Of a stretch of 64,000 nucleotides of DNA, positions 1 to 64,000 are shown in pieces (positions within the stretch are counted from its first letter, which is position 1; each line of letters opens with the position of its first letter). Position numbers and translations under genes: made by a program. Source of the DNA: Anaerobacillus isosaccharinicus (GTDB lineage: Bacteria > Bacillota > Bacilli > Bacillales > Anaerobacillaceae); assembly GCF_001866075.3 (NCBI RefSeq), contig NZ_CP063356.1:2904164-2968163 (forward strand), in the 5' to 3' direction. Under the pieces are notes generated by a model. The model was not told the DNA's origin and ran no database searches. It saw only the letters and a list, made by a program, of their open reading frames with translations.

Positions 1-694
1 CTGGGTACTTCAGACAATCTTCTTTATTTTGCGAATGATTGAATTTAACAGACTACCAATTATGACTTCATTTGAAGGATTGTTCTTCTTTGCATGGATC
101 ATAGTTAGTGTATCACTCATAATTAATTGGTTTTTCAAAGTTGATTTCTTCGTCTTTTTTACCAATATTTTTGGTTTTGCGATTATGGCGTTTAGTGTCT
201 TTATTCCTACTGGAGACGTGTCAGCAGCGTTGCAAGAGCTATTAATTTTTGAGTTACTATTCATCCATGTAACACTCGTCTTACTTTCGTATGGTGCATT
301 TACGTTTGCGTTTATCTTTTCGATTATGTACTATTACCAACATCAAATGCTCAAAAAGAAACGTTGGGGTAAGCGGCTATTTAGGTTTGGAGATCTGTCT
401 AAATCTGAGCATCTTGCTTTTATGTTTACAATGCTAGGTTTCCCGCTTCTTTTAATGGGAGTTATATTAGGAATTATTTGGGCAGCGGTTGCCCTAGATC
501 AAATCCCATGGTTTGACGCCAAAGTTATCACGTCTGTTTTAGTATTAATCGTTTATGGCTATTACTTATATAAAACAGTAGTTAAGAAGATCCGCGGTTA
601 TTCACTAGTTCTCTTAAATATCGCTGGCTTCCTTCTTATCTTAATAAACTACTTCTTATCAGGAGCACTTTCAAAGTTTCATTTATGGTACTAA
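1..694 (+). CDS. hemX: HemX-like membrane protein, 5' truncated by window edge
   Basis: The reading frame is open from base 2 and the first in-frame start-like codons (29, 35) lie inside homologous sequence, so the true start is upstream of the window. About 230 residues are visible, almost all hydrophobic, with at least six membrane segments and a short basic loop near residue 110 (HQMLKKKRWGKRLF). This matches the C-terminal part of HemX, a member of the CcsA/cytochrome c assembly membrane family that lies between hemA and hemC in Bacillus. In B. subtilis HemX lowers the amount of HemA (glutamyl-tRNA reductase). Assignment rests mainly on topology plus the hemCDBL genes that follow. The stop is followed at once by repeat element R1. 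Confidence 0.88.
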   Translation, partial: WVLQTIFFILRMIEFNRLPIMTSFEGLFFFAWIIVSVSLIINWFFKVDFFVFFTNIFGFAIMAFSVFIPTGDVSAALQELLIFELLFIHVTLVLLSYGAFTFAFIFSIMYYYQHQMLKKKRWGKRLFRFGDLSKSEHLAFMFTMLGFPLLLMGVILGIIWAAVALDQIPWFDAKVITSVLVLIVYGYYLYKTVVKKIRGYSLVLLNIAGFLLILINYFLSGALSKFHLWY

Positions 695-696
695 AT

Positions 697-799
697 AAAT
701 GTAGAATGTAGAATTTAAAATGTGAAATTAGCGATTGTAATGCTTCGTAGCGATTACCCTCAACAATTCTATATTCTACATTTTACATTCTAAATTAAA
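697..799. repeat. Heptad-armed palindromic element R1 (hemX-hemC)
   Basis: The left arm (697-729) holds tandem 7-bp units of the type TGTAGAA/TTTAAAA/TGTGAAA. The centre contains GCTTCGTAGC at 742-751. The right arm (765-798) holds the inverted units TTCTATA, TTCTACA, TTTTACA, TTCTAAA. The arms are complementary, so the transcript would form a long imperfect hairpin between two operon genes. The hemC Shine-Dalgarno site follows immediately. Confidence 0.85.
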
Positions 800-812
800 A
801 TGGGGGTTTATC

Positions 813-1745
813 ATGAGAAAAATTATTGTAGGTTCTAGGAAAAGTCAGCTAGCTTTAACTCAAACGAACTGGGTAATTGAACAGTTAAAAAATATAGGTG
901 GTCCATTTGAGTTTGAAGTTAAAAAGATTGTTACTAAAGGGGACCAAATTTTAGATGTAACACTGTCTAAAGTTGGTGGTAAAGGCTTATTTGTAAAAGA
1001 AATAGAGCAAGCAATGCTTGATAACGATATAGATATGGCGGTTCATAGTATGAAGGATATGCCTGCTGTACTTCAAGAAGGATTAACAATCGGTTGTGTA
1101 CCAACGCGTGTTGATCCACGTGACGCTCTTATTTCAAATAGTGGCAAAGGATTAATGGAACTTGATCCAGGTACAGTTGTGGGAACAAGCAGTTTACGTC
1201 GTTCTGCTCAACTTTTAGCAAAGCGTCCAGACTTAGAAGTAAAATGGATCCGCGGGAATATCGACTCACGTATTAAAAAATGCAGAGACGGTGAGTACGA
1301 TGCGATTATTTTAGCTGCAGCTGGATTAGAGCGTATGGGCTGGAGTGCTGATGTTGTCACCGAATATATTTCTTCAGAGTTATGTGTACCTGCAGTTGGG
1401 CAAGGTGCATTAGGAATCGAGTGCCGTACAAATGATACTGAGTTAAGAGAGTTGCTTGCTAAGTTTACAGATGCTGTAACAGAGCGTTGTGTAACTGCAG
1501 AGCGTGCCTTCCTCCACAAAATTGAGGGTGGTTGCCAAGTACCTATTGCTGGATTTGCAGAGTTAAATGAAAACGGTGAGATTGTGTTAGTTGGTCTAGT
1601 TGGATCTCCTGATGGAAAAACAATTTTACATGAAACATTAGTTGGAACAGATGCACAAAGCTTAGGAGAAGAGTTAGCTGTGAAACTTCTTGATAAAGGT
1701 GCAAAAGAAATACTTGATGCTGTTAGAGCAGATTTAGATAAATAA
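813..1745 (+). CDS. hemC: Hydroxymethylbilane synthase (porphobilinogen deaminase)
   Basis: This enzyme condenses four porphobilinogens into hydroxymethylbilane in the cytoplasm, a step of heme/siroheme/B12 synthesis. The 310 residues are full length for the family. The N-terminus [15 protein letters not shown] and the cofactor-attachment motif GGCQVPIAG are visible; the dipyrromethane cofactor would be on Cys241. [11 protein letters not shown] and the [10 protein letters not shown] region are further family signatures. The ATG at 813 has a GGGGG-type Shine-Dalgarno site just upstream. The stop overlaps the hemD start by one base (TAATG), which implies translational coupling. Confidence 0.98.
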
Positions 1746-2524
1746 TGGATCTTCAAGGTAAAAAGATATTAGTGACGAGGGCAAAGGCACAAGCCTCTGC
1801 TCTCTCGTCACAAATAGAGGCAAATGGTGGAGTTCCAGTTGAGATGCCACTCATTTCATGCAAAGAAGTAGAAAACAAATGTGCAATCCACAACGCAGTT
1901 AATTCTATACATACATATGATTGGATTGTTTTTACGAGTAAAAATGGAATTGACTTCTTTTTGCTGGAATATGTGAAACTTAAGGGAACAACTAAAATTC
2001 CGTGCAAAATTGCCGTAGTTGGTAAAAAGACGGAAGATATTTTAGCTGACTATGGGTTACATGCAGATCTTATTCCTAAATTATTCGTAGCTGAGAGCTT
2101 ATTAGAAAGTTTACTTAACGTTCTTCATACAGGGGAGCGTGTCCTATTTCCACGTGGTAATTTAGCAAGAACGGTAATACCAGAGAGCTTAAGAGAGAAT
2201 AATATTTATGTAAATGAATTAGACGTCTATGAAAATGTAATCGAAGACAATTCAAAAGATCAATTATATAAAGCTATTTTAAATCAAGAAATTGATGTGG
2301 TTACATTTACAAGTTCATCAACTGTTGATAACTTTGTTAAATTACTAGAAGGAACAAATTGGCGAGATCATATTGGGGAAATGATTTTTGCCTCAATCGG
2401 GCCGATTACTTCTAAAACAATGCTTAAACATGGTCTACCTGTTCATGTTGAGCCAAGTGAATATACAATCCAAGGCATGCTTGATAGTGTTATGGACAAC
2501 CTAAAGGAGGATAAATCATGTTAG
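1745..2524 (+). CDS. hemD: Uroporphyrinogen-III synthase
   Basis: HemD closes and inverts ring D of hydroxymethylbilane to give uroporphyrinogen III. The family is poorly conserved, but the N-terminus [20 protein letters not shown], the two alternating Rossmann-like halves, the [11 protein letters not shown] motif and the C-terminal [13 protein letters not shown] segment are typical. The 259-residue length is normal. The gene overlaps the hemC stop by one base and its own end overlaps the start of hemB by seven bases, so it is tightly coupled in the operon. Confidence 0.95.
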
Positions 2525-3498
2525 AATTTAAAAGACATCGTCGTCTACGTCAAACGGCAAATCTCCGTTCTATGGTAAGAGAAACAGTGTTAAAAACAGA
2601 GGATTTAATCTACCCAATCTTTGTGATTGAAGGGGAAACGAATAAAAAAATTGAAGTAGCATCGATGCCAGGAGTATTTCAAATCTCATTTGATCTTTTA
2701 GAAGAAGAAATTAATACGATTACAGAACTAGGAATAGTTTCAGTTATCGTATTTGGAGTTCCAAAAGATAAAGATGAAGTTGGAACATCTGCTTATTGTG
2801 AGCATGGTATTGTTCAACAAGCGATCAAAAAGATCAAACAAGTAAACAACGAGCTAGTTGTTATAGCTGATACTTGTCTTTGTCAATTTACAAACCATGG
2901 TCACTGTGGCGTTATAGAAGAAGGAATCGTCTTAAATGACCCAACTCTTGATCTTTTAGCTAAAACAGCAGTTTCTCAAGCAAAAGCTGGCGCAGATGTC
3001 ATTGCTCCTTCAAACATGATGGATGGATTTGTTGCAGCGATTCGTCATGGGTTAGATGAAGCTGGTTTCGCACATATTCCAATCATGTCTTATGCCGTTA
3101 AATATTCTTCTGCATTTTACGGACCGTTCCGTGATGCTGCTCACAGTGCTCCATCATTTGGTGACCGTAAAACATACCAAATGGACCCGGCTAACCGCTT
3201 AGAAGCTCTTCGCGAAGCAGAGAGTGATGTTTTAGAAGGTGCAGACTTTTTAATTGTAAAGCCAGCTCTTTCTTACTTAGATATTATTCGTGAAGTAAAA
3301 GATAATTTTTCATATCCCGTTGTTGCTTACAACGTGAGTGGTGAATACTCAATGATTAAAGCTGCTAGCTTAAACGGTTGGATTGATGAAAAGTCGGTTG
3401 TTATGGAAAAACTAATTAGTATGAAACGTGCCGGAGCTGATTTAATCATTACTTATTTCGCCAAAGACGTTGCGAAATGGTTAAACGAAGGGAAATAA
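2518..3498 (+). CDS. hemB: Delta-aminolevulinic acid dehydratase (porphobilinogen synthase)
   Basis: HemB condenses two 5-aminolevulinates into porphobilinogen. The 326-residue protein has the cysteine-rich zinc motif [14 protein letters not shown] and both active-site lysine regions, [18 protein letters not shown] and [14 protein letters not shown]. The cysteine motif predicts a zinc-dependent enzyme. The start is preceded by AAGGAGG inside the end of hemD. Downstream of the stop begins the compound repeat R2, which separates it from hemL. Confidence 0.98.
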
Positions 3499-3777
3499 AT
3501 AGTTTAGAGTTTATAGTGTGTAGAGTTGTTTTTTGCAATTGGCTCGAAGGCTCGCGTGCAGCTCTCATATCGGACCTGAGTTCCGTTATTTTTGATAAAA
3601 TTGACTTTTCTCAAAATTATCGGACATCAGTTCCGTTATTCCTACCTAAAGGGCTTATTTGACCCGTAAATCTAGGAAATAACGTATCTCATGTCCGTTA
3701 GCATCTAAGAAACAGCCCTTTATCGATAATTAACGGAACTCATGTCCGATCCGAAACATTCTACATTCTACATTACC
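3499..3777. repeat. Heptad-armed element R2 with a nested second palindrome
   Basis: The outer arms are heptad type: the left (about 3502-3530) is of class B (GTTTAGAGTTTATAG, GTGTAGAG) and the right (3756-3776) of class A (ACATTCTACATTCTACATT). Between them lies a different palindromic family described at 3568-3752. The region fills the gap between hemB and hemL, and no gene is supported in it. The only long reading frame here overlaps hemB and is not credible. Confidence 0.75.
3568..3752. repeat. Nested inverted repeat with four 23-bp GGACATGAGTTCCGTTA-type units
   Basis: Two direct units (3568-3591 and 3618-3640, consensus TATCGGACNTNAGTTCCGTTA) are followed by two inverted units (3675-3701 and 3730-3752, TAACGGAACTCATGTCCGAT type). 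The inner flanks AAAGGGCT (3648) and AGCCCTTT (3714) also pair. Together they can fold into a large cruciform or RNA hairpin. I did not see the unit elsewhere in the window. It looks like a separate mobile palindromic repeat inserted in R2. Confidence 0.75.
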
Positions 3778-3792
3778 TAAGGGGGATATAAG

Positions 3793-5082
3793 ATGAGAAC
3801 TTTTGATAAATCAAGTGCAGCTTTTGCGAAAGCAAAGGAAATAATGCCTGGTGGAGTAAATAGTCCGGTTCGTGCTTTTAAATCGGTGAAAATGGATCCT
3901 GTTTTTATGGAGCGTGGAAAAGGATCTAAGATTTATGATATTGATGGAAATGAATACATAGATTATGTTCTTTCTTGGGGACCACTAGTGTTAGGTCATG
4001 TGGATGACCAAGTAACAGAAGCGTTAAAAAAAGCGGCTGAGCTAGGGACAAGCTTTGGTGCACCTAGTGAATTAGAAACAAAAATGGCCGAGTTAGTCAT
4101 TGAGCGTGTTCCTTCGGTTGAAGTTGTACGTATGGTTAATTCAGGAACAGAAGCAACGATGAGTGCTTTACGTTTAGCTCGTGGTTATACTGGTCGCAAC
4201 AAAATATTAAAGTTTGAAGGCTGTTACCATGGCCATGGTGACTCTTTATTAATTAAGGCCGGTTCAGGAGTCGCTACTCTTGGTCTTCCAGATAGCCCTG
4301 GTGTTCCTGAAGCTGTGGCAATGAATACATTAACGGTTCCTTTTAACGACTTAGAGAGCTTACGCTATGCGTTTGAAGAGTTCGGTGACGATATTGCTGC
4401 TGTTATTTTAGAGCCTGTAGCAGGAAACATGGGAGTTGTTCTTCCACAACCAGGATTTTTAGAAGCGGTTCGTGAAATTACGGAACAAAATGGAACATTA
4501 CTCATTTTTGATGAAGTCATGACAGGCTTCCGTGTTGGGTACCATTGTGCCCAAGGTGTGTTAGGAATTACACCTGATTTAACTTGTTTAGGAAAAGTAA
4601 TCGGCGGTGGACTTCCAGTAGGCGCATACGGTGGTAAGCGTGAAATTATGGAAATGATCGCTCCTGCTGGACCGATTTATCAAGCAGGAACGCTGTCAGG
4701 TAATCCATTAGCGATGACTGCCGGATACGAAACATTATCCCAATTGACACCTGCTCACTACGAAGAATTTAACCGTCTTGGCAAGAAGCTTGCCGATGGC
4801 CTATCAGCAGCAGCGACTCAGTACGGAATTCCACATCGTACGAGCCAAGCTGGTTCAATGATTGGTTTCTTCTTTACAGATCAAGAAGTGACGAATTACG
4901 AGCAAGCAAAAAAATCGGACTTAGATCGCTTTGCAACATACTTCCGTTACATGCTTGAAGAAGGGGTATCATTACCACCTTCACAGTTTGAAGGAATGTT
5001 CCTTTCTACGAAGCACACGGATGAGGATATTGAGAAGACCATTGCGGCGGCAGATAAGGCGTTTGCGATGTTGGTTAAATAA
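3793..5082 (+). CDS. hemL: Glutamate-1-semialdehyde 2,1-aminomutase
   Basis: A PLP-dependent enzyme that turns glutamate-1-semialdehyde into 5-aminolevulinate, the first committed metabolite of the C5 tetrapyrrole pathway. The 429 residues are standard. [12 protein letters not shown] at the N-terminus, [39 protein letters not shown] and the lysine motif [17 protein letters not shown] are all present. The ATG follows AAGGGGGATATAAG. It ends the hem operon and a strong terminator follows at 5096. Confidence 0.98.
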
Positions 5083-5095
5083 TTATAATTTTAAG

Positions 5096-5133
5096 AGGTC
5101 AAACACTTTTTACTATAGTGTTTGACCTTTTTT
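5096..5133 (+). terminator. Rho-independent terminator of the hem operon
   Basis: The stem AGGTCAAACACT / AGTGTTTGACCT with a short loop is followed by a run of seven T. It closes the hem operon. Confidence 0.93.
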
Positions 5134-5312
5134 TCAGTTGGTAAAGAAATTAGCCAGTGTTGAACAGAGTAGAATACAAATCATTCATTACTATTTCATC
5201 TATCTACAACGTTGAAGATAACAAAATTACTTCAAGATTCTTCACCTAACTACTGAAAGTAAGCTTTTAAAAAAAACTCCAAGCTTTAAAAGTAATTTTT
5301 CCTATAAAACAA

Positions 5313-5341
5313 TCATATTTTTCTAGATCTTGTCATAAATC
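5313..5341 (+). promoter_or_regulatory. Candidate SigE promoter for spoVID
   Basis: TCATATT at 5313-5319 fits the SigE -35 consensus KMATATT exactly. CATAAATC at 5334-5341 resembles the -10 consensus CATACAMT, with a 14-bp spacer. spoVID is SigE-dependent in B. subtilis, which supports the call. The rest of the 345-base gap 5083-5428 holds only the hem terminator and AT-rich DNA. Confidence 0.6.
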
Positions 5342-5428
5342 TTTAACGTATTGGATAAGTCCGTTTAAGAGGACGTGTTCCTTAGTTTTGCGGAAGTTAC
5401 TCAAATTATAATAGAGGAGGAGATCTAG

Positions 5429-6703
5429 TTGACACAAGATCATTCATCAAAGCTATCATTTTCCATTGAAGAATCAGTGTGGCTCAATAGAGGTCAAGAA
5501 GTAGACGAAATTGTATCTCTATCATTAGATCCGGAAATTACAGTACAAGAGCATGGAGAATACGTATTAATTCGTGGTGGCTTGAAGCTAACGGGGGAAT
5601 ATCGCTCTAGTGGTAATGACGGCGTAACAGAAGGTGAAAATGAATCGCTTTCGTCCCAAGTAGCATTTCGTTCAATTGAAGAAGTAACGTTAAATGAGGA
5701 TGGAACAGGTGAGATTAGACATCACTTCCCTATTGATGTAACAATTCCACAAGAGCGAATTAGAAGTTTAGACGACATTTATGTCATTGTTGATTCATTT
5801 GATTATGATTTACCAGAACGAGGATGCATCCAACTGACAGCGGATATATCGATTACCGGTATGTCGACAGGCAAATTAGACCGAGAACTTACTGAAGAGA
5901 TCGTAACTACGATGGAAGAAGACCGTAACTTCCATTTTGAAGCATACAACGAGGAACGAGAAGAGGCACAAGAGCTAGCTGGAAATGAAACTGAAGCTGA
6001 AACAGAAGTAGAAGCACAGTTTCCTACCAATGAAGAAATTCCAGAGTTAGTAGTTGAAGATAGCCCAACTCAAGAAAATGGTCAGCGACCAGAAGAAGAT
6101 GAAACAATCGTTCAGTTCCCAACATTTGAAGCGGCAGAATCTACTGTTGTGGAAGAAGTACGTGCAGAAGTGGAAGAAACAGTTGAAGTTGAGCAGGACT
6201 TTTCTGATGAATTAGAAGTAGTGTCTGAGGTTTCAGAGGTAAAAGAAGTTCAATCACCAGCAATTGCTTTTGGTGTTGTAAAAGAACGTCCAAAAACTGA
6301 GACTACACAAGTTGTGGAACAATCTGAAACGAAGAATAATGCATTTAGTGTCTCAAAAAGCTTTTCTGGCGAAAGAAAACGAGAGTCGAAAAAAGAAGTG
6401 AAACAAGAGCAGAGTCAACAGCAAAAACCAAGAAATGAAGCTAACGATCAAAATCAGGAAAATACAGTTGAAGAAGCAAAAACTCCTAGAGAAGAAAATG
6501 CTTTGTATTTAACAAAGATGCTAACAAAGGGAGAAGGAGAGCAATTTAAAAAGCTAAAGCTTTGTATTATACGTGAAAATGAAACGTTAGAGACGATTGC
6601 ATCTCGCTATGAAATCACACAGAGTACATTAATTAGAATTAATCGGTTAGATGATGCCAATGTGGAAGAAGGGCAGATTTTATATATACCTGTAACACAA
6701 TAA
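5429..6703 (+). CDS. spoVID: Stage VI sporulation protein D, spore coat morphogenetic LysM protein
   Basis: SpoVID guides encasement of the forespore by coat proteins from the mother cell side. The start is a TTG preceded by GAGGAGGAGATC. The N-terminal 150 residues (SFSIEESVWLNRGQEV onward) match the conserved SpoVID domain. Residues about 160-350 form a Glu-rich, low-complexity linker. The C-terminal 45 residues are a LysM domain (IRENETLETIASRYEI), which binds peptidoglycan or lipid II. Two kinase-like coat genes follow, the second being ysxE as in B. subtilis. Confidence 0.93.
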   Translation: MTQDHSSKLSFSIEESVWLNRGQEVDEIVSLSLDPEITVQEHGEYVLIRGGLKLTGEYRSSGNDGVTEGENESLSSQVAFRSIEEVTLNEDGTGEIRHHFPIDVTIPQERIRSLDDIYVIVDSFDYDLPERGCIQLTADISITGMSTGKLDRELTEEIVTTMEEDRNFHFEAYNEEREEAQELAGNETEAETEVEAQFPTNEEIPELVVEDSPTQENGQRPEEDETIVQFPTFEAAESTVVEEVRAEVEETVEVEQDFSDELEVVSEVSEVKEVQSPAIAFGVVKERPKTETTQVVEQSETKNNAFSVSKSFSGERKRESKKEVKQEQSQQQKPRNEANDQNQENTVEEAKTPREENALYLTKMLTKGEGEQFKKLKLCIIRENETLETIASRYEITQSTLIRINRLDDANVEEGQILYIPVTQ

Positions 6704-6728
6704 AGTCACTAGGATAGGGTGCAATAAT

Positions 6729-7652
6729 ATGGATATGCTACGTCGAGTGAAATTGGAGTATGGGCTATCAGATCTAAAGTGGATAAAGACAAATCAAACT
6801 TTTCAAAGTGAAAGCGGAAAAAAACGTATCCGTATTTGGAAGGATAAACAATTATTGCAGTGGCACGTTAAATGGCGTGATGAGATCAGTAAACAGTCAG
6901 GCATTTTGTTAGACCGAATGATTCGGACAAAGGATGGAGAGCCTTTTTTCATCTGTGAAAAGGGATGGGCAACTATTCATGACGAGATTGAAGAAGTCTT
7001 TCCCTCATCAGGAAAAGAAAAAGAGTGGGGCAGACTTCTCGGAACGTCATTATCTTATGGGCTAGACCATAGTGATGAGTGTCAACGGTTTAAAAAGAAG
7101 CAAGACATTCCATTGCAAGCAGTAAAGAAAACAATTGATCAGCTCACAATAATCGATCCGATGGCAAAAATCGTTTTGGAGAAAAGCTATTTTGAGGCAA
7201 ATAGAAGAAGCAGAAAAGCAATCCAATTACGAGAACGTATTCAAACAAAAAAGCTACCTATCCTAACTCCTTTTAATAAACTAGCAGATGCTAAAGAAGT
7301 GTTTTTTAATTTATTCTGGGTATGTGGTGACCAACAGCCGATTAAAGGCTACGAGCCAATTCGTTATTTACTAGAGCACTGGTATGTTAAAAATGGAGAA
7401 ACATCAACAACTAAATTACTCAATGCTATTGAAGACTATTTTCCGTTAAAAGGAGATCAAGGTATTATTCTCCTAACTGAGTGTTTAATACCATCTGAAT
7501 TAGAACGGACAGTATCGCAGTTGCAAACTCGAGGAAATGAGACGACCGATATAATGGAAGAGTACTTTAAGAAATGGGAAACAACAAGAAAGCTTGTTGC
7601 GCTACTTGGGAATTGGATTGAAGAAGACAGAGAGAAGGTGGTGGCTAGATGA
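6729..7652 (+). CDS. Putative CotS/YutH-like spore coat protein (degenerate kinase fold)
   Basis: This 307-residue protein lies between spoVID and ysxE, and ends four bases inside the start of ysxE. The early segment (QLLQWHVKWRDEISKQSG, then MIRTKDGEPFFICEKGW) resembles the layout of CotS/YutH family proteins, which are aminoglycoside-kinase-like coat proteins. I see no clear catalytic HxDxxxxN motif, so it is probably a non-catalytic relative. Function is inferred only from position and weak resemblance. An expected role is in the spore coat, in the spoVID operon. Confidence 0.6.
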   Translation: MDMLRRVKLEYGLSDLKWIKTNQTFQSESGKKRIRIWKDKQLLQWHVKWRDEISKQSGILLDRMIRTKDGEPFFICEKGWATIHDEIEEVFPSSGKEKEWGRLLGTSLSYGLDHSDECQRFKKKQDIPLQAVKKTIDQLTIIDPMAKIVLEKSYFEANRRSRKAIQLRERIQTKKLPILTPFNKLADAKEVFFNLFWVCGDQQPIKGYEPIRYLLEHWYVKNGETSTTKLLNAIEDYFPLKGDQGIILLTECLIPSELERTVSQLQTRGNETTDIMEEYFKKWETTRKLVALLGNWIEEDREKVVAR

Positions 7653-8677
7653 TCACAAATAATGCCCCACAAAACTCTATCGGGCATATTCTGTTTCAGT
7701 ATGATTTATATCCAGAGAAAATCGAACAGTTTGGTAAAGTAAAAAAAATCGTCACATCACGAGGAACCTATGCATTAAAAGAATCCTCGATGACTAGGGA
7801 CCAAGCTCATTGGTTTTCACATGTAATGAAGAGATTAGATAAACTAAATTTTAAACAACTTGTTCCATTAATTCCAACGAAATATGGGGATTTAACAATT
7901 ACTCATGGAAACAAAACCTACTACCTGCAGCCGTGGTTTTTAGAGGATGCACAAATTCCAGATGAAAAAAAAGAAAAAATTCTGTTTAAACAGCTAGGGA
8001 AACTTCATGGTTTAACAGTAAAGCATCAGGAATTTTCCCAAGAGACCATTGAGACTTCCTATCAAGATTTGCTTAATCGTTGGGAAAAACGACGCATAGA
8101 AATGGAGTATTTTGCAGAAGAAGCCGAACGGAAAACGTACATGTCTCCTTTTGAACTTACGTTTCTCACTCATTATAGTAGACTCGATATGATGGCCAAC
8201 ACGGCTACAAAGTATTTAAAAGCGTGGCATGACGAGTGTCTAGAAAAAAAGAGCTTTCGTGCAGTTCTTTGCCATGGTAAGTTAGATCGCAATCATATTT
8301 ATTATCATCCAAATGGCTATGGATATTTATTTAATTTTGAAAAAGCGGTCTTAGACACACCGGCAAGAGATTTAGCGATTTCGTTTCGGAAGTCATTCCA
8401 ATATACGCTATGGAGTGAGGATCAAGGTGCAGAGTGGTTAGAAGCATACCAAAAATTTATTCTTCTTGAAGATGAAGAGAAAAAGTTATTTGCTAGCTAT
8501 TTAATTTACCCTGAACCAATTTTCCATTGCTTAGACCTCTATAAAAAGAGAGATGGAACAATAACCGAATTACAGTTTGTCCAACTGCTAGAAAAACGTA
8601 TTATTACAATGACGAGAGTAAATTATTTTATCCATAAAACACTACTCAAAAATGAAAGCAGTCAACCTTCAGAATAG
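7649..8677 (+). CDS. ysxE: YsxE, CotS-family spore coat kinase-like protein
   Basis: The 342-residue protein starts at an ATG that overlaps the preceding stop (ATGA). It has the CotS-family arrangement: an N-lobe with YALKESSMT, a middle HGLTVKHQEF, and a catalytic-loop-like HGKLDRNHIYYH at about residue 210, where the usual HGD is HGK. A further conserved FNFEKAVLDTPARDLAIS occupies the place of the IDFE...DP.DLA motif of kinases. B. subtilis ysxE is also next to spoVID and its product is a coat component. The stop lies in the loop of the terminator stem. Confidence 0.85.
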   Translation: MITNNAPQNSIGHILFQYDLYPEKIEQFGKVKKIVTSRGTYALKESSMTRDQAHWFSHVMKRLDKLNFKQLVPLIPTKYGDLTITHGNKTYYLQPWFLEDAQIPDEKKEKILFKQLGKLHGLTVKHQEFSQETIETSYQDLLNRWEKRRIEMEYFAEEAERKTYMSPFELTFLTHYSRLDMMANTATKYLKAWHDECLEKKSFRAVLCHGKLDRNHIYYHPNGYGYLFNFEKAVLDTPARDLAISFRKSFQYTLWSEDQGAEWLEAYQKFILLEDEEKKLFASYLIYPEPIFHCLDLYKKRDGTITELQFVQLLEKRIITMTRVNYFIHKTLLKNESSQPSE

Positions 8678-8691
8678 GTTGCTGCTTTTTT
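8657..8691 (+). terminator. Terminator of the spoVID operon
   Basis: GCAGTCAACC / GGTTGCTGC followed by six T. The left stem arm overlaps the last codons of ysxE. Confidence 0.88.
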
Positions 8692-8746
8692 CATGTTTTA
8701 AGCTGCTGTGAAGTTGACGAAAAACAGTTACTTGATGATAGCCAGT

Positions 8747-8935
8747 TTAAAATAGGCCAATAACATAAGAAAGATAGAGAAAAACGAAGATTGCTAATAA
8801 TACAACATCAATGGTTGTTGGAAATAAAATTGTCCGAAAAAGCTGAAACATTGTTAATGGAATTAGAAATTGATAACCAACATCACGAACTCTCCGTAAC
8901 CAAAGAGGAAGTCGGTATTTACCTTTTTTAAACAC
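8747..8935 (-). CDS. Small hydrophobic membrane protein, unknown function
   Basis: Reading leftwards, AAAGGAGG is followed six bases later by GTG, giving 62 residues that begin VFKKGKYRLPLWLRR. The N-terminus is strongly basic, and two hydrophobic segments follow (about residues 20-40 and 43-62). A longer form with an upstream ATG is possible, but its start lacks the well-placed ribosome site. It is transcribed away from the ABC genes to the right. I do not recognise the family. Confidence 0.65.
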   Translation of the reverse strand: MFKKGKYRLPLWLRRVRDVGYQFLIPLTMFQLFRTILFPTTIDVVLLAIFVFLYLSYVIGLF

Positions 8936-9053
8936 AAAAAGACCTCCTTTACAACACATTTCCTGTAAATATCATATGCACTGTTAACTAGGCTTGTGAA
9001 TAAGTTTCCTTCAACACGAGAAACATAAGGAAAAAGAAGGAAGTGGTGCAATC

Positions 9054-9158
9054 GTGAATCAGATTTTTCTTATGTATGAAATACTATGGGGGATCGTTTG
9101 TCTTTGGCTCGTTTGGTTTATCGTTCGTGTAGTTCTTAGTAAAGAAAATGATCAATAG
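9054..9158 (+). CDS. 34-residue membrane microprotein upstream of ABC exporter
   Basis: A GTG at 9054 with AGGAAG about ten bases upstream opens a 34-codon frame beginning MNQIFLMYEILWGI. One hydrophobic segment (residues 3-26) is followed by a charged tail ending SKENDQ. The stop is 14 bases before the permease start, and the permease Shine-Dalgarno site follows the stop at once. This spacing suggests translation in one unit with the permease and a possible role as a transporter subunit or regulator. No family is recognised. Confidence 0.6.
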   Translation: MNQIFLMYEILWGIVCLWLVWFIVRVVLSKENDQ

Positions 9159-9172
9159 TAGGGGTGTCTATT

Positions 9173-10387
9173 TTGAAAATAGCCATTCAATTTGCCTGGA
9201 AAATCATTAAAGAAAAGCGCCATAGAGCATTTTTACTTGGAGGAAGCACAGCAGTCGCAGCCTTTTTATTATTTACTAGCTACTTTTTTATTCATTCGTT
9301 AAATGCTAGTTTGGTTGCTCTTGATGGCCGTTTAGGAGCGGATATCATCGTAGTTCCTAAAGGAATGGGTTCTTATGCGGGTGAAAATATCTTCTCTGGA
9401 GCAGTTAGTGAACTTTATTTAGACGAACGTCATGCCATGGAAAAAATATTAGCCATTGAAGATATTACCGAGTGGGCGCCACAACTGTTTCTGCAAACGA
9501 TATCAACATCTTGTTGTGGCACAATGGGGGACTTTCCCGTTGTTGCTTTTGACCCTGATCTCGATTTTACATTAAGTTCGTTTATGCCAGGTTCACAACA
9601 ATTAGGAGAAAATGAAATTGTTATTGGCGTGAATGCCGGTGGCGACCGTTTTTTATATCATTATAATGACGAATATATAAAAGAAAAAGTGATGCTATTT
9701 TTACAACCTTTTATTGTGAAAAATGCACTGTTTCCTACAGGTACAGGTGCTGATGAAACCATTTTTATGAGGTTAGATACAGCGAGAAAGCTAATCGAAA
9801 ATATAGATTCGTTACAACATATTTCTGCTACAGCTCTTTCTGCTATTTACATAAATACAACTCCTCATACAGAGCTTTTTGTGAAGCAACAACTAGAAAT
9901 GGAACTAGAAGGAATGGATGTCGTATTAGGAACAGGACTAAAAGAGCAGCTTAAACAACAGATGTTTCCTTTAAAGCTACTAAGCTACGTTATGATAGCG
10001 GTAGCTTTATTACTTAACCTTCTTCAAGTTGCAACGCTTTTTACAGCGTTAATTCGAGAGCGACAAAAGGAAATAGGGATCCTGTTTGCCTTGGGTGTCC
10101 TAAAGCGGCAAGTATACCAGCTCTTATTATGGGAAGCTGGAATTGTATCGTTTATTGGCAGTTTTGTGGGAGTACTTTTTTCGTTAAGTATTTTGTATGA
10201 TCGTCAAACGCTTTTGTATATGATTTTTCAGCTACCACTAAAATTTCCAGATTTTCAAACAACGTTTGTTATTAGTTTTATAACCATAACGATCATTACA
10301 TTTTGTACGATAATCGCTGCACTTTATCCAGTTCACTCCTTTTTTTCGAGAGAACCTTATGAGGTTATTAGAGAAGGTGAAAACTAA
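9173..10387 (+). CDS. FtsX/MacB-type ABC transporter permease
   Basis: The best start is TTG 9173 (MKIAIQFAWKIIKEKRHRAF), seven bases after AGGGGTG; GTG 9164 overlaps the ribosome site. Topology is FtsX-like: one N-terminal membrane segment (about 22-42), a large external domain (45-270), and three C-terminal segments. The external domain carries a conspicuous STSCCGTMGD stretch, so a vicinal cysteine pair faces the outside. The C-terminal REPYEVIREGEN tail is typical of this family. It pairs with the ATPase that overlaps it (TAATG). The substrate is unknown; the cysteine pair could bind metal or form a disulfide. Confidence 0.85.
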   Translation: MKIAIQFAWKIIKEKRHRAFLLGGSTAVAAFLLFTSYFFIHSLNASLVALDGRLGADIIVVPKGMGSYAGENIFSGAVSELYLDERHAMEKILAIEDITEWAPQLFLQTISTSCCGTMGDFPVVAFDPDLDFTLSSFMPGSQQLGENEIVIGVNAGGDRFLYHYNDEYIKEKVMLFLQPFIVKNALFPTGTGADETIFMRLDTARKLIENIDSLQHISATALSAIYINTTPHTELFVKQQLEMELEGMDVVLGTGLKEQLKQQMFPLKLLSYVMIAVALLLNLLQVATLFTALIRERQKEIGILFALGVLKRQVYQLLLWEAGIVSFIGSFVGVLFSLSILYDRQTLLYMIFQLPLKFPDFQTTFVISFITITIITFCTIIAALYPVHSFFSREPYEVIREGEN

Positions 10388-11061
10388 TGATATATTTTGA
10401 GGATGTAACGAAGAAGTACCAGTTAACAAGAAGTCGGTCGATTGTCGCTTTAAACAATGTAAGTATTGAGATACATAAAGGAGAGTTTATCTCGGTAATC
10501 GGCCCGTCAGGAAGTGGAAAATCAACATTTCTTGCATTAGCAAGCCTTCTAGATAAACAAACTAATGGGGAAGTTTATTTAAATGGGAATAGAACTTCTT
10601 TACTGAAGGACAAGGAACGAACGAATTTACGTTATGAATTATGTGGATATATCTTTCAATTTGCAAGTCTTACACCAGCTCTCCCAGTGATTGATAATAT
10701 CATGCTTCCGTTATTGTTAAGGGGGAAACCACGAAAAGACCTTGAAGAACAAGCATTGAAATTATTAGCCGACGTTGGATTAAAGGACGAATACGCCTAT
10801 CATCAACCTTATCAACTTAGTGGTGGTGAACAACGGCGTGTAGCAGTAGCTAGAGCATTATTAAAAAAGCCTAAAATTCTTTTTGCAGATGAACCAACGT
10901 CGGCTCTCGATGATGGCACAGCAAAAGATCTGATAAGGTTATTTCATAAGTTACATGATCAAGGAACAACGATCGTCATGGTGACCCATGATAAAGACCT
11001 TGCAAAAGAGGGGACAGGGGTGATAGAGATTAGGGATGGGAATGTAGAATGTAGAATGTAA
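10387..11061 (+). CDS. ABC transporter ATP-binding protein (MacB/LolD type)
   Basis: A 224-residue ATPase with Walker A GPSGSGKST, Q-loop region YIFQFASLTPALPV, signature LSGGEQRRVAVARAL and Walker [13 protein letters not shown]. The start overlaps the permease stop by one base. The last codons (NVECRM) and the stop are written in heptad repeat R3, so the original C-terminus was probably altered when the element arrived. It energises the upstream FtsX-type permease. Confidence 0.93.
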   Translation: MIYFEDVTKKYQLTRSRSIVALNNVSIEIHKGEFISVIGPSGSGKSTFLALASLLDKQTNGEVYLNGNRTSLLKDKERTNLRYELCGYIFQFASLTPALPVIDNIMLPLLLRGKPRKDLEEQALKLLADVGLKDEYAYHQPYQLSGGEQRRVAVARALLKKPKILFADEPTSALDDGTAKDLIRLFHKLHDQGTTIVMVTHDKDLAKEGTGVIEIRDGNVECRM

Positions 11062-11150
11062 AATGTAAAATGTAAAATTTTTTTGTGGGTAATGCTTTGA
11101 AGTGAGTGTAGAGTTTAGAGTGTAGAGTTGAGTGGGCAGCGCTTCGAAGT
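11040..11150. repeat. Heptad repeat R3 (two left-type arrays, no inverted arm)
   Basis: Five class A heptads (TGTAGAA/TGTAAAA) occupy 11040-11078. A spacer with TGCTTTGAAG follows, then about three and a half class B units (GTGTAGAG/GTTTAGAG) at 11104-11130 and GCGCTTCGAAG at 11139-11149. No inverted arm follows. It overlaps the end of the ABC ATPase gene and lies upstream of the valS promoter. The composite layout recurs, inverted, in R6. Confidence 0.8.
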
Positions 11151-11249
11151 TATTGAATTATGAAAGCGGATTATTTTAAATTTTAATTAGTGTTTGGTAT
11201 GAAAGTTTAAAAATGGGCAATACTTTTAGTAAAATTTTTCTTGCAACTA

Positions 11250-11279
11250 TTGACGAATTTTTACTAAACCATGTACACT
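11250..11279 (+). promoter_or_regulatory. Candidate SigA promoter of the valS T-box transcript
   Basis: TTGACG (11250-11255) and TACACT (11274-11279) with an 18-bp spacer, just upstream of the leader RNA. Confidence 0.6.
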
Positions 11280-11299
11280 GTTAATACATATTTTAAATA

Positions 11300-11652
11300 C
11301 GATATTGCTTTGAATGGGAAGAGTACATCTGTAATACCATCAGAGAGAAAAATCATTGTTAAAATGTTCGTGTAGTTTTACCGGAGATTTAAACAATTGC
11401 TGAGAGATTTTTCAGGAGCTAAAGATGGAAGGTCGCCCAGGAGCTGCATAGTTGAAAGAAGAGTTGTGACATATGTAGGCACTTACGCTTTTGGTAATGT
11501 CTAGCTTCAGTGCCCAGCCAGTAGACTATGCCGGTTTAATAACCGTTACATGAATGAAGTGTGTCTTCGACTAGTTTTTTTGACGATGGCAAACAAAGGT
11601 GGTACCGCGAATATACTCTCTTCGTCCTTTGAGGATGGAGGGAGTTTTTTAT
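11300..11652 (+). promoter_or_regulatory. T-box riboswitch leader (valyl-tRNA responsive)
   Basis: The T-box bulge sequence AAAGGTGGTACCGCG is at 11595-11609. It is followed by the terminator ACTCTCTTCGTCC / GGATGGAGGGAGT plus T run (11614-11652). Upstream elements include GAAGAGTAC near 11318 and CAGAGAGAA near 11340, as in Stem I of T-boxes. A GTC at 11432-11434 is a candidate specifier codon, although I did not fold Stem I. Uncharged tRNA-Val would stabilise the antiterminator and allow valS transcription. The 5' boundary is approximate. Confidence 0.9.
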
Positions 11653-11655
11653 TTT

Positions 11656-11745
11656 AATGTAGAATGTAAAATGCGAAATTTAGAATTATCTTTTGTAAAG
11701 CTACGAAGCAAAGGCTTTATCATTTTACATTCTACATTTTACATT
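11656..11745. repeat. Heptad-armed palindromic element R4 (T-box to valS)
   Basis: The left arm 11656-11686 (TGTAGAA, TGTAAAA, TGCGAAA, TTTAGAA), the centre GCTACGAAGC (11700-11709, the reverse complement of the R1 centre) and the right arm 11721-11745 (TTTTACA, TTCTACA, TTTTACA). It lies between the T-box terminator and the valS ribosome site, so it is in the 5' untranslated region of every full-length valS mRNA. Confidence 0.85.
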
Positions 11746-11769
11746 GCACTTAAAGGGAGGAAATAAGAG

Positions 11770-14412
11770 ATGGCTAATCAAGAGATATCAATGCCAACAA
11801 AGTATGATCCACAAAGTACGGAAGCGAAATGGTATTCGTACTGGCTCGATGGAAAGTTTTTTGAAGCAAAAGGGGAGGAAGACAAGAAGCCTTATACAAT
11901 TGTGATTCCACCACCAAACGTAACAGGGAAGCTTCACTTAGGTCATGCATGGGATACGACATTACAAGACATTCTAATTCGTACAAAAAGAATGCAAGGC
12001 TACGACGCGTTATGGTTACCTGGGATGGACCATGCAGGAATAGCGACGCAAGCAAAAGTAGAAGGAAAGCTTCGTGAAGAAGGATTAAGTCGTTATGACT
12101 TAGGCCGTGAGAAGTTTCTGGAGAAATCATGGGAATGGAAGGGTGAGTATGCTGATTTTATCCGTAATCAGTGGTCAAAGCTTGGTCTTTCTCTAGATTA
12201 CTCTCGTGAGCGTTTCACCCTTGATGAGGGCCTTTCTAAAGCGGTTCGTGAGGTATTCGTTAAGTTATATGAAAAAGGGCTGATTTACCGTGGTGAGTAC
12301 ATTATTAACTGGGACCCACAAACGAAAACAGCGCTATCAGACATTGAAGTAATTTATAAGGATGTTCAAGGTGGCTTCTACCATATGAAGTATCCGCTCG
12401 TAGACGGCAGTGGCGACATTGAAGTTGCTACAACTCGCCCTGAGACGATGCTAGGTGATACGGCAGTTGCTGTTCACCCTGAAGATGATCGTTATAAGCA
12501 CTTAATCGGCAAAAAAGTAAAGTTACCAATCGTTGGTCGTGAAATTGAAATCGTTGCAGATGACTATGTTGATATGGAATTTGGTTCAGGTGCGGTAAAA
12601 ATTACACCTGCTCACGATCCTAATGATTTTGAGATTGGAAACAGACATAATCTTGAGCGAGTTCTTGTGATGGATGAGTCAGGAAAGATGAACGAAAATG
12701 CTGGAAAGTACCAAGGCATGGACCGTTTTGAGTGCCGTAAGCAAATTGTTAAAGATTTACAAGATGAAGGCATTTTGTTCAAAATTGAAGAGCATATGCA
12801 TTCGGTTGGTCACTCTGAGCGAAGTGGTGCAGTTGTTGAACCGTATCTTTCAACGCAATGGTTCGTTAAAATGGGGCCACTTGCAGAAGAAGCCATCAAA
12901 CTTCAACAAAAAGAAGACAAGGTTAACTTTGTTCCTGAACGCTTTGAAAAAACGTACTTACATTGGATCGAGAACATTCGTGACTGGTGTATTTCTCGTC
13001 AATTGTGGTGGGGCCACCGTATTCCAGCTTGGTACCATAACGAAACAGGTGAAATCCATGTAGGTCATGAACAACCAAAAGACATTGAGAACTGGACGCA
13101 AGACGAAGATGTACTTGACACATGGTTCTCATCAGCATTATGGCCGTTTTCAACAATGGGTTGGCCTGATGAAAACTCAGCAGACTTCAAACGTTATTAT
13201 TCAACGGACGTTTTAGTAACAGGATATGACATCATCTATTTCTGGGTAGCTCGAATGATTTTCCAAGGTTTAGAATTTACGGGTGAACGTCCATTTAAAG
13301 ATGTACTAATTCATGGCTTAGTTCGTGATTCTGAGGGCCGTAAAATGAGTAAGTCGTTAGGGAATGGTGTTGACCCAATGGATGTTATCGACAAATATGG
13401 CGCAGATGCGCTACGTTTCTTCCTTTCAACTGGAAGTTCCCCGGGAAATGATTTACGCTTCTACTGGGAAAAAGTCGAATCAACATGGAATTTCGGGAAT
13501 AAGATCTGGAATGCATCACGCTTTGCATTAATGAACATGGAAGGCTTAACTTATGATGAGATAGATCTTTCTGGTAAAAAATCGATTGCGGATCAATGGA
13601 TATTAACTCGACTTCAAGAAACAATTGATGACGTTACTCGTTTAATTGACAGCTATGAGTTTGGTGAAGTAGGACGTCTTCTTTATAACTTTATTTGGGA
13701 TGACTTCTGTGATTGGTATATTGAAATGGCTAAGTTACCGTTATATGGTGAAGACGAAGAAGCAAAGAAAATGACGCGTTCGATCTTAGCGCATGTTCTT
13801 GATCAAACGATGAAGCTTTTACATCCATTTATGCCATTTATTACAGAGGAAATCTGGCAGCATCTACCGCACCAAGGCGAATCAATTACAGTCGCTCCTT
13901 GGCCAGTGAAAGAAGATGCACTAGTGTTCCCTGAAGCAACGAAAAAAATGAACCTTTTAAAGGAAATCATTCGTTCTGTACGTAATACACGAGCAGAATT
14001 AAATGTACCGATGAGTAAAAAGATTGAACTTCTAATCAAAGCGAAAGATAGTACAATTTTAAGTAATCTTGAAGAAGGACGTAGCTATTTAGAGAAGTTC
14101 TGTAACCCAGAACAATTGATGATTGCAACAGACCTTCAAGCTCCTGAAAAATCAATGTCAACAATTCTTACAGGTGTTGATCTTTATTTACCACTTGCAG
14201 GACTTTTAGACATCGATGCTGAGATCACTCGCTTAGAAAAGGAAGTAAAGCGACTTGATAGCGAAGTAGAACGTGTGCAAAAGAAACTAGGAAACCAAGG
14301 TTTCGTAGCTAAAGCACCGGCAGCTGTAATCGAGGAAGAAAAAGCGAAAGAACAAGATTATTTAGAAAAACGTTCAACAGTTCTAGCAAGAATCGAAGAA
14401 CTAAAAGCTTAG
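11770..14412 (+). CDS. valS: Valyl-tRNA synthetase
   Basis: Class I synthetase that charges tRNA-Val in the cytoplasm; 880 residues, typical of Bacillus. The HIGH motif is in [15 protein letters not shown] (about residue 50). The CP1 editing domain is intact ([15 protein letters not shown]). The KMSKS loop reads [14 protein letters not shown] at about residue 525. The C-terminal 70 residues are the expected coiled coil that contacts tRNA. AAGGGAGG precedes the start. Expression is controlled by the T-box leader upstream. Confidence 0.99.
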
Positions 14413-14421
14413 TAAATAATA

Positions 14422-14467
14422 GAAACCGTCAAAGTACTAGTATTTTTAGTACATGACGGTTTTTTGT
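14422..14467 (+). terminator. Terminator of valS
   Basis: AACCGTCA / TGACGGTT stem with an inner AGTACTA / TAGTAC pairing, followed by six T. Confidence 0.88.
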
Positions 14468-14470
14468 TTG

Positions 14471-14794
14471 CTATTTAGGTGTTTCCTTAAATGATATCTC
14501 TTTAAACTGGTTAGTCTTTTTATCAAATTTTACGTCAACGAACACTCCGAACTCTTTTTCACCGTGACGAAGCCAAAGCTTAAATTTCTCTACCGCAATT
14601 GTGTCGTCTTGATCTTCTCTACCAATATGGAGGTAGTCTACGACATCTGCATAGGGGTATTTTTTAATTGTTTCTGTTACGGTAATTGTTCCCCATTTTG
14701 CATAAGCTGGAGCTTCTTTTTCAGCTATTGTTTGCCCTACGAACATTCCTTGAAAAAATATGAACAATAGTGTAAACAAGATTATTTTCCTCAT
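14471..14794 (-). CDS. Secreted DUF3889-family protein (YqzG-like)
   Basis: 107 residues from the ATG that follows AAAAGGA by ten bases (MRKIILFTLLF); a GTG three codons further upstream overlaps the ribosome site. A signal peptide with a hydrophobic core ends near residue 25 (GQTIA). The mature part contains AYAKWGTITVTETIKKYP, DYLHIGRED and EFGVFVDVKFDKKT, the pattern of DUF3889 proteins such as B. subtilis YqzG. The function is unknown. It is monocistronic and convergent with valS. Confidence 0.78.
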   Translation of the reverse strand: MRKIILFTLLFIFFQGMFVGQTIAEKEAPAYAKWGTITVTETIKKYPYADVVDYLHIGREDQDDTIAVEKFKLWLRHGEKEFGVFVDVKFDKKTNQFKEISFKETPK

Positions 14795-14994
14795 TTTCCA
14801 CACATCCTTTTAAGAGTTAGTATGTGCAGCAGCGTGAATTATTTTCAAAAATTATTACAAAACACTCAAAATGAAAAATTGTTGCCTAATTAGTATTTGA
14901 ATACTATTATTGGAATTATGGAATTGAGTGTAAGAAGAAATGGAAAGAACTTCTTTAAATTGAGAAATGGATATTTAAGCGGAGATGAATGTAG

Positions 14995-16326
14995 TTGTTA
15001 AAAACAATGAAAGAAGCTGAAGATTTAATCTATAAATCGTATTTGAGAGCGATAAACAACATTATCGAGACTGACGACGCTCTCGTAAAAAAGCCTAACC
15101 TTACGAGGGAACTGTTAAATTTATTGAACGATCCAGATAACGGACAAAAATTTATTCTAGTAACAGGAAGTAAAGGCAAAGGATCGACGGCTAGATGTAT
15201 TTCGTCGTTACTTGGCTATCTTGGCTTTAAAGTGGGTTTGTTTACTTCGCCCCATTTAGTTAATTTCAATGAGAGAATTAGAATTAATGGAGTAGCCATT
15301 TCTGATCAAGATTTTATTAGATTAAGCAATAAGGTTGTAGAGCCGTTTCATAAAATAGAAAAAAGACTTTCATCAAGTGAATACCAAGGGCCGATTGGGA
15401 TTTCTTTAGCTATTGCAGCGATGTACTTTAAAGAAAATAAAACAGATATCAACGTTATTGAATGTGGTCGTGGCGGAAAATTTGATGATACAAATATCTT
15501 GAACAATGAATGGGCAGTTATTACACCTATTATGGAGGAGCACATTACCCAACTCGGTCCGACAATAGATGATATTATCTCACATAAACTAGGGATCATC
15601 AAACCCGCGACAAAGTATGTTTATATTAGTAAACAAGATGAACTTCTGAATATTAAAGCCGAAATAAAAATGAACAATGCTAGCTATTATGGAGAAGATT
15701 TTCGTTCATCAAATGTAGAAGTACGTTCTGATGGTACTTTGTTTGATGTTAAAACAAAAAAATGGACATACGCTCACATAAAGTTACCTCTATTAGGAGG
15801 TTTTCATGCAATTAACGTTGCTACAGCTATTCAAGTTTGCGAGGATTTCAATCAAAAGCCAATTAACAATCAGACCGTAAACCGATGCTTTAGTTCTTTA
15901 AATTGGCCAGGCAGGTGTGAAATCATTGATTACAATCCAACGGTAATTATTGATGGGGCAATTAACGAAAAAACCGCCAAATATGTTCAGGAATTGCTCG
16001 ATCATTTTAAGGGGAAAACAATTGTTTCGATTGTTGGTGTACCTGCCAATAAAGATTACAAGGGTGTCATAAAAGTTGTTAGTCAATTTTCGAAAAAGGT
16101 AATTATTACGAAGCCCGATATTTCCCATTTAATCTTCCCTACAGATGCAAAGGAATTTGCTGAATCGCTTCTAATAGAGGCTAATGAAACAGACCTACTA
16201 GCAGAAGCAGTTCAACTTGCAAAAGCACAACAAAGTGTAGATGTGATCTTAATTGTCGGTACCCAAACTTTAATTGCCAATGCAAAACGTATTTGGGGCC
16301 AAACATTACTTGATATAGGGTTGTAG
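14995..16326 (+). CDS. Divergent FolC-like Mur ligase family protein
   Basis: 443 residues from TTG 14995, eight bases after GGAGATG. It has the Mur-ligase/FolC architecture: ATP loop VTGSKGKGSTARC (the usual FolC form is GTNGKGST), TSPHLVNFNERIRING, and a Mur central domain. Where FolC has DGAHNP it has DGAINEKTA, so the usual His and Asn-Pro are missing. It sits directly upstream of a standard folC and is clearly a paralogue, not a copy. It may ligate a different acceptor or be regulatory. FolC activity should not be assumed. Confidence 0.75.
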   Translation: MLKTMKEAEDLIYKSYLRAINNIIETDDALVKKPNLTRELLNLLNDPDNGQKFILVTGSKGKGSTARCISSLLGYLGFKVGLFTSPHLVNFNERIRINGVAISDQDFIRLSNKVVEPFHKIEKRLSSSEYQGPIGISLAIAAMYFKENKTDINVIECGRGGKFDDTNILNNEWAVITPIMEEHITQLGPTIDDIISHKLGIIKPATKYVYISKQDELLNIKAEIKMNNASYYGEDFRSSNVEVRSDGTLFDVKTKKWTYAHIKLPLLGGFHAINVATAIQVCEDFNQKPINNQTVNRCFSSLNWPGRCEIIDYNPTVIIDGAINEKTAKYVQELLDHFKGKTIVSIVGVPANKDYKGVIKVVSQFSKKVIITKPDISHLIFPTDAKEFAESLLIEANETDLLAEAVQLAKAQQSVDVILIVGTQTLIANAKRIWGQTLLDIGL

Positions 16327-16358
16327 ACATTATTAATAGTAAAAAGGAGCTCTTATTA

Positions 16359-17624
16359 ATGATTTCTTATGAAGAAGCATGTGATATCGTTTTGTCGGCG
16401 AGTAAATTTGGTGTTTGTTTAGGCTTAGAGCGGATGGAAATGATGCTAGCTGAGCTTGGCAACCCACAGCAACAAATTCCTGCCATCCATTTAGCAGGTA
16501 CAAATGGAAAAGGTTCAACGTTAACGTATTTATCCTCCATTTTCCAAGAAGCAGGATATACGGTTGGTACATTTACATCGCCAGCAATTAACAAAATTAA
16601 CGATAAAGTAAAAGTAAACGGTGTTGAAATTCCAGACGAAAATTTTGCATCAATTATTGAGCATTTTAAACCAATCATTGAAAAAATGAGTCGGACAAGC
16701 GTTGGCTCGCCAACTGAATTTGAATTAATGACGGCAGTAGCCTTTCAATATTTTGCTACGCAAAAACCGGATATTGTTTTAATTGAAACTGGTCTAGGAG
16801 GGCGTCTTGATTCAACAAATGTGATTAAGCCACTTGTTTCAATCATAACAAATATCGGCCATGACCATATGGATCTTCTTGGAAACACTATTCGTGAGGT
16901 TGCCGGGGAAAAAGCAGGAATTATTAAAGAAAGTGTACCTGTAATCTCGGGATGTAAGCAAGAAGAGTCCATTGATGTGATGAAGAAGCAATCTGAGCTG
17001 TTATCATCCCGATTATTTCAGTTAGGCACGGATTTTTATTGTGAACATAATGGAGGGACATTTAGCTTCATTGGGGGGGGAAATCATTTTGTAGATTTAA
17101 AGACAGGTATGACAGGCAGCCATCAACAAGAAAATGCTTCCCTAGCTTTAATGGCGATCCAATGCTTGCCTAACTTTTCAATTTCAGAAAGTGCCATCCG
17201 CCAGGGGCTAATGAAAGCAAAAATTGCGAATCGAATCGAAATTGTTCAAGACAATCCAACGATTATCTTTGATGGTGGCCATAACCCAGAAGGAATGGAA
17301 GCTTTAGCTAGTACATTAGCAACGTTCTATTCTAATAGAGAAATTCGTATTCTATTTTGTGCAATGAAAGATAAGGATATTAATGGGATGCTACAACCTT
17401 TAAAGGACGTAGCAACTGAAATTATTCTGACAAGCTTTCCTTATGACCGAGTCATGGATCCACAAGTGGTGTTTGAGACATTTCCACTTTCTCAAAGTAG
17501 AGTTATTGTGGATTGCAGTGAGGCGTATCGTTATATTGAGGGAAAATCAAAACCAGATTCTGTTTTTGTAGTAACGGGATCTTTATATTTTTTAAATCAC
17601 ATTCGAAACGTATTGAAAAAATAG
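16359..17624 (+). CDS. folC: Folylpolyglutamate synthase / dihydrofolate synthase
   Basis: FolC adds glutamate to dihydropteroate and then to reduced folates, using ATP. The 421 residues show LAGTNGKGSTLTYL, TSPAINKINDKVKVNG, ETGLGGRLDSTNV, NIGHDHMDLLG and DGGHNPEGMEAL, all normal for the family. AAAAAGGAGC precedes the ATG. In B. subtilis folC also follows valS, so this is the orthologue and the divergent gene just upstream is the addition. Confidence 0.97.
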   Translation: MISYEEACDIVLSASKFGVCLGLERMEMMLAELGNPQQQIPAIHLAGTNGKGSTLTYLSSIFQEAGYTVGTFTSPAINKINDKVKVNGVEIPDENFASIIEHFKPIIEKMSRTSVGSPTEFELMTAVAFQYFATQKPDIVLIETGLGGRLDSTNVIKPLVSIITNIGHDHMDLLGNTIREVAGEKAGIIKESVPVISGCKQEESIDVMKKQSELLSSRLFQLGTDFYCEHNGGTFSFIGGGNHFVDLKTGMTGSHQQENASLALMAIQCLPNFSISESAIRQGLMKAKIANRIEIVQDNPTIIFDGGHNPEGMEALASTLATFYSNREIRILFCAMKDKDINGMLQPLKDVATEIILTSFPYDRVMDPQVVFETFPLSQSRVIVDCSEAYRYIEGKSKPDSVFVVTGSLYFLNHIRNVLKK

Positions 17625-17716
17625 GAAATATTTCCTCAACTAGTAAATAGTGTTCATTACTAAAACCATATTATCATGTAAACTAAATGTAATCATTTCT
17701 TAATAGAGGTATAACA

Positions 17717-18886
17717 ATGAAGAAAAATATGCTCGTATCCATGGTTTTAGTTTTTTGCTCAACCTTATTTCTATTAACCTTCTTAGCTGGAGGGTTATAT
17801 GTATTTGACATGTTGGCTAGAAAAAGCAGTGTTGAAGCCACTAGTATAAGTACTCAACGAATTTCTGAAAATCACACGACATTTAAAGAGATAAGTAGAT
17901 TAAAAGAAGAGAACATCACTGTTTTTTTTCAACTAAAAGAACAACCAATAGAAGAACCAATTACGATTGCTTTTGCAGGCGATGTGATGATGGATGGTTC
18001 GATTGAAAGAGTAATGAACAAACACGGTTACAATTACCCGTTTTTACAAGTAAAAAAAGAACTGGAAAAAGTAGACTATGCCATAGTAAATCTAGAAACA
18101 GCCGTTACAAAAAGAGGAACTCCATACAGTAAGCAATATAACTTCCGAACTGGCCCACAGTCTTTAAAGGCCTTAAAAGACGCTGGCTTTCAAATGGTTT
18201 CTTTGGCAAATAACCACACGATGGATTTTGGAGAAGAAGGTTTAGTTGATACGATTGATTACTTAAACGAGATTGGTCTTGCCCATGTTGGTGCAGGACG
18301 GAATAGTGAAGAGGCCTATGCAGAAGAAATTATTGAAATTAAAGGCAAAAAAATTGCCATTCTAGGATTTTCAAGAGTTTTACCAACTGGCACTTGGTAT
18401 GCGACTCCTTCTAAGCCAGGTATTGCAAGTGGCTATCAGGTCGACAGAATGCTAAAGATTATTGAGAGAGTAAGAGAAGAGGTCGACTATTTATTCGTGT
18501 TTATGCACTGGGGAATAGAAAGACAACAAATCCCAGAGCCATATCAGTTCAAAGATGCACGTGCCATGATCGATGCTGGGGCAGACGGAATTATCGGGGC
18601 ACACCCCCATGTGATTCAAGGGTTAGATTTCTATAAAGGTAAGCCGATTGCCTATTCTCTAGGAAACTTCCTTTTTCCCGATTATGTTAGCGGACTAACC
18701 GCTGAGTCCTGTGTGCTAACTTTGATAATCGATGGGAATGATATTAAAATGCAGTACACACCGTATCAAATTACGGGGAATCAGGTGGCGGCTTTAGATC
18801 ATGAAACGATAGAAAAACGGCTAATAGCCCTTAAAAGTCTGTCTTATAATGTTAAAAGAGATGGATCCTTATTTATTAACCCATAG
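17717..18886 (+). CDS. CapA family metallophosphatase-like membrane-anchored protein
   Basis: 389 residues with an N-terminal membrane anchor (about 8-32) and an extracellular domain of the CapA/PgsA (PGA_cap) family. Metal-site motifs visible are FAGDVMMDGSIE, SLANNHTMDFGEEG, FMHWGIERQ and IGAHPHVIQG. CapA proteins act in poly-gamma-glutamate synthesis or export, but no capBC/pgsBC genes are nearby, so this may be a stand-alone member with another cell-surface role. Its stop is followed by a strong terminator. Confidence 0.88.
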   Translation: MKKNMLVSMVLVFCSTLFLLTFLAGGLYVFDMLARKSSVEATSISTQRISENHTTFKEISRLKEENITVFFQLKEQPIEEPITIAFAGDVMMDGSIERVMNKHGYNYPFLQVKKELEKVDYAIVNLETAVTKRGTPYSKQYNFRTGPQSLKALKDAGFQMVSLANNHTMDFGEEGLVDTIDYLNEIGLAHVGAGRNSEEAYAEEIIEIKGKKIAILGFSRVLPTGTWYATPSKPGIASGYQVDRMLKIIERVREEVDYLFVFMHWGIERQQIPEPYQFKDARAMIDAGADGIIGAHPHVIQGLDFYKGKPIAYSLGNFLFPDYVSGLTAESCVLTLIIDGNDIKMQYTPYQITGNQVAALDHETIEKRLIALKSLSYNVKRDGSLFINP

Positions 18887-18896
18887 TAAGAAACTT

Positions 18897-18936
18897 AAAG
18901 CACCAATGTTGGTAAGACCCAACGCTGGTGCTTTTC
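18897..18936 (+). terminator. Terminator of the capA-like gene
   Basis: AAAGCACCA..GTTGG / CCAAC..TGGTGCTTT hairpin ending in T residues. Confidence 0.88.
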
Positions 18937-19075
18937 ACTTTTTTTCAAAAAAATGAATAAATGGACCCTATTAATTTTTATTCAATGCGATAGAATTGAT
19001 AAATGTATATTTGTGTCAAATTTAAGGGGAAAAAGTATATTTTTGTAGAATTTTTAGTTGGTAGGGGGTGCACAA

Positions 19076-19363
19076 TTGGACTATATCATCTTGACAATCA
19101 TTGGAGGTTCCATCCTATTTTTTTTCTTTTATTTTTTGCCATTAAAAATAACAATACTCCAGAAAGTAAATTTAGTAGTTTTAGCCATTATTCTTTCGTA
19201 TTTGTTTTTATTTTTAAAATCCCAGTTAATCTTATGGCAAGCAATCGCCATTTTATTATTAGTACTTACATTAGCAACATATCGTTTTCTCCACAACGAT
19301 GGTCCATCAGCAATGGTGGAATTATCGATGAATGTGGAGGGGGAGGAAGAAAATTTTATTTAA
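19076..19363 (+). CDS. Small integral membrane protein, unknown
   Basis: TTG 19076 follows TAGGGGGTG at proper spacing and gives 95 residues; an earlier TTG at 19058 overlaps the ribosome site. Three hydrophobic segments (about 2-23, 27-46, 50-68) are followed by a short acidic tail (SMNVEGEEENFI). It has its own terminator at 19384. I do not recognise the family. The position just upstream of the comC region could link it to the pilus locus, but nothing in the sequence shows this. Confidence 0.6.
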   Translation: MDYIILTIIGGSILFFFFYFLPLKITILQKVNLVVLAIILSYLFLFLKSQLILWQAIAILLLVLTLATYRFLHNDGPSAMVELSMNVEGEEENFI

Positions 19364-19383
19364 TTTCATAGTGTTAATTTCTC

Positions 19384-19420
19384 AAACGAGGGTATTCATA
19401 ATCGAATACCCTCGTTTTTG
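19384..19420 (+). terminator. Terminator of the small membrane protein gene
   Basis: AACGAGGGTATTC / GAATACCCTCGTT with loop ATAATC and a T run. Confidence 0.92.
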
Positions 19421-19493
19421 TTAGGAAAATCTTAATAAATCTATTCATTTAATAAGGCTATATATATAGTATAATAAAAATATATGTCCAATA

Positions 19494-19763
19494 ATGGAAA
19501 TCGGCCAGCCTACCCTGAAAGGTGATGGTGGTAATCCCTTTAGCAGTACTGATACAGGTTTTCGAGCTCTTAGTAGTTACCTTTATAAAGTAAAGGATTT
19601 TAACTACGAAGTTAGATACAATGTATCTAATGGTTATGAAATTAGATTACATAATGCGAACACTATTCTTGGTAATAACACAACTACCTATACAGAAACA
19701 CACCTCATATACTTTCACAATTTAAAGATACACCTTAATAATTTAAAATTAAAGAAGGGATAA
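19494..19763 (+). CDS. Uncertain ORF, possibly a gene fragment
   Basis: An 89-codon frame with no visible ribosome site before its ATG. The segment FRALSSYLYKVKDFNYEVRY looks like folded beta-rich protein, but the C-terminal part is low in complexity. It ends three bases before the comC start, whose Shine-Dalgarno site is inside its end. It could be the remnant of a pilin-like or other gene of a degraded pilus operon, or a non-coding frame. The identity is unknown. Confidence 0.3.
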   Translation: MEIGQPTLKGDGGNPFSSTDTGFRALSSYLYKVKDFNYEVRYNVSNGYEIRLHNANTILGNNTTTYTETHLIYFHNLKIHLNNLKLKKG

Positions 19764-19765
19764 GT

Positions 19766-20530
19766 ATGTTAATTATAAGGCTTGTTTATCTTTACACATT
19801 CACCCTTGGTCTCATCCTAGGGTCTTTTTACAACGTCGTTGGTTTGCGGGTGCCCAATAATCAATCGATTACTCGGCCGCGCTCCCATTGTACAAAGTGC
19901 AAACGAACGTTAGCAGCTTTGGAACTAGTTCCAGTTTTTTCGTACCTCATCCAAAAGGGGAAATGCAAAGGCTGTGGGACGAAGATTTCGGCTATTTATC
20001 CGACTATAGAGGCTACAACTGGACTCTTATTTGTCTATGCTTTCTATCACTTTGGGTTCTCATGGGAAACGATTGTTGCCTTTGTTTTTATATCATTGCT
20101 TGTTATCATTTTTGTATCGGACATTCACTACATGATCATTCCTGATAAAGTCTTACTTTTCTTTGCGCCAATTCTTTTACTAATGCGCTATACTCTCGCT
20201 CCTATCGATCCTTGGTGGGATCCATTACTAGGTGCTGTGATTGGTTTTTCTTTGCTTCTAGCAATTGCAATTATTAGTAACGGTGGTATGGGTGGTGGGG
20301 ATATTAAGTTATTTGCGGTGATCGGGATTGTTCTTGGCTGGAAAGGAGTTTTACTAGCATTTTTTTTCTCTACACTCCTAGGAGCGGTTATTGGTATAAT
20401 AGGTTTAAGGCTCGGAAAAATGAGACGAGGAGAGCCAATTCCGTTTGGTCCATACATTGTAGCCGGAACTCTCCTAACCTACTTTTTTGAAAATCCGATT
20501 TTAGCATGGTACTGGAACCTATTTTTATAA
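19766..20530 (+). CDS. comC: Prepilin peptidase / N-methyltransferase
   Basis: The 254-residue membrane enzyme cleaves and methylates type IV prepilins and competence pseudopilins. The N-terminal methyltransferase-type loop has two CxxC pairs (CTKCKRTL and CKGCGTKIS). The two catalytic aspartates are in SDIHYMIIPD and MGGGDIKL. About seven membrane segments follow. The position before spoIIB is that of B. subtilis comC. AAGAAGGGATAAGT precedes the start. The pilus genes often linked to it are missing here; only a fragment follows. Confidence 0.95.
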   Translation: MLIIRLVYLYTFTLGLILGSFYNVVGLRVPNNQSITRPRSHCTKCKRTLAALELVPVFSYLIQKGKCKGCGTKISAIYPTIEATTGLLFVYAFYHFGFSWETIVAFVFISLLVIIFVSDIHYMIIPDKVLLFFAPILLLMRYTLAPIDPWWDPLLGAVIGFSLLLAIAIISNGGMGGGDIKLFAVIGIVLGWKGVLLAFFFSTLLGAVIGIIGLRLGKMRRGEPIPFGPYIVAGTLLTYFFENPILAWYWNLFL

Positions 20531-20597
20531 TGGGAATGTAATAAATAAAAGCTATGAAGCAATCCTTTCAATAGATTTATTTTTTACATTCTACATT
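20531..20597. repeat. Degenerate heptad element R5 (after comC)
   Basis: A weak left arm (GGGAATGTAATAAATAAAA), a centre GCTATGAAGC at 20551-20560 and a right arm TTTTACATTCTACATT (20582-20597). It begins right at the comC stop and ends where the downstream gene fragment begins. Confidence 0.65.
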
Positions 20598-20811
20598 AAA
20601 AAGCGCTCAAAGAATTGTTAGTATTGATAGCATTTCTTTTGTGGGAAATAATGAAATGATTATGGTTGATGACGAATTACAAAGTCTTGAGTTTCTAGTT
20701 TCCGTCACTACCTTTTACTACCTAGAATTAGCAGACTTACGTGATGAACTCCCAAAAGTTGTTCATCCAAAACCAAGCGAGAAAAAAATCCACTACACAC
20801 GAATTAATTAA
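20598..20811 (+). pseudogene. 3' fragment of a gene, possibly PilO-like
   Basis: The frame is open from the edge of R5 to TAA at 20809-20811, about 70 codons, with no ribosome site or convincing start. The text includes RIVSIDSISFVG, then LEFLVSVTTFYYLELADL and DELPKVVHPKPSEK. This resembles the C-terminal beta-alpha-beta end of PilO-type pilus assembly proteins, a tentative match made by eye. It has a proper terminator. It is best read as the tail of a lost operon (pilMNO type) removed by a deletion that ended at R5. Confidence 0.45.
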
Positions 20812-20844
20812 CAAGACTGGCAAAAAAGTCTTGTTCTTTTTTTT
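20810..20844 (+). terminator. Terminator after the gene fragment
   Basis: AACAAGACT / AGTCTTGTT followed by eight T. A preserved terminator supports the idea that the fragment was the end of a real operon. Confidence 0.85.
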
Positions 20845-20897
20845 AGCCACTATGATAACCTATAATAGAGTATAAAGTTAAGCTCAAAGCATCTCTC

Positions 20898-21015
20898 TCA
20901 AATCAAACCAAAGCACTACCCACACAACTCTAAACTCTACACTCAAAAACCACATCTCTGAACCACTCTCAAAAAATTCTACATTCTACATTCTAAATTT
21001 TACATTTTACATTAC
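20898..21015. repeat. Heptad repeat R6 (inverted version of R3 layout)
   Basis: AAGCACTACCCACACAACTC at 20910 is the inverted counterpart of the R3 segment TTGAGTGGGCAGCGCTT. It is followed by class B units (CTCTAAA, CTCTACA) at 20925-20944. A spacer and then five class A units (TTCTACA, TTCTACA, TTCTAAA, TTTTACA, TTTTACA) at 20977-21013 end one base before the IS target duplication. Confidence 0.8.
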
Positions 21016-21022
21016 ATAATTA

Positions 21023-22552
21023 CTCAACTTTCGCAGAGTGAAATCGGCAAATAAGCCTTGATATAATTAGGTAGGCCTGAGATCCACTGCTCCAGTTGAC
21101 TTTGTATTAACTTTTTGATTTTCTTATTTGTTTGTTCAAGCGCATCTTGAAGAAGCTCGATTAGCTGCTGTAAAGCAACAGCCCAATCAAGTTCATTGAC
21201 TTCGTCACATAGCTCGTAAAAAAGACCTCCAATCGTACGTTGGTCGGTGTTACAGCGGTTTTGCCAAGATAGCACGATAAAACGAGCAAAGACAATAGTT
21301 GTATGGCTTATAAGCGCATCATATGAACGGCTTTGAAACTCTTTTTCAAGTTTTAAGAGTGATTTGGCCGTCTTAAAGAAAACCTCAATATCCCAACGCA
21401 TTCCATAGATTCGAACGATTTCTTGTTCGGAAAGAGTGCGATCGGTGCTGAGGATGGCTAGCCATTCGCTTTTCTTGTTTCTATTTCGAATAAATACAAC
21501 TTTAATTGGTGTTCCATTAGCCATAGTTGTATGAATGGAACGAAGTATTCCTTTCCTTGATTGAACGGGTCCAGCTAGGCGGTAAAGCTGTTTTAATGAA
21601 ACCATTTCTCCGCTTACGTTGTAACGCTGTTTTGTTTCTTTGACCATGCCAATCACGTCTAATCCTTGATCAACAATGTTTTTGACAAGTGGTGGCAAAG
21701 TAAACCAAGAATCCATGAGGACATAACTGGCTTCTATTCCACTATCTAACGCACGTCTGATCATGTCTGGGATTTGTTCAGGCAAAGTTTGTAGGGCATT
21801 TTCCCGACGTTTATAACCGCATGTGCGTTTGTCTATATGTTCGGAGATTCCATTGATTTGTGACGTTTTGGAACTGACCAAGGAAAAGTCAATCGGCATA
21901 AATGTATGCCCGTCAGACCACCCCATAGTCAACATACGGAACCCCTTATAGAAACGCATTTTAAGAGAGGCATGGTCAAAACAACGTGCAAGTAATTCAA
22001 CCTTTTTACTACGATTTCGATCATAAGCAGAATCATCAAAAACGAACACTTTTGGACGACTTTTGTCAGTAAGGCGACTCACTTTCTTAATTGTAAAGGT
22101 GCTTAATAGCAGTAAGAAACGGCGCCAATTAAATGTTGATTGATTTAAAAAACGATAGACAGAATCCTTGGCAGGAAACTTATCTGCCTTCTTTGAATCA
22201 AGAAGGGTGTACCAATTTTTATGTTGAAATATCAAACAAAAAATGAGTTGAAATAAGTAAGAACAGCTGAAACCAAAGGACTTTTTAATTCCAGCCTTGC
22301 GTAGATGTTTAGACATTTCCAGCTCAGAAAAAACAGAATCAAGTTCATTTGGCAGTTGATTGTATTGGCTATTTTGGTCTATCATATAGGGAGCACCTCT
22401 TCTGTATGGTAGTGTTTTCTAGTCAATTACACTATACCAAAAGAACGAGGTGTTTTTCATTTTTCATTAACATTGTCAAGTAACATAATGAAAAGGCCGC
22501 AGGCCTTTAACAATCAACGTGGATCACCTACTTTATTGGTGCGAAAGTTGAG
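21023..22552 (-). mobile_element. Complete IS4-family insertion sequence with 13-bp terminal inverted repeats and 7-bp target duplication
   Basis: The ends CTCAACTTTCGCA (21023-21035) and TGCGAAAGTTGAG (22540-22552) are perfect inverted repeats. The flanks ATAATTA at 21016-21022 and 22553-22559 are a 7-bp direct repeat, the signature of a transposition event. The element is about 1.53 kb and carries one intact transposase on the minus strand. A hairpin AAAGGCC/GGCCTTT (22492-22508) lies upstream of the transposase and may block outside transcription. It sits between the pilus remnant and spoIIB. Confidence 0.93.
21024..22385 (-). CDS. IS4-family DDE transposase
   Basis: 453 residues. The DDE residues are recognisable: FVFDDSAYDRN (about 115), VLMDSWFTLPP (about 222), and the IS4 signature Y-x2-R-x3-E-x6-K in YGMRWDIEVFFKTAKSLLK (about 328-346). 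The N-terminal region has the usual IS4 DNA-binding stretch (DSVYRFLNQSTFNWRRFL). The frame is intact and its C-terminal stop overlaps the left inverted repeat, so the element is probably active or recently so. Confidence 0.95.
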   Translation of the reverse strand: MIDQNSQYNQLPNELDSVFSELEMSKHLRKAGIKKSFGFSCSYLFQLIFCLIFQHKNWYTLLDSKKADKFPAKDSVYRFLNQSTFNWRRFLLLLSTFTIKKVSRLTDKSRPKVFVFDDSAYDRNRSKKVELLARCFDHASLKMRFYKGFRMLTMGWSDGHTFMPIDFSLVSSKTSQINGISEHIDKRTCGYKRRENALQTLPEQIPDMIRRALDSGIEASYVLMDSWFTLPPLVKNIVDQGLDVIGMVKETKQRYNVSGEMVSLKQLYRLAGPVQSRKGILRSIHTTMANGTPIKVVFIRNRNKKSEWLAILSTDRTLSEQEIVRIYGMRWDIEVFFKTAKSLLKLEKEFQSRSYDALISHTTIVFARFIVLSWQNRCNTDQRTIGGLFYELCDEVNELDWAVALQQLIELLQDALEQTNKKIKKLIQSQLEQWISGLPNYIKAYLPISLCES

Positions 22553-22631
22553 ATAATTAGTTCTAGTTCTATCTATCAATTCATATTAATAGACTATAGT
22601 AAATCGAAAAATAGAGAGGAGCTGGCAAGGG

Positions 22632-23735
22632 ATGGATAATACGAAGAAGAATGACCGGCGAATTTCAATTGTGTTAAATGGCCAAGAAAAAGTATATGAA
22701 GAGCTCAAGAAGGACAAGCAAAGTTACGATGAGTTATTAAACGCGGAAATTTCTGCTACTACGGAAGAAGAACAGCAGTCTGAGGAGTTCGATTGGATCC
22801 TTTCAGAGCCGTCAACGAAGCAACCCTCACGAAAGGTTGTCGATTTAGGAGAGCGCCGTCGAGATAAACAGAAGCTAGGTGGTCCTTTTTGGGACGATGG
22901 GAAAAGTGAGGACTCTCCAAAGCTTCCACATATAAAAAGAAAAAAGAATCGTAGATTTGATTTCAGTTCCTTGCCATTAGGTCTTATTGGAATTATCATG
23001 TCTGCAATTATTGTAGGAGTTAGTTTTGGGTTTATGATGCTAACCATTTTCACTGGGGAAAAAGTTGATCCAGTAATTGTAGATCGCCCACTACAAACAG
23101 CTACTCCAACTGATATTCCAGTGACAGTTACACCTGGCCAAGTTCCAATACTAGGTGTAGAAGTTGTACAAGGCGGTGCTTTTTCTTTAGCGACTAAAGG
23201 AGAAGAGGTCGCTACAGCTATAAAAGATCAAGGTTTTGCAGCAGCCATAACGAGTGGCACTGAACCAGTATTTTTATTTATTGGTCTTGGTTTAGACAAA
23301 GAACAGGCAAATGTTGTCGCGAGTAAATATAAAGATAGTGGGCAAGAGGTTTATTTAAAACCTTATGCCGTTACTGCAACAGGCACGGTTGAAACTCAAG
23401 ATCAAGCCCTTTATTTAGAAACTGCCGTAGATGTATATCAACAGCTAACACTTTTAGCGGTTAACGGTTTAGCTAATGGAGGCTCCTTATTAACCGAAGA
23501 AACATTGACTGAGTTAACATCCTCCTTTGAGAAATTAATCTCAATTGGTGATCCATTTACGAATAACCAAACTCAACAATTAAAAGCGATGGCATTTCAG
23601 GACAACCTAACTAGTGCTTACCAGGAAGTCAACAACTTTGCTATTTCTAAAGAAGAAGCTACACTTTGGCAAGTCCAACAACATCTATTAAATGGATTAA
23701 TATCTTATGAAGAGCTTACAAAAACATTTAACTAA
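22632..23735 (+). CDS. spoIIB: Stage II sporulation protein B (SPOR-domain septal protein)
   Basis: SpoIIB acts at the sporulation septum in septal peptidoglycan thinning and in placing SpoIIDMP. The 367 residues have a cytoplasmic acidic/basic N-terminus, one membrane segment (about 116-140, LGLIGIIMSAIIVGVSFGFM), and an external part with a SPOR-like domain (GGAFSLATKGEEVATAIKDQ). The gene lies between comC and maf as in B. subtilis. GAGAGGAGCTGG precedes the ATG. The IS insertion upstream lies outside the coding region and leaves about 70 bases of native leader. Confidence 0.9.
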   Translation: MDNTKKNDRRISIVLNGQEKVYEELKKDKQSYDELLNAEISATTEEEQQSEEFDWILSEPSTKQPSRKVVDLGERRRDKQKLGGPFWDDGKSEDSPKLPHIKRKKNRRFDFSSLPLGLIGIIMSAIIVGVSFGFMMLTIFTGEKVDPVIVDRPLQTATPTDIPVTVTPGQVPILGVEVVQGGAFSLATKGEEVATAIKDQGFAAAITSGTEPVFLFIGLGLDKEQANVVASKYKDSGQEVYLKPYAVTATGTVETQDQALYLETAVDVYQQLTLLAVNGLANGGSLLTEETLTELTSSFEKLISIGDPFTNNQTQQLKAMAFQDNLTSAYQEVNNFAISKEEATLWQVQQHLLNGLISYEELTKTFN

Positions 23736-23788
23736 AAACAAAGATCTTGTTAGTCTCTTTTTCCTGTTGCAATTTCATAAATCGATTA

Positions 23789-23817
23789 GGGCAAACTCAA
23801 ATGGGTTTGCTTTTTTA
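23789..23817 (+). terminator. Terminator of spoIIB
   Basis: GGCAAAC / GTTTGC hairpin followed by six T. Confidence 0.85.
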
Positions 23818-23989
23818 TCGTAACTGCCTCTCAAATTCATTTTGAAAATGTAATTGAGTTATAGATAAGCAAGAGGAGTTTTAATTAAAAACGAATTATA
23901 CTTTGACATTTCCAATATTACAATTTATAACTAGAGATGATGTACATACTATAGAGAAAAAAGTTTAGATGAGAGATGGAGGTCTACAT

Positions 23990-25408
23990 ATGTCACAGGT
24001 TCGAATTGAACGTGATTTAATGGGAGAAAAGGAAATACCTCAAGATGCTTACTATGGAATTCAAACGGCTCGGGCGATTGAAAACTTCCCGATTACTGGA
24101 ATTCCACCTCACCGTGAATTAATTCGCGCATTCGCTTATGTAAAGAAAGCTGCTGCAATGGCAAACAGCGATGTTGGAGGACTTAACAAAAAAATTGCGA
24201 ACGCTATCGTTAAAGCAAGTGATGAAATAATCGAGGGAAAGCTTATCGATCAGTTTGTCGTTGATTCAATTCAAGGTGGGGCAGGAACTTCTTTTAATAT
24301 GAATGCAAATGAAGTCATCGCAAATCGAGCCATTGAACTTCTTGGTGGGAATAAAGGTGACTATATGATGGTTAGCCCTAATACCCATGTTAATATGGCA
24401 CAATCAACGAACGATACGTTTCCAACAGCGATCCATATTGCCTGTCTACATTTGGCAAGAGGTTTAACTAGTTCGTTAGAACAACTAATTACTGCTATGG
24501 AAGTTAAGTCAAATGAATTTGATCAGGTTATTAAAATGGGACGAACTCATTTACAGGATGCAGTGCCGATCCGCCTTGGTCAAGAATTTGGTGCTTATAA
24601 GCGTGTGTTATCACGGGATCTTAATCGCATTAAAAATTCAGTTGATCATTTATATGAGATCAATATGGGGGCAACAGCTGTTGGTACTGGATTAAATGCG
24701 ATGCCAGAATACATCACACTAGTTGCAAAATACCTTGCAGAGCATACAAATATGCCGTTTAAAAATGCCGAAGATTTAGTTGATGCAACGCAAAATACTG
24801 ATGCTTACACAGAGCTTTCGAGCGCTCTAAAAATATTAGCAATTAACTTATCAAAAATTGCGAATGACTTAAGACTGATGAGCTCTGGTCCTCTTACTGG
24901 AATTAATGAAATCAATCTACCACCACGCCAAGCAGGATCCTCCATTATGCCTGGTAAAGTAAATCCGGTAATGGCTGAAGTGATTAACCAAATTGCGTTC
25001 CAAGTCATTGGAAATGATCATACAATTTCTCTTGCATCTGAAGCGGGACAATTAGAGCTAAACGTGATGGAACCTGTGTTAGTTTTTAACCTATTACAAT
25101 CACTGTCAATTCTCCAAAATGGAATGAAAGTGTTTAAAGACTTCTGCATCGAGGGTATAACAGCTAATATTGACCGATGTCGTGAACTTGTTGAACACAG
25201 TGTTGGAATCATTACCGCAATTAACCCTCATGTTGGTTATGAAGTGGCTGCTAGAATTGCAAAAGAAGCAATTCAAACAAAACGACCAGTACGAGAAATC
25301 TGTATTGAAAAAGGGATTTTGTCAGAAGAAGAATTAAATGTTATTTTAGATCCAAATGAAATGACCGCCCCAGGAATTGCCGGAGCAAATTTAATATTTG
25401 GAAAGTAA
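23990..25408 (+). CDS. aspA: Aspartate ammonia-lyase (aspartase)
   Basis: AspA reversibly deaminates L-aspartate to fumarate and ammonia. The start ATG 23990 follows GGAGGTCTACAT; an upstream in-frame ATG (23969) overlaps this site. The 472 residues show ERDLMGEKEIPQDAYYGIQT, the substrate loop SIMPGKVNPVMAEV and QSTNDTFPTAIHIA, which are typical of aspartase more than of fumarase. A TTGACA (23903) and TTATAA (23925) pair may be its promoter. In B. subtilis the gene is not between spoIIB and maf, so it is an insertion relative to that order. Confidence 0.95.
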   Translation: MSQVRIERDLMGEKEIPQDAYYGIQTARAIENFPITGIPPHRELIRAFAYVKKAAAMANSDVGGLNKKIANAIVKASDEIIEGKLIDQFVVDSIQGGAGTSFNMNANEVIANRAIELLGGNKGDYMMVSPNTHVNMAQSTNDTFPTAIHIACLHLARGLTSSLEQLITAMEVKSNEFDQVIKMGRTHLQDAVPIRLGQEFGAYKRVLSRDLNRIKNSVDHLYEINMGATAVGTGLNAMPEYITLVAKYLAEHTNMPFKNAEDLVDATQNTDAYTELSSALKILAINLSKIANDLRLMSSGPLTGINEINLPPRQAGSSIMPGKVNPVMAEVINQIAFQVIGNDHTISLASEAGQLELNVMEPVLVFNLLQSLSILQNGMKVFKDFCIEGITANIDRCRELVEHSVGIITAINPHVGYEVAARIAKEAIQTKRPVREICIEKGILSEEELNVILDPNEMTAPGIAGANLIFGK

Positions 25409-25621
25409 TTTTTAAGGAATGAAACAGATATAAGTATCATAACTCAATTAGTGAAACACAACGAATCGTATGTGTATAAACTTTATTGTGAAATTTTAAA
25501 AAAAGAATTGAAATTTTTGTAAGGATTTTGCTATTCTAAAAGTATCCTTTATCCAAAATTTCTTTTCTTTTTTTCTTATCTATAGGTACAGAATAAATGA
25601 TTTTGGTAAAGGAGAATCTTC

Positions 25622-26191
25622 GTGAAAAAACTCATTTTAGCCTCTGGCTCACCTCGCCGAAAACAGCTGCTAGAACAAGCGCAGCTTCAATTTTCAATTT
25701 CCACAAGCACTGTTGATGAAACGATTACCGAAACCCTAACTCCCAATCAAGTAGTAGAGCAACTCGCCTTTAAAAAAGCAAATGATGTCTTCAAACGTTT
25801 TGACGACTCAATAATTATTGGAGCAGATACAATTGTTTCTATAAATGGAACGATTTTAGGAAAGCCTACAAATGAGGAAGAATCTTTCCGTATGTTACAA
25901 CAATTATCGGGCAATGATCATGACGTTTACACGGGTGTGGCAATAGTTACCAAGGAGAAAACAGTTCTTTTTCATGAAAGAACTGTTGTATCCTTTTGGG
26001 AACTTACTGCAAAAGAAATTGAAGACTACATTGCAAGTGGCGAGCCTTTTGATAAAGCAGGCTCATATGGGATCCAAGGTTTAGGGGCGTTATTCGTAAA
26101 AAAAATCAATGGTGATTACTTCAACGTTGTTGGCTTACCGTTAGCGAGGACTGTGAGAGAGTTAAAAAACTTTCAAAATTGTAGTTCGTAA
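25622..26191 (+). CDS. maf: Maf family nucleoside triphosphate pyrophosphatase
   Basis: Maf proteins hydrolyse dTTP, UTP and modified nucleotides to monophosphates, and overexpression in Bacillus inhibits septation. The GTG start follows AAAGGAGAATCTTC. The 189 residues begin LILASGSPRRKQLLEQA, the signature motif, and continue with IIGADTIVSINGTILGKP and DKAGSYGIQGLGALFVKKI. It heads the maf-radC-mreBCD-minCD gene row that is conserved in Bacillus. Confidence 0.97.
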   Translation: MKKLILASGSPRRKQLLEQAQLQFSISTSTVDETITETLTPNQVVEQLAFKKANDVFKRFDDSIIIGADTIVSINGTILGKPTNEEESFRMLQQLSGNDHDVYTGVAIVTKEKTVLFHERTVVSFWELTAKEIEDYIASGEPFDKAGSYGIQGLGALFVKKINGDYFNVVGLPLARTVRELKNFQNCSS

Positions 26192-26193
26192 AC

Positions 26194-26223
26194 GGGAGAA
26201 GCTCGCCTTGCGTTGCTTCTCCC
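26194..26223 (+). other. Intercistronic hairpin maf-radC
   Basis: GGGAGAAGC (26194-26202) and GCTTCTCCC (26215-26223) are perfect 9-bp arms with a 12-base loop and no T run. It could be an mRNA processing or stability structure just upstream of the radC ribosome site. Confidence 0.6.
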
Positions 26224-26242
26224 AAATGAAAAAGGAGGAGTA

Positions 26243-26935
26243 ATGATGGAAGCAAAGCCATTAATGATTCGTGACGTACCAACTTGTGAAAGACCCAGGG
26301 AGCGACTGCTCAAAGAAGGAGCTCAAGTTTTGTCAAACCAAGAATTGATCGCAGTCATTCTTGGGACTGGTACAAAGCAGGAATCGGTCTTACAGCTATC
26401 AACAAGAATTTTGCACTATTTCCAAGGACTCAGGCTACTGAAAGATTCAACTGTAACTGAATTAAAGAAGATAAAAGGAATTGGCGATACAAAGGCTGTA
26501 CAATTATTAGCTGCACTTGAACTTGGGAGTCGGGTACATAAGCTACAAATCGAGGATCGGATTGTGATTCGTTCACCAGAGGATGTCTCTCGTTTTATGA
26601 TGGAAGAGATGCGCTTTTTAACACAAGAACACTTTGTAGCTCTTTACTTAAATACGAAAAATCACGTCATCCATAAAAAGACGATTTTTATCGGAAGCTT
26701 GAATGCATCGATCGTTCATCCAAGGGAAATTTACAAAGAAGCATTTCGCCACTCAGCAGCGTCAATCATTTGTCTTCATAATCACCCAAGTGGTGACCCG
26801 GCCCCAAGCAGAGAAGACATTGAAGTGACAAAGCGCCTCGTCGAAAGTGGTAAAGTCATTGGCATAGAACTACTCGACCATATCATCATCGGCGACCAAA
26901 AATTTACAAGCTTGAAGGAGAAAGGCTACGTATAA
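26243..26935 (+). CDS. radC: DNA repair protein RadC family (JAB/MPN domain)
   Basis: The start at ATG 26243 follows AAAGGAGGAG directly; a longer frame from 26213 has no ribosome site. The 230 residues contain a helix-hairpin-helix region (LKKIKGIGDTKAVQLLAALELG) and a JAB1/MPN metalloprotease-like site (CLHNHPSGDPAPSREDI) followed by LLDHIIIGDQKF. Despite the name, a repair role is doubtful in this family. Element R7 separates it from mreB. Confidence 0.95.
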   Translation: MMEAKPLMIRDVPTCERPRERLLKEGAQVLSNQELIAVILGTGTKQESVLQLSTRILHYFQGLRLLKDSTVTELKKIKGIGDTKAVQLLAALELGSRVHKLQIEDRIVIRSPEDVSRFMMEEMRFLTQEHFVALYLNTKNHVIHKKTIFIGSLNASIVHPREIYKEAFRHSAASIICLHNHPSGDPAPSREDIEVTKRLVESGKVIGIELLDHIIIGDQKFTSLKEKGYV

Positions 26936-27054
26936 ATATAAAATGCAAAATTTAGAATGTAGAATTGCGAAAGGGGTACAACGATGCATTTTTTCAGGGC
27001 TTCGTAGCACTGCTCACAACAATTTTACATTCTACATTTTACATCCTGCATTAA
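26936..27054. repeat. Heptad-armed palindromic element R7 (radC-mreB)
   Basis: The left arm 26936-26966 (TATAAAA, TGCAAAA, TTTAGAA, TGTAGAA), the centre GCTTCGTAGC at 26999-27008 and the right arm 27021-27053 (TTTTACA, TTCTACA, TTTTACA, TCCTGCA). It starts right after the radC stop; the mreB promoter-like TATAAT at 27083 lies just downstream. Confidence 0.83.
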
Positions 27055-27167
27055 ATAACTATCCTTTTTCATTTTTTTTGAGTATAATAAAGGTTATGGA
27101 TTTTCATTATTGCAACTAGAATTTACTTATTTTGCGGATACGCTTTCCATTGAAGGGAGATACATAG

Positions 27168-28205
27168 ATGTTTGGTGGTTTTTCGAAAGATTTAGGAATT
27201 GATTTAGGTACGGCTAACACGCTTGTATACGTGAAGGGGAAGGGAATTATCGTTCGTGAACCTTCAGTTGTAGCGATTAGAACAGATGCTGGAACTATTG
27301 AAGCAGTAGGAAATGATGCGAAAAACATGATTGGTCGTACACCAGGGAATATTGTGGCCGTTCGTCCGATGAAAGATGGTGTTATCGCTGATTTTGATAC
27401 GACAGCTACAATGATGAAATACTTTATTAGACAAGCACAACGATCACGTTCTATTTTTACACGAAAACCGAATGTAATGGTTTGTGTTCCATCCGGAATT
27501 ACGGCTGTTGAAAAAAGAGCGGTTGAAGATGCGACGAAGCAAGCAGGTGCACGAGAGGCATACACAATTGAAGAACCATTTGCAGCAGCAATTGGAGCTG
27601 ACCTACCTGTTTGGGAACCGACTGGTAGTATGGTTGTTGATATTGGAGGCGGGACGACAGAAGTAGCGATTATTTCCCTTGGGGGAATTGTAACTAGTCA
27701 GTCTATCCGTGTTGCTGGTGATGAAATGGATGATGCCATCATCCAATATATTAAGAAAATGTATAACTTAATGATTGGGGAGCGAACAGCTGAAGCGATT
27801 AAATTCGAAATCGGATCAGCAGGAATTCCTGAAGGTATTGAAGATATGGATATTCGTGGACGCGATTTAGTCACAGGTTTGCCTAAGACGATTACAATAA
27901 CAGCTCGAGAAATTGCGGAAGCACTTGATGATACTGTTAACACGATTATTGAGGCTGTGAAAAATACGTTAGAGAAGTCTCCACCGGAGCTTGCTGCTGA
28001 TATTATGGATCGTGGTATTGTTCTTACTGGTGGAGGTGCGTTATTACGTAACCTTGACCGTGTCCTTAGTGATGAAACTCATATGCCAGTATTAGTGGCT
28101 GAAAACCCATTAGATTGTGTTGCTTTAGGAACGGGAAGGGCGTTAGAGAACCTTCACTTATTCCGTTCGAAGGCAGGAATTACCGTTCGTTCAAATCGTA
28201 AGTAA
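27168..28205 (+). CDS. mreB: Rod shape-determining actin homologue MreB
   Basis: MreB filaments at the membrane guide the cell-wall elongation machinery. The 345 residues show the actin-fold phosphate-1 motif [19 protein letters not shown], phosphate-2 [18 protein letters not shown] and adenosine motif [23 protein letters not shown] precedes the ATG. TATAAT at 27083-27088 is a likely -10 box of its promoter. Confidence 0.99.
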
Positions 28206-28218
28206 GTAGGTGTGATCA

Positions 28219-29100
28219 ATGCCACAATTTTTTTCAAATAAGAGACTAATAGTGCTTCTCGTTAGTATTATTCTTTTGGTGGCATTAATAGGCTATTCCA
28301 TGAGTGATCGACGAAGCTTAACATGGCCAGAGCAGTTTATGAAAGATTCTGTAGGTTGGGTCCAACAAGTATTTAAACAACCCGCTCTTTATGTAGCGGG
28401 TTTCTTTGAGACTGTAAATGAAATGAGAAATATTTACGAAGAAAATCGTGTATTAAAAGCTCATTTAGATCAATATGCGCAAATTGCAGTTGAAGTAAAT
28501 GTGCTACGTCGTCAAAATGAACATCTCAAAGATGCACTAGATATTAAAGAAAGTCTGTACAATTATAATTTAACCCCAGCGCTTGTTATTCACCGGTCTC
28601 CAGATCGTTGGAATGAATATATCGGAATAAATAAAGGTGAGCAAGATGGTATTGAGCGAGATATGGCTGTTATTACTTCAAAAGGGTTAGTAGGTAAAGT
28701 TATGCATGTTTCGCAATTTACATCGACTGTTCAACTTCTACGTGACCATGATCGTACAAATCGAATTTCTGCAATGGTGGATGCTGAGGATATCGAAGTG
28801 TTTGGTTTTATTGAGGGCTTTGACGAACAAAGCGGTGCTTTAATGCTTCGAAAAGTTGAAGCTGATGCCGAGATTGAGGTAGGTCAAACAGTTGTCACTT
28901 CGGGATTAGGTGGGATCTTCCCTCAAGGACTTTTGATAGGGAAAGTGATCCGAGTTGAGGCAGATGAGTATGGATTAACAAAAAACGCATACGTTGAACC
29001 TTCAGCTAGTTTTCACAATTTAGATTATGTGATGATCATTAGAAGAACGGCTGCTTCCATCGATGTTAACACGACTCAAGAAGGAGAGGGTGACTATTGA
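28219..29100 (+). CDS. mreC: Rod shape-determining protein MreC
   Basis: A membrane-anchored scaffold that links the MreB filament to periplasmic-side wall enzymes. The 293 residues have one N-terminal membrane segment (about 9-27), a coiled coil (about 65-110, with ENRVLKAHLDQYAQIAVEV), and a beta-rich external domain with VGKVMHVSQFTSTVQLLRD and VVTSGLGGIFPQGLLIGKV. Its stop overlaps the mreD start (TGATG). Confidence 0.97.
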   Translation: MPQFFSNKRLIVLLVSIILLVALIGYSMSDRRSLTWPEQFMKDSVGWVQQVFKQPALYVAGFFETVNEMRNIYEENRVLKAHLDQYAQIAVEVNVLRRQNEHLKDALDIKESLYNYNLTPALVIHRSPDRWNEYIGINKGEQDGIERDMAVITSKGLVGKVMHVSQFTSTVQLLRDHDRTNRISAMVDAEDIEVFGFIEGFDEQSGALMLRKVEADAEIEVGQTVVTSGLGGIFPQGLLIGKVIRVEADEYGLTKNAYVEPSASFHNLDYVMIIRRTAASIDVNTTQEGEGDY

Positions 29101-29660
29101 TGTTACGCTTTCTCCTTCCCTTGATTGTTTTTATTCTATTTATCATTGAAGGAACCGTCATGCAAATTATTGCTCCTGATCGTTTTGGCTCGGAGTTTAT
29201 CATTATTCCTCGTTTTGCCTTTGTAATCGTGATCGTAATTAGCGTTTTTTTCGGGAGAACAACTGGCACAATTTATGGGCTAATCCTTGGTTTATTTCAA
29301 GATGTCATTTACACTCATGTTTTAGGTGTATACATTTTTAGTATGGCCTTAATTACATATTTACTAGGTTTTTCTTTTAAGATCTTTCAGAAAAATTTAA
29401 TGTTACATATCATAACAGCTATTTTCGGAACAATCCTTCTCGACTATTTAGTTTATGGTATCCACTCAATGGTCGGTATCACAACTCTCCCACATGAGCG
29501 TTTCTTCTATGAACGTCTTTTACCTAGTTTAGTCGTAAATAGTGTGTTCTTGATTATATTTGCATACCCATTACGAAAATTACTGGTCTTTTTACAAAAT
29601 AAAGACGATATAGAAGAAAAAATTCATAAAAGAAAAAGGGATTTTAGATGGCAACGTTGA
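29100..29660 (+). CDS. mreD: Rod shape-determining protein MreD
   Basis: The third Mre component, an integral membrane protein of the elongasome. From ATG 29100, which overlaps the mreC stop, the protein is 186 residues with five to six membrane segments. The short loop FFGRTTGTIYGLILGLFQD and the basic C-terminal end (KIHKRKRDFRWQR) are typical. It is translationally coupled to mreC. Confidence 0.94.
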   Translation: MLRFLLPLIVFILFIIEGTVMQIIAPDRFGSEFIIIPRFAFVIVIVISVFFGRTTGTIYGLILGLFQDVIYTHVLGVYIFSMALITYLLGFSFKIFQKNLMLHIITAIFGTILLDYLVYGIHSMVGITTLPHERFFYERLLPSLVVNSVFLIIFAYPLRKLLVFLQNKDDIEEKIHKRKRDFRWQR

Positions 29661-29690
29661 ATAAATGAGAGTTGAGGTGAACTTTGGACC

Positions 29691-30356
29691 ATGGTAAAAA
29701 CAAACTATGTAACGATAAGAGGAACCAAAGAAGGCCTAATTTTATTTTTAGACGACGAATGTTCGTTTTCTGAACTAGTTAGTGAGCTTGAAGAAAAGCT
29801 TTCCTCAAATTATCCGCAAATTTCAGAAGGACCTGCTGTCCATGTAAAAGTTTCTGTCGGAAATCGATTTTTAACTGAAGATCTGAAGAAACAGCTTATA
29901 ACAATTATTAGTGAGCAGCAAAAGCTTGTAATTAACCAAATAGAATCGAACGTAATCACAAAACAAGAAGCAGAAACCTTACAAAAAGAAGCGCAAACTG
30001 CTACGATTATGAAGGTAGTCCGTTCTGGTCAAGTATTAAGAGTTACCGGGGATCTTCTTCTCCTAGGCGATGTCAATCCTGGTGGAACAGTTGTTGCCAC
30101 AGGAAACATCTATGTTATGGGTGTTTTAAGAGGTATCGCTCATGCGGGAAGTGAAGGTAATAAAGAAGCAATCATTTCAGCTTCGAAAATGGAACCGTCG
30201 CAATTACGAATTGCTGAAATTGTTAGTCGGTCACCTGATATAAAAGATAACGAAACCCATGAAATGGAATGTGCCTACGTTGGTCGAGATAACAAAATCG
30301 CCATCGAGCGCTTACAACAAATGGGGAAAATACGTCCAGAGATAACAAACGTTTAA
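29691..30356 (+). CDS. minC: Septum site-determining protein MinC
   Basis: An inhibitor of FtsZ assembly that works with MinD to block polar septation. The 221 residues have an N-terminal FtsZ-interaction domain (ending about 105) and a C-terminal right-handed beta-helix dimer domain (VRSGQVLRVTGDLLLLGDVNPGG, then GVLRGIAHAGSEGN). GAGTTGAGGTGAAC lies upstream of the ATG. Element R8 follows the stop and separates it from minD. Confidence 0.97.
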   Translation: MVKTNYVTIRGTKEGLILFLDDECSFSELVSELEEKLSSNYPQISEGPAVHVKVSVGNRFLTEDLKKQLITIISEQQKLVINQIESNVITKQEAETLQKEAQTATIMKVVRSGQVLRVTGDLLLLGDVNPGGTVVATGNIYVMGVLRGIAHAGSEGNKEAIISASKMEPSQLRIAEIVSRSPDIKDNETHEMECAYVGRDNKIAIERLQQMGKIRPEITNV

Positions 30357-30458
30357 TAATGTAGAATGTAAAATGTAGATTGTAAAATGAGTGAATTGTG
30401 TTGCTTCGAAGCATAGTTTTCAAGAGTTCTACATTCTACATTCTGAATTCTACATTGA
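30355..30458. repeat. Heptad-armed palindromic element R8 (minC-minD)
   Basis: The left arm 30358-30388 (TGTAGAA, TGTAAAA, TGTAGAT, TGTAAAA), the centre GCTTCGAAGC (30403-30412), a perfect palindrome, and the right arm 30427-30456 (TTCTACA, TTCTACA, TTCTGAA, TTCTACA). It is within an operon, so it would be transcribed. Register alignment of the two arms gives about three quarters paired positions. Confidence 0.85.
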
Positions 30459-30479
30459 ATTTAGAAAGGGGAGTTTCGC

Positions 30480-31277
30480 ATGGGAGAGGCTATTGTAATT
30501 ACTTCTGGTAAAGGCGGAGTTGGGAAAACGACTACATCTGCAAATATTGGTACTGCCCTTGCGCTTTCAGGTAAGAGAGTGTGTTTAGTTGATACTGACA
30601 TCGGCCTTCGTAATCTTGATGTTGTCATGGGATTAGAAAATCGAATTATCTATGATATCGTGGATATTGTAGAAGAGCGATGTAAGCTACATCAAGCCCT
30701 TATCAAGGACAAGCGTTTTGAATGCTTAATGTTATTACCCGCTGCTCAAACTAAAGATAAAGCAGCAGTGAATCCAGAGCAAATGAAAGTGATCATTAAA
30801 GAATTAAAAGAAGACTATGACTATGTCATTATTGATTGCCCAGCCGGCATTGAACAAGGCTTTAAAAATGCTGTAGCAGGTGCTGATAAAGCAATTGTTG
30901 TTACGACACCTGAAACATCAGCAGTTCGTGACGCAGACCGCATTATTGGGCTTCTTGAGCAAGAAAATATCGAACCACCGAAATTGATCGTGAATCGAAT
31001 TCGTACTCATATGATGAAAAATGGGGATATGCTTGATGTTGATGAAATTGTCTCTATTTTAGCAATTGAGTTATTAGGAATTGTTGCCGATGATGATGAT
31101 GTCATTAAAGCATCAAATAAAGGTGAGCCTGTCGCTTTTCAACCAAATACACGAGCGTCTATAGCATACCGAAATATTGCTAGACGTATTTTAGGGGAAT
31201 CGGTGCCTTTGATGTCATTAGACGATAACAAAGGTATGTTTACTAAAATGAAGAAGTTTTTCGGGATAAGGTCTTAA
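30480..31277 (+). CDS. minD: Septum site-determining ATPase MinD
   Basis: A ParA/MinD ATPase that binds the membrane in its ATP form and recruits MinC. The 265 residues contain the deviant Walker A GKGGVGKTTTSANIG, switch I/II regions LVDTDIGLRNLDVVMG and VIIDCPAGIEQGF, and the C-terminal amphipathic membrane helix (GMFTKMKKFFGIR). AGAAAGGGGAG precedes the start. The last gene of the mre-min row; a terminator follows. Confidence 0.99.
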   Translation: MGEAIVITSGKGGVGKTTTSANIGTALALSGKRVCLVDTDIGLRNLDVVMGLENRIIYDIVDIVEERCKLHQALIKDKRFECLMLLPAAQTKDKAAVNPEQMKVIIKELKEDYDYVIIDCPAGIEQGFKNAVAGADKAIVVTTPETSAVRDADRIIGLLEQENIEPPKLIVNRIRTHMMKNGDMLDVDEIVSILAIELLGIVADDDDVIKASNKGEPVAFQPNTRASIAYRNIARRILGESVPLMSLDDNKGMFTKMKKFFGIRS

Positions 31278-31320
31278 TTTGTTGTCTCTTTTAAATTATA
31301 GTATGATAGTTTATATTAAA

Positions 31321-31347
31321 AGTTAGCGAGAACTCTTGCTAGCTTTT
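31321..31347 (+). terminator. Terminator of the mreBCD-minCD operon
   Basis: AGTTAGCGAGA / TCTTGCTAGCT, paired with two wobble positions, then TTTTT. Confidence 0.85.
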
Positions 31348-31488
31348 TCTATTTCAATATTTGTTTCCTAATGTATTAGTCTAGGGCAAACAACGTGGTA
31401 ACAAATCGCCCTATTTAAATACCCTGCTAGGAGCTAATAAAACATAGTTGATTTATTTCTGGAAAGAATAATTTTGAGGTGATTTAGC

Positions 31489-32277
31489 TTGAACTATAAT
31501 AACATTTATGAATTAGCAAAAAGTTGGACGAAAGAAGCTGGAGAAAATTTAAGAGAAAGTTTAAAACATAAGATTGAAGTAGAGTTTAAAACTTCTGCAT
31601 CAGATCTAGTGACAAAAAAAGATCGAGAAATTGAACAATTCTTTGCCGGGAAAATAAGTGAACATTTTCCAGAGCATATGATTTTAGGAGAAGAAGGGAC
31701 AGTAGCAAATCAAGAATACATATTTGAAGAAGCGCAAGTTTGGGTAATTGATCCGATCGATGGTACAACAAACTTTGTTAATCAAAAAATGAACTTTGCT
31801 ATTTCAGTTGCTTTTTATGATCAAGGCGAACCGATAATAGGAGTTATTTATGATCCGATGAAAGATGAGCTTTTTACAACGTTAAAAGGACAAGGTGCTT
31901 TTCTTAACGGTGAAAAAATTGAACAATTAACTGCGGTGACTGTTGAGGAAGCTTTAATTAGCTTGAATAGCCTTTGGACAATTCCAAATGATAAAGTAGA
32001 TGAAAAGAAGGTATATCCAATTGTCGAGAAAGCTCGCGGAATTCGATATATTGGTTCGGCTGCATTAGAAATTGCATGGATTTCAGTAGGGAGACTTGAT
32101 GCCTATGTCGACTTTAGATTGTCTCCATGGGATATTGGTGCAGGAATTGTTCTTCTTAAAGAGCTAGGTGGTGAAGCAACTACATTAGCTGGTGAAGATA
32201 TCAATATGAAGGATACAAATACCACATTATTTTCAAGGCCCGGTTTAGCATCTGAAATTAGAAACTATTTTAATTAA
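31489..32277 (+). CDS. Inositol monophosphatase family protein
   Basis: A 262-residue magnesium-dependent phosphatase from a TTG start after GAGGTGATTTAGC. Metal-binding motifs are ILGEEGTVA, VIDPIDGTTNFVNQ and WDIGAGIVLLKELGG. Members act on inositol phosphates, nucleotide phosphates (PAP) or sugar phosphates, and the substrate cannot be told from sequence. It lies between minD and the phn genes with its own terminator, so it is probably a single-gene unit. Confidence 0.92.
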   Translation: MNYNNIYELAKSWTKEAGENLRESLKHKIEVEFKTSASDLVTKKDREIEQFFAGKISEHFPEHMILGEEGTVANQEYIFEEAQVWVIDPIDGTTNFVNQKMNFAISVAFYDQGEPIIGVIYDPMKDELFTTLKGQGAFLNGEKIEQLTAVTVEEALISLNSLWTIPNDKVDEKKVYPIVEKARGIRYIGSAALEIAWISVGRLDAYVDFRLSPWDIGAGIVLLKELGGEATTLAGEDINMKDTNTTLFSRPGLASEIRNYFN

Positions 32278-32284
32278 TTTTATC

Positions 32285-32319
32285 GAGTGGAGATCGGAAT
32301 TAGATCGACACTTTTTTTT
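32285..32319 (+). terminator. Probable terminator of the phosphatase gene
   Basis: AGTGGAGATC / GATCGACACT imperfect stem, then eight T. The rest of the gap up to 32,500 is AT-rich with a TTGACA at 32388. Confidence 0.7.
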
Positions 32320-32502
32320 ATTTAAGTGAAGTTTAAAAAAAAATTATGAAAATTAAGATAAGTAAAACTTTTTTATTTTGACAAATTTATAAAGACAAGA
32401 GGAAAACACTTATTGTATAGTAGTAATTGTGAGTATAGTTGTCGAAATTTGATAGGGGATTTTTCATAGAGATTAACTCAAAATTGAATTAGATTGAGAG
32501 TT

Positions 32503-32555
32503 TGTAAAGAAATTGTAAAAATGTCCTTTTATGTTGAATTTTGTGTTACTATACT
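32503..32555 (+). promoter_or_regulatory. Candidate PhoP boxes (inverted) and promoter of phnDCEE
   Basis: TGTAAA at 32503-32508 and 32514-32519 are 11 bp apart and are the reverse complement of the TTTACA-N5-TTTACA pair in front of pstS. TATACT at 32550-32555 is a good -10 box about 30 bp downstream. The match suggests control by phosphate limitation through PhoPR. Inverted orientation makes it less certain than the pst site. Confidence 0.5.
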
Positions 32556-32595
32556 TCTGCAAGAAAATATAAAAAAACAAAGTGAGGTCATGATC

Positions 32596-33525
32596 TTGAA
32601 AAAGTATTTACTTTTAGTTTTAACTGCAATGTTAATGTTAGCACTTGCTGCATGTGGATCTTCTGAAACTAGTAAAGAAGAATCTCCAGCAACGGACGCA
32701 AAAGAAGAAACAGTAGAAATGCCAACAAAGTTGACAATGGGCTTTATCCCATCACAAGAAGCTGACAAAATTGCTGACACTGTTAAGCCACTTGAAGAAA
32801 AATTAAGTGAAATTCTTGGAATCCCAGTTGAAGCTCAAGTAATGGTAGACTTTGTAGGTCTAGTAGAAGGTATGAGAACTGGTCAAATTGACATTGGTTT
32901 CTTAAATCCATTTGGATTTGTACAAGCTGAAGATCGTGCTGGAGTAGAAGTTATCTTAAAGTCTGTTCGTAACGGTTCTGCTTCTTATAATGCACAATTC
33001 GCTGTTGCTGCTGACTCAGATATCCACACTATCGAAGATCTAGTAAATAATCATGGATTAGTTTGGGCTTATGCTGATACATTATCAACTTCAGGTTTCT
33101 TATTCCCAGCTGCTCACTTAATGGGCTTAGGAATTGAGAACTTAGATGATCACTACACTCAAATTGTTGTAGGTGGACATGACAATGCAATCCTAGCTGT
33201 ATTAGATGGTACTGCTGACTTCGCTACAACTTTTAATGACGCTCGTACTCGCTTAGAAGGTGAATATCCAACAATTATGGAAGATATCCGTATAATTGGT
33301 TACACAGATGACATTCCAAACGATACAATTTCTGTTCGTGCAGGTCTTCCAGTAGAATTGAAAAATGCAATTCGTGAAGCATTCTTAGCATTTAACGATG
33401 ACGAAGAAATGATTACAGTTATGAATGAAGTATATACTTGGGATGCAATTGCTCCAGCTGCTTCAGAAGATTACGATATCGTTCGTGAAGTATTTGGTTT
33501 ATTCAAAGACCAATTATCTCAATAA
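32596..33525 (+). CDS. phnD: Phosphonate/phosphite-type ABC transporter substrate-binding lipoprotein
   Basis: The most likely start is TTG 32596 (eight bases after GTGAGG); ATG 32590 is the alternative, and a longer upstream frame overlaps the promoter. A lipoprotein signal peptide ends at the lipobox LAAC (about residue 19). The mature protein has PhnD-family motifs LTMGFIPSQEADKI, VGLVEGMRTGQIDIGFLNPFGF and GGHDNAILAVLDGTADFA. It binds phosphonate, phosphite or a related anion outside the cell. No C-P lyase or phosphite dehydrogenase gene is in the window, so the ligand is open. Confidence 0.92.
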   Translation: MKKYLLLVLTAMLMLALAACGSSETSKEESPATDAKEETVEMPTKLTMGFIPSQEADKIADTVKPLEEKLSEILGIPVEAQVMVDFVGLVEGMRTGQIDIGFLNPFGFVQAEDRAGVEVILKSVRNGSASYNAQFAVAADSDIHTIEDLVNNHGLVWAYADTLSTSGFLFPAAHLMGLGIENLDDHYTQIVVGGHDNAILAVLDGTADFATTFNDARTRLEGEYPTIMEDIRIIGYTDDIPNDTISVRAGLPVELKNAIREAFLAFNDDEEMITVMNEVYTWDAIAPAASEDYDIVREVFGLFKDQLSQ

Positions 33526-33548
33526 TTTATAATTTTTAAGAAATATGA

Positions 33549-33577
33549 GGGAGATGCATAATGCTTCTCCCTTTTTT
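33549..33577 (+). terminator. Hairpin between phnD and phnC (probable partial terminator)
   Basis: GGGAGA-GCAT / ATGC-TCTCCC then six T. It probably gives more phnD than transporter message, as is common for binding-protein genes. Confidence 0.75.
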
Positions 33578-33791
33578 AAAGGGTTTTTGTCAAATTTTGT
33601 TGAATTAGAATAGTTAGTTTAATAATATTAAAGTATAAGAAAAGCTCAGCGCACTTGTAGTTGGATAAGCTAAGTTTTTCTAATAAGTTAAGAGGTCTGA
33701 TGTCTGAATTTAAATGTTAATTATTGGAATTGATGATGAACAGGTTATAAAAATGATTTTATTATCTTATAAAAGATGAGGGGTTTATTTC

Positions 33792-34565
33792 ATGATTGAA
33801 TTTAAAAATGTGTCCTTAACCTATCCAAACGGACATCAAGGGTTAAAAAATGTAAATTTAAAATTAAACGATGGCGAGTTTATCGTTGTTGTTGGACTCT
33901 CAGGTGCAGGTAAGTCTACCCTTATCCGTAGTATTAACCAACTAGTGAAACCCACAGAAGGTGAGCTCCTTATTGATGGTGAAAACACTCTAAAATACAA
34001 GGAAAAGCAATTACGCAAGCTAAGAACTAGAATTGGGATGATCTTTCAAAACTACAATCTTGTAAAAAGAACTTCAGTCCTTCGAAACGTTTTATCTGGA
34101 AGATTAGGTCATACTGGCACTTTTCGTAGTTTATTAGGTTTATTCTCACAAGCAGATGTTAAGCTAGCATTAGAAAGCTTAGATCGTGTTGGAATTGTTG
34201 AAAAAGCATATATCCGTGCTGACCAGTTAAGTGGTGGACAGCAACAACGTGTAAGTATAGCAAGAGCTTTAACACAAAAACCGAAAGTAATCTTGGCAGA
34301 CGAGCCGGTAGCAAGTCTTGACCCGCCAACTTCACATATAGTAATGAAAGACTTAAAGAAGATTAATCGTGAAGATAACATTACAACAATCGTTAACCTT
34401 CACTTTATTGATATGGCGATGGAATATGCAGACCGTATCATTGGAATGAGAGGCGGAGAAGTTGTATTTGACGGTCCTGTAAGTTCAGTTACGGAAAAAA
34501 CGTTTGAAGAAATTTACGGCCGTAAAATTAAAGAAGATGATGTTCTCGGAGGAGATGAGAAGTAA
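33792..34565 (+). CDS. phnC: Phosphonate-type ABC transporter ATP-binding protein
   Basis: A 257-residue ATPase with Walker A GLSGAGKSTLIRSIN, Q-loop MIFQNYNLVKRTSVL, signature [15 protein letters not shown], Walker B VILADEPVASLDP and H-loop VNLHFIDMAM; the HFIDMA form is typical of PhnC. ATG follows GAGGGGTTTATTTC. Its stop overlaps the next start by one base (TAATG). Confidence 0.95.
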   Translation: MIEFKNVSLTYPNGHQGLKNVNLKLNDGEFIVVVGLSGAGKSTLIRSINQLVKPTEGELLIDGENTLKYKEKQLRKLRTRIGMIFQNYNLVKRTSVLRNVLSGRLGHTGTFRSLLGLFSQADVKLALESLDRVGIVEKAYIRADQLSGGQQQRVSIARALTQKPKVILADEPVASLDPPTSHIVMKDLKKINREDNITTIVNLHFIDMAMEYADRIIGMRGGEVVFDGPVSSVTEKTFEEIYGRKIKEDDVLGGDEK

Positions 34566-35383
34566 TGCAACCAGTTACCAATCCACTAAAAACGAATAAC
34601 GGTCGCATTCCTATTATTCCACGTCAAACAAAAACGAGAATGACGATCATTATGCTTGTCATAGCCTTTTTATACGGGCTATCGGCATTTGTGACCGAAG
34701 CATATCCAAACAAAATTATTTCAGGACTACCACATGCCTTTGATTTTGTGAAGGATGACCTTTATCCGCCAAACTGGAGTTACTATAAAACGGTATCTTT
34801 TAGATTACTAGAAACATGGAATATTGCGCTACTTAGTACAACTTTTTCTACATTGATTTGTTTACCATTTGCTTTTTTGATGGCTTCAAATATCAATACT
34901 AATAAGTATCTTTATACTGCAGTTCGTTTTGGAATGAACGTACTTAGAACAATCCCAGAATTACTTTTAGCTGTGATTTTAGTAGCCGTTGTTGGTCTTG
35001 GACCACTTTCTGGGGTAGGGGCATTATTTTTCTTCTCGCTTGGAATTTTGGCAAAACTATTAAGTGAAACCATTGAATCAATTGACAAAGGACCATTAGA
35101 GGCTATTAGGGCAACTGGTGGTAATGTGTTTCAAGTTATTAGATACGGTGCAATGCCACAAATTCTACCACACTTTACGTCATACTCGTTATATGTTCTT
35201 GAAATTAACGTGCGTGCGTCCATCGTATTAGGATTTGTAGGTGCTGGTGGTATCGGTCAAATTCTTCGCCAGCAATTAAACTTATTTAATTACGCAAATG
35301 TTTCTACAATCATCATCATGACATTTTTAGCGGTAACGGTCATTGATGTTATCAGTACCCGTATAAGGGAGAGATTAGTGTAA
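34565..35383 (+). CDS. phnE: Phosphonate-type ABC transporter permease (first)
   Basis: 272 residues with about six membrane segments. The inner-membrane permease signature is in ETIESIDKGPLEAIRATGG (EAA loop), and VLGFVGAGGIGQILRQQL near the end is characteristic of PhnE. The N-terminus (about 20 residues) is polar. Its start and stop overlap the neighbouring genes by one base, so phnC and both permeases are translated as a unit. Confidence 0.94.
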   Translation: MQPVTNPLKTNNGRIPIIPRQTKTRMTIIMLVIAFLYGLSAFVTEAYPNKIISGLPHAFDFVKDDLYPPNWSYYKTVSFRLLETWNIALLSTTFSTLICLPFAFLMASNINTNKYLYTAVRFGMNVLRTIPELLLAVILVAVVGLGPLSGVGALFFFSLGILAKLLSETIESIDKGPLEAIRATGGNVFQVIRYGAMPQILPHFTSYSLYVLEINVRASIVLGFVGAGGIGQILRQQLNLFNYANVSTIIIMTFLAVTVIDVISTRIRERLV

Positions 35384-36186
35384 TGAATTTAGATAAACAA
35401 TATAACATTCAAAGACCAGATCGCACCAAATATTGGATAAATTTTGGACTTATTACGATATTTATGATGTTCTTATATTATATCGCTATTTCTACAACCG
35501 ATTTAGGTTATCGAGGCTCCAAGTTATCCGCCTTCGATATGTTCAAACGTTTGTTTTTCGATACATTCTTTGATCCAACTGTACAAGCTAGAATTCCTAT
35601 GTATATTGGCTATATGTTCGAAACGTTAGCGATAGCATTTGCTGGAACTTTAATTGGTTCCATTTTAGCAATACCAATTGGCTTTTTAGCAGCTAAAAAC
35701 ATGAGTGGACATTTATCTAGCATTGGTAAAGGGATTCTAAACGGAATTCGTGCCTTCCCAGAAATATTATTTGCTGTTATTTTCGTAGCATCTGTAGGTA
35801 TGGGACCTTATGCTGGGGTATTAGCGATCGGTATCAACTCGATCGGGATGTTAGGAAAGCTATACTCTGAAGTAATCGAATCCATCGATATGAGTATCGT
35901 TGAAGCATTAAAAGCAAGTGGAGCGAACCGACTTCAAGCAATGTGGTACGGTGTAATTCCACAAGTTATTCCAGAATTCTCATCATATGCGATCTATCGT
36001 TTTGAGATCGACGTTCGTGCGTCTACAGTGTTAGGTATCGTTGGTGCCGGTGGTATCGGTGCACCAATCATCCTTGCCTCAAATCAGCGTGCTTGGGAAC
36101 AAGTAGGGATGATGTTAATCATCATCATCGTCGTCGTTACAATCATCGATTACCTAAGTGCATATATCCGCCGAAGAATTGTTTAA
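35383..36186 (+). CDS. phnE: Phosphonate-type ABC transporter permease (second)
   Basis: 267 residues, a paralogue of the gene upstream: EVIESIDMSIVEALKASGANRLQAM is its EAA loop and VLGIVGAGGIGAPIILA its C-terminal PhnE motif. Two different permease chains imply a heterodimer, as in many Bacillota phosphonate-type transporters. It is the last gene of the operon and is followed by a terminator and heptad elements R9 and R10. Confidence 0.94.
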   Translation: MNLDKQYNIQRPDRTKYWINFGLITIFMMFLYYIAISTTDLGYRGSKLSAFDMFKRLFFDTFFDPTVQARIPMYIGYMFETLAIAFAGTLIGSILAIPIGFLAAKNMSGHLSSIGKGILNGIRAFPEILFAVIFVASVGMGPYAGVLAIGINSIGMLGKLYSEVIESIDMSIVEALKASGANRLQAMWYGVIPQVIPEFSSYAIYRFEIDVRASTVLGIVGAGGIGAPIILASNQRAWEQVGMMLIIIIVVVTIIDYLSAYIRRRIV

Positions 36187-36200
36187 CTAAGTACTATCTT

Positions 36201-36233
36201 AAGAGATTAGCCCCCGTGGTTAGTCTCTTTTTT
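36201..36233 (+). terminator. Terminator of phnDCEE
   Basis: AAGAGATTAG / TTAGTCTCTT with one mismatch, then six T. Confidence 0.82.
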
Positions 36234-36330
36234 AGTTTAGAGTGTAGAGTTTAAAGTTAAGAGTTATTGAAAGTAAAGCTTCGTAGTATCTAGAACAACA
36301 TTCTACATTTTACATTCTAAATTCTCCATT
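36234..36330. repeat. Heptad-armed element R9 (class B left arm, class A right arm)
   Basis: The left array 36234-36264 is class B (GTTTAGA, GTGTAGA, GTTTAAA). The centre has GCTTCGTAG at 36278-36286. The right array 36298-36330 is class A (TTCTACA, TTTTACA, TTCTAAA, TTCTCCA). Mixed arms also occur in R2, so classes A and B belong to one family. Confidence 0.75.
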
Positions 36331-36417
36331 AACCATCGAATGACCCCAAAAACTAAACTCCCAAACTGAAAACTAATAAGCATAACCTACCCGGACAAGT
36401 CATATCTATTAACTAGA

Positions 36418-36550
36418 GAATTATGAATTATGAATTATGAATTGTAAACAAGGCATTTCAGTTCAACACACTTTTCTAAATTTGAAATTAACTGACCTCT
36501 TTGACATACATACAAAACTCTACACTCTACACTTTAAACTCTAAACTAAA
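36418..36550. repeat. Heptad element R10 in the spoIVFA leader
   Basis: Three tandem copies of GAATTAT plus GAATTG (36418-36444) form the left side. The right side (36516-36547) is an inverted class B array (CTCTACA, CTCTACA, CTTTAAA, CTCTAAA). Between them is a candidate SigE -10 box (CATACATA, 36505-36512, with GAAATTA 14 bp upstream as a weak -35). If so, the right array is in the 5' leader of spoIVFA. Confidence 0.65.
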
Positions 36551-36567
36551 AAAGGGGATGACAATAG

Positions 36568-37356
36568 ATGGCGAAAAGGGTTGATGAAATTCGTCGTGAA
36601 ATTCAGGCAAGACGGAAAAAAATGACTAGTCGTATTGGTCAAAGAGAGAGATCACAACCACAATATTATCAAAGTCATAGCGAGTCTAGAGACGATTCAG
36701 CTTACTATTTTCCTAGTGAATCAAGGGTGACTGGGGAGCCTGAAGAAAAGTTTTTTCGCAAGGACATTTTAATGATGCAAGTGTTAGCTGCTATTTGTTT
36801 ATTTCTAGTGATAGGAATATTATTTCGAACGCAATTACCACAATTTGAAGGAGCGAGGCAGTTTGTGAAAAATTCCTACGAACAGGAATTTCAGTTTGCT
36901 ACTGTTGCTAATTGGTATGAAGACCAGTTTGGAAAGCCGTTAGCACTTCTTCCGACGACAAGAAATGTCGCCTTAGATAATCTTGATAATCAAGAACATA
37001 ATCTAGCATATGCCGTTCCGGCGACTGGGCGAGTGACTAGAAGCTTTGATCAAGATGGAAAGGGTATTATGATCGAAACAGTTTCTAATTCAAATGTCGA
37101 AGCTGCTAGAAGCGGGATGGTTCGCTTTGTAGCAGAAGAAGAGAACTTAGGGAAAACAGTGATTATTGCTCATTATGACGGTGGTGAATCTTGGTATGCG
37201 ATGCTTGATAAGGTTGAGGTCAGTATTTATGATCACGTTGAGGCAGGAAGTAAGATTGGCACAGTATCGTTACAAGACAATAAAGGCTTCTACTACTTTG
37301 CTTTAAAAGAAGGAGAAACTTTTATCAATCCACTTGAAGTGATTTCATTTGATTGA
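36568..37356 (+). CDS. spoIVFA: Stage IV sporulation protein FA (regulator of SpoIVFB)
   Basis: SpoIVFA holds the SpoIVFB protease inactive in the outer forespore membrane until SpoIVB cleaves it, and so times sigma-K activation. The 262 residues have a polar, Arg/Ser-rich N-terminus, one membrane segment (about 68-87) and an external M23-like (LytM fold) domain with GRVTRSFDQDGKGIMIET and ENLGKTVIIAHYDGGESWY. It overlaps spoIVFB by eight bases, as expected for the two-gene operon. Confidence 0.93.
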   Translation: MAKRVDEIRREIQARRKKMTSRIGQRERSQPQYYQSHSESRDDSAYYFPSESRVTGEPEEKFFRKDILMMQVLAAICLFLVIGILFRTQLPQFEGARQFVKNSYEQEFQFATVANWYEDQFGKPLALLPTTRNVALDNLDNQEHNLAYAVPATGRVTRSFDQDGKGIMIETVSNSNVEAARSGMVRFVAEEENLGKTVIIAHYDGGESWYAMLDKVEVSIYDHVEAGSKIGTVSLQDNKGFYYFALKEGETFINPLEVISFD

Positions 37357-38215
37357 TATGCTATCACTTTTAAAAAAAATAAAAATTAATCCGTTATTTT
37401 GGTTTGTCATTGGTATTGGTATTTTAACGGGTTATTTTAAAGAAGTCATTATGGTGTTTAGTATTGTTTTCATTCATGAAATGGGTCATAGTATTGCGGC
37501 CCATTTTTTTAAGTGGCGAATTCGAAAAATTGAGCTCCTACCTTTTGGTGGTGTAGCTGAAGTTGAAGAATACGGAAATCGACCATTAAAAGAAGAATTC
37601 ATTGTCATTATATCTGGTCCAATTCAGCATATTTGGTTAATCGTGTTATCTTTTCTGTTACTTCCTTTTGATTTCTGGACGAGTAATGATCATCAAATGT
37701 TCATTACTCATAACTTGATGATTTTGTTGTTTAATTTGCTGCCGATTTGGCCATTAGACGGTGGTAAGCTTATGTATTTATTTTTCTCTACGAAGTATTC
37801 ATTTCAAAGAAGTCTTGAAACTACATTGAGGAGTTCGCTATTATTATTGGCTATTTTTACAATAACGAGCATTTATTTTTTTCCATTTCATTTAAATCTT
37901 TGGATTGTTATTATATTTCTTCTCTTTAGTCACTATTTCGATTGGAAGCAGCGAAGTTATGCTTATATGCGTTTCTTAATGGAAAGGTACTATAAAACGG
38001 ACGAACCATTTGTGGCAACAGTTCCAATTGGTGTTTCACCGCAACTAACTGTCCAAGAGGTATTGAAAACATTTAGGCGCGGTGTTAAACATAAGGTTGT
38101 TCTTAATGATCTTTCGGTGGCTCCTAAAAAATCAATTTATGAAAAGGTAATCTTAAAAGCCTTTTTTGAACAAAAGATGGCAAGCCAACCAATAGCCAAA
38201 CTTACACCACCGTAA
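37349..38215 (+). CDS. spoIVFB: Stage IV sporulation protein FB, intramembrane metalloprotease
   Basis: SpoIVFB cleaves pro-sigma-K inside the mother cell membrane. The 288 residues carry the zinc motif HEMGH at about residue 44, LLPFGGVAEVEEYGNRPLKEE, and the third metal ligand region WPLDGGKL, followed by a C-terminal CBS-like domain. I chose TTG 37349 because the resulting N-terminus (MIDMLSLLKKIKINPLFW) has the same length as that of B. subtilis; ATG 37358 is possible. Confidence 0.95.
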   Translation: MIDMLSLLKKIKINPLFWFVIGIGILTGYFKEVIMVFSIVFIHEMGHSIAAHFFKWRIRKIELLPFGGVAEVEEYGNRPLKEEFIVIISGPIQHIWLIVLSFLLLPFDFWTSNDHQMFITHNLMILLFNLLPIWPLDGGKLMYLFFSTKYSFQRSLETTLRSSLLLLAIFTITSIYFFPFHLNLWIVIIFLLFSHYFDWKQRSYAYMRFLMERYYKTDEPFVATVPIGVSPQLTVQEVLKTFRRGVKHKVVLNDLSVAPKKSIYEKVILKAFFEQKMASQPIAKLTPP

Positions 38216-38265
38216 ATATTTGGTATATCGTATTATAAATGCTATAATTTAATAACGTAAAATTG

Positions 38266-38297
38266 AACCAGCCATACGAATAATGGCTGGTTTTTTC
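38266..38297 (+). terminator. Terminator of spoIVFAB
   Basis: AACCAGCCAT / ATGGCTGGTT followed by T residues. Confidence 0.92.
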
Positions 38298-38328
38298 CAC
38301 AAGAATGGTGAAAAAAGAAGGGATCTAA

Positions 38329-39813
38329 ATGAAAACATTCATCTTTAATATGTTAACGAATGAACGGCGTCTTGCTATATTAGAAGATAAAAAAGCCGTT
38401 GAAATATTAATTGAAAGACCAGATATTAATAAGATTGTTGGGAATGTTTATAAAGGGAAAGTAGTAAATGTTCTTCCAGGAATGCAATCAGCTTTCGTAG
38501 ACATTGGCCTTGATAAAAATGGATTCTTATATCGAGACGAGTTAGTTAGCTTTCAGCAATCACCAGAAACTGAAGAAGTAAAAAAGGAACGGTCAATCTC
38601 TCAATTTGTAACTGTAGGTCAAGAAATATTAGTCCAAGTTACAAAAGAAGGCTTTGGGAAAAAAGGACCTAGGCTTTCTGAAGTTGTCTCGTTTCCGGGT
38701 AAATATATTGTTTACATGCCTAACGCAGGTTACATCGGTGTATCAAAAAGAATGCAAACTGAAGAAGTTCGTGAACAGTGGCGAACAGTTGGAGCAGATC
38801 TTTGCCAAGGTGAGGAAGGAATGATTATTCGAACAGCTACTGAAGGTTTAACAAAGGAAAAGGTGGCGCAAGATTTGTTTTTCTTACGCAAGCTTTGGGA
38901 AGAAGTTTGGAAAGAAGGGAAAAATCTAAAGCCACCTTCTCTCATTTATGAAGATAATTCAATTTTAGAAAAAGTAGTTAGAGACATAAACTTTGATGAA
39001 GTAGAAAAAATTATCATTGATACGATGAAAGATTATTTGCTGCTAAAAGAAATGTTCACTCCTTTTCCTGAATTACTTGAGAAACTAGAATTTTATCAAG
39101 GAAAAGAGGGTTTATTTACTTACTATAATATTGAGGCAGAGCTTGAAAAAGCGATGCGTAGGCAAGTGTGGTTAAAGAGCGGAGCGTATTTAGTTATTGA
39201 TCAAACAGAGGCGTTAACAGTATTTGATGTGAATACTGGGAAGTTCACTGGCAAACAAGACTTACAAGATACAATCGTAAAAACAAATATTGAAGCAGCT
39301 AAAGAAATCGCCAGACATTTACGCCTGCGAGATATAGGCGGAATTATTATTATCGATTTCATTGATATGAAGCATGATAAAGACAAAGAAACTGTATTAC
39401 GTGCTTTTAACACGGTGCTTAAAAATGATCGTACAAAAACAAATGTACTAGGTTTCACAGGACTAGGGCTGTTAGAAATGACTCGGAAAAAGGTTCGTCA
39501 AAACCTCCAAGATAGCGTTTCATCCACTTGCCCTACCTGCCATGGTAAAGGAAAGGTTCTTTCAGACGAAGCCATCGCTCATAAAGTAGAAAGGGCACTA
39601 TGGGAATACAAAGGAATGGATAGTGACGCGATCCTTGTTGAAGTCCCACCAACGGTTGTTCCAATCATAAAAGGCACAAAAGACGAGCATGTGAAACGCC
39701 TAGAAAACGCACTTCATTATCAAATCTTCATAAAACCAAACGAGGAGTTAGCTCCAAACGACTTTGCCATCCGATTCGTCGGTAGCGTCGAGGATGTTGT
39801 GAGTAGAATGTAG
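38329..39813 (+). CDS. rng: Ribonuclease E/G family endoribonuclease
   Basis: 494 residues. An S1 RNA-binding domain (about 35-125, NVYKGKVVNVLPGMQSAFVD), the catalytic DNase I-like core with TVFDVNTGKFTG and DIGGIIIIDFIDM, and the zinc-link motif CPTCHGKGKV identify RNase E/G; the length is that of RNase G. It processes rRNA or degrades mRNA. The last three residues (SRM) and stop are written by element R11, so the native C-terminus may have ended differently. AAGAAGGGATC precedes the ATG. Confidence 0.95.
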   Translation: MKTFIFNMLTNERRLAILEDKKAVEILIERPDINKIVGNVYKGKVVNVLPGMQSAFVDIGLDKNGFLYRDELVSFQQSPETEEVKKERSISQFVTVGQEILVQVTKEGFGKKGPRLSEVVSFPGKYIVYMPNAGYIGVSKRMQTEEVREQWRTVGADLCQGEEGMIIRTATEGLTKEKVAQDLFFLRKLWEEVWKEGKNLKPPSLIYEDNSILEKVVRDINFDEVEKIIIDTMKDYLLLKEMFTPFPELLEKLEFYQGKEGLFTYYNIEAELEKAMRRQVWLKSGAYLVIDQTEALTVFDVNTGKFTGKQDLQDTIVKTNIEAAKEIARHLRLRDIGGIIIIDFIDMKHDKDKETVLRAFNTVLKNDRTKTNVLGFTGLGLLEMTRKKVRQNLQDSVSSTCPTCHGKGKVLSDEAIAHKVERALWEYKGMDSDAILVEVPPTVVPIIKGTKDEHVKRLENALHYQIFIKPNEELAPNDFAIRFVGSVEDVVSRM

Positions 39814-39905
39814 TTTTAGAATGTAGAATGTAGAATGGTGAGAGTTTCGCTACGAAGCTTAGCTTTCAATTAATTCTACATTTTGAATTTTACATTCTAC
39901 ATTAA
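39803..39905. repeat. Heptad-armed palindromic element R11 (rng-rplU)
   Basis: The left arm 39803-39838 (AGTAGAA, TGTAGTT, TTAGAA, TGTAGAA, TGTAGAA), the centre GCTACGAAGC at 39849-39858 and the right arm 39872-39904 (TTCTACA, TTTTGAA, TTTTACA, TTCTACA). It overlaps the last codons of rng and ends six bases before the rplU -35 box. Confidence 0.85.
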
Positions 39906-39909
39906 AACA

Positions 39910-39938
39910 TTGACTCTCCCCTCAATAAATGGTAAGAT
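39910..39938 (+). promoter_or_regulatory. SigA-type promoter of rplU-prp-rpmA
   Basis: TTGACT (39910-39915) and TAAGAT (39933-39938) with a 17-bp spacer. Confidence 0.75.
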
Positions 39939-39944
39939 ATTTTT

Positions 39945-40055
39945 TGTTAGTTATTTGGATAACCTCCAAAGAGCTATAACCGCTCATTAAAGGGTTTTGA
40001 AGTATTTGCTCTTAGCAAAACACCCCTCATGGCGAGTCTGAGTATATTAAGGAGG
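39945..40055 (+). promoter_or_regulatory. Ribosomal protein L21 leader RNA
   Basis: The leader between the promoter and rplU contains GGATAACCTCCAAAGAGC, AACCGCTC, GCTCTTAGC and ACCCCTCATGGCGAGTCTGAG. This is the expected place and style of the conserved Bacillota L21 leader, thought to allow autoregulation by a ribosomal protein. I recognised it by position and segments and did not run a covariance search. Confidence 0.7.
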
Positions 40056-40064
40056 TGCACGTAA

Positions 40065-40373
40065 ATGTACGCAATTATTGAAACTGGTGGTAAGCAAGTT
40101 AAAGTTGAAGAAGGCCAAGTAATCTACATTGAAAAATTAGATGCTGAGGTTGGTGAAACGGTAAGCTTTGACAACGTATTAATGGTTGGTGGCGATGCTT
40201 TAAAAGTAGGAGCTCCATTCGTAGAAGGAGCAACTGTTACTGCGAAAGTAGAAAAAGTAGGTCGCGCTAAGAAAATGTTAGTATACAAGTATAAAGCGAA
40301 GAAAAACTACCGTCGTAAGCAAGGTCATCGTCAGCCTTACACTAAAGTTGTAATCGAAAAAATCAACGCGTAA
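40065..40373 (+). CDS. rplU: 50S ribosomal protein L21
   Basis: 102 residues beginning [20 protein letters not shown], the L21 signature, and ending [20 protein letters not shown]. It binds 23S rRNA in the large subunit. AAGGAGGTGCACGTAA precedes the ATG. It heads the conserved rplU-prp-rpmA operon. Confidence 0.99.
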
Positions 40374-40382
40374 GGACATGGC

Positions 40383-40715
40383 ATGATTACGGTAATTATT
40401 TCTCGAAATCATGATCATAAAATTAATTCCTTTGAAATGAGTGGGCATGCAGATGCCGGTCCACATGGGCAAGATATTGTTTGTGCTGGTGCTTCAGCTG
40501 TTTCTTTTGGAACTGTAAATGCAATTGATACATTATGTAATGTTCAGTTAGAAGTTGATATGGGTGACGATGGTGGCTTTCTCCGCTGCACTGTTCCAAT
40601 CGGTTTGGAAGAGCAAACTTATGAGAAAGTACAGCTTCTTTTAGAAGCAATGGTTGTTTCGCTCACTTCAATTGCTGAGCAGTACGGTAAACATATTAAA
40701 ATTAGGGAAACCTAG
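40383..40715 (+). CDS. prp: Ribosomal-processing cysteine protease Prp
   Basis: 110 residues (B. subtilis YsxB). Prp removes the N-terminal extension of L27, an essential step of ribosome maturation in Bacillota. The catalytic pair is exactly at the family positions: His22 in MSGHADAG and Cys34 in DIVCAGASAVSFG. It lies between rplU and rpmA as always, with its substrate encoded next. Confidence 0.97.
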   Translation: MITVIISRNHDHKINSFEMSGHADAGPHGQDIVCAGASAVSFGTVNAIDTLCNVQLEVDMGDDGGFLRCTVPIGLEEQTYEKVQLLLEAMVVSLTSIAEQYGKHIKIRET

Positions 40716-40728
40716 GAGGTGAATTCTC

Positions 40729-41019
40729 ATGTTAAAAATGAACCTTCAATTTTTCGCATCGAAAAAAGGGGTAGGTAGTACAAAGAACGGTCGTGACTCA
40801 ATCTCGAAGCGTCTTGGTACAAAGCGTGCTGATGGTCAAACTGTAACTGGCGGGTCTATCTTAGTTCGTCAACGCGGTACACGTATTTACCCAGGTGTAA
40901 ACGTAGGTAGAGGTGGAGACGACACTTTATTCGCTAAAGTTGACGGCGTGGTTAAGTTTGAGCGCGTTGGTCGTGACAGAAAGCAAGTAAGTGTATACCC
41001 AGTAGCACAAGAGGCTTAA
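40729..41019 (+). CDS. rpmA: 50S ribosomal protein L27 (Prp-cleaved precursor)
   Basis: 96 residues. The N-terminus [17 protein letters not shown] carries the Prp cleavage site after FFA, so the mature protein begins SKKG at residue 11. The mature N-terminus reaches the peptidyl transferase centre. GGAGGTGAATTCTC precedes the ATG. A terminator follows; spo0B and obg, which come next in B. subtilis, are absent here. Confidence 0.99.
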
Positions 41020-41031
41020 TAGCTTATGAAA

Positions 41032-41061
41032 AGTTCTAACCATTCGTGGTTAGGGCTTTTT
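41032..41061 (+). terminator. Terminator of rplU-prp-rpmA
   Basis: CTAACCATTCGTGGTTAG hairpin followed by GGC and seven T. The remaining gap to 41,257 shows nothing I can name. Confidence 0.85.
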
Positions 41062-41257
41062 TTATTATTAACTATGAATTGTTCATAAGAATAGATCTAT
41101 AAAACAAATACTTACAAAAATTAGGATAATTTAAGCCGTAGTATTGATTATCTGGGGGCACTATTGGGCATACCGAATTAAGCAAATGAAATATTAAAAA
41201 TTATCTGATATATTTATAGAAACTCATGGATATGAGGGTTTAAAAAAGGAGGCAATT

Positions 41258-41992
41258 ATGAAATTAACAATAATCGGTCATTGGGGTGCTTATCCTGAAG
41301 CTAATGAAGCAACATCTTGTTATTTATTAGAGCATGAAGGGTTTAAATTGTTAGTTGATTGTGGCAGTGGTGCACTTTCACAGCTGCAGCATTTTTGCAA
41401 GTTGGAAGAATTAGATGCTGTCATTTTGTCACATTATCACCATGATCATATTGCTGACATTGGACCGCTACAGTATAGTAGACAAGTTGCCTTGGCATTA
41501 AAAACAACTGAGAAGCCATTGCCTATTTACGGACATCCCTATGACCAAAGTGAGTTTCAAAAGTTAGCAAAGCCGCCACATACCTTATCGTTTATTTATA
41601 ATGATGAGCACGAAACAAAGATTGGTCCAATTTCTATTACTTTTCTTGAAACAGAGCATAAGGCACGCTGCTATGCAATGCGAATTGAGCTAAAAGGAAA
41701 AACAATTGTATATACTGCAGATAGTAGCTATAAAGAAGAGTTTAACACTTTTGCTAAAAATTGTGACCTACTGATCTGCGAAACAAGCTTCTACGCCCAT
41801 CAAGACGGCAAGCCTTATGGCCATATGAACAGTACTGAGGCTGCAACGATTGCCAAAGATGCCTCTGTAAAAAAACTTGTCCTAACACACTTGCCACACT
41901 TTGGAGAACATAGCCAATTAGTAAATGAAGCGAAAGCTGTCTTTAGCGGTGAAGTTGTTCTAGCAAAAAAAGGGTTAACATTTGAAGTTTAG
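41258..41992 (+). CDS. YhfI-like metallo-beta-lactamase fold hydrolase
   Basis: 244 residues with the MBL zinc motif SHYHHDHIADIGPLQ (HxHxDH) at about residue 65, TETEHKARCYAMRI, IVYTADSS and LVLTHLPHFGEH, like B. subtilis YhfI and RNase Z-type enzymes. It lacks the long RNase Z exosite arm, so tRNA processing is unlikely. The substrate is unknown. AAAAGGAGGCAATT precedes the ATG, and a terminator follows. Confidence 0.85.
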   Translation: MKLTIIGHWGAYPEANEATSCYLLEHEGFKLLVDCGSGALSQLQHFCKLEELDAVILSHYHHDHIADIGPLQYSRQVALALKTTEKPLPIYGHPYDQSEFQKLAKPPHTLSFIYNDEHETKIGPISITFLETEHKARCYAMRIELKGKTIVYTADSSYKEEFNTFAKNCDLLICETSFYAHQDGKPYGHMNSTEAATIAKDASVKKLVLTHLPHFGEHSQLVNEAKAVFSGEVVLAKKGLTFEV

Positions 41993-42004
41993 TATAAATA
42001 GAAA

Positions 42005-42039
42005 AAACTGGCGAGGGTAATTTAATCGTCAGTTTTTTT
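42005..42039 (+). terminator. Terminator of the MBL gene
   Basis: AAACTGGCGA / TCGTCAGTTT then T run. It ends nine bases before the next ATG. Confidence 0.88.
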
Positions 42040-42047
42040 CTATGTGA

Positions 42048-43589
42048 ATGTATAGAATGAGAGAAGTAAATGTTGCAGATGAAGTAGCAGCAAATTTAAT
42101 GTACGCTTATATTGGTGATGAAGAAGGATTTTTAAAGCGTTTTGAAAAAAGGGTAATTCCAAATCAAGCAGCAGAGTTAATCCAGGACGGTTTAGATCCT
42201 GATTTCTTTTTGATCAAAGATGATGTGGCCACACCTTTTCCAATTAGTAGAAATTCAAGCGTCTTATTTTCAGAAAATTTGATAGCGAATATTTTACAAA
42301 AAGATAATGGAATTTTACATTCAAATATAAATGGTATCAGTTATACACTAGCATTCAAGCAAGTCCAAGAGTTAAAAGGAACAATCATATTAATAGTTCC
42401 TACAAATGACTATCTGGGTCCTATTGAAAATTTAGGGAAGTTCATTTTATTTGCGATTGGCATAAGTGCAATTGCTTCTATTTTGCTAATCATGATTTTG
42501 CTTAGATCGATAACAAGACCGTTAATTAGCCTTAGAGATGTAATGCGACAAGTAAGAACGGGAGATATGACACGAGATATAAAAATAAGTTCTTCAGTAC
42601 CTGAAGTTGTCTCTTTAGTGAGGAGTTTCAACCAAATGATGAAACAAATGAAAAAGATGATTTCTGAAATAAATGGAACGATTAAACAATTATCGCAAAC
42701 TGGCCATGATTTAAAGTATTCGACTGATCACGCTCTTGAATACAATGAAAAATTATCTGATGTTATTTCTATTGTAAGTAATGGAGCAGAACAAACTGCC
42801 TATACTTCAGAAGAAAGTATTCATTCTTTCCAAGACATGAAAACGCAAATTGAAGTTGTCTTAGATAATATGGAACATATATCGAGCAGTGCGACCGATA
42901 TGAATAAATCTGCATTAAAAGGTGGACAAAGCGTCACTGAAATGATTAATACTACCAAAAAGTTTGAAACTGAATTTAACTCAATGACAAAAACGATTGC
43001 TAGTGTAAAAGATCATTCAATGTCAATTGCAACAGTCGTAGATTTGATTAAAAGCATTGCAGAACAAACGAAGTTATTAGCATTAAACGCTACAATTGAA
43101 GCTGCAAGAGCGGGAGATGCCGGGAAGGGATTCGCAGTTGTTGCTGGCGAAGTACGTAAATTAGCGGAGCAATCATCGGGTGCAACAGAGGAAATCACAA
43201 ACACAATTCAAAGAATGGAAGAAATATCATCTAGAGCTACTAATGAGTTTGCAAATATGTTTGGGAATTTTCAAGCGCATCTTTCTATTGCTACAGAGTC
43301 GCAAACCTCATTTAATCATTTAATGAAAGAGATCGAATTGGTAAATGAAAAAATTACTAGTATGAAAGATAGATTAAAAGACCTTACAGTTTCATTACCG
43401 AAAATGGAAACTGCCGCTGAAAGTTTTGTTTCGGTATCCCAGGAGACTTTAGCTAACTCTGAACAAATGCTGGCTGCCTCCGAAGAGCAAAATGAACAAA
43501 TGAGAAAAACTCATGAGGTAAGTGTAAAATTAAATGAACTTGCAAACTCATTAGCAGAAATGACAAACCATTTTAAACTCAATAATTAA
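42048..43589 (+). CDS. Methyl-accepting chemotaxis protein, apparently 5' truncated
   Basis: 513 residues. A short external sensor-like piece (1-130, cache type) is followed by one membrane segment (about 133-155), a HAMP domain ([20 protein letters not shown]) and a full signalling domain with tip [20 protein letters not shown]. The first membrane segment and the start of the sensor that such receptors need are missing. The ATG has no Shine-Dalgarno site and lies nine bases after the terminator of the MBL gene. The gene probably lost its 5' end by deletion and may not be expressed. Confidence 0.8.
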
Positions 43590-43599
43590 AAGGATAGCA

Positions 43600-43639
43600 A
43601 AGCTAAAACTAGATTAATTAATTTAGTTTTAGCTTTTTT
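43600..43639 (+). terminator. Terminator of the chemoreceptor gene
   Basis: AGCTAAAACTA / TAGTTTTAGCT then six T. Confidence 0.92.
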
Positions 43640-43746
43640 GATCTAAGTAAAATTAACCCTTAAGAATAGTAATAAATATTTTTTTAACAATTGTAAATTT
43701 CATATGCACTAAAAATCGAGATTATCTTCGAGTTTCTATTTTCGAA

Positions 43747-43796
43747 TTTACAATTAGCCAAAACTATTTACAATTTCTTTACACCACGTTTATTCT
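43747..43796 (+). promoter_or_regulatory. PhoP boxes and promoter of pstSCAB-phoU
   Basis: TTTACA occurs at 43747-43752, 43767-43772 and 43778-43783, with TTTATT at 43789-43794. The last three have the 11-bp period of PhoP binding sites in Bacillus. TATTCT (43791-43796) is a possible -10 box just downstream. The arrangement fits activation by PhoPR on phosphate starvation. Confidence 0.72.
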
Positions 43797-43894
43797 AGCT
43801 TCAAATTAGAGGAGTAAATTAGAACTTGTGAAGGAGATAGTTTAAGAGACTTCATCTTCAGAAAAAGAAAACAATTTCGGGAGGAAATTACCAA

Positions 43895-44893
43895 ATGAAG
43901 AAATTCAAACGTTCAATGTTAGCATTAACTGTAGTGGCAGCATTAGCATTAGCTACTGCATGTGGAAGTGGGGAGGAAGCTAGCAAAGGCAACACTCAAA
44001 CAGCGAGCAACTCTTCTCAAGCTAGTGAGCAAAAAGAGGAAAAGAAAGAAGAGAAACTTTCCGGAACAATTGCTATTGACGGATCTTCAACAGTTTTCCC
44101 AATTCTTGAAGCGGTATCTGAAGAGTACAACCAAGTTCAGCCAAACGTAAAAGCTCCAGTGGGTGTTTCAGGTACAGGTGGTGGTTTTAAACGTTTCGTA
44201 ATCGGTGAAACAGATTTTAGTAATGCATCTCGCCCAATCAAAGAAGAAGAAGCAGCACTTGCTAAAGAAAATGGCATTGAATATATTGAATTAAAACTAG
44301 CGTTTGATGGCTTATCAGTAGTGGTTAGCAAAGATAATGATTTTGTAGACTATTTAACAGTTGAAGAGCTAAACAGGATGTGGGTAGATGGATCAGATAT
44401 TGTAACTTGGAAAGATGTTCGCCCAGAATGGCCAGATATTAAAATTGAATTCTTTAGTCCAGGACATGATTCTGGTACTTATGATTATTGGAATGAAGTA
44501 GTTTTAAAGAAAACAGACATTCGTAAAGATGCTCAACTTTCAGAAGATGACAATGTTCTTGTTATGGGAGTAGCTGGTGGTAAAGGTGGAGTAGGTTACT
44601 TTGGTTATGCTTACTACTATGAGAACCAAGATAAATTAAAAGTAGTAGCTATAGACAACGGCAATGGTCCAATTGTACCTACAGAAGATTCAATCAATGA
44701 TGGTACTTATGCTCCACTTTCAAGGCCAATGTATATGTATGTAAATAAGGAGTCATTAAAACGCCCTGAAGTATTAGATTACTTAACATTCTTAAATGAG
44801 CATGTTGGAGAATTAGCTTTAGAAGTTGGTTATATTAATATGCCTCAATCAGATTATGATAAAAACGCAGAAATCATTAAAAACGCAAAATAG
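43895..44893 (+). CDS. pstS: Phosphate-binding lipoprotein PstS
   Basis: 332 residues with a lipoprotein signal (lipobox LATAC, about residue 19) and a Lys/Glu-rich linker. The phosphate-binding motifs [33 protein letters not shown] and [15 protein letters not shown] are complete. It is the external receptor of the high-affinity phosphate transporter. CGGGAGGAAATTACCAA precedes the ATG. An attenuator-like hairpin separates it from pstC. Confidence 0.97.
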
Positions 44894-44911
44894 TTTTGAA
44901 TAAATAGAAAA

Positions 44912-44940
44912 GGTAAGGGGTGGCATACGTCGCCCCTACC
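44912..44940 (+). other. Hairpin between pstS and pstC
   Basis: GGTAAGGGGTG / CGCCCCTACC with an eight-base loop and only a weak T run. It probably stabilises the pstS message or lowers read-through, giving more binding protein than transporter. Confidence 0.7.
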
Positions 44941-44971
44941 GTTATGTTTTCCACAGGTTAGGGGGATGGAA

Positions 44972-45904
44972 ATGAATAGAGAAAAATCAGTGAGCGAGTT
45001 AATCGCCCAAAATCATTCAAAAAGATCTTTATTAAAGTTTACCGAAAATGCAGTACCAAAGTTTCTTCTTGTTTGTGCAGTTGTATCAATTTTAACCACG
45101 ATAGGTATTGTATTCACGCTTTTATTTGAAACATTTACATTTTTTAAGACAGTATCATTTATTGAGTTTATTACGAGTAAAGAATGGCACCCAATGCATT
45201 CTAATCCTAACTTTGGTATTTTACCTTTAGTTACCGGAACGTTGTTAGTTACAGCCATTGCCATTACAGTGGCTATACCAATTGGTCTAGGTGCAGCAAT
45301 TTATTTAAGTGAATATGCATCAGAAAAAATGCGAAAAGTGATTAAACCTGTTTTAGAAGTATTAGCAGGAGTTCCGACAATTGTTTACGGCTTCTTTGCC
45401 TTAACTTTCGTAACACCAATGCTTCGTCAAGTTGTTCCTGATTTATCAATTTATAATGCTTTAAGTCCAGGAATTGTGGTAGGGATTATGATCATCCCAA
45501 TGATTGCCTCATTATCTGAAGATGCGATGAGTTCTGTTCCTAATTCAATCAGGCAGGGTGCATATGCATTAGGAGCTACGAAATTAGAAGTAGCAATAAA
45601 AGTAGTTTTACCGGCGGCTCTTTCAGGAGTTATTGCTTCGTTTGTACTTGCAATGTCAAGGGCAATTGGTGAAACGATGATTGTAACGGTTGCAGGTGGA
45701 GCTAATCCAACAACAGCCATTGATGTTACAAGCGCAATTCAAACAATGACAGCTTATATCGTCCAAGTTAGTTTAGGAGATGCTACCTACGGTTCAACAG
45801 TATATTACAGTATTTATGCAGTAGGTATGACATTATTTGTCTTTACACTTGTTATGAACGTATTGGCTTTCTTTATCTCACGAAAATTCAGGGAGGAATA
45901 TTAA
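44972..45904 (+). CDS. pstC: Phosphate ABC transporter permease PstC
   Basis: ATG 44972 is seven bases after AGGGGG; ATG 44966 is too close. The 310-residue protein has six membrane segments, the PstC loop VKPVLEVLAGVPTIVYGFFAL and the EAA-type sequence SIRQGAYALGATKLE. It forms the channel with PstA. Confidence 0.97.
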   Translation: MNREKSVSELIAQNHSKRSLLKFTENAVPKFLLVCAVVSILTTIGIVFTLLFETFTFFKTVSFIEFITSKEWHPMHSNPNFGILPLVTGTLLVTAIAITVAIPIGLGAAIYLSEYASEKMRKVIKPVLEVLAGVPTIVYGFFALTFVTPMLRQVVPDLSIYNALSPGIVVGIMIIPMIASLSEDAMSSVPNSIRQGAYALGATKLEVAIKVVLPAALSGVIASFVLAMSRAIGETMIVTVAGGANPTTAIDVTSAIQTMTAYIVQVSLGDATYGSTVYYSIYAVGMTLFVFTLVMNVLAFFISRKFREEY

Positions 45905-45907
45905 AAG

Positions 45908-46786
45908 ATGGAAATAACAAAGCAAAGTCAAATGATCCGAAATATTCCTACTCGTTTATTAAAAAATAAAATTTTTACGTTATTATTCTTACTAGCTACT
46001 CTTACAGGATTACTAGTTTTAGCGATCCTTTTATTTCGAATTTTTTCTCAAGGAATTGGTTATATCAATTGGGATTTTCTAACAAGCTTTGCTTCAAGAC
46101 GACCTAGTGATGCAGGAATTAAGGCCGCGATTTATGGAACGATTTGGATGATGGGAGTAACGGCACCAATTGCCTTCACTTTAGGTGTTGGAACTGCTCT
46201 TTATCTAGAAGAATATGCAAGCAAAAATATTTTCACAAAAATTATCCAAATGAACATCTCAAATTTAGCTGGTGTTCCTTCAATAGTATTCGGTTTATTA
46301 GGTCTTACATTGTTTGTACGTGGGTTAGGGTTAGATCGTAGTGTATTAGCGGGTGGTTTGACCATGGCGCTGTTGATCTTACCAATTATCGTTGTAGCTT
46401 CACAAGAAGCAATACGTGCAGTTCCAAAAGAATTGAAAGAAGCGTCGTTTGGAATGGGTGCAACAAAATGGCAAACTATTCGCCGGGTAGTTTTACCAGT
46501 TGCGATACCAGGGATTTTAACTGGTAATATCCTTGCTCTTTCAAGAGCGATTGGTGAGACAGCCCCACTTATTATGATTGGTGCTTTAACTTACATTGCC
46601 TTTGTCCCTGAAAATCTTATGAGTCAGTTTACAGTTATGCCAATTCAAATATTTAACTGGACTGGAAGACCGCAAGAAGAATTTCAATACGTTGCTGCTG
46701 CTGGAATTATTGTTCTATTAGGAATGTTATTAATTATGAATTCTGTAGCGGTGTTGATTAGAAACAAATTTCAAAAACGTTATTAA
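45908..46786 (+). CDS. pstA: Phosphate ABC transporter permease PstA
   Basis: 292 residues, six membrane segments. MNISNLAGVPSIVFGLLGL and the EAA-type loop ELKEASFGMGATKWQTI identify PstA. It begins three bases after the pstC stop. GGGAGGAATATTAAAAG gives the ribosome site, which overlaps the end of pstC. Confidence 0.97.
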   Translation: MEITKQSQMIRNIPTRLLKNKIFTLLFLLATLTGLLVLAILLFRIFSQGIGYINWDFLTSFASRRPSDAGIKAAIYGTIWMMGVTAPIAFTLGVGTALYLEEYASKNIFTKIIQMNISNLAGVPSIVFGLLGLTLFVRGLGLDRSVLAGGLTMALLILPIIVVASQEAIRAVPKELKEASFGMGATKWQTIRRVVLPVAIPGILTGNILALSRAIGETAPLIMIGALTYIAFVPENLMSQFTVMPIQIFNWTGRPQEEFQYVAAAGIIVLLGMLLIMNSVAVLIRNKFQKRY

Positions 46787-46810
46787 TATTAATTTTTAGG
46801 GGGATGTTAT

Positions 46811-47632
46811 ATGACTGTCGCAGTTCATCCAAAAATAAACCAAAAAAATATAGAAGAAATAATTGTGAAATTAGATAAGAAGAAAGTTTATGAAGTAAAT
46901 CAATTAAATTTATGGTATGGAAAAGATCAAGCATTAAAAAATATTGACTTAGATTTTTTCAAAAATGATGTTACAGCGATTATTGGACCTTCAGGTTGTG
47001 GGAAATCGACGTTTATTAAAACATTGAACCGGATGGTTGAAATGGTTCAAGGAGTAAAAACATCTGGTAGTATCATTTATCAAGGTAGAGATATTTTTGA
47101 TACGAAATTTCATGTTGAAGAGTTAAGAACAAAAGTAGGAATGGTGTTTCAAAAACCAAATCCATTTCCAAAATCAATCTATGAAAATATCGTCTATGGT
47201 CCAAGAATTCATGGAATTAAGAATAATAAAATTCTTGACCAAGTTGTTGAAAAAAGTTTGCGTGGTGCTGCTCTTTGGGATGAGGTCAAAGACAGATTAC
47301 ACGAAAATGCATACAGTCTTTCCGGTGGACAACAACAAAGATTATGTATTGCTCGATGTTTAGCAGTAGAACCAGAATTAATATTAATGGACGAACCAAC
47401 AAGTGCTCTTGATCCTAAATCTACACTTAAAGTAGAAGAGTTGATGGAAGAGTTAAAACAACAATATTCGATTATTATTGTTACACATAACATGCAACAA
47501 GCTGCAAGGATTTCCGATAAGACAGCATTTTTCCTTAATGGGGAAGTCATTGAATATGATAATACAGACCGGATATTCTCGAATCCAAAAGATAAGCGTA
47601 CAGAAGATTATATTACTGGAAGATTTGGATAA
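46811..47632 (+). CDS. pstB: Phosphate ABC transporter ATP-binding protein PstB
   Basis: 273 residues: Walker [40 protein letters not shown] typical of PstB, signature [16 protein letters not shown], Walker [14 protein letters not shown] and H-loop [15 protein letters not shown]. The first 30 residues are an extra Lys-rich stretch before the conserved [11 protein letters not shown]. It couples ATP hydrolysis to phosphate uptake. Confidence 0.98.
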
Positions 47633-47645
47633 GGGGAGAACGATC

Positions 47646-48302
47646 ATGCAAACGAGAGAATTATTTCATTCAGGTTTAACTGCTTTAAAAGAGGATATCC
47701 TTTCATTAGGTACCCAAGTGAATGAAGCTTTTAATGCTTCAATGAGTGCTTTTATTAACAATGATGTAAAGCAATTTAACGAGATTAAGGAAAATGATAT
47801 AAAAGTAAATCAACAAGAAATTGCAATAAATGAAAAAGCAACCTTGTTAATTGCCAGACAACAGCCAGTAGCTTCTGACTTGAGAAAGATTATTGTAGCT
47901 TTCAAAGTTTCAAGTGACCTTGAACGTGTAGGTGATTTAGCTGTTGATATTACCAAGGCAGCTAAAAGAATTCCTCTAACAGAAACAAAAATTGATACAA
48001 CATTGTTAATCGAAATGGCAAACAAAGCAAGCGAAATGCTTTCAAAAGCGTTAGTGGCCTATGAGAACGGCAATGTTCTGGAAGCACAGCAAATTGCAAC
48101 TCTTGATGATGAAGTAGACGAAATGTATGCCCAGTTCGTTAAAAAGATTTTTAACATCGTCGTATCAGAACAGCTAGCAATCGAACAAGTGACGCAGCTT
48201 GCGTTTATCTCCCGCTACATTGAAAGAATTGCTGATTACGCAACAAATATTGCAGAATTAATTATTTATGAGGTGAACGGCCAATATTTTGATTTGAATT
48301 GA
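47646..48302 (+). CDS. phoU: Phosphate-specific transport regulator PhoU
   Basis: From ATG 47646, preceded by AAGGGGAG, the protein has 218 residues; the longer in-frame reading would overlap pstB heavily. Two PhoU three-helix repeats are seen, each with the metal-binding type motif (DLERVGDLAVDITKAAKR and YIERIADYATNIAELI). It moderates Pst activity and, in many bacteria, PhoR signalling. Confidence 0.96.
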   Translation: MQTRELFHSGLTALKEDILSLGTQVNEAFNASMSAFINNDVKQFNEIKENDIKVNQQEIAINEKATLLIARQQPVASDLRKIIVAFKVSSDLERVGDLAVDITKAAKRIPLTETKIDTTLLIEMANKASEMLSKALVAYENGNVLEAQQIATLDDEVDEMYAQFVKKIFNIVVSEQLAIEQVTQLAFISRYIERIADYATNIAELIIYEVNGQYFDLN

Positions 48303-48344
48303 TTTATTGCTCTGGGCACCACGTAATGACATCTTAGAATAGGT

Positions 48345-48376
48345 TTGACGATGCATGCCATTGTGTCGTCTTTTTT
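48345..48376 (+). terminator. Probable terminator of pstSCAB-phoU
   Basis: GACGA / TCGTC with a 14-base loop followed by six T. The stem is short. Confidence 0.6.
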
Positions 48377-48519
48377 GTATTTTTTATACACTTCTATATT
48401 GAGAATTTACAACTCATAATGGTAAAATAAATAAGAACGTATATTCTTAATTAGTGTGAGTATAATATGTTGGAAATTATTAGTATAATGGTACATATTC
48501 CATGATAAGGAGTGAAGAA

Positions 48520-51465
48520 ATGCTAGTTGTAAAATCATCTCCAATTACCGAAGTAGCAAACATTGATCGGCTTACAGAAAGCTTCAATAAGCAAAAAGAA
48601 CTAGGGAAACCAATTTATTACATACTTCCTTCAAATAAATATCTTCAAGAAGCAAGAAAACAAAAAAAAGGAATGGCGTTTAAAACATTTGATGATTTAG
48701 CCGACTTAGTTTTAAAAAAGGCTAACATTGACTTTTTTCCAGTGTCTGAGAGTGAAAGGACGTTGTTTTTTCAAGAATTAATCGCAAGAGATAAAAAGCG
48801 CTTCTTACAAAAACCCGAAGAGCTTCGTCATAAAGCGAAAGCCTATGCCGAGACGTATGGTCAATTAAAACGAATTGGGTTAACCATCAGTGATTTACCT
48901 TCACAATTTAAGGAAATGGAAGCTGTCTTTCAAGAATATGAAACTGAGTGGGTTCAAAAACAACGCCTTCTCGATCCGGAAAATCGAATCCATAAAGCTG
49001 TTTCCCTAATGCGACTTGAAAGTTTAAACCTAGGTGGTATCGTCATTGATGGTTATTTAGATTTTAGTACGCTTCAGTATATGGTTATTAACTATTTCGT
49101 TTCTTTAGGTCTTGATATAACCGTTTATTTACCTGCGATAGAAGAAGCTGAGATTTTAGAAGAAACGAAAACTCAACTTCAAAATTTAGGCTTTGAAATT
49201 GAAAACTCAAAAGCCCTTATGATAGGGAATGCACCTTCTGTTGCAGTGAGCTCGGCAACAACGTTGGAAGAAGAAATTCACGGTGTTCTCCAAGAAATTT
49301 CAGATAATCTTGCAGAGACGCCACTTTCAGAAGTCGCAATTCTCTTAGCTGATGAAAAGAATTACCTTGAAAGGGTAGTGAAAGTAGCGAAAGAGAAGCA
49401 AATTCCTTTAAAGCGCCCGTTAAAGAAACAGATGAAGGATTCGTTACTGTTTCAATTTATCCATCATTCCTTGCTTAAGCATAATGGAAGATTTTCAAGT
49501 CGATGGGATTTTCTCGATCTTACTGATACATTATTAAGACTTCAGTTTCTACCAAGCTTCGATTATATGACAAAAAAGAAAGCCTACGTGGAAACTGGTT
49601 TTTTAGATGAACAGTTGAAAGAAGAAATCAACTTCTATGTGGAATTCCGAAAAGCTCTTCCAAAAAAAGCAGGTTTATATTTTTATTTATCTACTGTCAA
49701 GGATTTACTTGAAAAAAGCCATTTGCTCACAACTTGGAGAGAACAGCTAATTTCCGAAACTTGTACAATAAAGCTTCAACAAATCCGCTTTGAATGGAAA
49801 GCGTTTGATTATTTATTTGATCATATTTCTAAAAAAATGGAGATGTTAGCAAATCAAGGGCTTAAAGAGCTAGAGGTTCATTATCATATTTTTGTTGAGT
49901 GGTTAAATGAAGGACTACAAAGCGGCTCGATATTTGTAGACAGAGCTCCTATACAAGGCGTTCAGCTTTATTCATTCCGCGATATCGCTTTATTTAAAGG
50001 AACGCATATTTACGTGTTAGGAATGAATGAAGGAACATTTCCAAAGGGCCATAAGCTAAGTGGTTATTTACAAGAAAGTGATTTGAAAAAACTTCCAATT
50101 CCTTTTGCAGCCCCAACCGGGAAATTATTTCGAAAAAAAGATGATGCATTTTTTCAGCAGTTATTTAGTTTAGCTTCCAAGCTATCATTTTCATATGTAG
50201 TTGGCGTCGATCCTCATAACCCCTTTTTACCATCTGGTTACTTAGAACATTGGAAAAGCCAAATTCAAGAAAGAAAATATAGCACGGCAAATCGTTTTGC
50301 TTTTAGAGAAAGTTATTCAAAAGAAGACTATGAAGCAAAGATCGCCTACCATATAGGACTTGGAAAACAAGTACCAAATCCACCACTACAACTAGAAAGA
50401 TTTGTGGAAAAGCTCGCATATTTAGAGGTAGGAAAAGAAGAGGTCTCCCCTCCATGGAAAGAGAAACTCAGGCGAGACAAATTGTCAGTGACAATGCTCG
50501 AAAGTTATGCAATGTGCCCATTTAAATATGCGCTTGAACGAATTTTAAAGATTAAAGAACCTTTAGAAAAACGTGTGATAATAGATTTTCGAGATGTTGG
50601 TTCAATGCTCCACACGATCATTGAGAAGTTTTATAAGCAGCTAAACTTAGTGGGCAAGCCGTTCTCCACCTTTACGGATGATATGAAAGAGCTGGCTGAT
50701 GCTGCTTTAATGGAAATTTTCGAGGAGGAATGGGCAGTTGTGGAGGCTGGACATCTAGATTTTTCTAAGCTACAACTTTCCATTGAAAAAGAAGAATGGC
50801 AAAAGAAGATAAAGAGATGGTGGCTTGCAGAGAAACAGCATTTTTGGGAAAATAAGCAACTCCAATCAATGCATCTCTTTAGGTTAGAAGAAGCAATTGA
50901 GCTTGATTTAAAAATAGATGAAGAGACAACAATTACGTTGTCGGGAAAAATTGATCGAATTGATATCGATGAAAACGGCTTTGTGATTTATGACTATAAG
51001 TCGGGAGCAGCATCACTGAATTTCGAAAAAGAGGTTCGCCCTGGACTTAAGCTTCAACTTCCACTTTATTTAGTGGCGATGGAAAATAGATTAGAGAATG
51101 GCCACTACACCATCGATCTAACGAATACATTTCCTCAACTACCAGCAAAGCTAACGGCACATGGAGCATCGTATATCTCATTAAAAGAGCCGCTAAAACG
51201 AGCAGGAAACAGCGTTTGGCGTGAGGAGCATTTTGAGAAAAGTAATCCTTTTTCAGTTACTCGCTTTGCGACGAAAGAAGAAACATTAGAAGGTGAAGTT
51301 TTCCTCGCAAAATATGAGTTGAAACAACGCTTGAGGGAGCTTTGGGAAGGTAGCACGCAAAACTTTTCCGTTAAACCATTAAAGTGTATTACTAGTTGTT
51401 TGTATAAACCTGTTTGTCGTGTCACTCAAGATCAAATTGAAGAAGGAGAGGAGGAATGGAAATGA
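48520..51465 (+). CDS. Divergent AddB-like nuclease/helicase subunit
   Basis: ATG 48520 follows AAGGAGTG. The 981 residues are shorter than canonical AddB (about 1160), and the N-terminus has no Walker A loop where AddB usually has one. The C-terminal third holds an AddB-like PD-(D/E)XK nuclease (SGKIDRIDIDENGFVIYDYKSG). Cys in MCPFKYALERIL and CITSCLYKPVCR match the layout of the AddB iron-sulphur cluster ligands (first Cys before the nuclease, three after). The stop overlaps the next start (ATGA). It probably works with the AddA-like protein in double-strand break end processing. Confidence 0.78.
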   Translation: MLVVKSSPITEVANIDRLTESFNKQKELGKPIYYILPSNKYLQEARKQKKGMAFKTFDDLADLVLKKANIDFFPVSESERTLFFQELIARDKKRFLQKPEELRHKAKAYAETYGQLKRIGLTISDLPSQFKEMEAVFQEYETEWVQKQRLLDPENRIHKAVSLMRLESLNLGGIVIDGYLDFSTLQYMVINYFVSLGLDITVYLPAIEEAEILEETKTQLQNLGFEIENSKALMIGNAPSVAVSSATTLEEEIHGVLQEISDNLAETPLSEVAILLADEKNYLERVVKVAKEKQIPLKRPLKKQMKDSLLFQFIHHSLLKHNGRFSSRWDFLDLTDTLLRLQFLPSFDYMTKKKAYVETGFLDEQLKEEINFYVEFRKALPKKAGLYFYLSTVKDLLEKSHLLTTWREQLISETCTIKLQQIRFEWKAFDYLFDHISKKMEMLANQGLKELEVHYHIFVEWLNEGLQSGSIFVDRAPIQGVQLYSFRDIALFKGTHIYVLGMNEGTFPKGHKLSGYLQESDLKKLPIPFAAPTGKLFRKKDDAFFQQLFSLASKLSFSYVVGVDPHNPFLPSGYLEHWKSQIQERKYSTANRFAFRESYSKEDYEAKIAYHIGLGKQVPNPPLQLERFVEKLAYLEVGKEEVSPPWKEKLRRDKLSVTMLESYAMCPFKYALERILKIKEPLEKRVIIDFRDVGSMLHTIIEKFYKQLNLVGKPFSTFTDDMKELADAALMEIFEEEWAVVEAGHLDFSKLQLSIEKEEWQKKIKRWWLAEKQHFWENKQLQSMHLFRLEEAIELDLKIDEETTITLSGKIDRIDIDENGFVIYDYKSGAASLNFEKEVRPGLKLQLPLYLVAMENRLENGHYTIDLTNTFPQLPAKLTAHGASYISLKEPLKRAGNSVWREEHFEKSNPFSVTRFATKEETLEGEVFLAKYELKQRLRELWEGSTQNFSVKPLKCITSCLYKPVCRVTQDQIEEGEEEWK

Positions 51466-54400
51466 AGTTTAATCCAGAGCAAGAAAAAGCAATTTTAAGC
51501 GAAATGCCACTCGTTGTGATTTCAGCTGGTGCAGGCTCAGGAAAGACTCGAGTACTAACGGAACGCTATGTTCATCTTTGTGAACAGAAGCTTCAGGAAA
51601 AGCTAGGTAATCCATCTTCTCCTATTGGCGCCTCTGTAGAAGAGATTGTGGCGATTACTTTCACGGAAAAAGCTGCCAGGGAGATGAAGGACAGGATCCG
51701 TGGGCGTATTGAAGAGCAGCGTTCATCCGTGAAAAATGTTTACCCCCTTCACGAGCAAGAATTAGCACGTCAATTTTGGCAGGAGCAAAAAGAAGCGTTA
51801 GATGGCGCGTTAATTACAACCTTTCATAGTTTTTGTCACAAGTTGCTTCATGAGTATGCTTTTGAAGCAGAAGTAACACCGAATTTTACTGTTCTTGATG
51901 ATGTCGGTGCAAAGTTAATCCAAATCGAGATTTTTGAAGAAATGTATGAATCGCCTGAGTATCATCTGAATTGGCGACCTTTATACAACTTTTATACTCG
52001 GAACCAGTTAAAAGAGGCGATAAAAGCCGTTTATAGTCAGTTAAAGGAAATTGTTACCTCAGTATCATCGATTGAGGCATTCTTCGATAGTGAGGAAATT
52101 ATAGACCTACAATTAGCAACAATTAAGGAAGCGCGTAAAGTTGCATTGCAGCATTTCTATCAAAATGCGAAACTATTTGTGATGGAACTTGATGAAAATG
52201 AAAAGGTTCAGAAAAAAATAATCGAGCATTTTTCAACGGTTGGTGAGTCTTCCTTTGAAAACTCAGAAACCATATTTGAAGACTTAAAAGAGGCAATGCC
52301 GAAAAAAGTGAGTAAGACGTGGGAAGAAAGTAGCCCGCCACTGTTTGACTTGTACGAATATTACTTTAAACCATTAAAAAAAGCGATGACGAACCTCGAG
52401 GGTCCATCAGAAGAGGACATTGAAGAAGTTAAAGAAATTATTAAGCTTTTTGCTCATATGCTAGCTGTCTTTCACGAAAAATATGATGCAAGAAAGCGAG
52501 AGCGGGCAGCGCTTGATTTCTCTGACTTGCAACAAAAGGCGATCACTTTATTAGAACATGAAGCTATTCAACTAGCTTGTCGGAAAAAGTTTAAGCATAT
52601 GATGATCGATGAGTTTCAAGATACAAATCAGCTCCAAATGAATATGCTCAAATTTATTCAACCAGCCTACCGATTTGTCGTCGGCGATGGAAAGCAGTCA
52701 ATCTACCGATTTAGAGGTGCTGATGTTAGCTTAATGAAAGAGCTTGTCGAGCTTTCAAAGCAAGATCCAAATAGTGACTTTATCAATATGAGTACAAATT
52801 ACCGGACGTGCGATAGCATTATTCAATTTGTAAATCATGCCTTTCACGAAATTATGGGCGGTGAAGAAGAACGTTCCTATCTCTCGTATAAAATAAATTA
52901 TACAAACATTGATAGCCATCGTGACGGTGATCAAGAGCGTAAATGTCGCGTCGAACTAATAAAAATACCAGTGGATGACGCCAGCGAAGAAACAGAAGTC
53001 ACCGAGGAAACGCAAGAAGGACAGCTGTCTGAATATGAAGTCATTACAAATCGAATGCTTGGATTAATTGAAGAAAAACAAGACATTGTTGCTGAGAAAG
53101 ATACATGGCGGGCACCACAGTGGCGTGATTTTGCTATTCTTATTCAGGCAAGGACAAAATTGACGAAGTTAGAAAAAGCATTAAAAGACAAAGGTGTACC
53201 TTATGTTGTTTACGGAGGAATTGGTTTTTATGAAAAACAAGAGGTAAGAGATATGCTTACTCTTCTCCAATGGCTCAATCGACCATGGGAGCCACTCTAC
53301 ATTTTATCATTACTTAGAAGTCCATTATTCGGTGTTTCAGTGGAAGGCTTTTTAACGATTGATGAATGCCTAGAGGAGGAAATCAGTTTAGCGTCTTACA
53401 TTTACGAAGGACTGTTTTTAAACGATGAAAGGATGGATGAGAACCTAAAGGCGGCTTTAAGAAAATTAAAACAGTTTTATGAGCAGTGGGTTCCTTATAC
53501 TCCTCAAATGTCTTTGAAAGACTACTTAGATGAGTTCTTTGAAATTTCAGGTTTAAAGGCGATGCTCCTATTACAAAGAAATAACATTCAACTTATTAAG
53601 AATGTGGAAAAGTTTATGGATGTACTAACTCAATTTCAAACGTCTTCTTTAGACGAGCTACTGAAACAAGTAAAACAACTCGCGGCTTTGTCTGAAAAAG
53701 AAGGTGAAGCAGAAGTAGAGCTTGCTGAAGGGAATATGGTTCATATTATGACTGTGCACGCTTCAAAAGGATTGGAATTTCCAATTGTCTTTTTGCCAGA
53801 CTTAGCAAAAGGTTCAAAAGGCGATTCAGGGAGTATCCGTTTTGACAAAGATGTCCGTCTTGCAGTGCATTACAAAAAAGAAGTAGATCTAATCAAGAAG
53901 CCAGATGATAAATTTTCACCATCGTTTAATTCAATTAAAGCTCGCTCAAAGGATCAAGCTGTAGAGGAAGCTAAGCGACTTTTTTACGTTGCAGTAACGC
54001 GGGCAAAAGATTATTTGGTCTTATCGACCGTTGATAAAGCTTCAAGCGATTCCTGGTATTCTATGCTCTTAGAGGCTATAGAAGAAAACGGCCAGATTGA
54101 AGGACTCATTAACGAGACAATAGAAGTTCCGATTTATGACAAATGGGAGGACACAGGTGCAATTTATCAACCTCCTACAATCATTGAGAGAAACCTAATC
54201 AAACCAAGCTTTTCGGTATCAGAGGTCATGACATTCATGAACGATCCTTTGAAATATTATGACAAATATGTTGTTAAAATCGAAGATCATTGGTTGGATG
54301 ATACATCAGATATAGTTCAAATGAGTGATATTAGGGAGTCTTTATCGGGTGCTACACTTGGAACTGCCGTTCATCGCGCGTGTGAACTTCTTGATTATGG

Positions 54401-54905
54401 ATATGATCTTGATGATGCAAAAGAAGAAGCATTAGCGAATATTGAAGATGAAATAGAAAAGCAACGTTATGAACAGGCGATGGAAAGTCTCATTATGAAC
54501 TACCGTGAGCTAGAGAAATTAAATTTAGGTAAAACAGTAGAAAATGAATGGCCATTTATTGTTGAAATTGAAGGCGCACTGATTATTGGTGAGATTGATA
54601 AGATAGTTGAAAAAGACGGTCGATATCATCTGATTGATTTAAAAACAAATCGTAGCCAAAATTATGAACAACTAACGGCTTATTATGCTCCTCAGTTATT
54701 TTTATATAAGATGGCATTTGAGCAAGAATATAAGCAGAAGGTCGACCAGCTATCGCTATTTTTTTTGAGAGGTGGAAAAGAAGGATTTATCTCAGTAACA
54801 AGTGAACCAGTTTCTGAAAGCAAACTGAGTGAAGTTATCAAAAGCATGGTAAACTTAAAGAAATCAAGTGTTTTTAAAAATGATTATGAAGATTTTAAAA
54901 AATAA
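51462..54905 (+). CDS. AddA-like UvrD-family helicase-nuclease
   Basis: ATG 51462 lies seven bases after GAGGAGG and overlaps the upstream stop by four bases. The 1147 residues have the superfamily 1A helicase motifs: Walker A SAGAGSGKTRVLTERYV, Ia VAITFTEKAAREM, II MMIDEFQDTNQLQ, III GDGKQSIYRFRGADV, V MTVHASKGLEFPIVFLPD, VI LFYVAVTRAKDYL. A C-terminal PD-(D/E)XK nuclease follows (GEIDKIVEKDGRYHLIDLKT). This is AddA architecture, but the loop SAGAGSGKTRVLTER differs from the AAAGSGKTAVLVER type of usual Bacillus AddA. It may be a second or replacing AddAB system. Confidence 0.85.
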   Translation: MKFNPEQEKAILSEMPLVVISAGAGSGKTRVLTERYVHLCEQKLQEKLGNPSSPIGASVEEIVAITFTEKAAREMKDRIRGRIEEQRSSVKNVYPLHEQELARQFWQEQKEALDGALITTFHSFCHKLLHEYAFEAEVTPNFTVLDDVGAKLIQIEIFEEMYESPEYHLNWRPLYNFYTRNQLKEAIKAVYSQLKEIVTSVSSIEAFFDSEEIIDLQLATIKEARKVALQHFYQNAKLFVMELDENEKVQKKIIEHFSTVGESSFENSETIFEDLKEAMPKKVSKTWEESSPPLFDLYEYYFKPLKKAMTNLEGPSEEDIEEVKEIIKLFAHMLAVFHEKYDARKRERAALDFSDLQQKAITLLEHEAIQLACRKKFKHMMIDEFQDTNQLQMNMLKFIQPAYRFVVGDGKQSIYRFRGADVSLMKELVELSKQDPNSDFINMSTNYRTCDSIIQFVNHAFHEIMGGEEERSYLSYKINYTNIDSHRDGDQERKCRVELIKIPVDDASEETEVTEETQEGQLSEYEVITNRMLGLIEEKQDIVAEKDTWRAPQWRDFAILIQARTKLTKLEKALKDKGVPYVVYGGIGFYEKQEVRDMLTLLQWLNRPWEPLYILSLLRSPLFGVSVEGFLTIDECLEEEISLASYIYEGLFLNDERMDENLKAALRKLKQFYEQWVPYTPQMSLKDYLDEFFEISGLKAMLLLQRNNIQLIKNVEKFMDVLTQFQTSSLDELLKQVKQLAALSEKEGEAEVELAEGNMVHIMTVHASKGLEFPIVFLPDLAKGSKGDSGSIRFDKDVRLAVHYKKEVDLIKKPDDKFSPSFNSIKARSKDQAVEEAKRLFYVAVTRAKDYLVLSTVDKASSDSWYSMLLEAIEENGQIEGLINETIEVPIYDKWEDTGAIYQPPTIIERNLIKPSFSVSEVMTFMNDPLKYYDKYVVKIEDHWLDDTSDIVQMSDIRESLSGATLGTAVHRACELLDYGYDLDDAKEEALANIEDEIEKQRYEQAMESLIMNYRELEKLNLGKTVENEWPFIVEIEGALIIGEIDKIVEKDGRYHLIDLKTNRSQNYEQLTAYYAPQLFLYKMAFEQEYKQKVDQLSLFFLRGGKEGFISVTSEPVSESKLSEVIKSMVNLKKSSVFKNDYEDFKK

Positions 54906-54977
54906 TGTTTACAAATACATAGTTATTGGATATAATTTCCTATGTAAGATAAATTTACTTGAAAGGAGCTGAGCGAA

Positions 54978-55049
54978 ATGATCATGTCAAAAAGCAATGG
55001 CAAAACTTCTAAACAATTTAATATCTTTCGTTCGGTATCTGAAGCTTAG
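54978..55049 (+). CDS. 23-residue microprotein ORF
   Basis: GAAAGGAGCTGAGCGAA precedes ATG 54978, which opens a 23-codon frame (MIMSKSNGKTSKQFNIFRSV..). A strong terminator follows 40 bases later. The ribosome site and terminator argue that it is translated. The function is unknown; it is the first of a group of tiny ORFs up to 55,801. Confidence 0.5.
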   Translation: MIMSKSNGKTSKQFNIFRSVSEA

Positions 55050-55090
55050 TAAATAATCTCTAACTATGTTTGTTTATGATTATAAATTCT

Positions 55091-55124
55091 AGCCACAGGA
55101 CCGCATGAATCCTGTGGCTTTTTT
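55091..55124 (+). terminator. Terminator after the 23-codon ORF
   Basis: AGCCACAGGA / TCCTGTGGCT followed by six T. A second, weaker copy (CCACA / TGTGG plus T run) lies at 55162-55190. Confidence 0.92.
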
Positions 55125-55161
55125 ATGAAGAAAAGTAGATACAATTTATATAGTATCTAAT

Positions 55162-55190
55162 GCCACAGGAGGATTCTCTTGTGGTTTTTT
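55162..55190 (+). terminator. Second terminator-like hairpin
   Basis: GCCACAGGAGGATTCTCTTGTGG type stem-loop followed by six T. Its stem resembles the terminator at 55091, so it may be a duplicate or act on another transcript. Confidence 0.65.
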
Positions 55191-55311
55191 CTTTTAGCTT
55201 TCAGCCTGGAGACTGAAACAAATCCCATCTTACGGCTGTTATCAAAATGTTTTTTTTCATTAAACTATAGTTAGAAAGAACAAAGGATTACCAGTCAAAA
55301 AAATTCTTTTA

Positions 55312-55340
55312 GAATATTTACGACTGATCAATCATATATT
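55312..55340 (+). promoter_or_regulatory. Candidate SigE promoter of the YrzI-like cluster
   Basis: GAATATT (55312-55318) fits the SigE -35 consensus KMATATT at all positions. CATATATT (55333-55340) matches six of eight positions of CATACAMT, with a 14-bp spacer. It is 27 bp upstream of the first YrzI-like start. Confidence 0.65.
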
Positions 55341-55366
55341 TATATTTTTGTGGGGAGGTGAACTAT

Positions 55367-55522
55367 ATGTTGTTGAATTTATTTTTTATCACAGTCAAAA
55401 TTTCAAAGCGACAATTTACAAATGAAGAAATTAAGAAAGCATATCATATGGAAAAGATTGAGTCCCATTTACAATCAGTAAAAGCAAAGCAATTCGATCA
55501 TCAACAAATTAAATTTTTATAA
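55367..55522 (+). CDS. YrzI-like small sporulation protein 1
   Basis: 51 residues from an ATG 5 bases after GGGGAGGTGAAC. The N-terminus MLLNLFFITVKISKRQFTNE follows the YrzI pattern (hydrophobic LNLFFLT, then an ISKR-type basic turn, then an amphipathic helix). YrzI-family proteins are very short sporulation-linked proteins of unknown function. The candidate SigE promoter upstream suits that. Confidence 0.72.
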   Translation: MLLNLFFITVKISKRQFTNEEIKKAYHMEKIESHLQSVKAKQFDHQQIKFL

Positions 55523-55559
55523 TATGTTTCTAAAAAATAGTCTAAAGGAGGTTTTTTTA

Positions 55560-55622
55560 ATGTCAATGATCATTTGCTTTCCAGTTTTAGCTTGGTACAA
55601 AAAGGTGAAAGGCTTGACCTAA
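55560..55622 (+). CDS. 20-residue microprotein between two YrzI-like genes
   Basis: AAAGGAGG nine bases before ATG 55560 gives a 20-codon frame (MSMIICFPVLAWYKKVKGLT). It is hydrophobic at first, then basic. The ideal ribosome site and the position between two YrzI genes suggest real translation. No family is known to me. Confidence 0.5.
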   Translation: MSMIICFPVLAWYKKVKGLT

Positions 55623-55651
55623 TTATGCTTTAATTGAAGGGAGGTCTTGGT

Positions 55652-55801
55652 ATGGTCTTTAATATATTCTTTTTAACCATAACCATTTCAAAGCGACTAT
55701 TTTCGAAAGCTGACATTGAACGTGCGTATAAAGCACAAATCAGTGAAGAGCTTGTTGAGAAAAACAAACAGCGCTGTATAGCAACACAGCGAGTTATATA
55801 A
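55652..55801 (+). CDS. YrzI-like small sporulation protein 2
   Basis: 49 residues from an ATG after GAAGGGAGGTCTTGGT. The start MVFNIFFLTITISKRLFSKA is close to protein 1 (NxFFxTxxISKRxF) and to the YrzI family. The C-terminal part is basic and divergent (EKNKQRCIATQRVI). Tandem copies suggest duplication. A terminator follows at 55811. Confidence 0.75.
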   Translation: MVFNIFFLTITISKRLFSKADIERAYKAQISEELVEKNKQRCIATQRVI

Positions 55802-55810
55802 AATAATCCA

Positions 55811-55839
55811 GAGACTGGTTAATTAATCAGTCTCTTTTA
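55811..55839 (+). terminator. Terminator of the YrzI-like cluster
   Basis: AGAGACTG / CAGTCTCT with loop GTTAATTAAT, then T residues. Confidence 0.88.
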
Positions 55840-55919
55840 CTTTCAGTCAAGTTACTTGTTTTATTAGAAAGAATATACTACTCTTTTTAGGTACATATAG
55901 AAAGGAAGTGCACTATATA

Positions 55920-56741
55920 ATGGAGCAAATATTTTCACAAGGCCAATTATTTGTATTTGACTTAGATGGAACTTTATATGAAGGAACTGATCATTTTGAT
56001 TATTATGCAGAACGTCTCTTGTTAGACGTAGCTGAAGAAAACAAAGATGGTTTCAATAGAGATTACCAAAAAATGAAGGAAGGTAATCACCCAGTTAAGA
56101 TTGGTAAGGCATATGATGTTGAACGTGATACGGTTTTGACATTAGATCCTTTTACGTTAAAGGTTGTCAAAGTAGAAACATGGGAAGGCATAGTTTGGTC
56201 TGACGAGAAACTAGCTGAAGTTTATCATGGACAGCTTACCTTTGATTTTGAGAAAATGATTGCAATTGGTGATGGTTGGTGGCTACCGTTTGCTGCGGCT
56301 AAGCATTATGGGGTGAAAGATTGTCATCCCCGTTATGTTGAAACAAAAGAATACATGGTTACAGAACTGTTTCAATTAGAACAAATTCCAGGTGTGCGAG
56401 AAGGACTAATTAAATTAAAAGAAACAAAAAAGCTGGTTCTTGTTACAAATAGTGATATTGACGATGTTGGACGTCTACTAAAAGAATTGAATTTAGACGG
56501 AGTTTTTGAACATATTGTCACTTCGGCTAAGAAACCATCTAGAACTGTAGAGATTTTCAAACAACTAATCGAACAATATGAAGTTGATCCAGAACAAATT
56601 GTTTCAGTTGGGGATAACTTTATTAATGAAATTGCTCCAGCAATTCAAATGGGGATGAAAGGTATTTACATTGATCCTCTTAAAGGTGAACTTCAACATG
56701 CACAGTTAAAAGTTGTGAGTAGTTTAGGCGATTGCTTTTAA
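55920..56741 (+). CDS. HAD-superfamily hydrolase
   Basis: ATG 55920 follows AAAGGAAGTG; a GTG at 55908 overlaps this site. The 273 residues contain HAD motif I (VFDLDGTLYEG), motif II (LVLVTNSDIDDV), the conserved Lys region SAKKPSRTVE and motif III (SVGDNFINEIAPAIQMG). The Cap-domain region is large (about 20-165) and carries IAIGDGWWLPFAAAKHYGV. It is a phosphatase of unknown substrate. Confidence 0.87.
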   Translation: MEQIFSQGQLFVFDLDGTLYEGTDHFDYYAERLLLDVAEENKDGFNRDYQKMKEGNHPVKIGKAYDVERDTVLTLDPFTLKVVKVETWEGIVWSDEKLAEVYHGQLTFDFEKMIAIGDGWWLPFAAAKHYGVKDCHPRYVETKEYMVTELFQLEQIPGVREGLIKLKETKKLVLVTNSDIDDVGRLLKELNLDGVFEHIVTSAKKPSRTVEIFKQLIEQYEVDPEQIVSVGDNFINEIAPAIQMGMKGIYIDPLKGELQHAQLKVVSSLGDCF

Positions 56742-56936
56742 TTTTAGTCAATTAAAAAATTGTAAGTAAACTTAAGCTGGTTTATAGCTGGATAAGCCCA
56801 CTATAAGTCAGCTATTTAGATTCTATGAATTATGTTGAATTTTATCAAAAATTAAGCTATTTTAAAAATAAGAAGTGTTTTATGGCAACTTTATCAAAAA
56901 ACTAATTTTAAATTTCTGAAATTTGTGGTAACTTTA

Positions 56937-56966
56937 GTTTAATGAATGACGTTTCATTCATTAAAC
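56937..56966. promoter_or_regulatory. Perfect 13-bp inverted repeat resembling a FadR operator
   Basis: GTTTAATGAATGA (56937-56949) and TCATTCATTAAAC (56954-56966) are perfect inverted arms with spacer CGTT. The inner part TGAATGA-N4-TCATTCA equals the half-sites and spacing of the B. subtilis FadR (YsiA) box WTGAATGAMTANTCATTCAW. The site is 35 bp upstream of a chemoreceptor start. Confidence 0.7.
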
Positions 56967-57000
56967 ATATAAAAGCTTCTTAGTCAAAGGGGAGAATCAA

Positions 57001-58485
57001 ATGGCCGAACATTTACAAATAATTCAAGATCGCAATAAGCTACTTACTAAATTATTATGGTTTGCGTTTAGTCTTGGGCTTGCTAGTAACTTTTTATCTC
57101 AAGTCCCATTTAATGGAATTATTGCTTATAGTGTAGCCGGTATTTTAGCCGTGGGATCAATAACATTTATGACTTTTAGAAGACTTTCAGTGCAGAATAT
57201 TCAATACATAGTCGTCATTTGTTTTAGTATTCTTATTTTTGTCATGGTAACGACTTCGCCAAAATTTTCAAATTACTTAATGATTTATGTTGCAGTAGCA
57301 TTTTTGACTCTCTATCATAATTATCGCTCGATTGCAGCAGCAGCAGTTTCTGGATTAGTTTTGTCTAATTACTTTTTTTGGGCTTTTCGGGATGAAATGT
57401 TTTTTGGTGTTGATTATAAAGTTTTTTTATCAATGAACATTATGTATATCGTTATTACAAGTGTGTTAATTGCCCAAGCCCGAATTGGGGAAAAGATGCA
57501 AAAGCAAATGGATGAACAGCATGAAGAAATGAAACACGGAAAAAAGAAAGTGGACCAACTTTTAAAGGAAGTAACTCACTCAGTTCAAGTCATCTCCAAT
57601 TTTAGTGAAACATTAAAAGGAAATATTAGTGCAACAGCAACAATCTCTAATGATATTACAACAGCATTTGCTGAAGTAACAAGAGGTATAGAAGCTCAAG
57701 CTGCAAGTGTTGGAGAAATGAATGAATCAGTGAATAATACAAATGACCTAGTTGCAAGTGTTTCAAAGATTTCTGAACAAATGGGAGGTCTATCATCTGA
57801 AACAAAGGATATAACAGATAAAGGTAATGCTCATGTCGTTTTACTTTCTTCTCATATGTCGCAAGTGAACGAAGTAATGAATGCAGCAAGTCAGTTGATG
57901 AAGGAATTAAACAACCAAACAAAGCAAATTGGCGCTATACTTTCGTCTATTAGTGACATTTCTAACCAAACCAATCTATTAGCGTTAAATGCAGCTATTG
58001 AAGCTGCGAGGGCTGGAGAGCATGGAAAAGGTTTTGCTGTTGTAGCATCAGAAGTTCGTAAATTAGCAGAGGACTCACAAAACTCTACAGTAGAAATCTC
58101 TAAAATTCTAACAGAAATTAAAGAGAAAACAATGGAAGTTACGAAGCAAATTGATGCTGGGGAGCAATCAGTCTCATCTAGTATTTTAGCAACAGAAAAA
58201 ACGAAAGAGAACTTTGAACTAATCTTAGGAAATACATCGAAGGTTGCTCACCAGGCAGAAAATGTTAAAACAATGTTGAAGAAGCTTGAACAAGCATCTG
58301 CTTCAATTGGAGAAGAGGTAGCATCTGTTTCGGGTGTCACACAGCATTCAAGTTCACAAACAGAAGAAATTTTAGCTCATGTTGAAGAACAACACACTCG
58401 TATTGAAGCAATTATGAATTCTTTTGAGGAATTAGATAGCTTAACAAGACAGTTACAATGCTTAGTAGACGACGTAAAAAGGTGA
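57001..58485 (+). CDS. Methyl-accepting chemotaxis protein with multi-pass membrane sensor
   Basis: 494 residues. Instead of an external sensor the first 165 residues hold about six membrane segments with short loops, so the signal may be in or near the membrane. A linker (170-195) leads to the signalling domain with tip [20 protein letters not shown] and the flanking [18 protein letters not shown]. There is no HAMP domain visible. AAAGGGGAGAATCAA precedes the ATG. A possible FadR operator lies just upstream, so fatty acid status may control its expression. Confidence 0.88.
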
Positions 58486-58537
58486 AGTAAACAAATTTAT
58501 AAATCAAACATAAAAGTTAATGGTCAAGTAGAATAAA

Positions 58538-58581
58538 AAAAATAATGAACAGCGCGATACATGCTCTGTTCATTATTTTTT
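58538..58581. terminator. Bidirectional terminator between chemoreceptor and ald
   Basis: AAATAATGAACAG / CTGTTCATTATTT, flanked by A run on the left and T run on the right, serves the convergent genes. Confidence 0.9.
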
Positions 58582-58612
58582 ATAGTTAAAATTAATGCCA
58601 TAATTTGTTCGT

Positions 58613-59737
58613 TTAGATACGGATATGGAGAGCTTCTTGAACAGGAACGTAATCATAACCTAAGTCTCTTGCAACTACCTCATAAGTAATTGAACCATTT
58701 GCTACGTTTACACCAAGTTCTAATGCTTTGTTTTCTGTTACTGCCGTGTAAACACCTTTATTGGCAATTTGTAATGCGTATGGAATTGTAACGTTTGTTA
58801 ATGCAATAGTTGATGTGCGTGGAACTGCTCCAGGCATGTTGGCTACCGCATAATGAACAACCCCATGCTTCTCATACGTTGGCTCACTATGAGTTGTTAT
58901 GCGGTCAACTGTTTCAAAGATACCACCTTGGTCGATAGCAACGTCAACAATAACTGACCCAGGAGCCATTGTCTTAATCACTTCTTCTGAAACCAGTTTT
59001 GGTGCTTTTGCTCCAGGAATAAGAACAGCGCCAATCACTAGGTCAGATTCTCGGACAGCATCCGCAATATTTAAAGGATTAGACATAAGTGTATTGATGC
59101 TGCTTCCAAAGATATCATCAAGGTAACGTAAGCGATCAGGACTTAAATCGATAATTGTTACATCAGCACCAAGTCCCATTGCGATTTTTGCTGCGTTTGT
59201 ACCTACAACTCCACCACCGATAACTGTAACCTTTGCCCTTTTAACACCAGGAACTCCAGCTAGTAAAATTCCTTTACCACCTTTAGGTTTTTCTAAAAAT
59301 TGAGCGCCAATTTGTGAAGCCATGCGGCCTGCAACTTCGCTCATTGGAGTAAGTAGAGGTAATGTTCGGTTAACTTCTACTGTTTCATAGGCAATTGCGA
59401 TAACGCCTTTGCTAGTTAACGCTTTTGCTAGTTCAGGCTCAGCAGCTAAGTGTAAGTATGTAAATAAAATCAAACCTTCTCTAAAATAATCATACTCTGA
59501 CGCAAGAGGTTCTTTTACCTTCATTACCATGTCGGCTTTGCCCCAAACATCAGAAGCAGTTTCTAAAATTGTCGCTCCTGCTTCAATATAGTCTTCATTT
59601 GTGAAACCGCTTCCAACACCGGCATCAGTTTCAATAAAAACTTCATGACCTGAACTAATAAAAGAAAGAACTCCCGCTGGGGTAATAGCAACACGATTTT
59701 CATTGTTTTTTATCTCTTTAGGTACTCCAATAATCAT
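58613..59737 (-). CDS. ald: Alanine dehydrogenase
   Basis: Ald oxidatively deaminates L-alanine to pyruvate with NAD+. The start is the ATG 15 bases after AGAGGGA ([19 protein letters not shown]); an in-frame extension of about 24 residues upstream is low in conservation. The 374 residues show [17 protein letters not shown] (substrate region), [21 protein letters not shown] (NAD fold) and [18 protein letters not shown]. In Bacillus the enzyme supports growth on alanine and normal sporulation. Confidence 0.97.
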
Positions 59738-59857
59738 CTGTAAATCCCTCTTTTTCCTCTTAAATTTTCCATCAGTTTTAGTATAGTTTGTTTTCCTATA
59801 AGTACGCAATTAATTTTTCTTCTATAGGTAAAAAAACTTTCACAATACAGACATAAA

Positions 59858-59930
59858 TAGGGGCTACCTTTTCCATATGCTTTAAAAATAAAGAAAAATT
59901 AAATTTTAAAGCATATGAAGTTAGCCCCTA
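59858..59930. repeat. Long near-perfect palindrome between the KTSC-like gene and ald
   Basis: The arms TAGGGGCTA...CATATGCTTTAAAA (59858-59887) and TTTTAAAGCATATG...TAGCCCCTA (59904-59930) pair over about 26 positions with one bulge and a 16-base AT-rich loop. There is no T run on either strand directly at the end of the stem. It could be a minor terminator, a small mobile palindrome or a regulatory RNA hairpin. Confidence 0.8.
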
Positions 59931-59940
59931 CCACTATTTA

Positions 59941-60153
59941 TTAGTGTAGCCTTTTCATGTCGTACTTTCGGTTTAAGCGGTCTGTTACGTACCAGCTATG
60001 GTCCTCTGTTGAAAGAAAACCGATGTAGTCAATTGGCATGACGTCATAATAAACGTAATATTCACCATTGGTAAAGCGAATATATAGTGCGTGGGTTATG
60101 TCATCATATGTTGCTGATTGGATATGTGGAGAATTAAAATTTGTTGTTTCCAA
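59941..60153 (-). CDS. KTSC-domain-like small protein
   Basis: 70 residues from a TTG start eight bases after AAAGGGAG. IQSATYDDITHALYIRFTNGEYYVYYDVMP is the pattern of the KTSC fold (an alpha/beta domain of about 60 residues, often in phage or lysyl-tRNA synthetase fusions), but the C-terminal signature is changed (EDHSWYVTDRLNRKYDMKRL). A role in nucleic acid binding is only a guess. It is a single gene. Confidence 0.65.
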   Translation of the reverse strand: METTNFNSPHIQSATYDDITHALYIRFTNGEYYVYYDVMPIDYIGFLSTEDHSWYVTDRLNRKYDMKRLH

Positions 60154-60326
60154 GATCTCATCTCCCTTTATATTTTAGGAATTTATTTGTATTATTCCCG
60201 TTTGTTATAAAGAAAAACATCTTTTTATATTAAAGTGATTGGAACTCAATCTCTCTCACATTAGTAGGGATATACGATATATGTGGTTAATAAAAACTGG
60301 GCTTTGAAAAAAGAAAAAGCTTGCAA

Positions 60327-60557
60327 TTAATGAATTAAGCGAGAGATTTCTTCTGTTGATAAAACTTTTCCGCTCGAAACAACCTTTCCATTGACTACTA
60401 AGGCTGGCATATAAATGACACCATACTTGATCGCATCTGAAATATAGTCAACTTTTTCAATATCAACATATAATCCTTTTGTCTCCACAGCCTCTAAAAC
60501 TCGCTTTTCAAATAATTTACAATTTATGCAAGATGTTACTAGAAGCTTTATTTCCAT
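60327..60557 (-). CDS. Small thioredoxin-fold protein (CxxC)
   Basis: ATG on the minus strand after GGGAGGGAAAGCT gives 76 residues. It begins MEIKLLVTSCINCKLFEKRV with an active-site-like CINC motif, then has the cis-Pro region YMPALVVNGKVVSSGKVLS. This is the short redox-active disulfide family (thioredoxin_3 type). Members often lie by arsenic or permease genes, but none is seen here. Confidence 0.83.
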   Translation of the reverse strand: MEIKLLVTSCINCKLFEKRVLEAVETKGLYVDIEKVDYISDAIKYGVIYMPALVVNGKVVSSGKVLSTEEISRLIH

Positions 60558-60834
60558 AGCTTTCCCTCCCAATTTTTTCTCCTAACTTAATAATATAACG
60601 AATTTTTTAACTATTCATTATTGGTTTCTGACAATGCTGTGAATTAGCTGTGTACGTTTTAAAATTAGATGAAATTAACGTGAGGTGAAGGTGAATTAGA
60701 TTTGAAGAAGTTAGGAACATTCTCTGATTATCTACAAAATTCCCTAAGAATTTACTTGTAAGATTCCTATCTATATAGGAAAATGTTACTTAGTTGGAAT
60801 CTAATAGTTATAGGTATACTGGGGAGGCACTACC

Positions 60835-62595
60835 ATGTTTTTTACAAAAAAATTTAACGTAGAGAAAAAAGTTCGACCATTTACAGATTCAGATATACAA
60901 TCTACCGAACGAATGAAGCAAAAACTATCATATTTACAGCTAAATAACGGGGATCTCGAAAATATAAAAAAAGTTGACTATATTATCGATAAATTTAGTG
61001 AAGATATTACAACTAGACATTATGAGATGGTTGAGAAATATGCTAACTTACAAGGCATTGTTGACCAGTATAGTACAAAAGAGAGATTGTCTAAAACATT
61101 TGTCCAATATTTGAAGTCAATTCCAAGATCAAAAATTGATCAAGAATTTATTGCCGGTCGTGTAAAAATAGGTGATATCCATAGTAAAATTCGTTTGACA
61201 CCAGAATTTTATACTGGTTCATATATCCGTGTTTACGAGTACTTAATACCAGGAATCATCTCTGAATATGGCGGTCAACCAGAACAACTGTCAGATATTT
61301 TATTAAGTTTTATAAAGTTTATTACGCTAGACTCTCAAATTGTCCTTGAATCCTATCAAGAAGGCAATGACTTTAAAGTAGTCTCAAATATAAGCTCAGT
61401 TATGGAGTTAATTACAAAAATTAATAAAATGAAGGAATTATTAGCAGTGGTTGACGAAACAATTATGGAAGCTGAAGCTGTTGCTGCAGCAGCCCAGCAA
61501 CTTTCTTCTTCTGTTGAAGAAGTAGCAAACAATGCTATTAATGTTTCTGAAAACGCTGAAGAAACCATTCGTCAAGCAAATAATGGACAAAAAGTAATAG
61601 AAGAGTCGTTAAATGGCTTTCTATCAATGACCGATGATTTTAAAGATACAAAAGATAAAATTACTAGTCTCCTTCAAGAAATTCAAAATGTAACGACAGT
61701 CGTTTCTTTTATTAGGGATGTGTCAGAACAAACGAACCTACTAGCCCTTAACGCGTCAATAGAGGCTGCTAGAGCAGGTGAGCATGGTAAAGGGTTCGCA
61801 GTAGTAGCAAACGAAGTAAGGAAGCTTTCAGAACAAACAAATACTTCTGTACAAAAAATAACTTCTACAATCGAAAAAATTCAACTTGAAGCAAAGGTCG
61901 TTGATCAAAATTCCGATCGAATGGCTACTCAACTTGAGGAAAGGGTAGATAAAACACGAGATGCCATAAACGTTTTAGATCAGATTATTACTCGTATTGA
62001 AGATGTAGGTGGTGCAACGTCAAATATCGCTGCTATTGCCGAGGAGCAATCTGCTGCCACACAAGATATCACTTCAAGAATAAATGAAGTATTAAATCAT
62101 GTCGACGAGATTAAAAATGTGACTGTTGAAACTGGTAGTACGATTTATGATGCAAGTTATAAAGTTAATGAGTTGAGGAAGGAAGTCTTAAAGTCAATCC
62201 CTCGTTTGAGTGGAGAGAATTTATTACGAGTAATGAAGACGGAGTATGAAACATGGAAATGGTGGATTTATAACTCAATGATTGAGTTACACGACTTACA
62301 ATCTGGGGATATCGCCAATCTTCAGGATAGTCGTTTAGCAACTTGGTTTAATATGATCAAAAATGATAAGATGATTAATTCTCAACCTACTTTCCAGACA
62401 ATGGAGAAGTTGCATAATGATTGCTTTAAATTAGCTAAGGATGCACTAGAAAATGTTAGAAATGGTCGGTTATTACAGGTTAGTTCGATTGTTGATCAAT
62501 TAGATTCAAAGATTGCCACCATTCATGAATGCCTTGATGAGTTAAGCATGGGTGTGGGAGAAAAGAAAACTGGTAAGAGGTATCATCAAAGTTAG
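60835..62595 (+). CDS. hemAT: Heme-based aerotactic transducer HemAT with a CZB-like tail
   Basis: 586 residues. The N-terminal 185 residues are a protoglobin-type globin sensor; the proximal heme ligand is expected to be His116 in [18 protein letters not shown]. The chemoreceptor signalling domain (about 195-455) contains [37 protein letters not shown]. No membrane segment is seen, so it is a soluble receptor that senses oxygen. Unlike B. subtilis HemAT (432 residues) it has an extra 110-residue tail (about 457-570) with CZB-domain spacing, but most zinc ligands are lost. GGGGAGGCACTACC precedes the ATG. A PAS-GGDEF-EAL gene follows 21 bases later. Confidence 0.92.
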
Positions 62596-62616
62596 GAAAA
62601 CATTTAGGAGGAACGT

Positions 62617-64000
62617 ATGAAAAATGAAACCCACAATCAACACGAGCATGTAGAGCCTTCTAATTTGTTATGTAATTTAAATGATTTTTTTCAACAATTT
62701 GGAGTAGGAAATTGTCCCGATGGAGCCCTGAAATTAAAGCAAATTATTGATCGGTTTTGCTACATTTTAGGGCAATCGGTTAATATTTTTATTACTGAAC
62801 CTAATGGAAAGATTATCTATTCAAAAGATCAGAGTATCTTGGTAGAAAAGCTTATTGACGAAGGATATTTGACTGACGGTCTGTTAAATATCAAATGGGA
62901 GAATTCAGGGAAACGTCCTCAAGTAATTGAAAAAATGGTAGCTAGTGAAGAGATAGAATTATCTACTAGAGATGGAAAAGCGTATTTCTATCGTTCTTAT
63001 ACCTCACCAATTTTTAAAGATGAAGAAGAAATAAGTCACTTCATCATCATTTATCAAGATATTACGAATGTAAAAGAAGCTGAAATCAAGCTAAAAAGGA
63101 TGTACAACTGTGATCAGTTAACACAACTACCAAACAGACATTGCTTTGAAGAAGATATCTTACTGCAATTAGAGAGCTATAAAATGAGTCAGAATAAATT
63201 TGCTATATTTTTTCTAGATTTAGATCGATTTAAGTTTTTTAATGACTCACTTGGGCACACGGTCGGCGATGATTTAATCGTTAGCATTAGTGATAAACTA
63301 GTTAAGCTCGAAACTGATTCTATAGCTTTGTATCGTTTTGGTGGCGATGAATTTACATTTATACAAAAAAACATTACATCAGATAAGCAAATACATGACT
63401 TTGCTGCAAAAATAATAGACCTGTTTAAAAAACCATTCAGGGTGCACGAGAATGATCTAATGATCACTTCGAGTATCGGGATTAGTACTTATCCTGATTC
63501 TTCTACTAGCTTTAAAGAATTAATCGAATGCGCCGATACAGCTATGCACTATGCAAAAGAACGTGGGAAAGGTACCTATCAAATTTTTTCTGAAAATATG
63601 AATACATCTTACTCAGAAAAATTAAAAGTAGAAGCTCAACTTCGTATTGCATTAGAAAAAAGGGAATTTTTCTTAAACTATCAACCGCAAATTGATTTAA
63701 AAAGCAAAACAATAATCGGTGTTGAAGCGCTAATTCGCTGGATAAACCCTGAATTAGGATTTGTGCCACCAAATGAATTTATCCCGCTAGCGGAAGATAC
63801 AGGTTTAATTGATCAAATTGGAGAATGGGTTTTATTTACAGCTTGTCAGCAAATAAAGAAATGGCAAGATGAAAAAGGATTATTCATTCGCGTAGGTATT
63901 AATATTTCTCCAAAGCAATTTCAAAGACCTGACTTTGTTAGTAAAGTGGAGAGGGTTTTAGCAGAAACAGGCTTAGAAGCAAAGTATGTAGATTTAGAAA
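62617..64000 (+). CDS. PAS-GGDEF-EAL cyclic di-GMP protein, 3' cut by window end
   Basis: The frame starts at ATG 62617 after TTAGGAGGAACGT and runs off the window; 461 residues are visible. An N-terminal region (about 50-170) is PAS-like, ending IIYQDITNVKEAEIKLKRM. The GGDEF domain (about 175-320) has LDLDRFKFFNDSLGHTVGD and RFGGDEFTF, so the cyclase motif is intact. The EAL domain starts at about 345 with LNYQPQIDLKSKTIIGVEALIRW and NISPKQFQRPDF. It would make and/or break c-di-GMP. The 21-base gap and shared direction suggest an operon with hemAT. Confidence 0.93.
   Translation, partial: MKNETHNQHEHVEPSNLLCNLNDFFQQFGVGNCPDGALKLKQIIDRFCYILGQSVNIFITEPNGKIIYSKDQSILVEKLIDEGYLTDGLLNIKWENSGKRPQVIEKMVASEEIELSTRDGKAYFYRSYTSPIFKDEEEISHFIIIYQDITNVKEAEIKLKRMYNCDQLTQLPNRHCFEEDILLQLESYKMSQNKFAIFFLDLDRFKFFNDSLGHTVGDDLIVSISDKLVKLETDSIALYRFGGDEFTFIQKNITSDKQIHDFAAKIIDLFKKPFRVHENDLMITSSIGISTYPDSSTSFKELIECADTAMHYAKERGKGTYQIFSENMNTSYSEKLKVEAQLRIALEKREFFLNYQPQIDLKSKTIIGVEALIRWINPELGFVPPNEFIPLAEDTGLIDQIGEWVLFTACQQIKKWQDEKGLFIRVGINISPKQFQRPDFVSKVERVLAETGLEAKYVDLE

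What the first reader, a model, noticed from the sequence alone, without database searches (positions are those of the whole stretch)
697..39905. A family of heptad-armed palindromic intergenic elements
Eleven loci (R1-R11 in the feature list) share one architecture: arms of two to five tandem 7-bp units (TGTAGAA/TGTAAAA, or class B TGTAGAG/TTTAGAG), a 30-60-base middle that in most copies contains GCTTCGTAGC, GCTACGAAGC or GCTTCGAAGC, and inverted arms (TTCTACA/TTTTACA). Unit number varies, and the 7-bp period is kept although single bases differ, which points to slippage or unit-wise growth rather than copying of a fixed element. Tandem heptamers (STRR) are known from heterocystous cyanobacteria, but I know of no described Bacillaceae family with inverted heptad arms around a conserved centre. 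No protein is linked to it in the window.
Basis: partly seen in the sequence, partly recalled or inferred. Interest (0 to 1): 0.75.

Follow-up and report, generated by a model that had tools for sequence, protein, structure and literature searches.

The report
Inverted heptad brackets at gene edges
Many gaps between genes in this bacterium are filled by a pair of facing arrays of a 7-letter DNA word, often around a small hairpin; related species keep such pairs in the same gaps but spell the word differently, and arrays of the same kind turn up in distant bacteria, so something may be reading them.

Summary
Six window loci have both arms and the core; five are single arms or composites. The own genome gives 255 overlapping whole-element matches against 1 in the control; 7 (with its multiple 14) is the only enriched period.

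What the finding missed: (1) all heptad classes share one C-poor frame, RARTKNN, with A2 and T4 nearly fixed. (2) Elements sit at gene edges, 41 of 66 starting at the stop codon. (3) Related species carry elements in the same gaps, in 24 of 29 compared pairs with another heptad class in both arms; two congeners have no match to the four-unit frame. (4) The same inward-facing architecture occurs in other phyla.

It does not behave as a recently copied mobile element: inner parts are about 44% alike, no target duplications, Y1 transposases do not track it. Units of one arm are no more alike than units of different elements in the own genome, so slippage alone fails.

Closest known: inverted GGGAATC heptamers of Xanthomonas (PMC4692102). 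Best reading: iterated recognition sites for an unidentified factor. New variant of a known, unexplained kind.

The parts
697..797 (.). complete element: left arm 698-720, core GCTTCGTAGC 742-751, right arm 766-796; begins 3 bp after the stop codon of ORF 29-694
   Evidence: RNA fold -24.7 kcal/mol, z -4.9
3756..3774 (-). single right-type arm, 18 bp before the ORF starting at 3793
11041..11150 (+). composite: class A left-type arm 11041-11078 (overlaps the end of ORF 10387-11061), class B left-type arm 11104-11128, core GCTTCGAAGT 11141-11150, no right arm seen
11656..11746 (.). complete element between a T-box leader (11301-11632) and the 880-aa ORF starting at 11770
   Evidence: z -4.9
20540..20596 (.). 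partial element: core-like GCTATGAAGC 20551-20560 and right arm 20582-20595; no clear left arm
20923..21013 (-). two right-type arms in tandem: class B 20926-20948 and class A 20976-21013
26941..27052. complete element, core GCTTCGTAGC 26999-27008; same gap holds an element with another heptad class in G002, G005, G003; G001 has a hairpin without arrays there
   Evidence: z -5.2
30358..30456 (.). complete element, core GCTTCGAAGC 30403-30412, begins at the stop codon of ORF 29691-30356; same gap occupied in G002 and G003 (both nearest to class A), G005 and G004 (class C); no element in G006
   Evidence: z -5.9
36234..36330 (.). complete element with mixed arms: left class B, right class A; core GCTTCGTAGT 36278-36287
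   Evidence: fold not significant, z -1.5
36418..36547 (.). two arms of different class (GAATTAT 36418-36443; class B 36515-36547), no core found
39803..39903 (.). complete element, core GCTACGAAGC 39849-39858; left arm overlaps the last codons of ORF 38329-39813; upstream of an L21 leader at 39968
   Evidence: z -7.2

Best explanation
These are gene-edge heptad brackets. Each is a pair of inward-facing arrays, usually 4-5 units, of a C-poor heptad RARTKNN, in this genus usually around a short hairpin core (GCTTCGAAGC). SHOWN: the frame, the near-fixed A2 and T4, the inward polarity, placement at stop codons or just before start regions, shared occupancy of particular gaps between species, unit-wise gain and loss, and different spelling of the arms in related species. 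INFERRED: each heptad is a recognition site for a trans-acting factor that reads A2-R3-T4 every 7 nt, so units are held to a genome-wide motif while inner parts drift; when the factor's preference shifts, or an element is replaced by one of another class, both arms change; where the factor is lost (G001, G006?) the arrays vanish. Where it acts is inferred too: most likely on transcripts or transcribed DNA at gene ends, because elements sit in operon gaps, after a T-box, in a 23S-5S rRNA spacer, and rarely between divergent genes.
For: Frame and fixed columns: with units judged only by their neighbours, A2 is 0.91-0.94 and T4 0.89-0.92 in five species and 0.95/0.95 in other phyla; R3 is mostly A in G000 and G002, mostly G in G005, G003, G004. 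Units behave as draws from one genome-wide motif in G000. Gene edges: 41 of 66 elements within 11 bp of the upstream stop codon against 21.9 for uniform placement, at most 31 in 2000 simulations; in gaps with more than 60 free bp 18 of 37 against 2.9; 10 of 10 elements in convergent gaps have an end within 16 bp of a stop. Same gaps in relatives: G000/G005 both 14, one only 3 and 3, neither 63 (p 1.5e-10); G002 11, 7, 0, 61; G003 4, 0, 0, 17. Both arms of another class than in G000: G005 13 of 14, G002 8 of 11, G003 3 of 4. Other phyla: inverted array on the 3' side of the G-strand in 86 of 158, on the 5' side in 8 of 158; G-strand 5' end within 20 bp of a stop 41 of 70 or of an opposite-strand start 28 of 75, 3' end 6 of 49 and 11 of 101. 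Transcribed places. In four genomes 68 elements lie in co-directional, 10 in convergent and 1 in divergent gaps; 12 of 148 G000 gaps up to 600 bp are divergent.
Against: No factor was identified and no binding measured. The slower change of A2 and T4 between G003 and G004 (11 of 330 against 90 of 654) is confounded: all units share A2 and T4, so an alignment slipped by one unit shows changes only elsewhere. In G003 and G002 units of one arm are more alike than units of different elements, so local duplication matters there. Arm classes are mixed in some elements (G005 3 of 22 B-C; window 36234). A recognition model does not by itself say why the arrays stand exactly at gene edges. The motif used to find arrays is the motif claimed, except (period only; units judged by neighbours). 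G001 and G006 were judged from GARTKNN; G006 has arrays of another heptad, GAAAGTA, and G001 has a hairpin with GAGTTTA units at one gap. The backward-pattern control also rings in G002-G005 (18, 60, 135, 58 for G002, G003, G004, G005), since arrays such as GAGTTTT read the same backwards; it is 0 in G000.
Confidence: 0.42

Rival explanations
1. MITE-like mobile elements whose terminal inverted repeats happen to be iterated heptads; the classes are transposon families that spread in different species and re-enter the same tolerated gaps.
For: Inverted ends, several classes, many copies; no element in G006 at 30356 and at L074:1470; at the orthologue of 30356 the whole element, inner part included, differs between G003 and G004 while both flanks agree; several cores and arrays stacked in one G003 gap.
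Against: No near-identical copies: median identity of inner parts 0.44, best pair 0.76 among 51 G000 elements, whereas 13 near-full-length copies of a conventional repeat in G003 are 77-92% alike. No target duplication of 5 bp or more in 44 elements; 4 bp in 7 against 3.4 shuffled, at most 9. Y1 transposases do not track the elements: G003 0 (genome 80% complete), G001 17. Occupied gaps are a minority and strongly shared, and 8 of 12 G003/G004 array places are 0.87-0.95 alike.
Confidence: 0.22
2. Polymerase slippage at hairpins: heptad arrays are mutational satellites that grow next to stem-loops and have no function.
For: 7 of 17 alignment gaps touching arrays are 7 or 14 bp between G003 and G004, 1 of 17 elsewhere; homogeneous runs such as seven CTCTTCA in G004 where G003 has one CTCTTCA and one CTCTTAA; heptanucleotides said to be the most abundant long simple repeats in most genomes (Mrazek 2007 as cited in PMC4679880).
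Against: Units of an arm are not more alike than units of other elements in G000. One frame RARTKNN recurs in all classes and in other phyla; slippage would fix locus-specific words. No period from 4 to 13 other than 7 has more than one cluster in G000. Inward polarity and gene-edge placement. The four-unit motif has no match in 386 of 397 genomes of the order.
Confidence: 0.15
3. An RNA (or cruciform) hairpin kept by selection for base pairing of the two arms, for example an RNase III or mRNA-end stabilising site.
For: Five of six complete window elements fold far better than shuffles, z -4.9 to -7.2. Over 100 bp, native pairs of halves fold better than chimeras in G005 (p 0.010 and 0.017 on the two strands) and G002 (0.098 and 0.012).
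Against: In G000 (51 elements) native halves pair no better than halves exchanged between elements (p 0.08-0.2), nor do they in G003; in G004 the inner part is worse on one strand (p 0.008): complementarity exists at the level of the class, not of the element. In other phyla the facing array is often a different heptad (by eye). The sixth window element does not fold significantly.
Confidence: 0.12
4. Template-directed heptad addition: an enzyme with an RNA template (telomerase-like) writes the species' own heptad at these sites.
For: Units drawn from a genome-wide motif with fixed and degenerate columns; another class in both arms at the same gaps in related species; C-poor strand.
Against: No such enzyme or template was looked for; sister species share most arrays with few changes. 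Recognition explains the same facts with less.
Confidence: 0.05

Closest known systems
GGGAATC (Xanthomonas) and GGGGA(C/T)T (Nostoc) heptameric repeats, Rehm et al. 2015, PMC4692102
   Same: [quoted passage not shown] Rotated, GGGAATC reads GAATCGG, so GAAT is shared (my reading).
   Different: G-rich and quadruplex-forming there; here AT-rich, with a conserved palindromic core and at least five heptad spellings in one genus. I saw no link to heptads of other sequence in the passages read.
TAACTGA direct repeats of Beggiatoaceae, Cyanobacteria and Bacteroidetes, MacGregor 2015, PMC4679880
   Same: Intergenic heptads at gene edges; the complement contains AGTT, close to the frame (my reading).
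   Different: Mostly single arrays just before start codons; one inverted pair only.
STRR heptamers of heterocystous cyanobacteria
   Same: Tandem heptads.
   Different: Only a few inverted pairs in Nostoc according to PMC4692102.
Bacterial MITEs (bcr1, NEMIS, RUP, ERIC; named in PMC3733652)
   Same: Short, palindromic, next to coding sequences, many copies.
   Different: No copy-to-copy identity of the inner part and no target duplication found here.
REP / REPIN with RAYT
   Same: Intergenic palindromes in high copy.
   Different: Y1 transposase genes do not track presence.

Membership tests
Inverted heptameric repeats (Rehm 2015 kind) | tandem units of exactly 7 nt in gaps | tested here: met
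   Period 7 gives 64 clusters in 324 kb of G000, 14 gives 19; periods 4-6 and 8-13 at most 1 each
Inverted heptameric repeats (Rehm 2015 kind) | convergent pairs with the G-strand starting at the gene edge | tested here: met
Inverted heptameric repeats (Rehm 2015 kind) | G-quadruplex capacity | tested here: not met
   Common units have no G tract; the only GGG unit listed is GAGGGTT, 2 of 148 in G005; judged from unit sequences, no structure test
MITE | near-identical dispersed copies | tested here: not met
   Inner identity median 0.44, best 0.76; conventional repeat of the genus 77-92%
MITE | target-site duplication | tested here: not met
   0 of 44 for 5 bp or more; 4 bp 7 against 3.4 shuffled, at most 9; 3 bp 10 against 8.8
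MITE | autonomous partner with the same ends | not tested
   Whole genome not available as a file; no systematic search
REP with RAYT | associated Y1 transposase | tested here: not met
   PF01797: G000 6, G001 17, G002 2, G003 0, G004 1, G005 7, G006 7, G047 2; G003 and G004 are incomplete genomes (80%, 62%)
Described RNA families (Rfam 15) | match at gathering score | tested here: not met
   Only T-box 11301-11632 and L21 leader 39968-40049 in the window

The most novel reading that the evidence does not exclude
Inward-facing RARTKNN heptad brackets at gene edges are one system spread over many phyla, read or written by a dedicated but unknown factor that sets the spelling of the heptad in each species; TAACTGA, GGGAATC, STRR and the arrays here are its local dialects.
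Probability: 0.25. Interest if true: 0.88.

Novelty: new variant of a known kind. Interest (0 to 1): 0.62.

Why it matters
Why 7-nt repeats dominate long simple repeats in bacteria is an open question. This genus gives a handle: the same gap in related species holds an array with a different word in it, two congeners lack arrays of this frame, and sister species show units coming and going. That makes it possible to ask which gene gain or loss goes with the arrays and what reads them. The shared frame and polarity in distant phyla suggest that repeats described apart may belong together.

Tried and rejected
Transposon ends: no target duplication, no near-identical copies. RAYT/IS200 link: not borne out by distribution. 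Saturation of gaps as the reason for shared occupancy: rejected, most gaps compared are empty in both species. Vertical core with rewritten arms: cores at orthologous gaps looked no more alike than other cores (seen, not scored); at 78-82% identity this test has little power. Pairing selected within an element: not seen in G000. Stop codons at unit junctions as the selected feature: no consistent excess over independent columns (below in G000, G003, G004; slightly above in G005 and G002; above in other phyla), with a loose unit set. Scan of named genomes for class A arms plus the exact core: no match; the own genome and near kin may be left out of that scan.

Controls and rows to know: the element finder used is not clean. 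At the lower threshold block-shuffled sequence gave 0-5 per region (real 1-23) and the reversed string 0-10 (G003 10 against 11 real); class C arrays read the same backwards, so that control is void for G003. Counts rest on a pair of arms scoring at least 27 of 30, in G000 gaps up to 600 bp and partner gaps up to 900 bp. One search kept only elements with a core. Searches left out 8 elements whose centre lies inside an ORF of 70 aa or more (3 G000, 4 G005, 1 G002), and two more with a neighbour beyond 400 or 700 bp; genes were called by a simple ORF rule. In some searches, 7 of 18 aligned places were left out (four coding chance hits, two from L244, one wholly different element). Fetched G000 stretches were picked for being rich in elements, so densities are not genome averages. 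Class names are nearest-class assignments.
Full report
OBSERVATION. Period-7 arrays are present at the stated places; TGTARAA doublets are 30 against 0.39 expected and the core 18 against 3.0. Six loci are complete; five are partial or composite. In the own genome the pattern arm + gap + arm matches 255 times, registers overlapping, with 1 match in the control. In 324 kb of own sequence period 7 gives 64 clusters, its multiple 14 gives 19, and every other period from 4 to 13 at most one.

ANATOMY. Read on the strand that runs from the gene edge towards the core, all classes fit one frame, RARTKNN: A GAATGTA, B GAGTGTA/GAGTTTA, C GAGTTTT/GAGTGTT/GAGTTAT, D GAATTAT/GAATTGT, E AAATTTT/AAATTGT. 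Judging units only by their neighbours, A2 and T4 stand at 0.89-0.95 in five species and in other phyla (G047: 1.0 and 0.94 on 18 units), C is rare (at most 0.11 in a column; 0.33 in one column of G047), and R3 is mostly A in G000 (0.83) and G002 (0.90) but mostly G in G005 (0.88), G003 (0.62) and G004 (0.69). Arms in G000 have mostly 4-5 units in this frame. Between the arms lie a variable inner stretch and, in this genus, GCTTCGAAGC; a core pattern gives 21 matches in G000, 2, 5, 13 and 10 in G002-G005, 0 in G001, G006 and G047, and 0-1 in ten other genomes of the order (backward control 0-3). In G000, 46 of 51 elements have A-A arms; in G005 11 are C-C, 5 B-B and 3 B-C of 22.

PLACE. In co-directional gaps of four genomes 41 of 66 elements begin within 11 bp of the upstream stop codon, against 21.9 expected for random placement in the same gaps. 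Where more than 60 bp are free, 18 of 37 touch the stop against 2.9 expected. All 10 elements in convergent gaps have an end within 16 bp of a stop. One element lies in a divergent gap, against 68 co-directional and 10 convergent; in G000 12 of 148 gaps up to 600 bp are divergent. Elements lie between a T-box and the following gene; in G003 an array follows what reads as the end of 23S rRNA and another directly precedes 5S rRNA (only the 5S was matched by Rfam there); in G005 an array lies between 23S and 5S rRNA.

RELATIVES. The family holds seven genomes, one genus. The frame GARTKNN (three units and the start of a fourth) has 164, 219, 210, 270 and 212 matches in G000, G002, G003, G004 and G005, none in G001 and G006; of 390 other genomes of the order only G047 (82) has many, and five have 1-3. 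The backward control is 0 in G000 but 18, 60, 135 and 58 in G002-G005, because words such as GAGTTTT read the same backwards. The unrooted tree of conserved sequence is (G000,G005),G002,((G003,G006),G001), G004 not included, so absence in G001 and G006 is best read as loss, unless G003 gained its elements apart. Gaps occupied in G000 are occupied in G005 (14 of 17), G002 (11 of 18) and G003 (4 of 4), while gaps empty in G000 are nearly always empty there (3 of 66, 0 of 61, 0 of 17 occupied); G001 0 of 4 and G006 0 of 9. At the shared gaps both arms belong to another class than in G000 in 13 of 14 (G005), 8 of 11 (G002) and 3 of 4 (G003); two gaps in G002 and one in G003 keep class A in both arms (sequences). 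At 30358 G006 has a short gap with no element.

TEMPO. G003 and G004 are mostly 82-92% identical where aligned in long stretches, less in some stretches (71-77%). Of 12 array places aligned between them, 8 are 0.87-0.95 alike over the gap, inner part included, and 4 are 0.65-0.75. Of 17 alignment gaps that touch arrays 7 are 7 or 14 bp long, of 17 elsewhere 1. At the orthologue of window 30358 the entire element differs although both flanks agree, which suggests that elements can be replaced on the spot. A2 and T4 differ in 11 of 330 compared bases against 90 of 654 for columns 3, 5, 6, 7, but slipped alignment of repeats would give the same picture, so this is not proof of selection.

NOT A RECENTLY COPIED ELEMENT. 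Inner parts of 51 G000 copies are 0.44 identical at the median, 0.76 at best; a conventional repeat of the same genus shows 77-92% in 13 near-full-length copies. There is no target duplication of 5 bp or more and no relation to Y1 transposases. Exchanging halves between G000 elements does not worsen folding, so pairing is not tuned within elements there, although five of six complete window elements fold much better than shuffles. Over 100 bp native halves fold better than chimeras in G005 and, less clearly, G002, as arms agree in class; not in G003 or G004.

OTHER PHYLA. In these loci 86 of 158 arrays have an inverted array within 170 bp on the inward side and 8 of 158 on the outward side; random windows 84 of 2380. 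Of 156 arrays none lies inside an ORF of 100 aa or more; the G-strand's 5' end is within 20 bp of a same-strand stop in 41 of 70 and of an opposite-strand start in 28 of 75, the 3' end in 6 of 49 and 11 of 101. Facing arrays are often different words of the same frame (by eye).

LITERATURE. Rehm et al. 2015 (PMC4692102; passages and two sections read) describe inverted heptamer pairs in Xanthomonas with similar placement and no known function. MacGregor 2015 (PMC4679880; abstract, introduction and passages) describes TAACTGA. PMC6749651, PMC3733652 and PMC4666352 were seen as passages only. A text search for six literal array strings found no paper in the held library. Nothing on such elements in Bacillota turned up in the listings.

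VERDICT. Real, abundant, lasting in place and fast in spelling. It belongs to a known but unexplained kind, of which this is a new variant, and the comparison across species and phyla is the part likely to be new.

Noticed in passing
L113:8485-8610 (G003) and many G004 places: A conventional MITE-like repeat of about 125 bp with ends GTGAATTTCATAATTA / TGAATTATGAAATTCAT, copies in G003 77-92% alike; similar stretches seen by eye in G005 and G006 gaps.
   Followed up: partly
L064:10089-10290 (G003): Another repeat family of G003/G004 carries heptads GGTTAGT beside a different core; matches of about 70-94% in many G004 contigs.
   Followed up: no
L065:3239-3464 and the G006 gaps printed: G006 has no match to the four-unit RARTKNN frame but has heptad arrays GAAAGTA / GGAAAGT and facing CTTTCCA arrays in a few gaps.
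   Followed up: no
L088:6-413 (G003), L096:15825-16031 (G005): Heptad arrays inside rRNA operons: after 23S rRNA and, in G003, directly before 5S rRNA.
   Followed up: partly
L125, L141, L146, L184: Lentisphaerae MAGs have composite gaps with GAATTAT arrays facing GAATGCT arrays; L184 also has GCCCCTC heptads.
   Followed up: no
L074:16320-16590 and orthologues: A hairpin with GAGTTTA heptads is conserved, core included, in G000 and G005 and in simpler form, with A and T tracts, in G001; a weaker likeness in G006. It may be a bidirectional terminator from which arrays can grow.
   Followed up: partly
window 11301-11632 and 39968-40049: T-box leader before the 880-aa ORF at 11770 and ribosomal protein L21 leader, each next to a heptad element.
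   Followed up: yes
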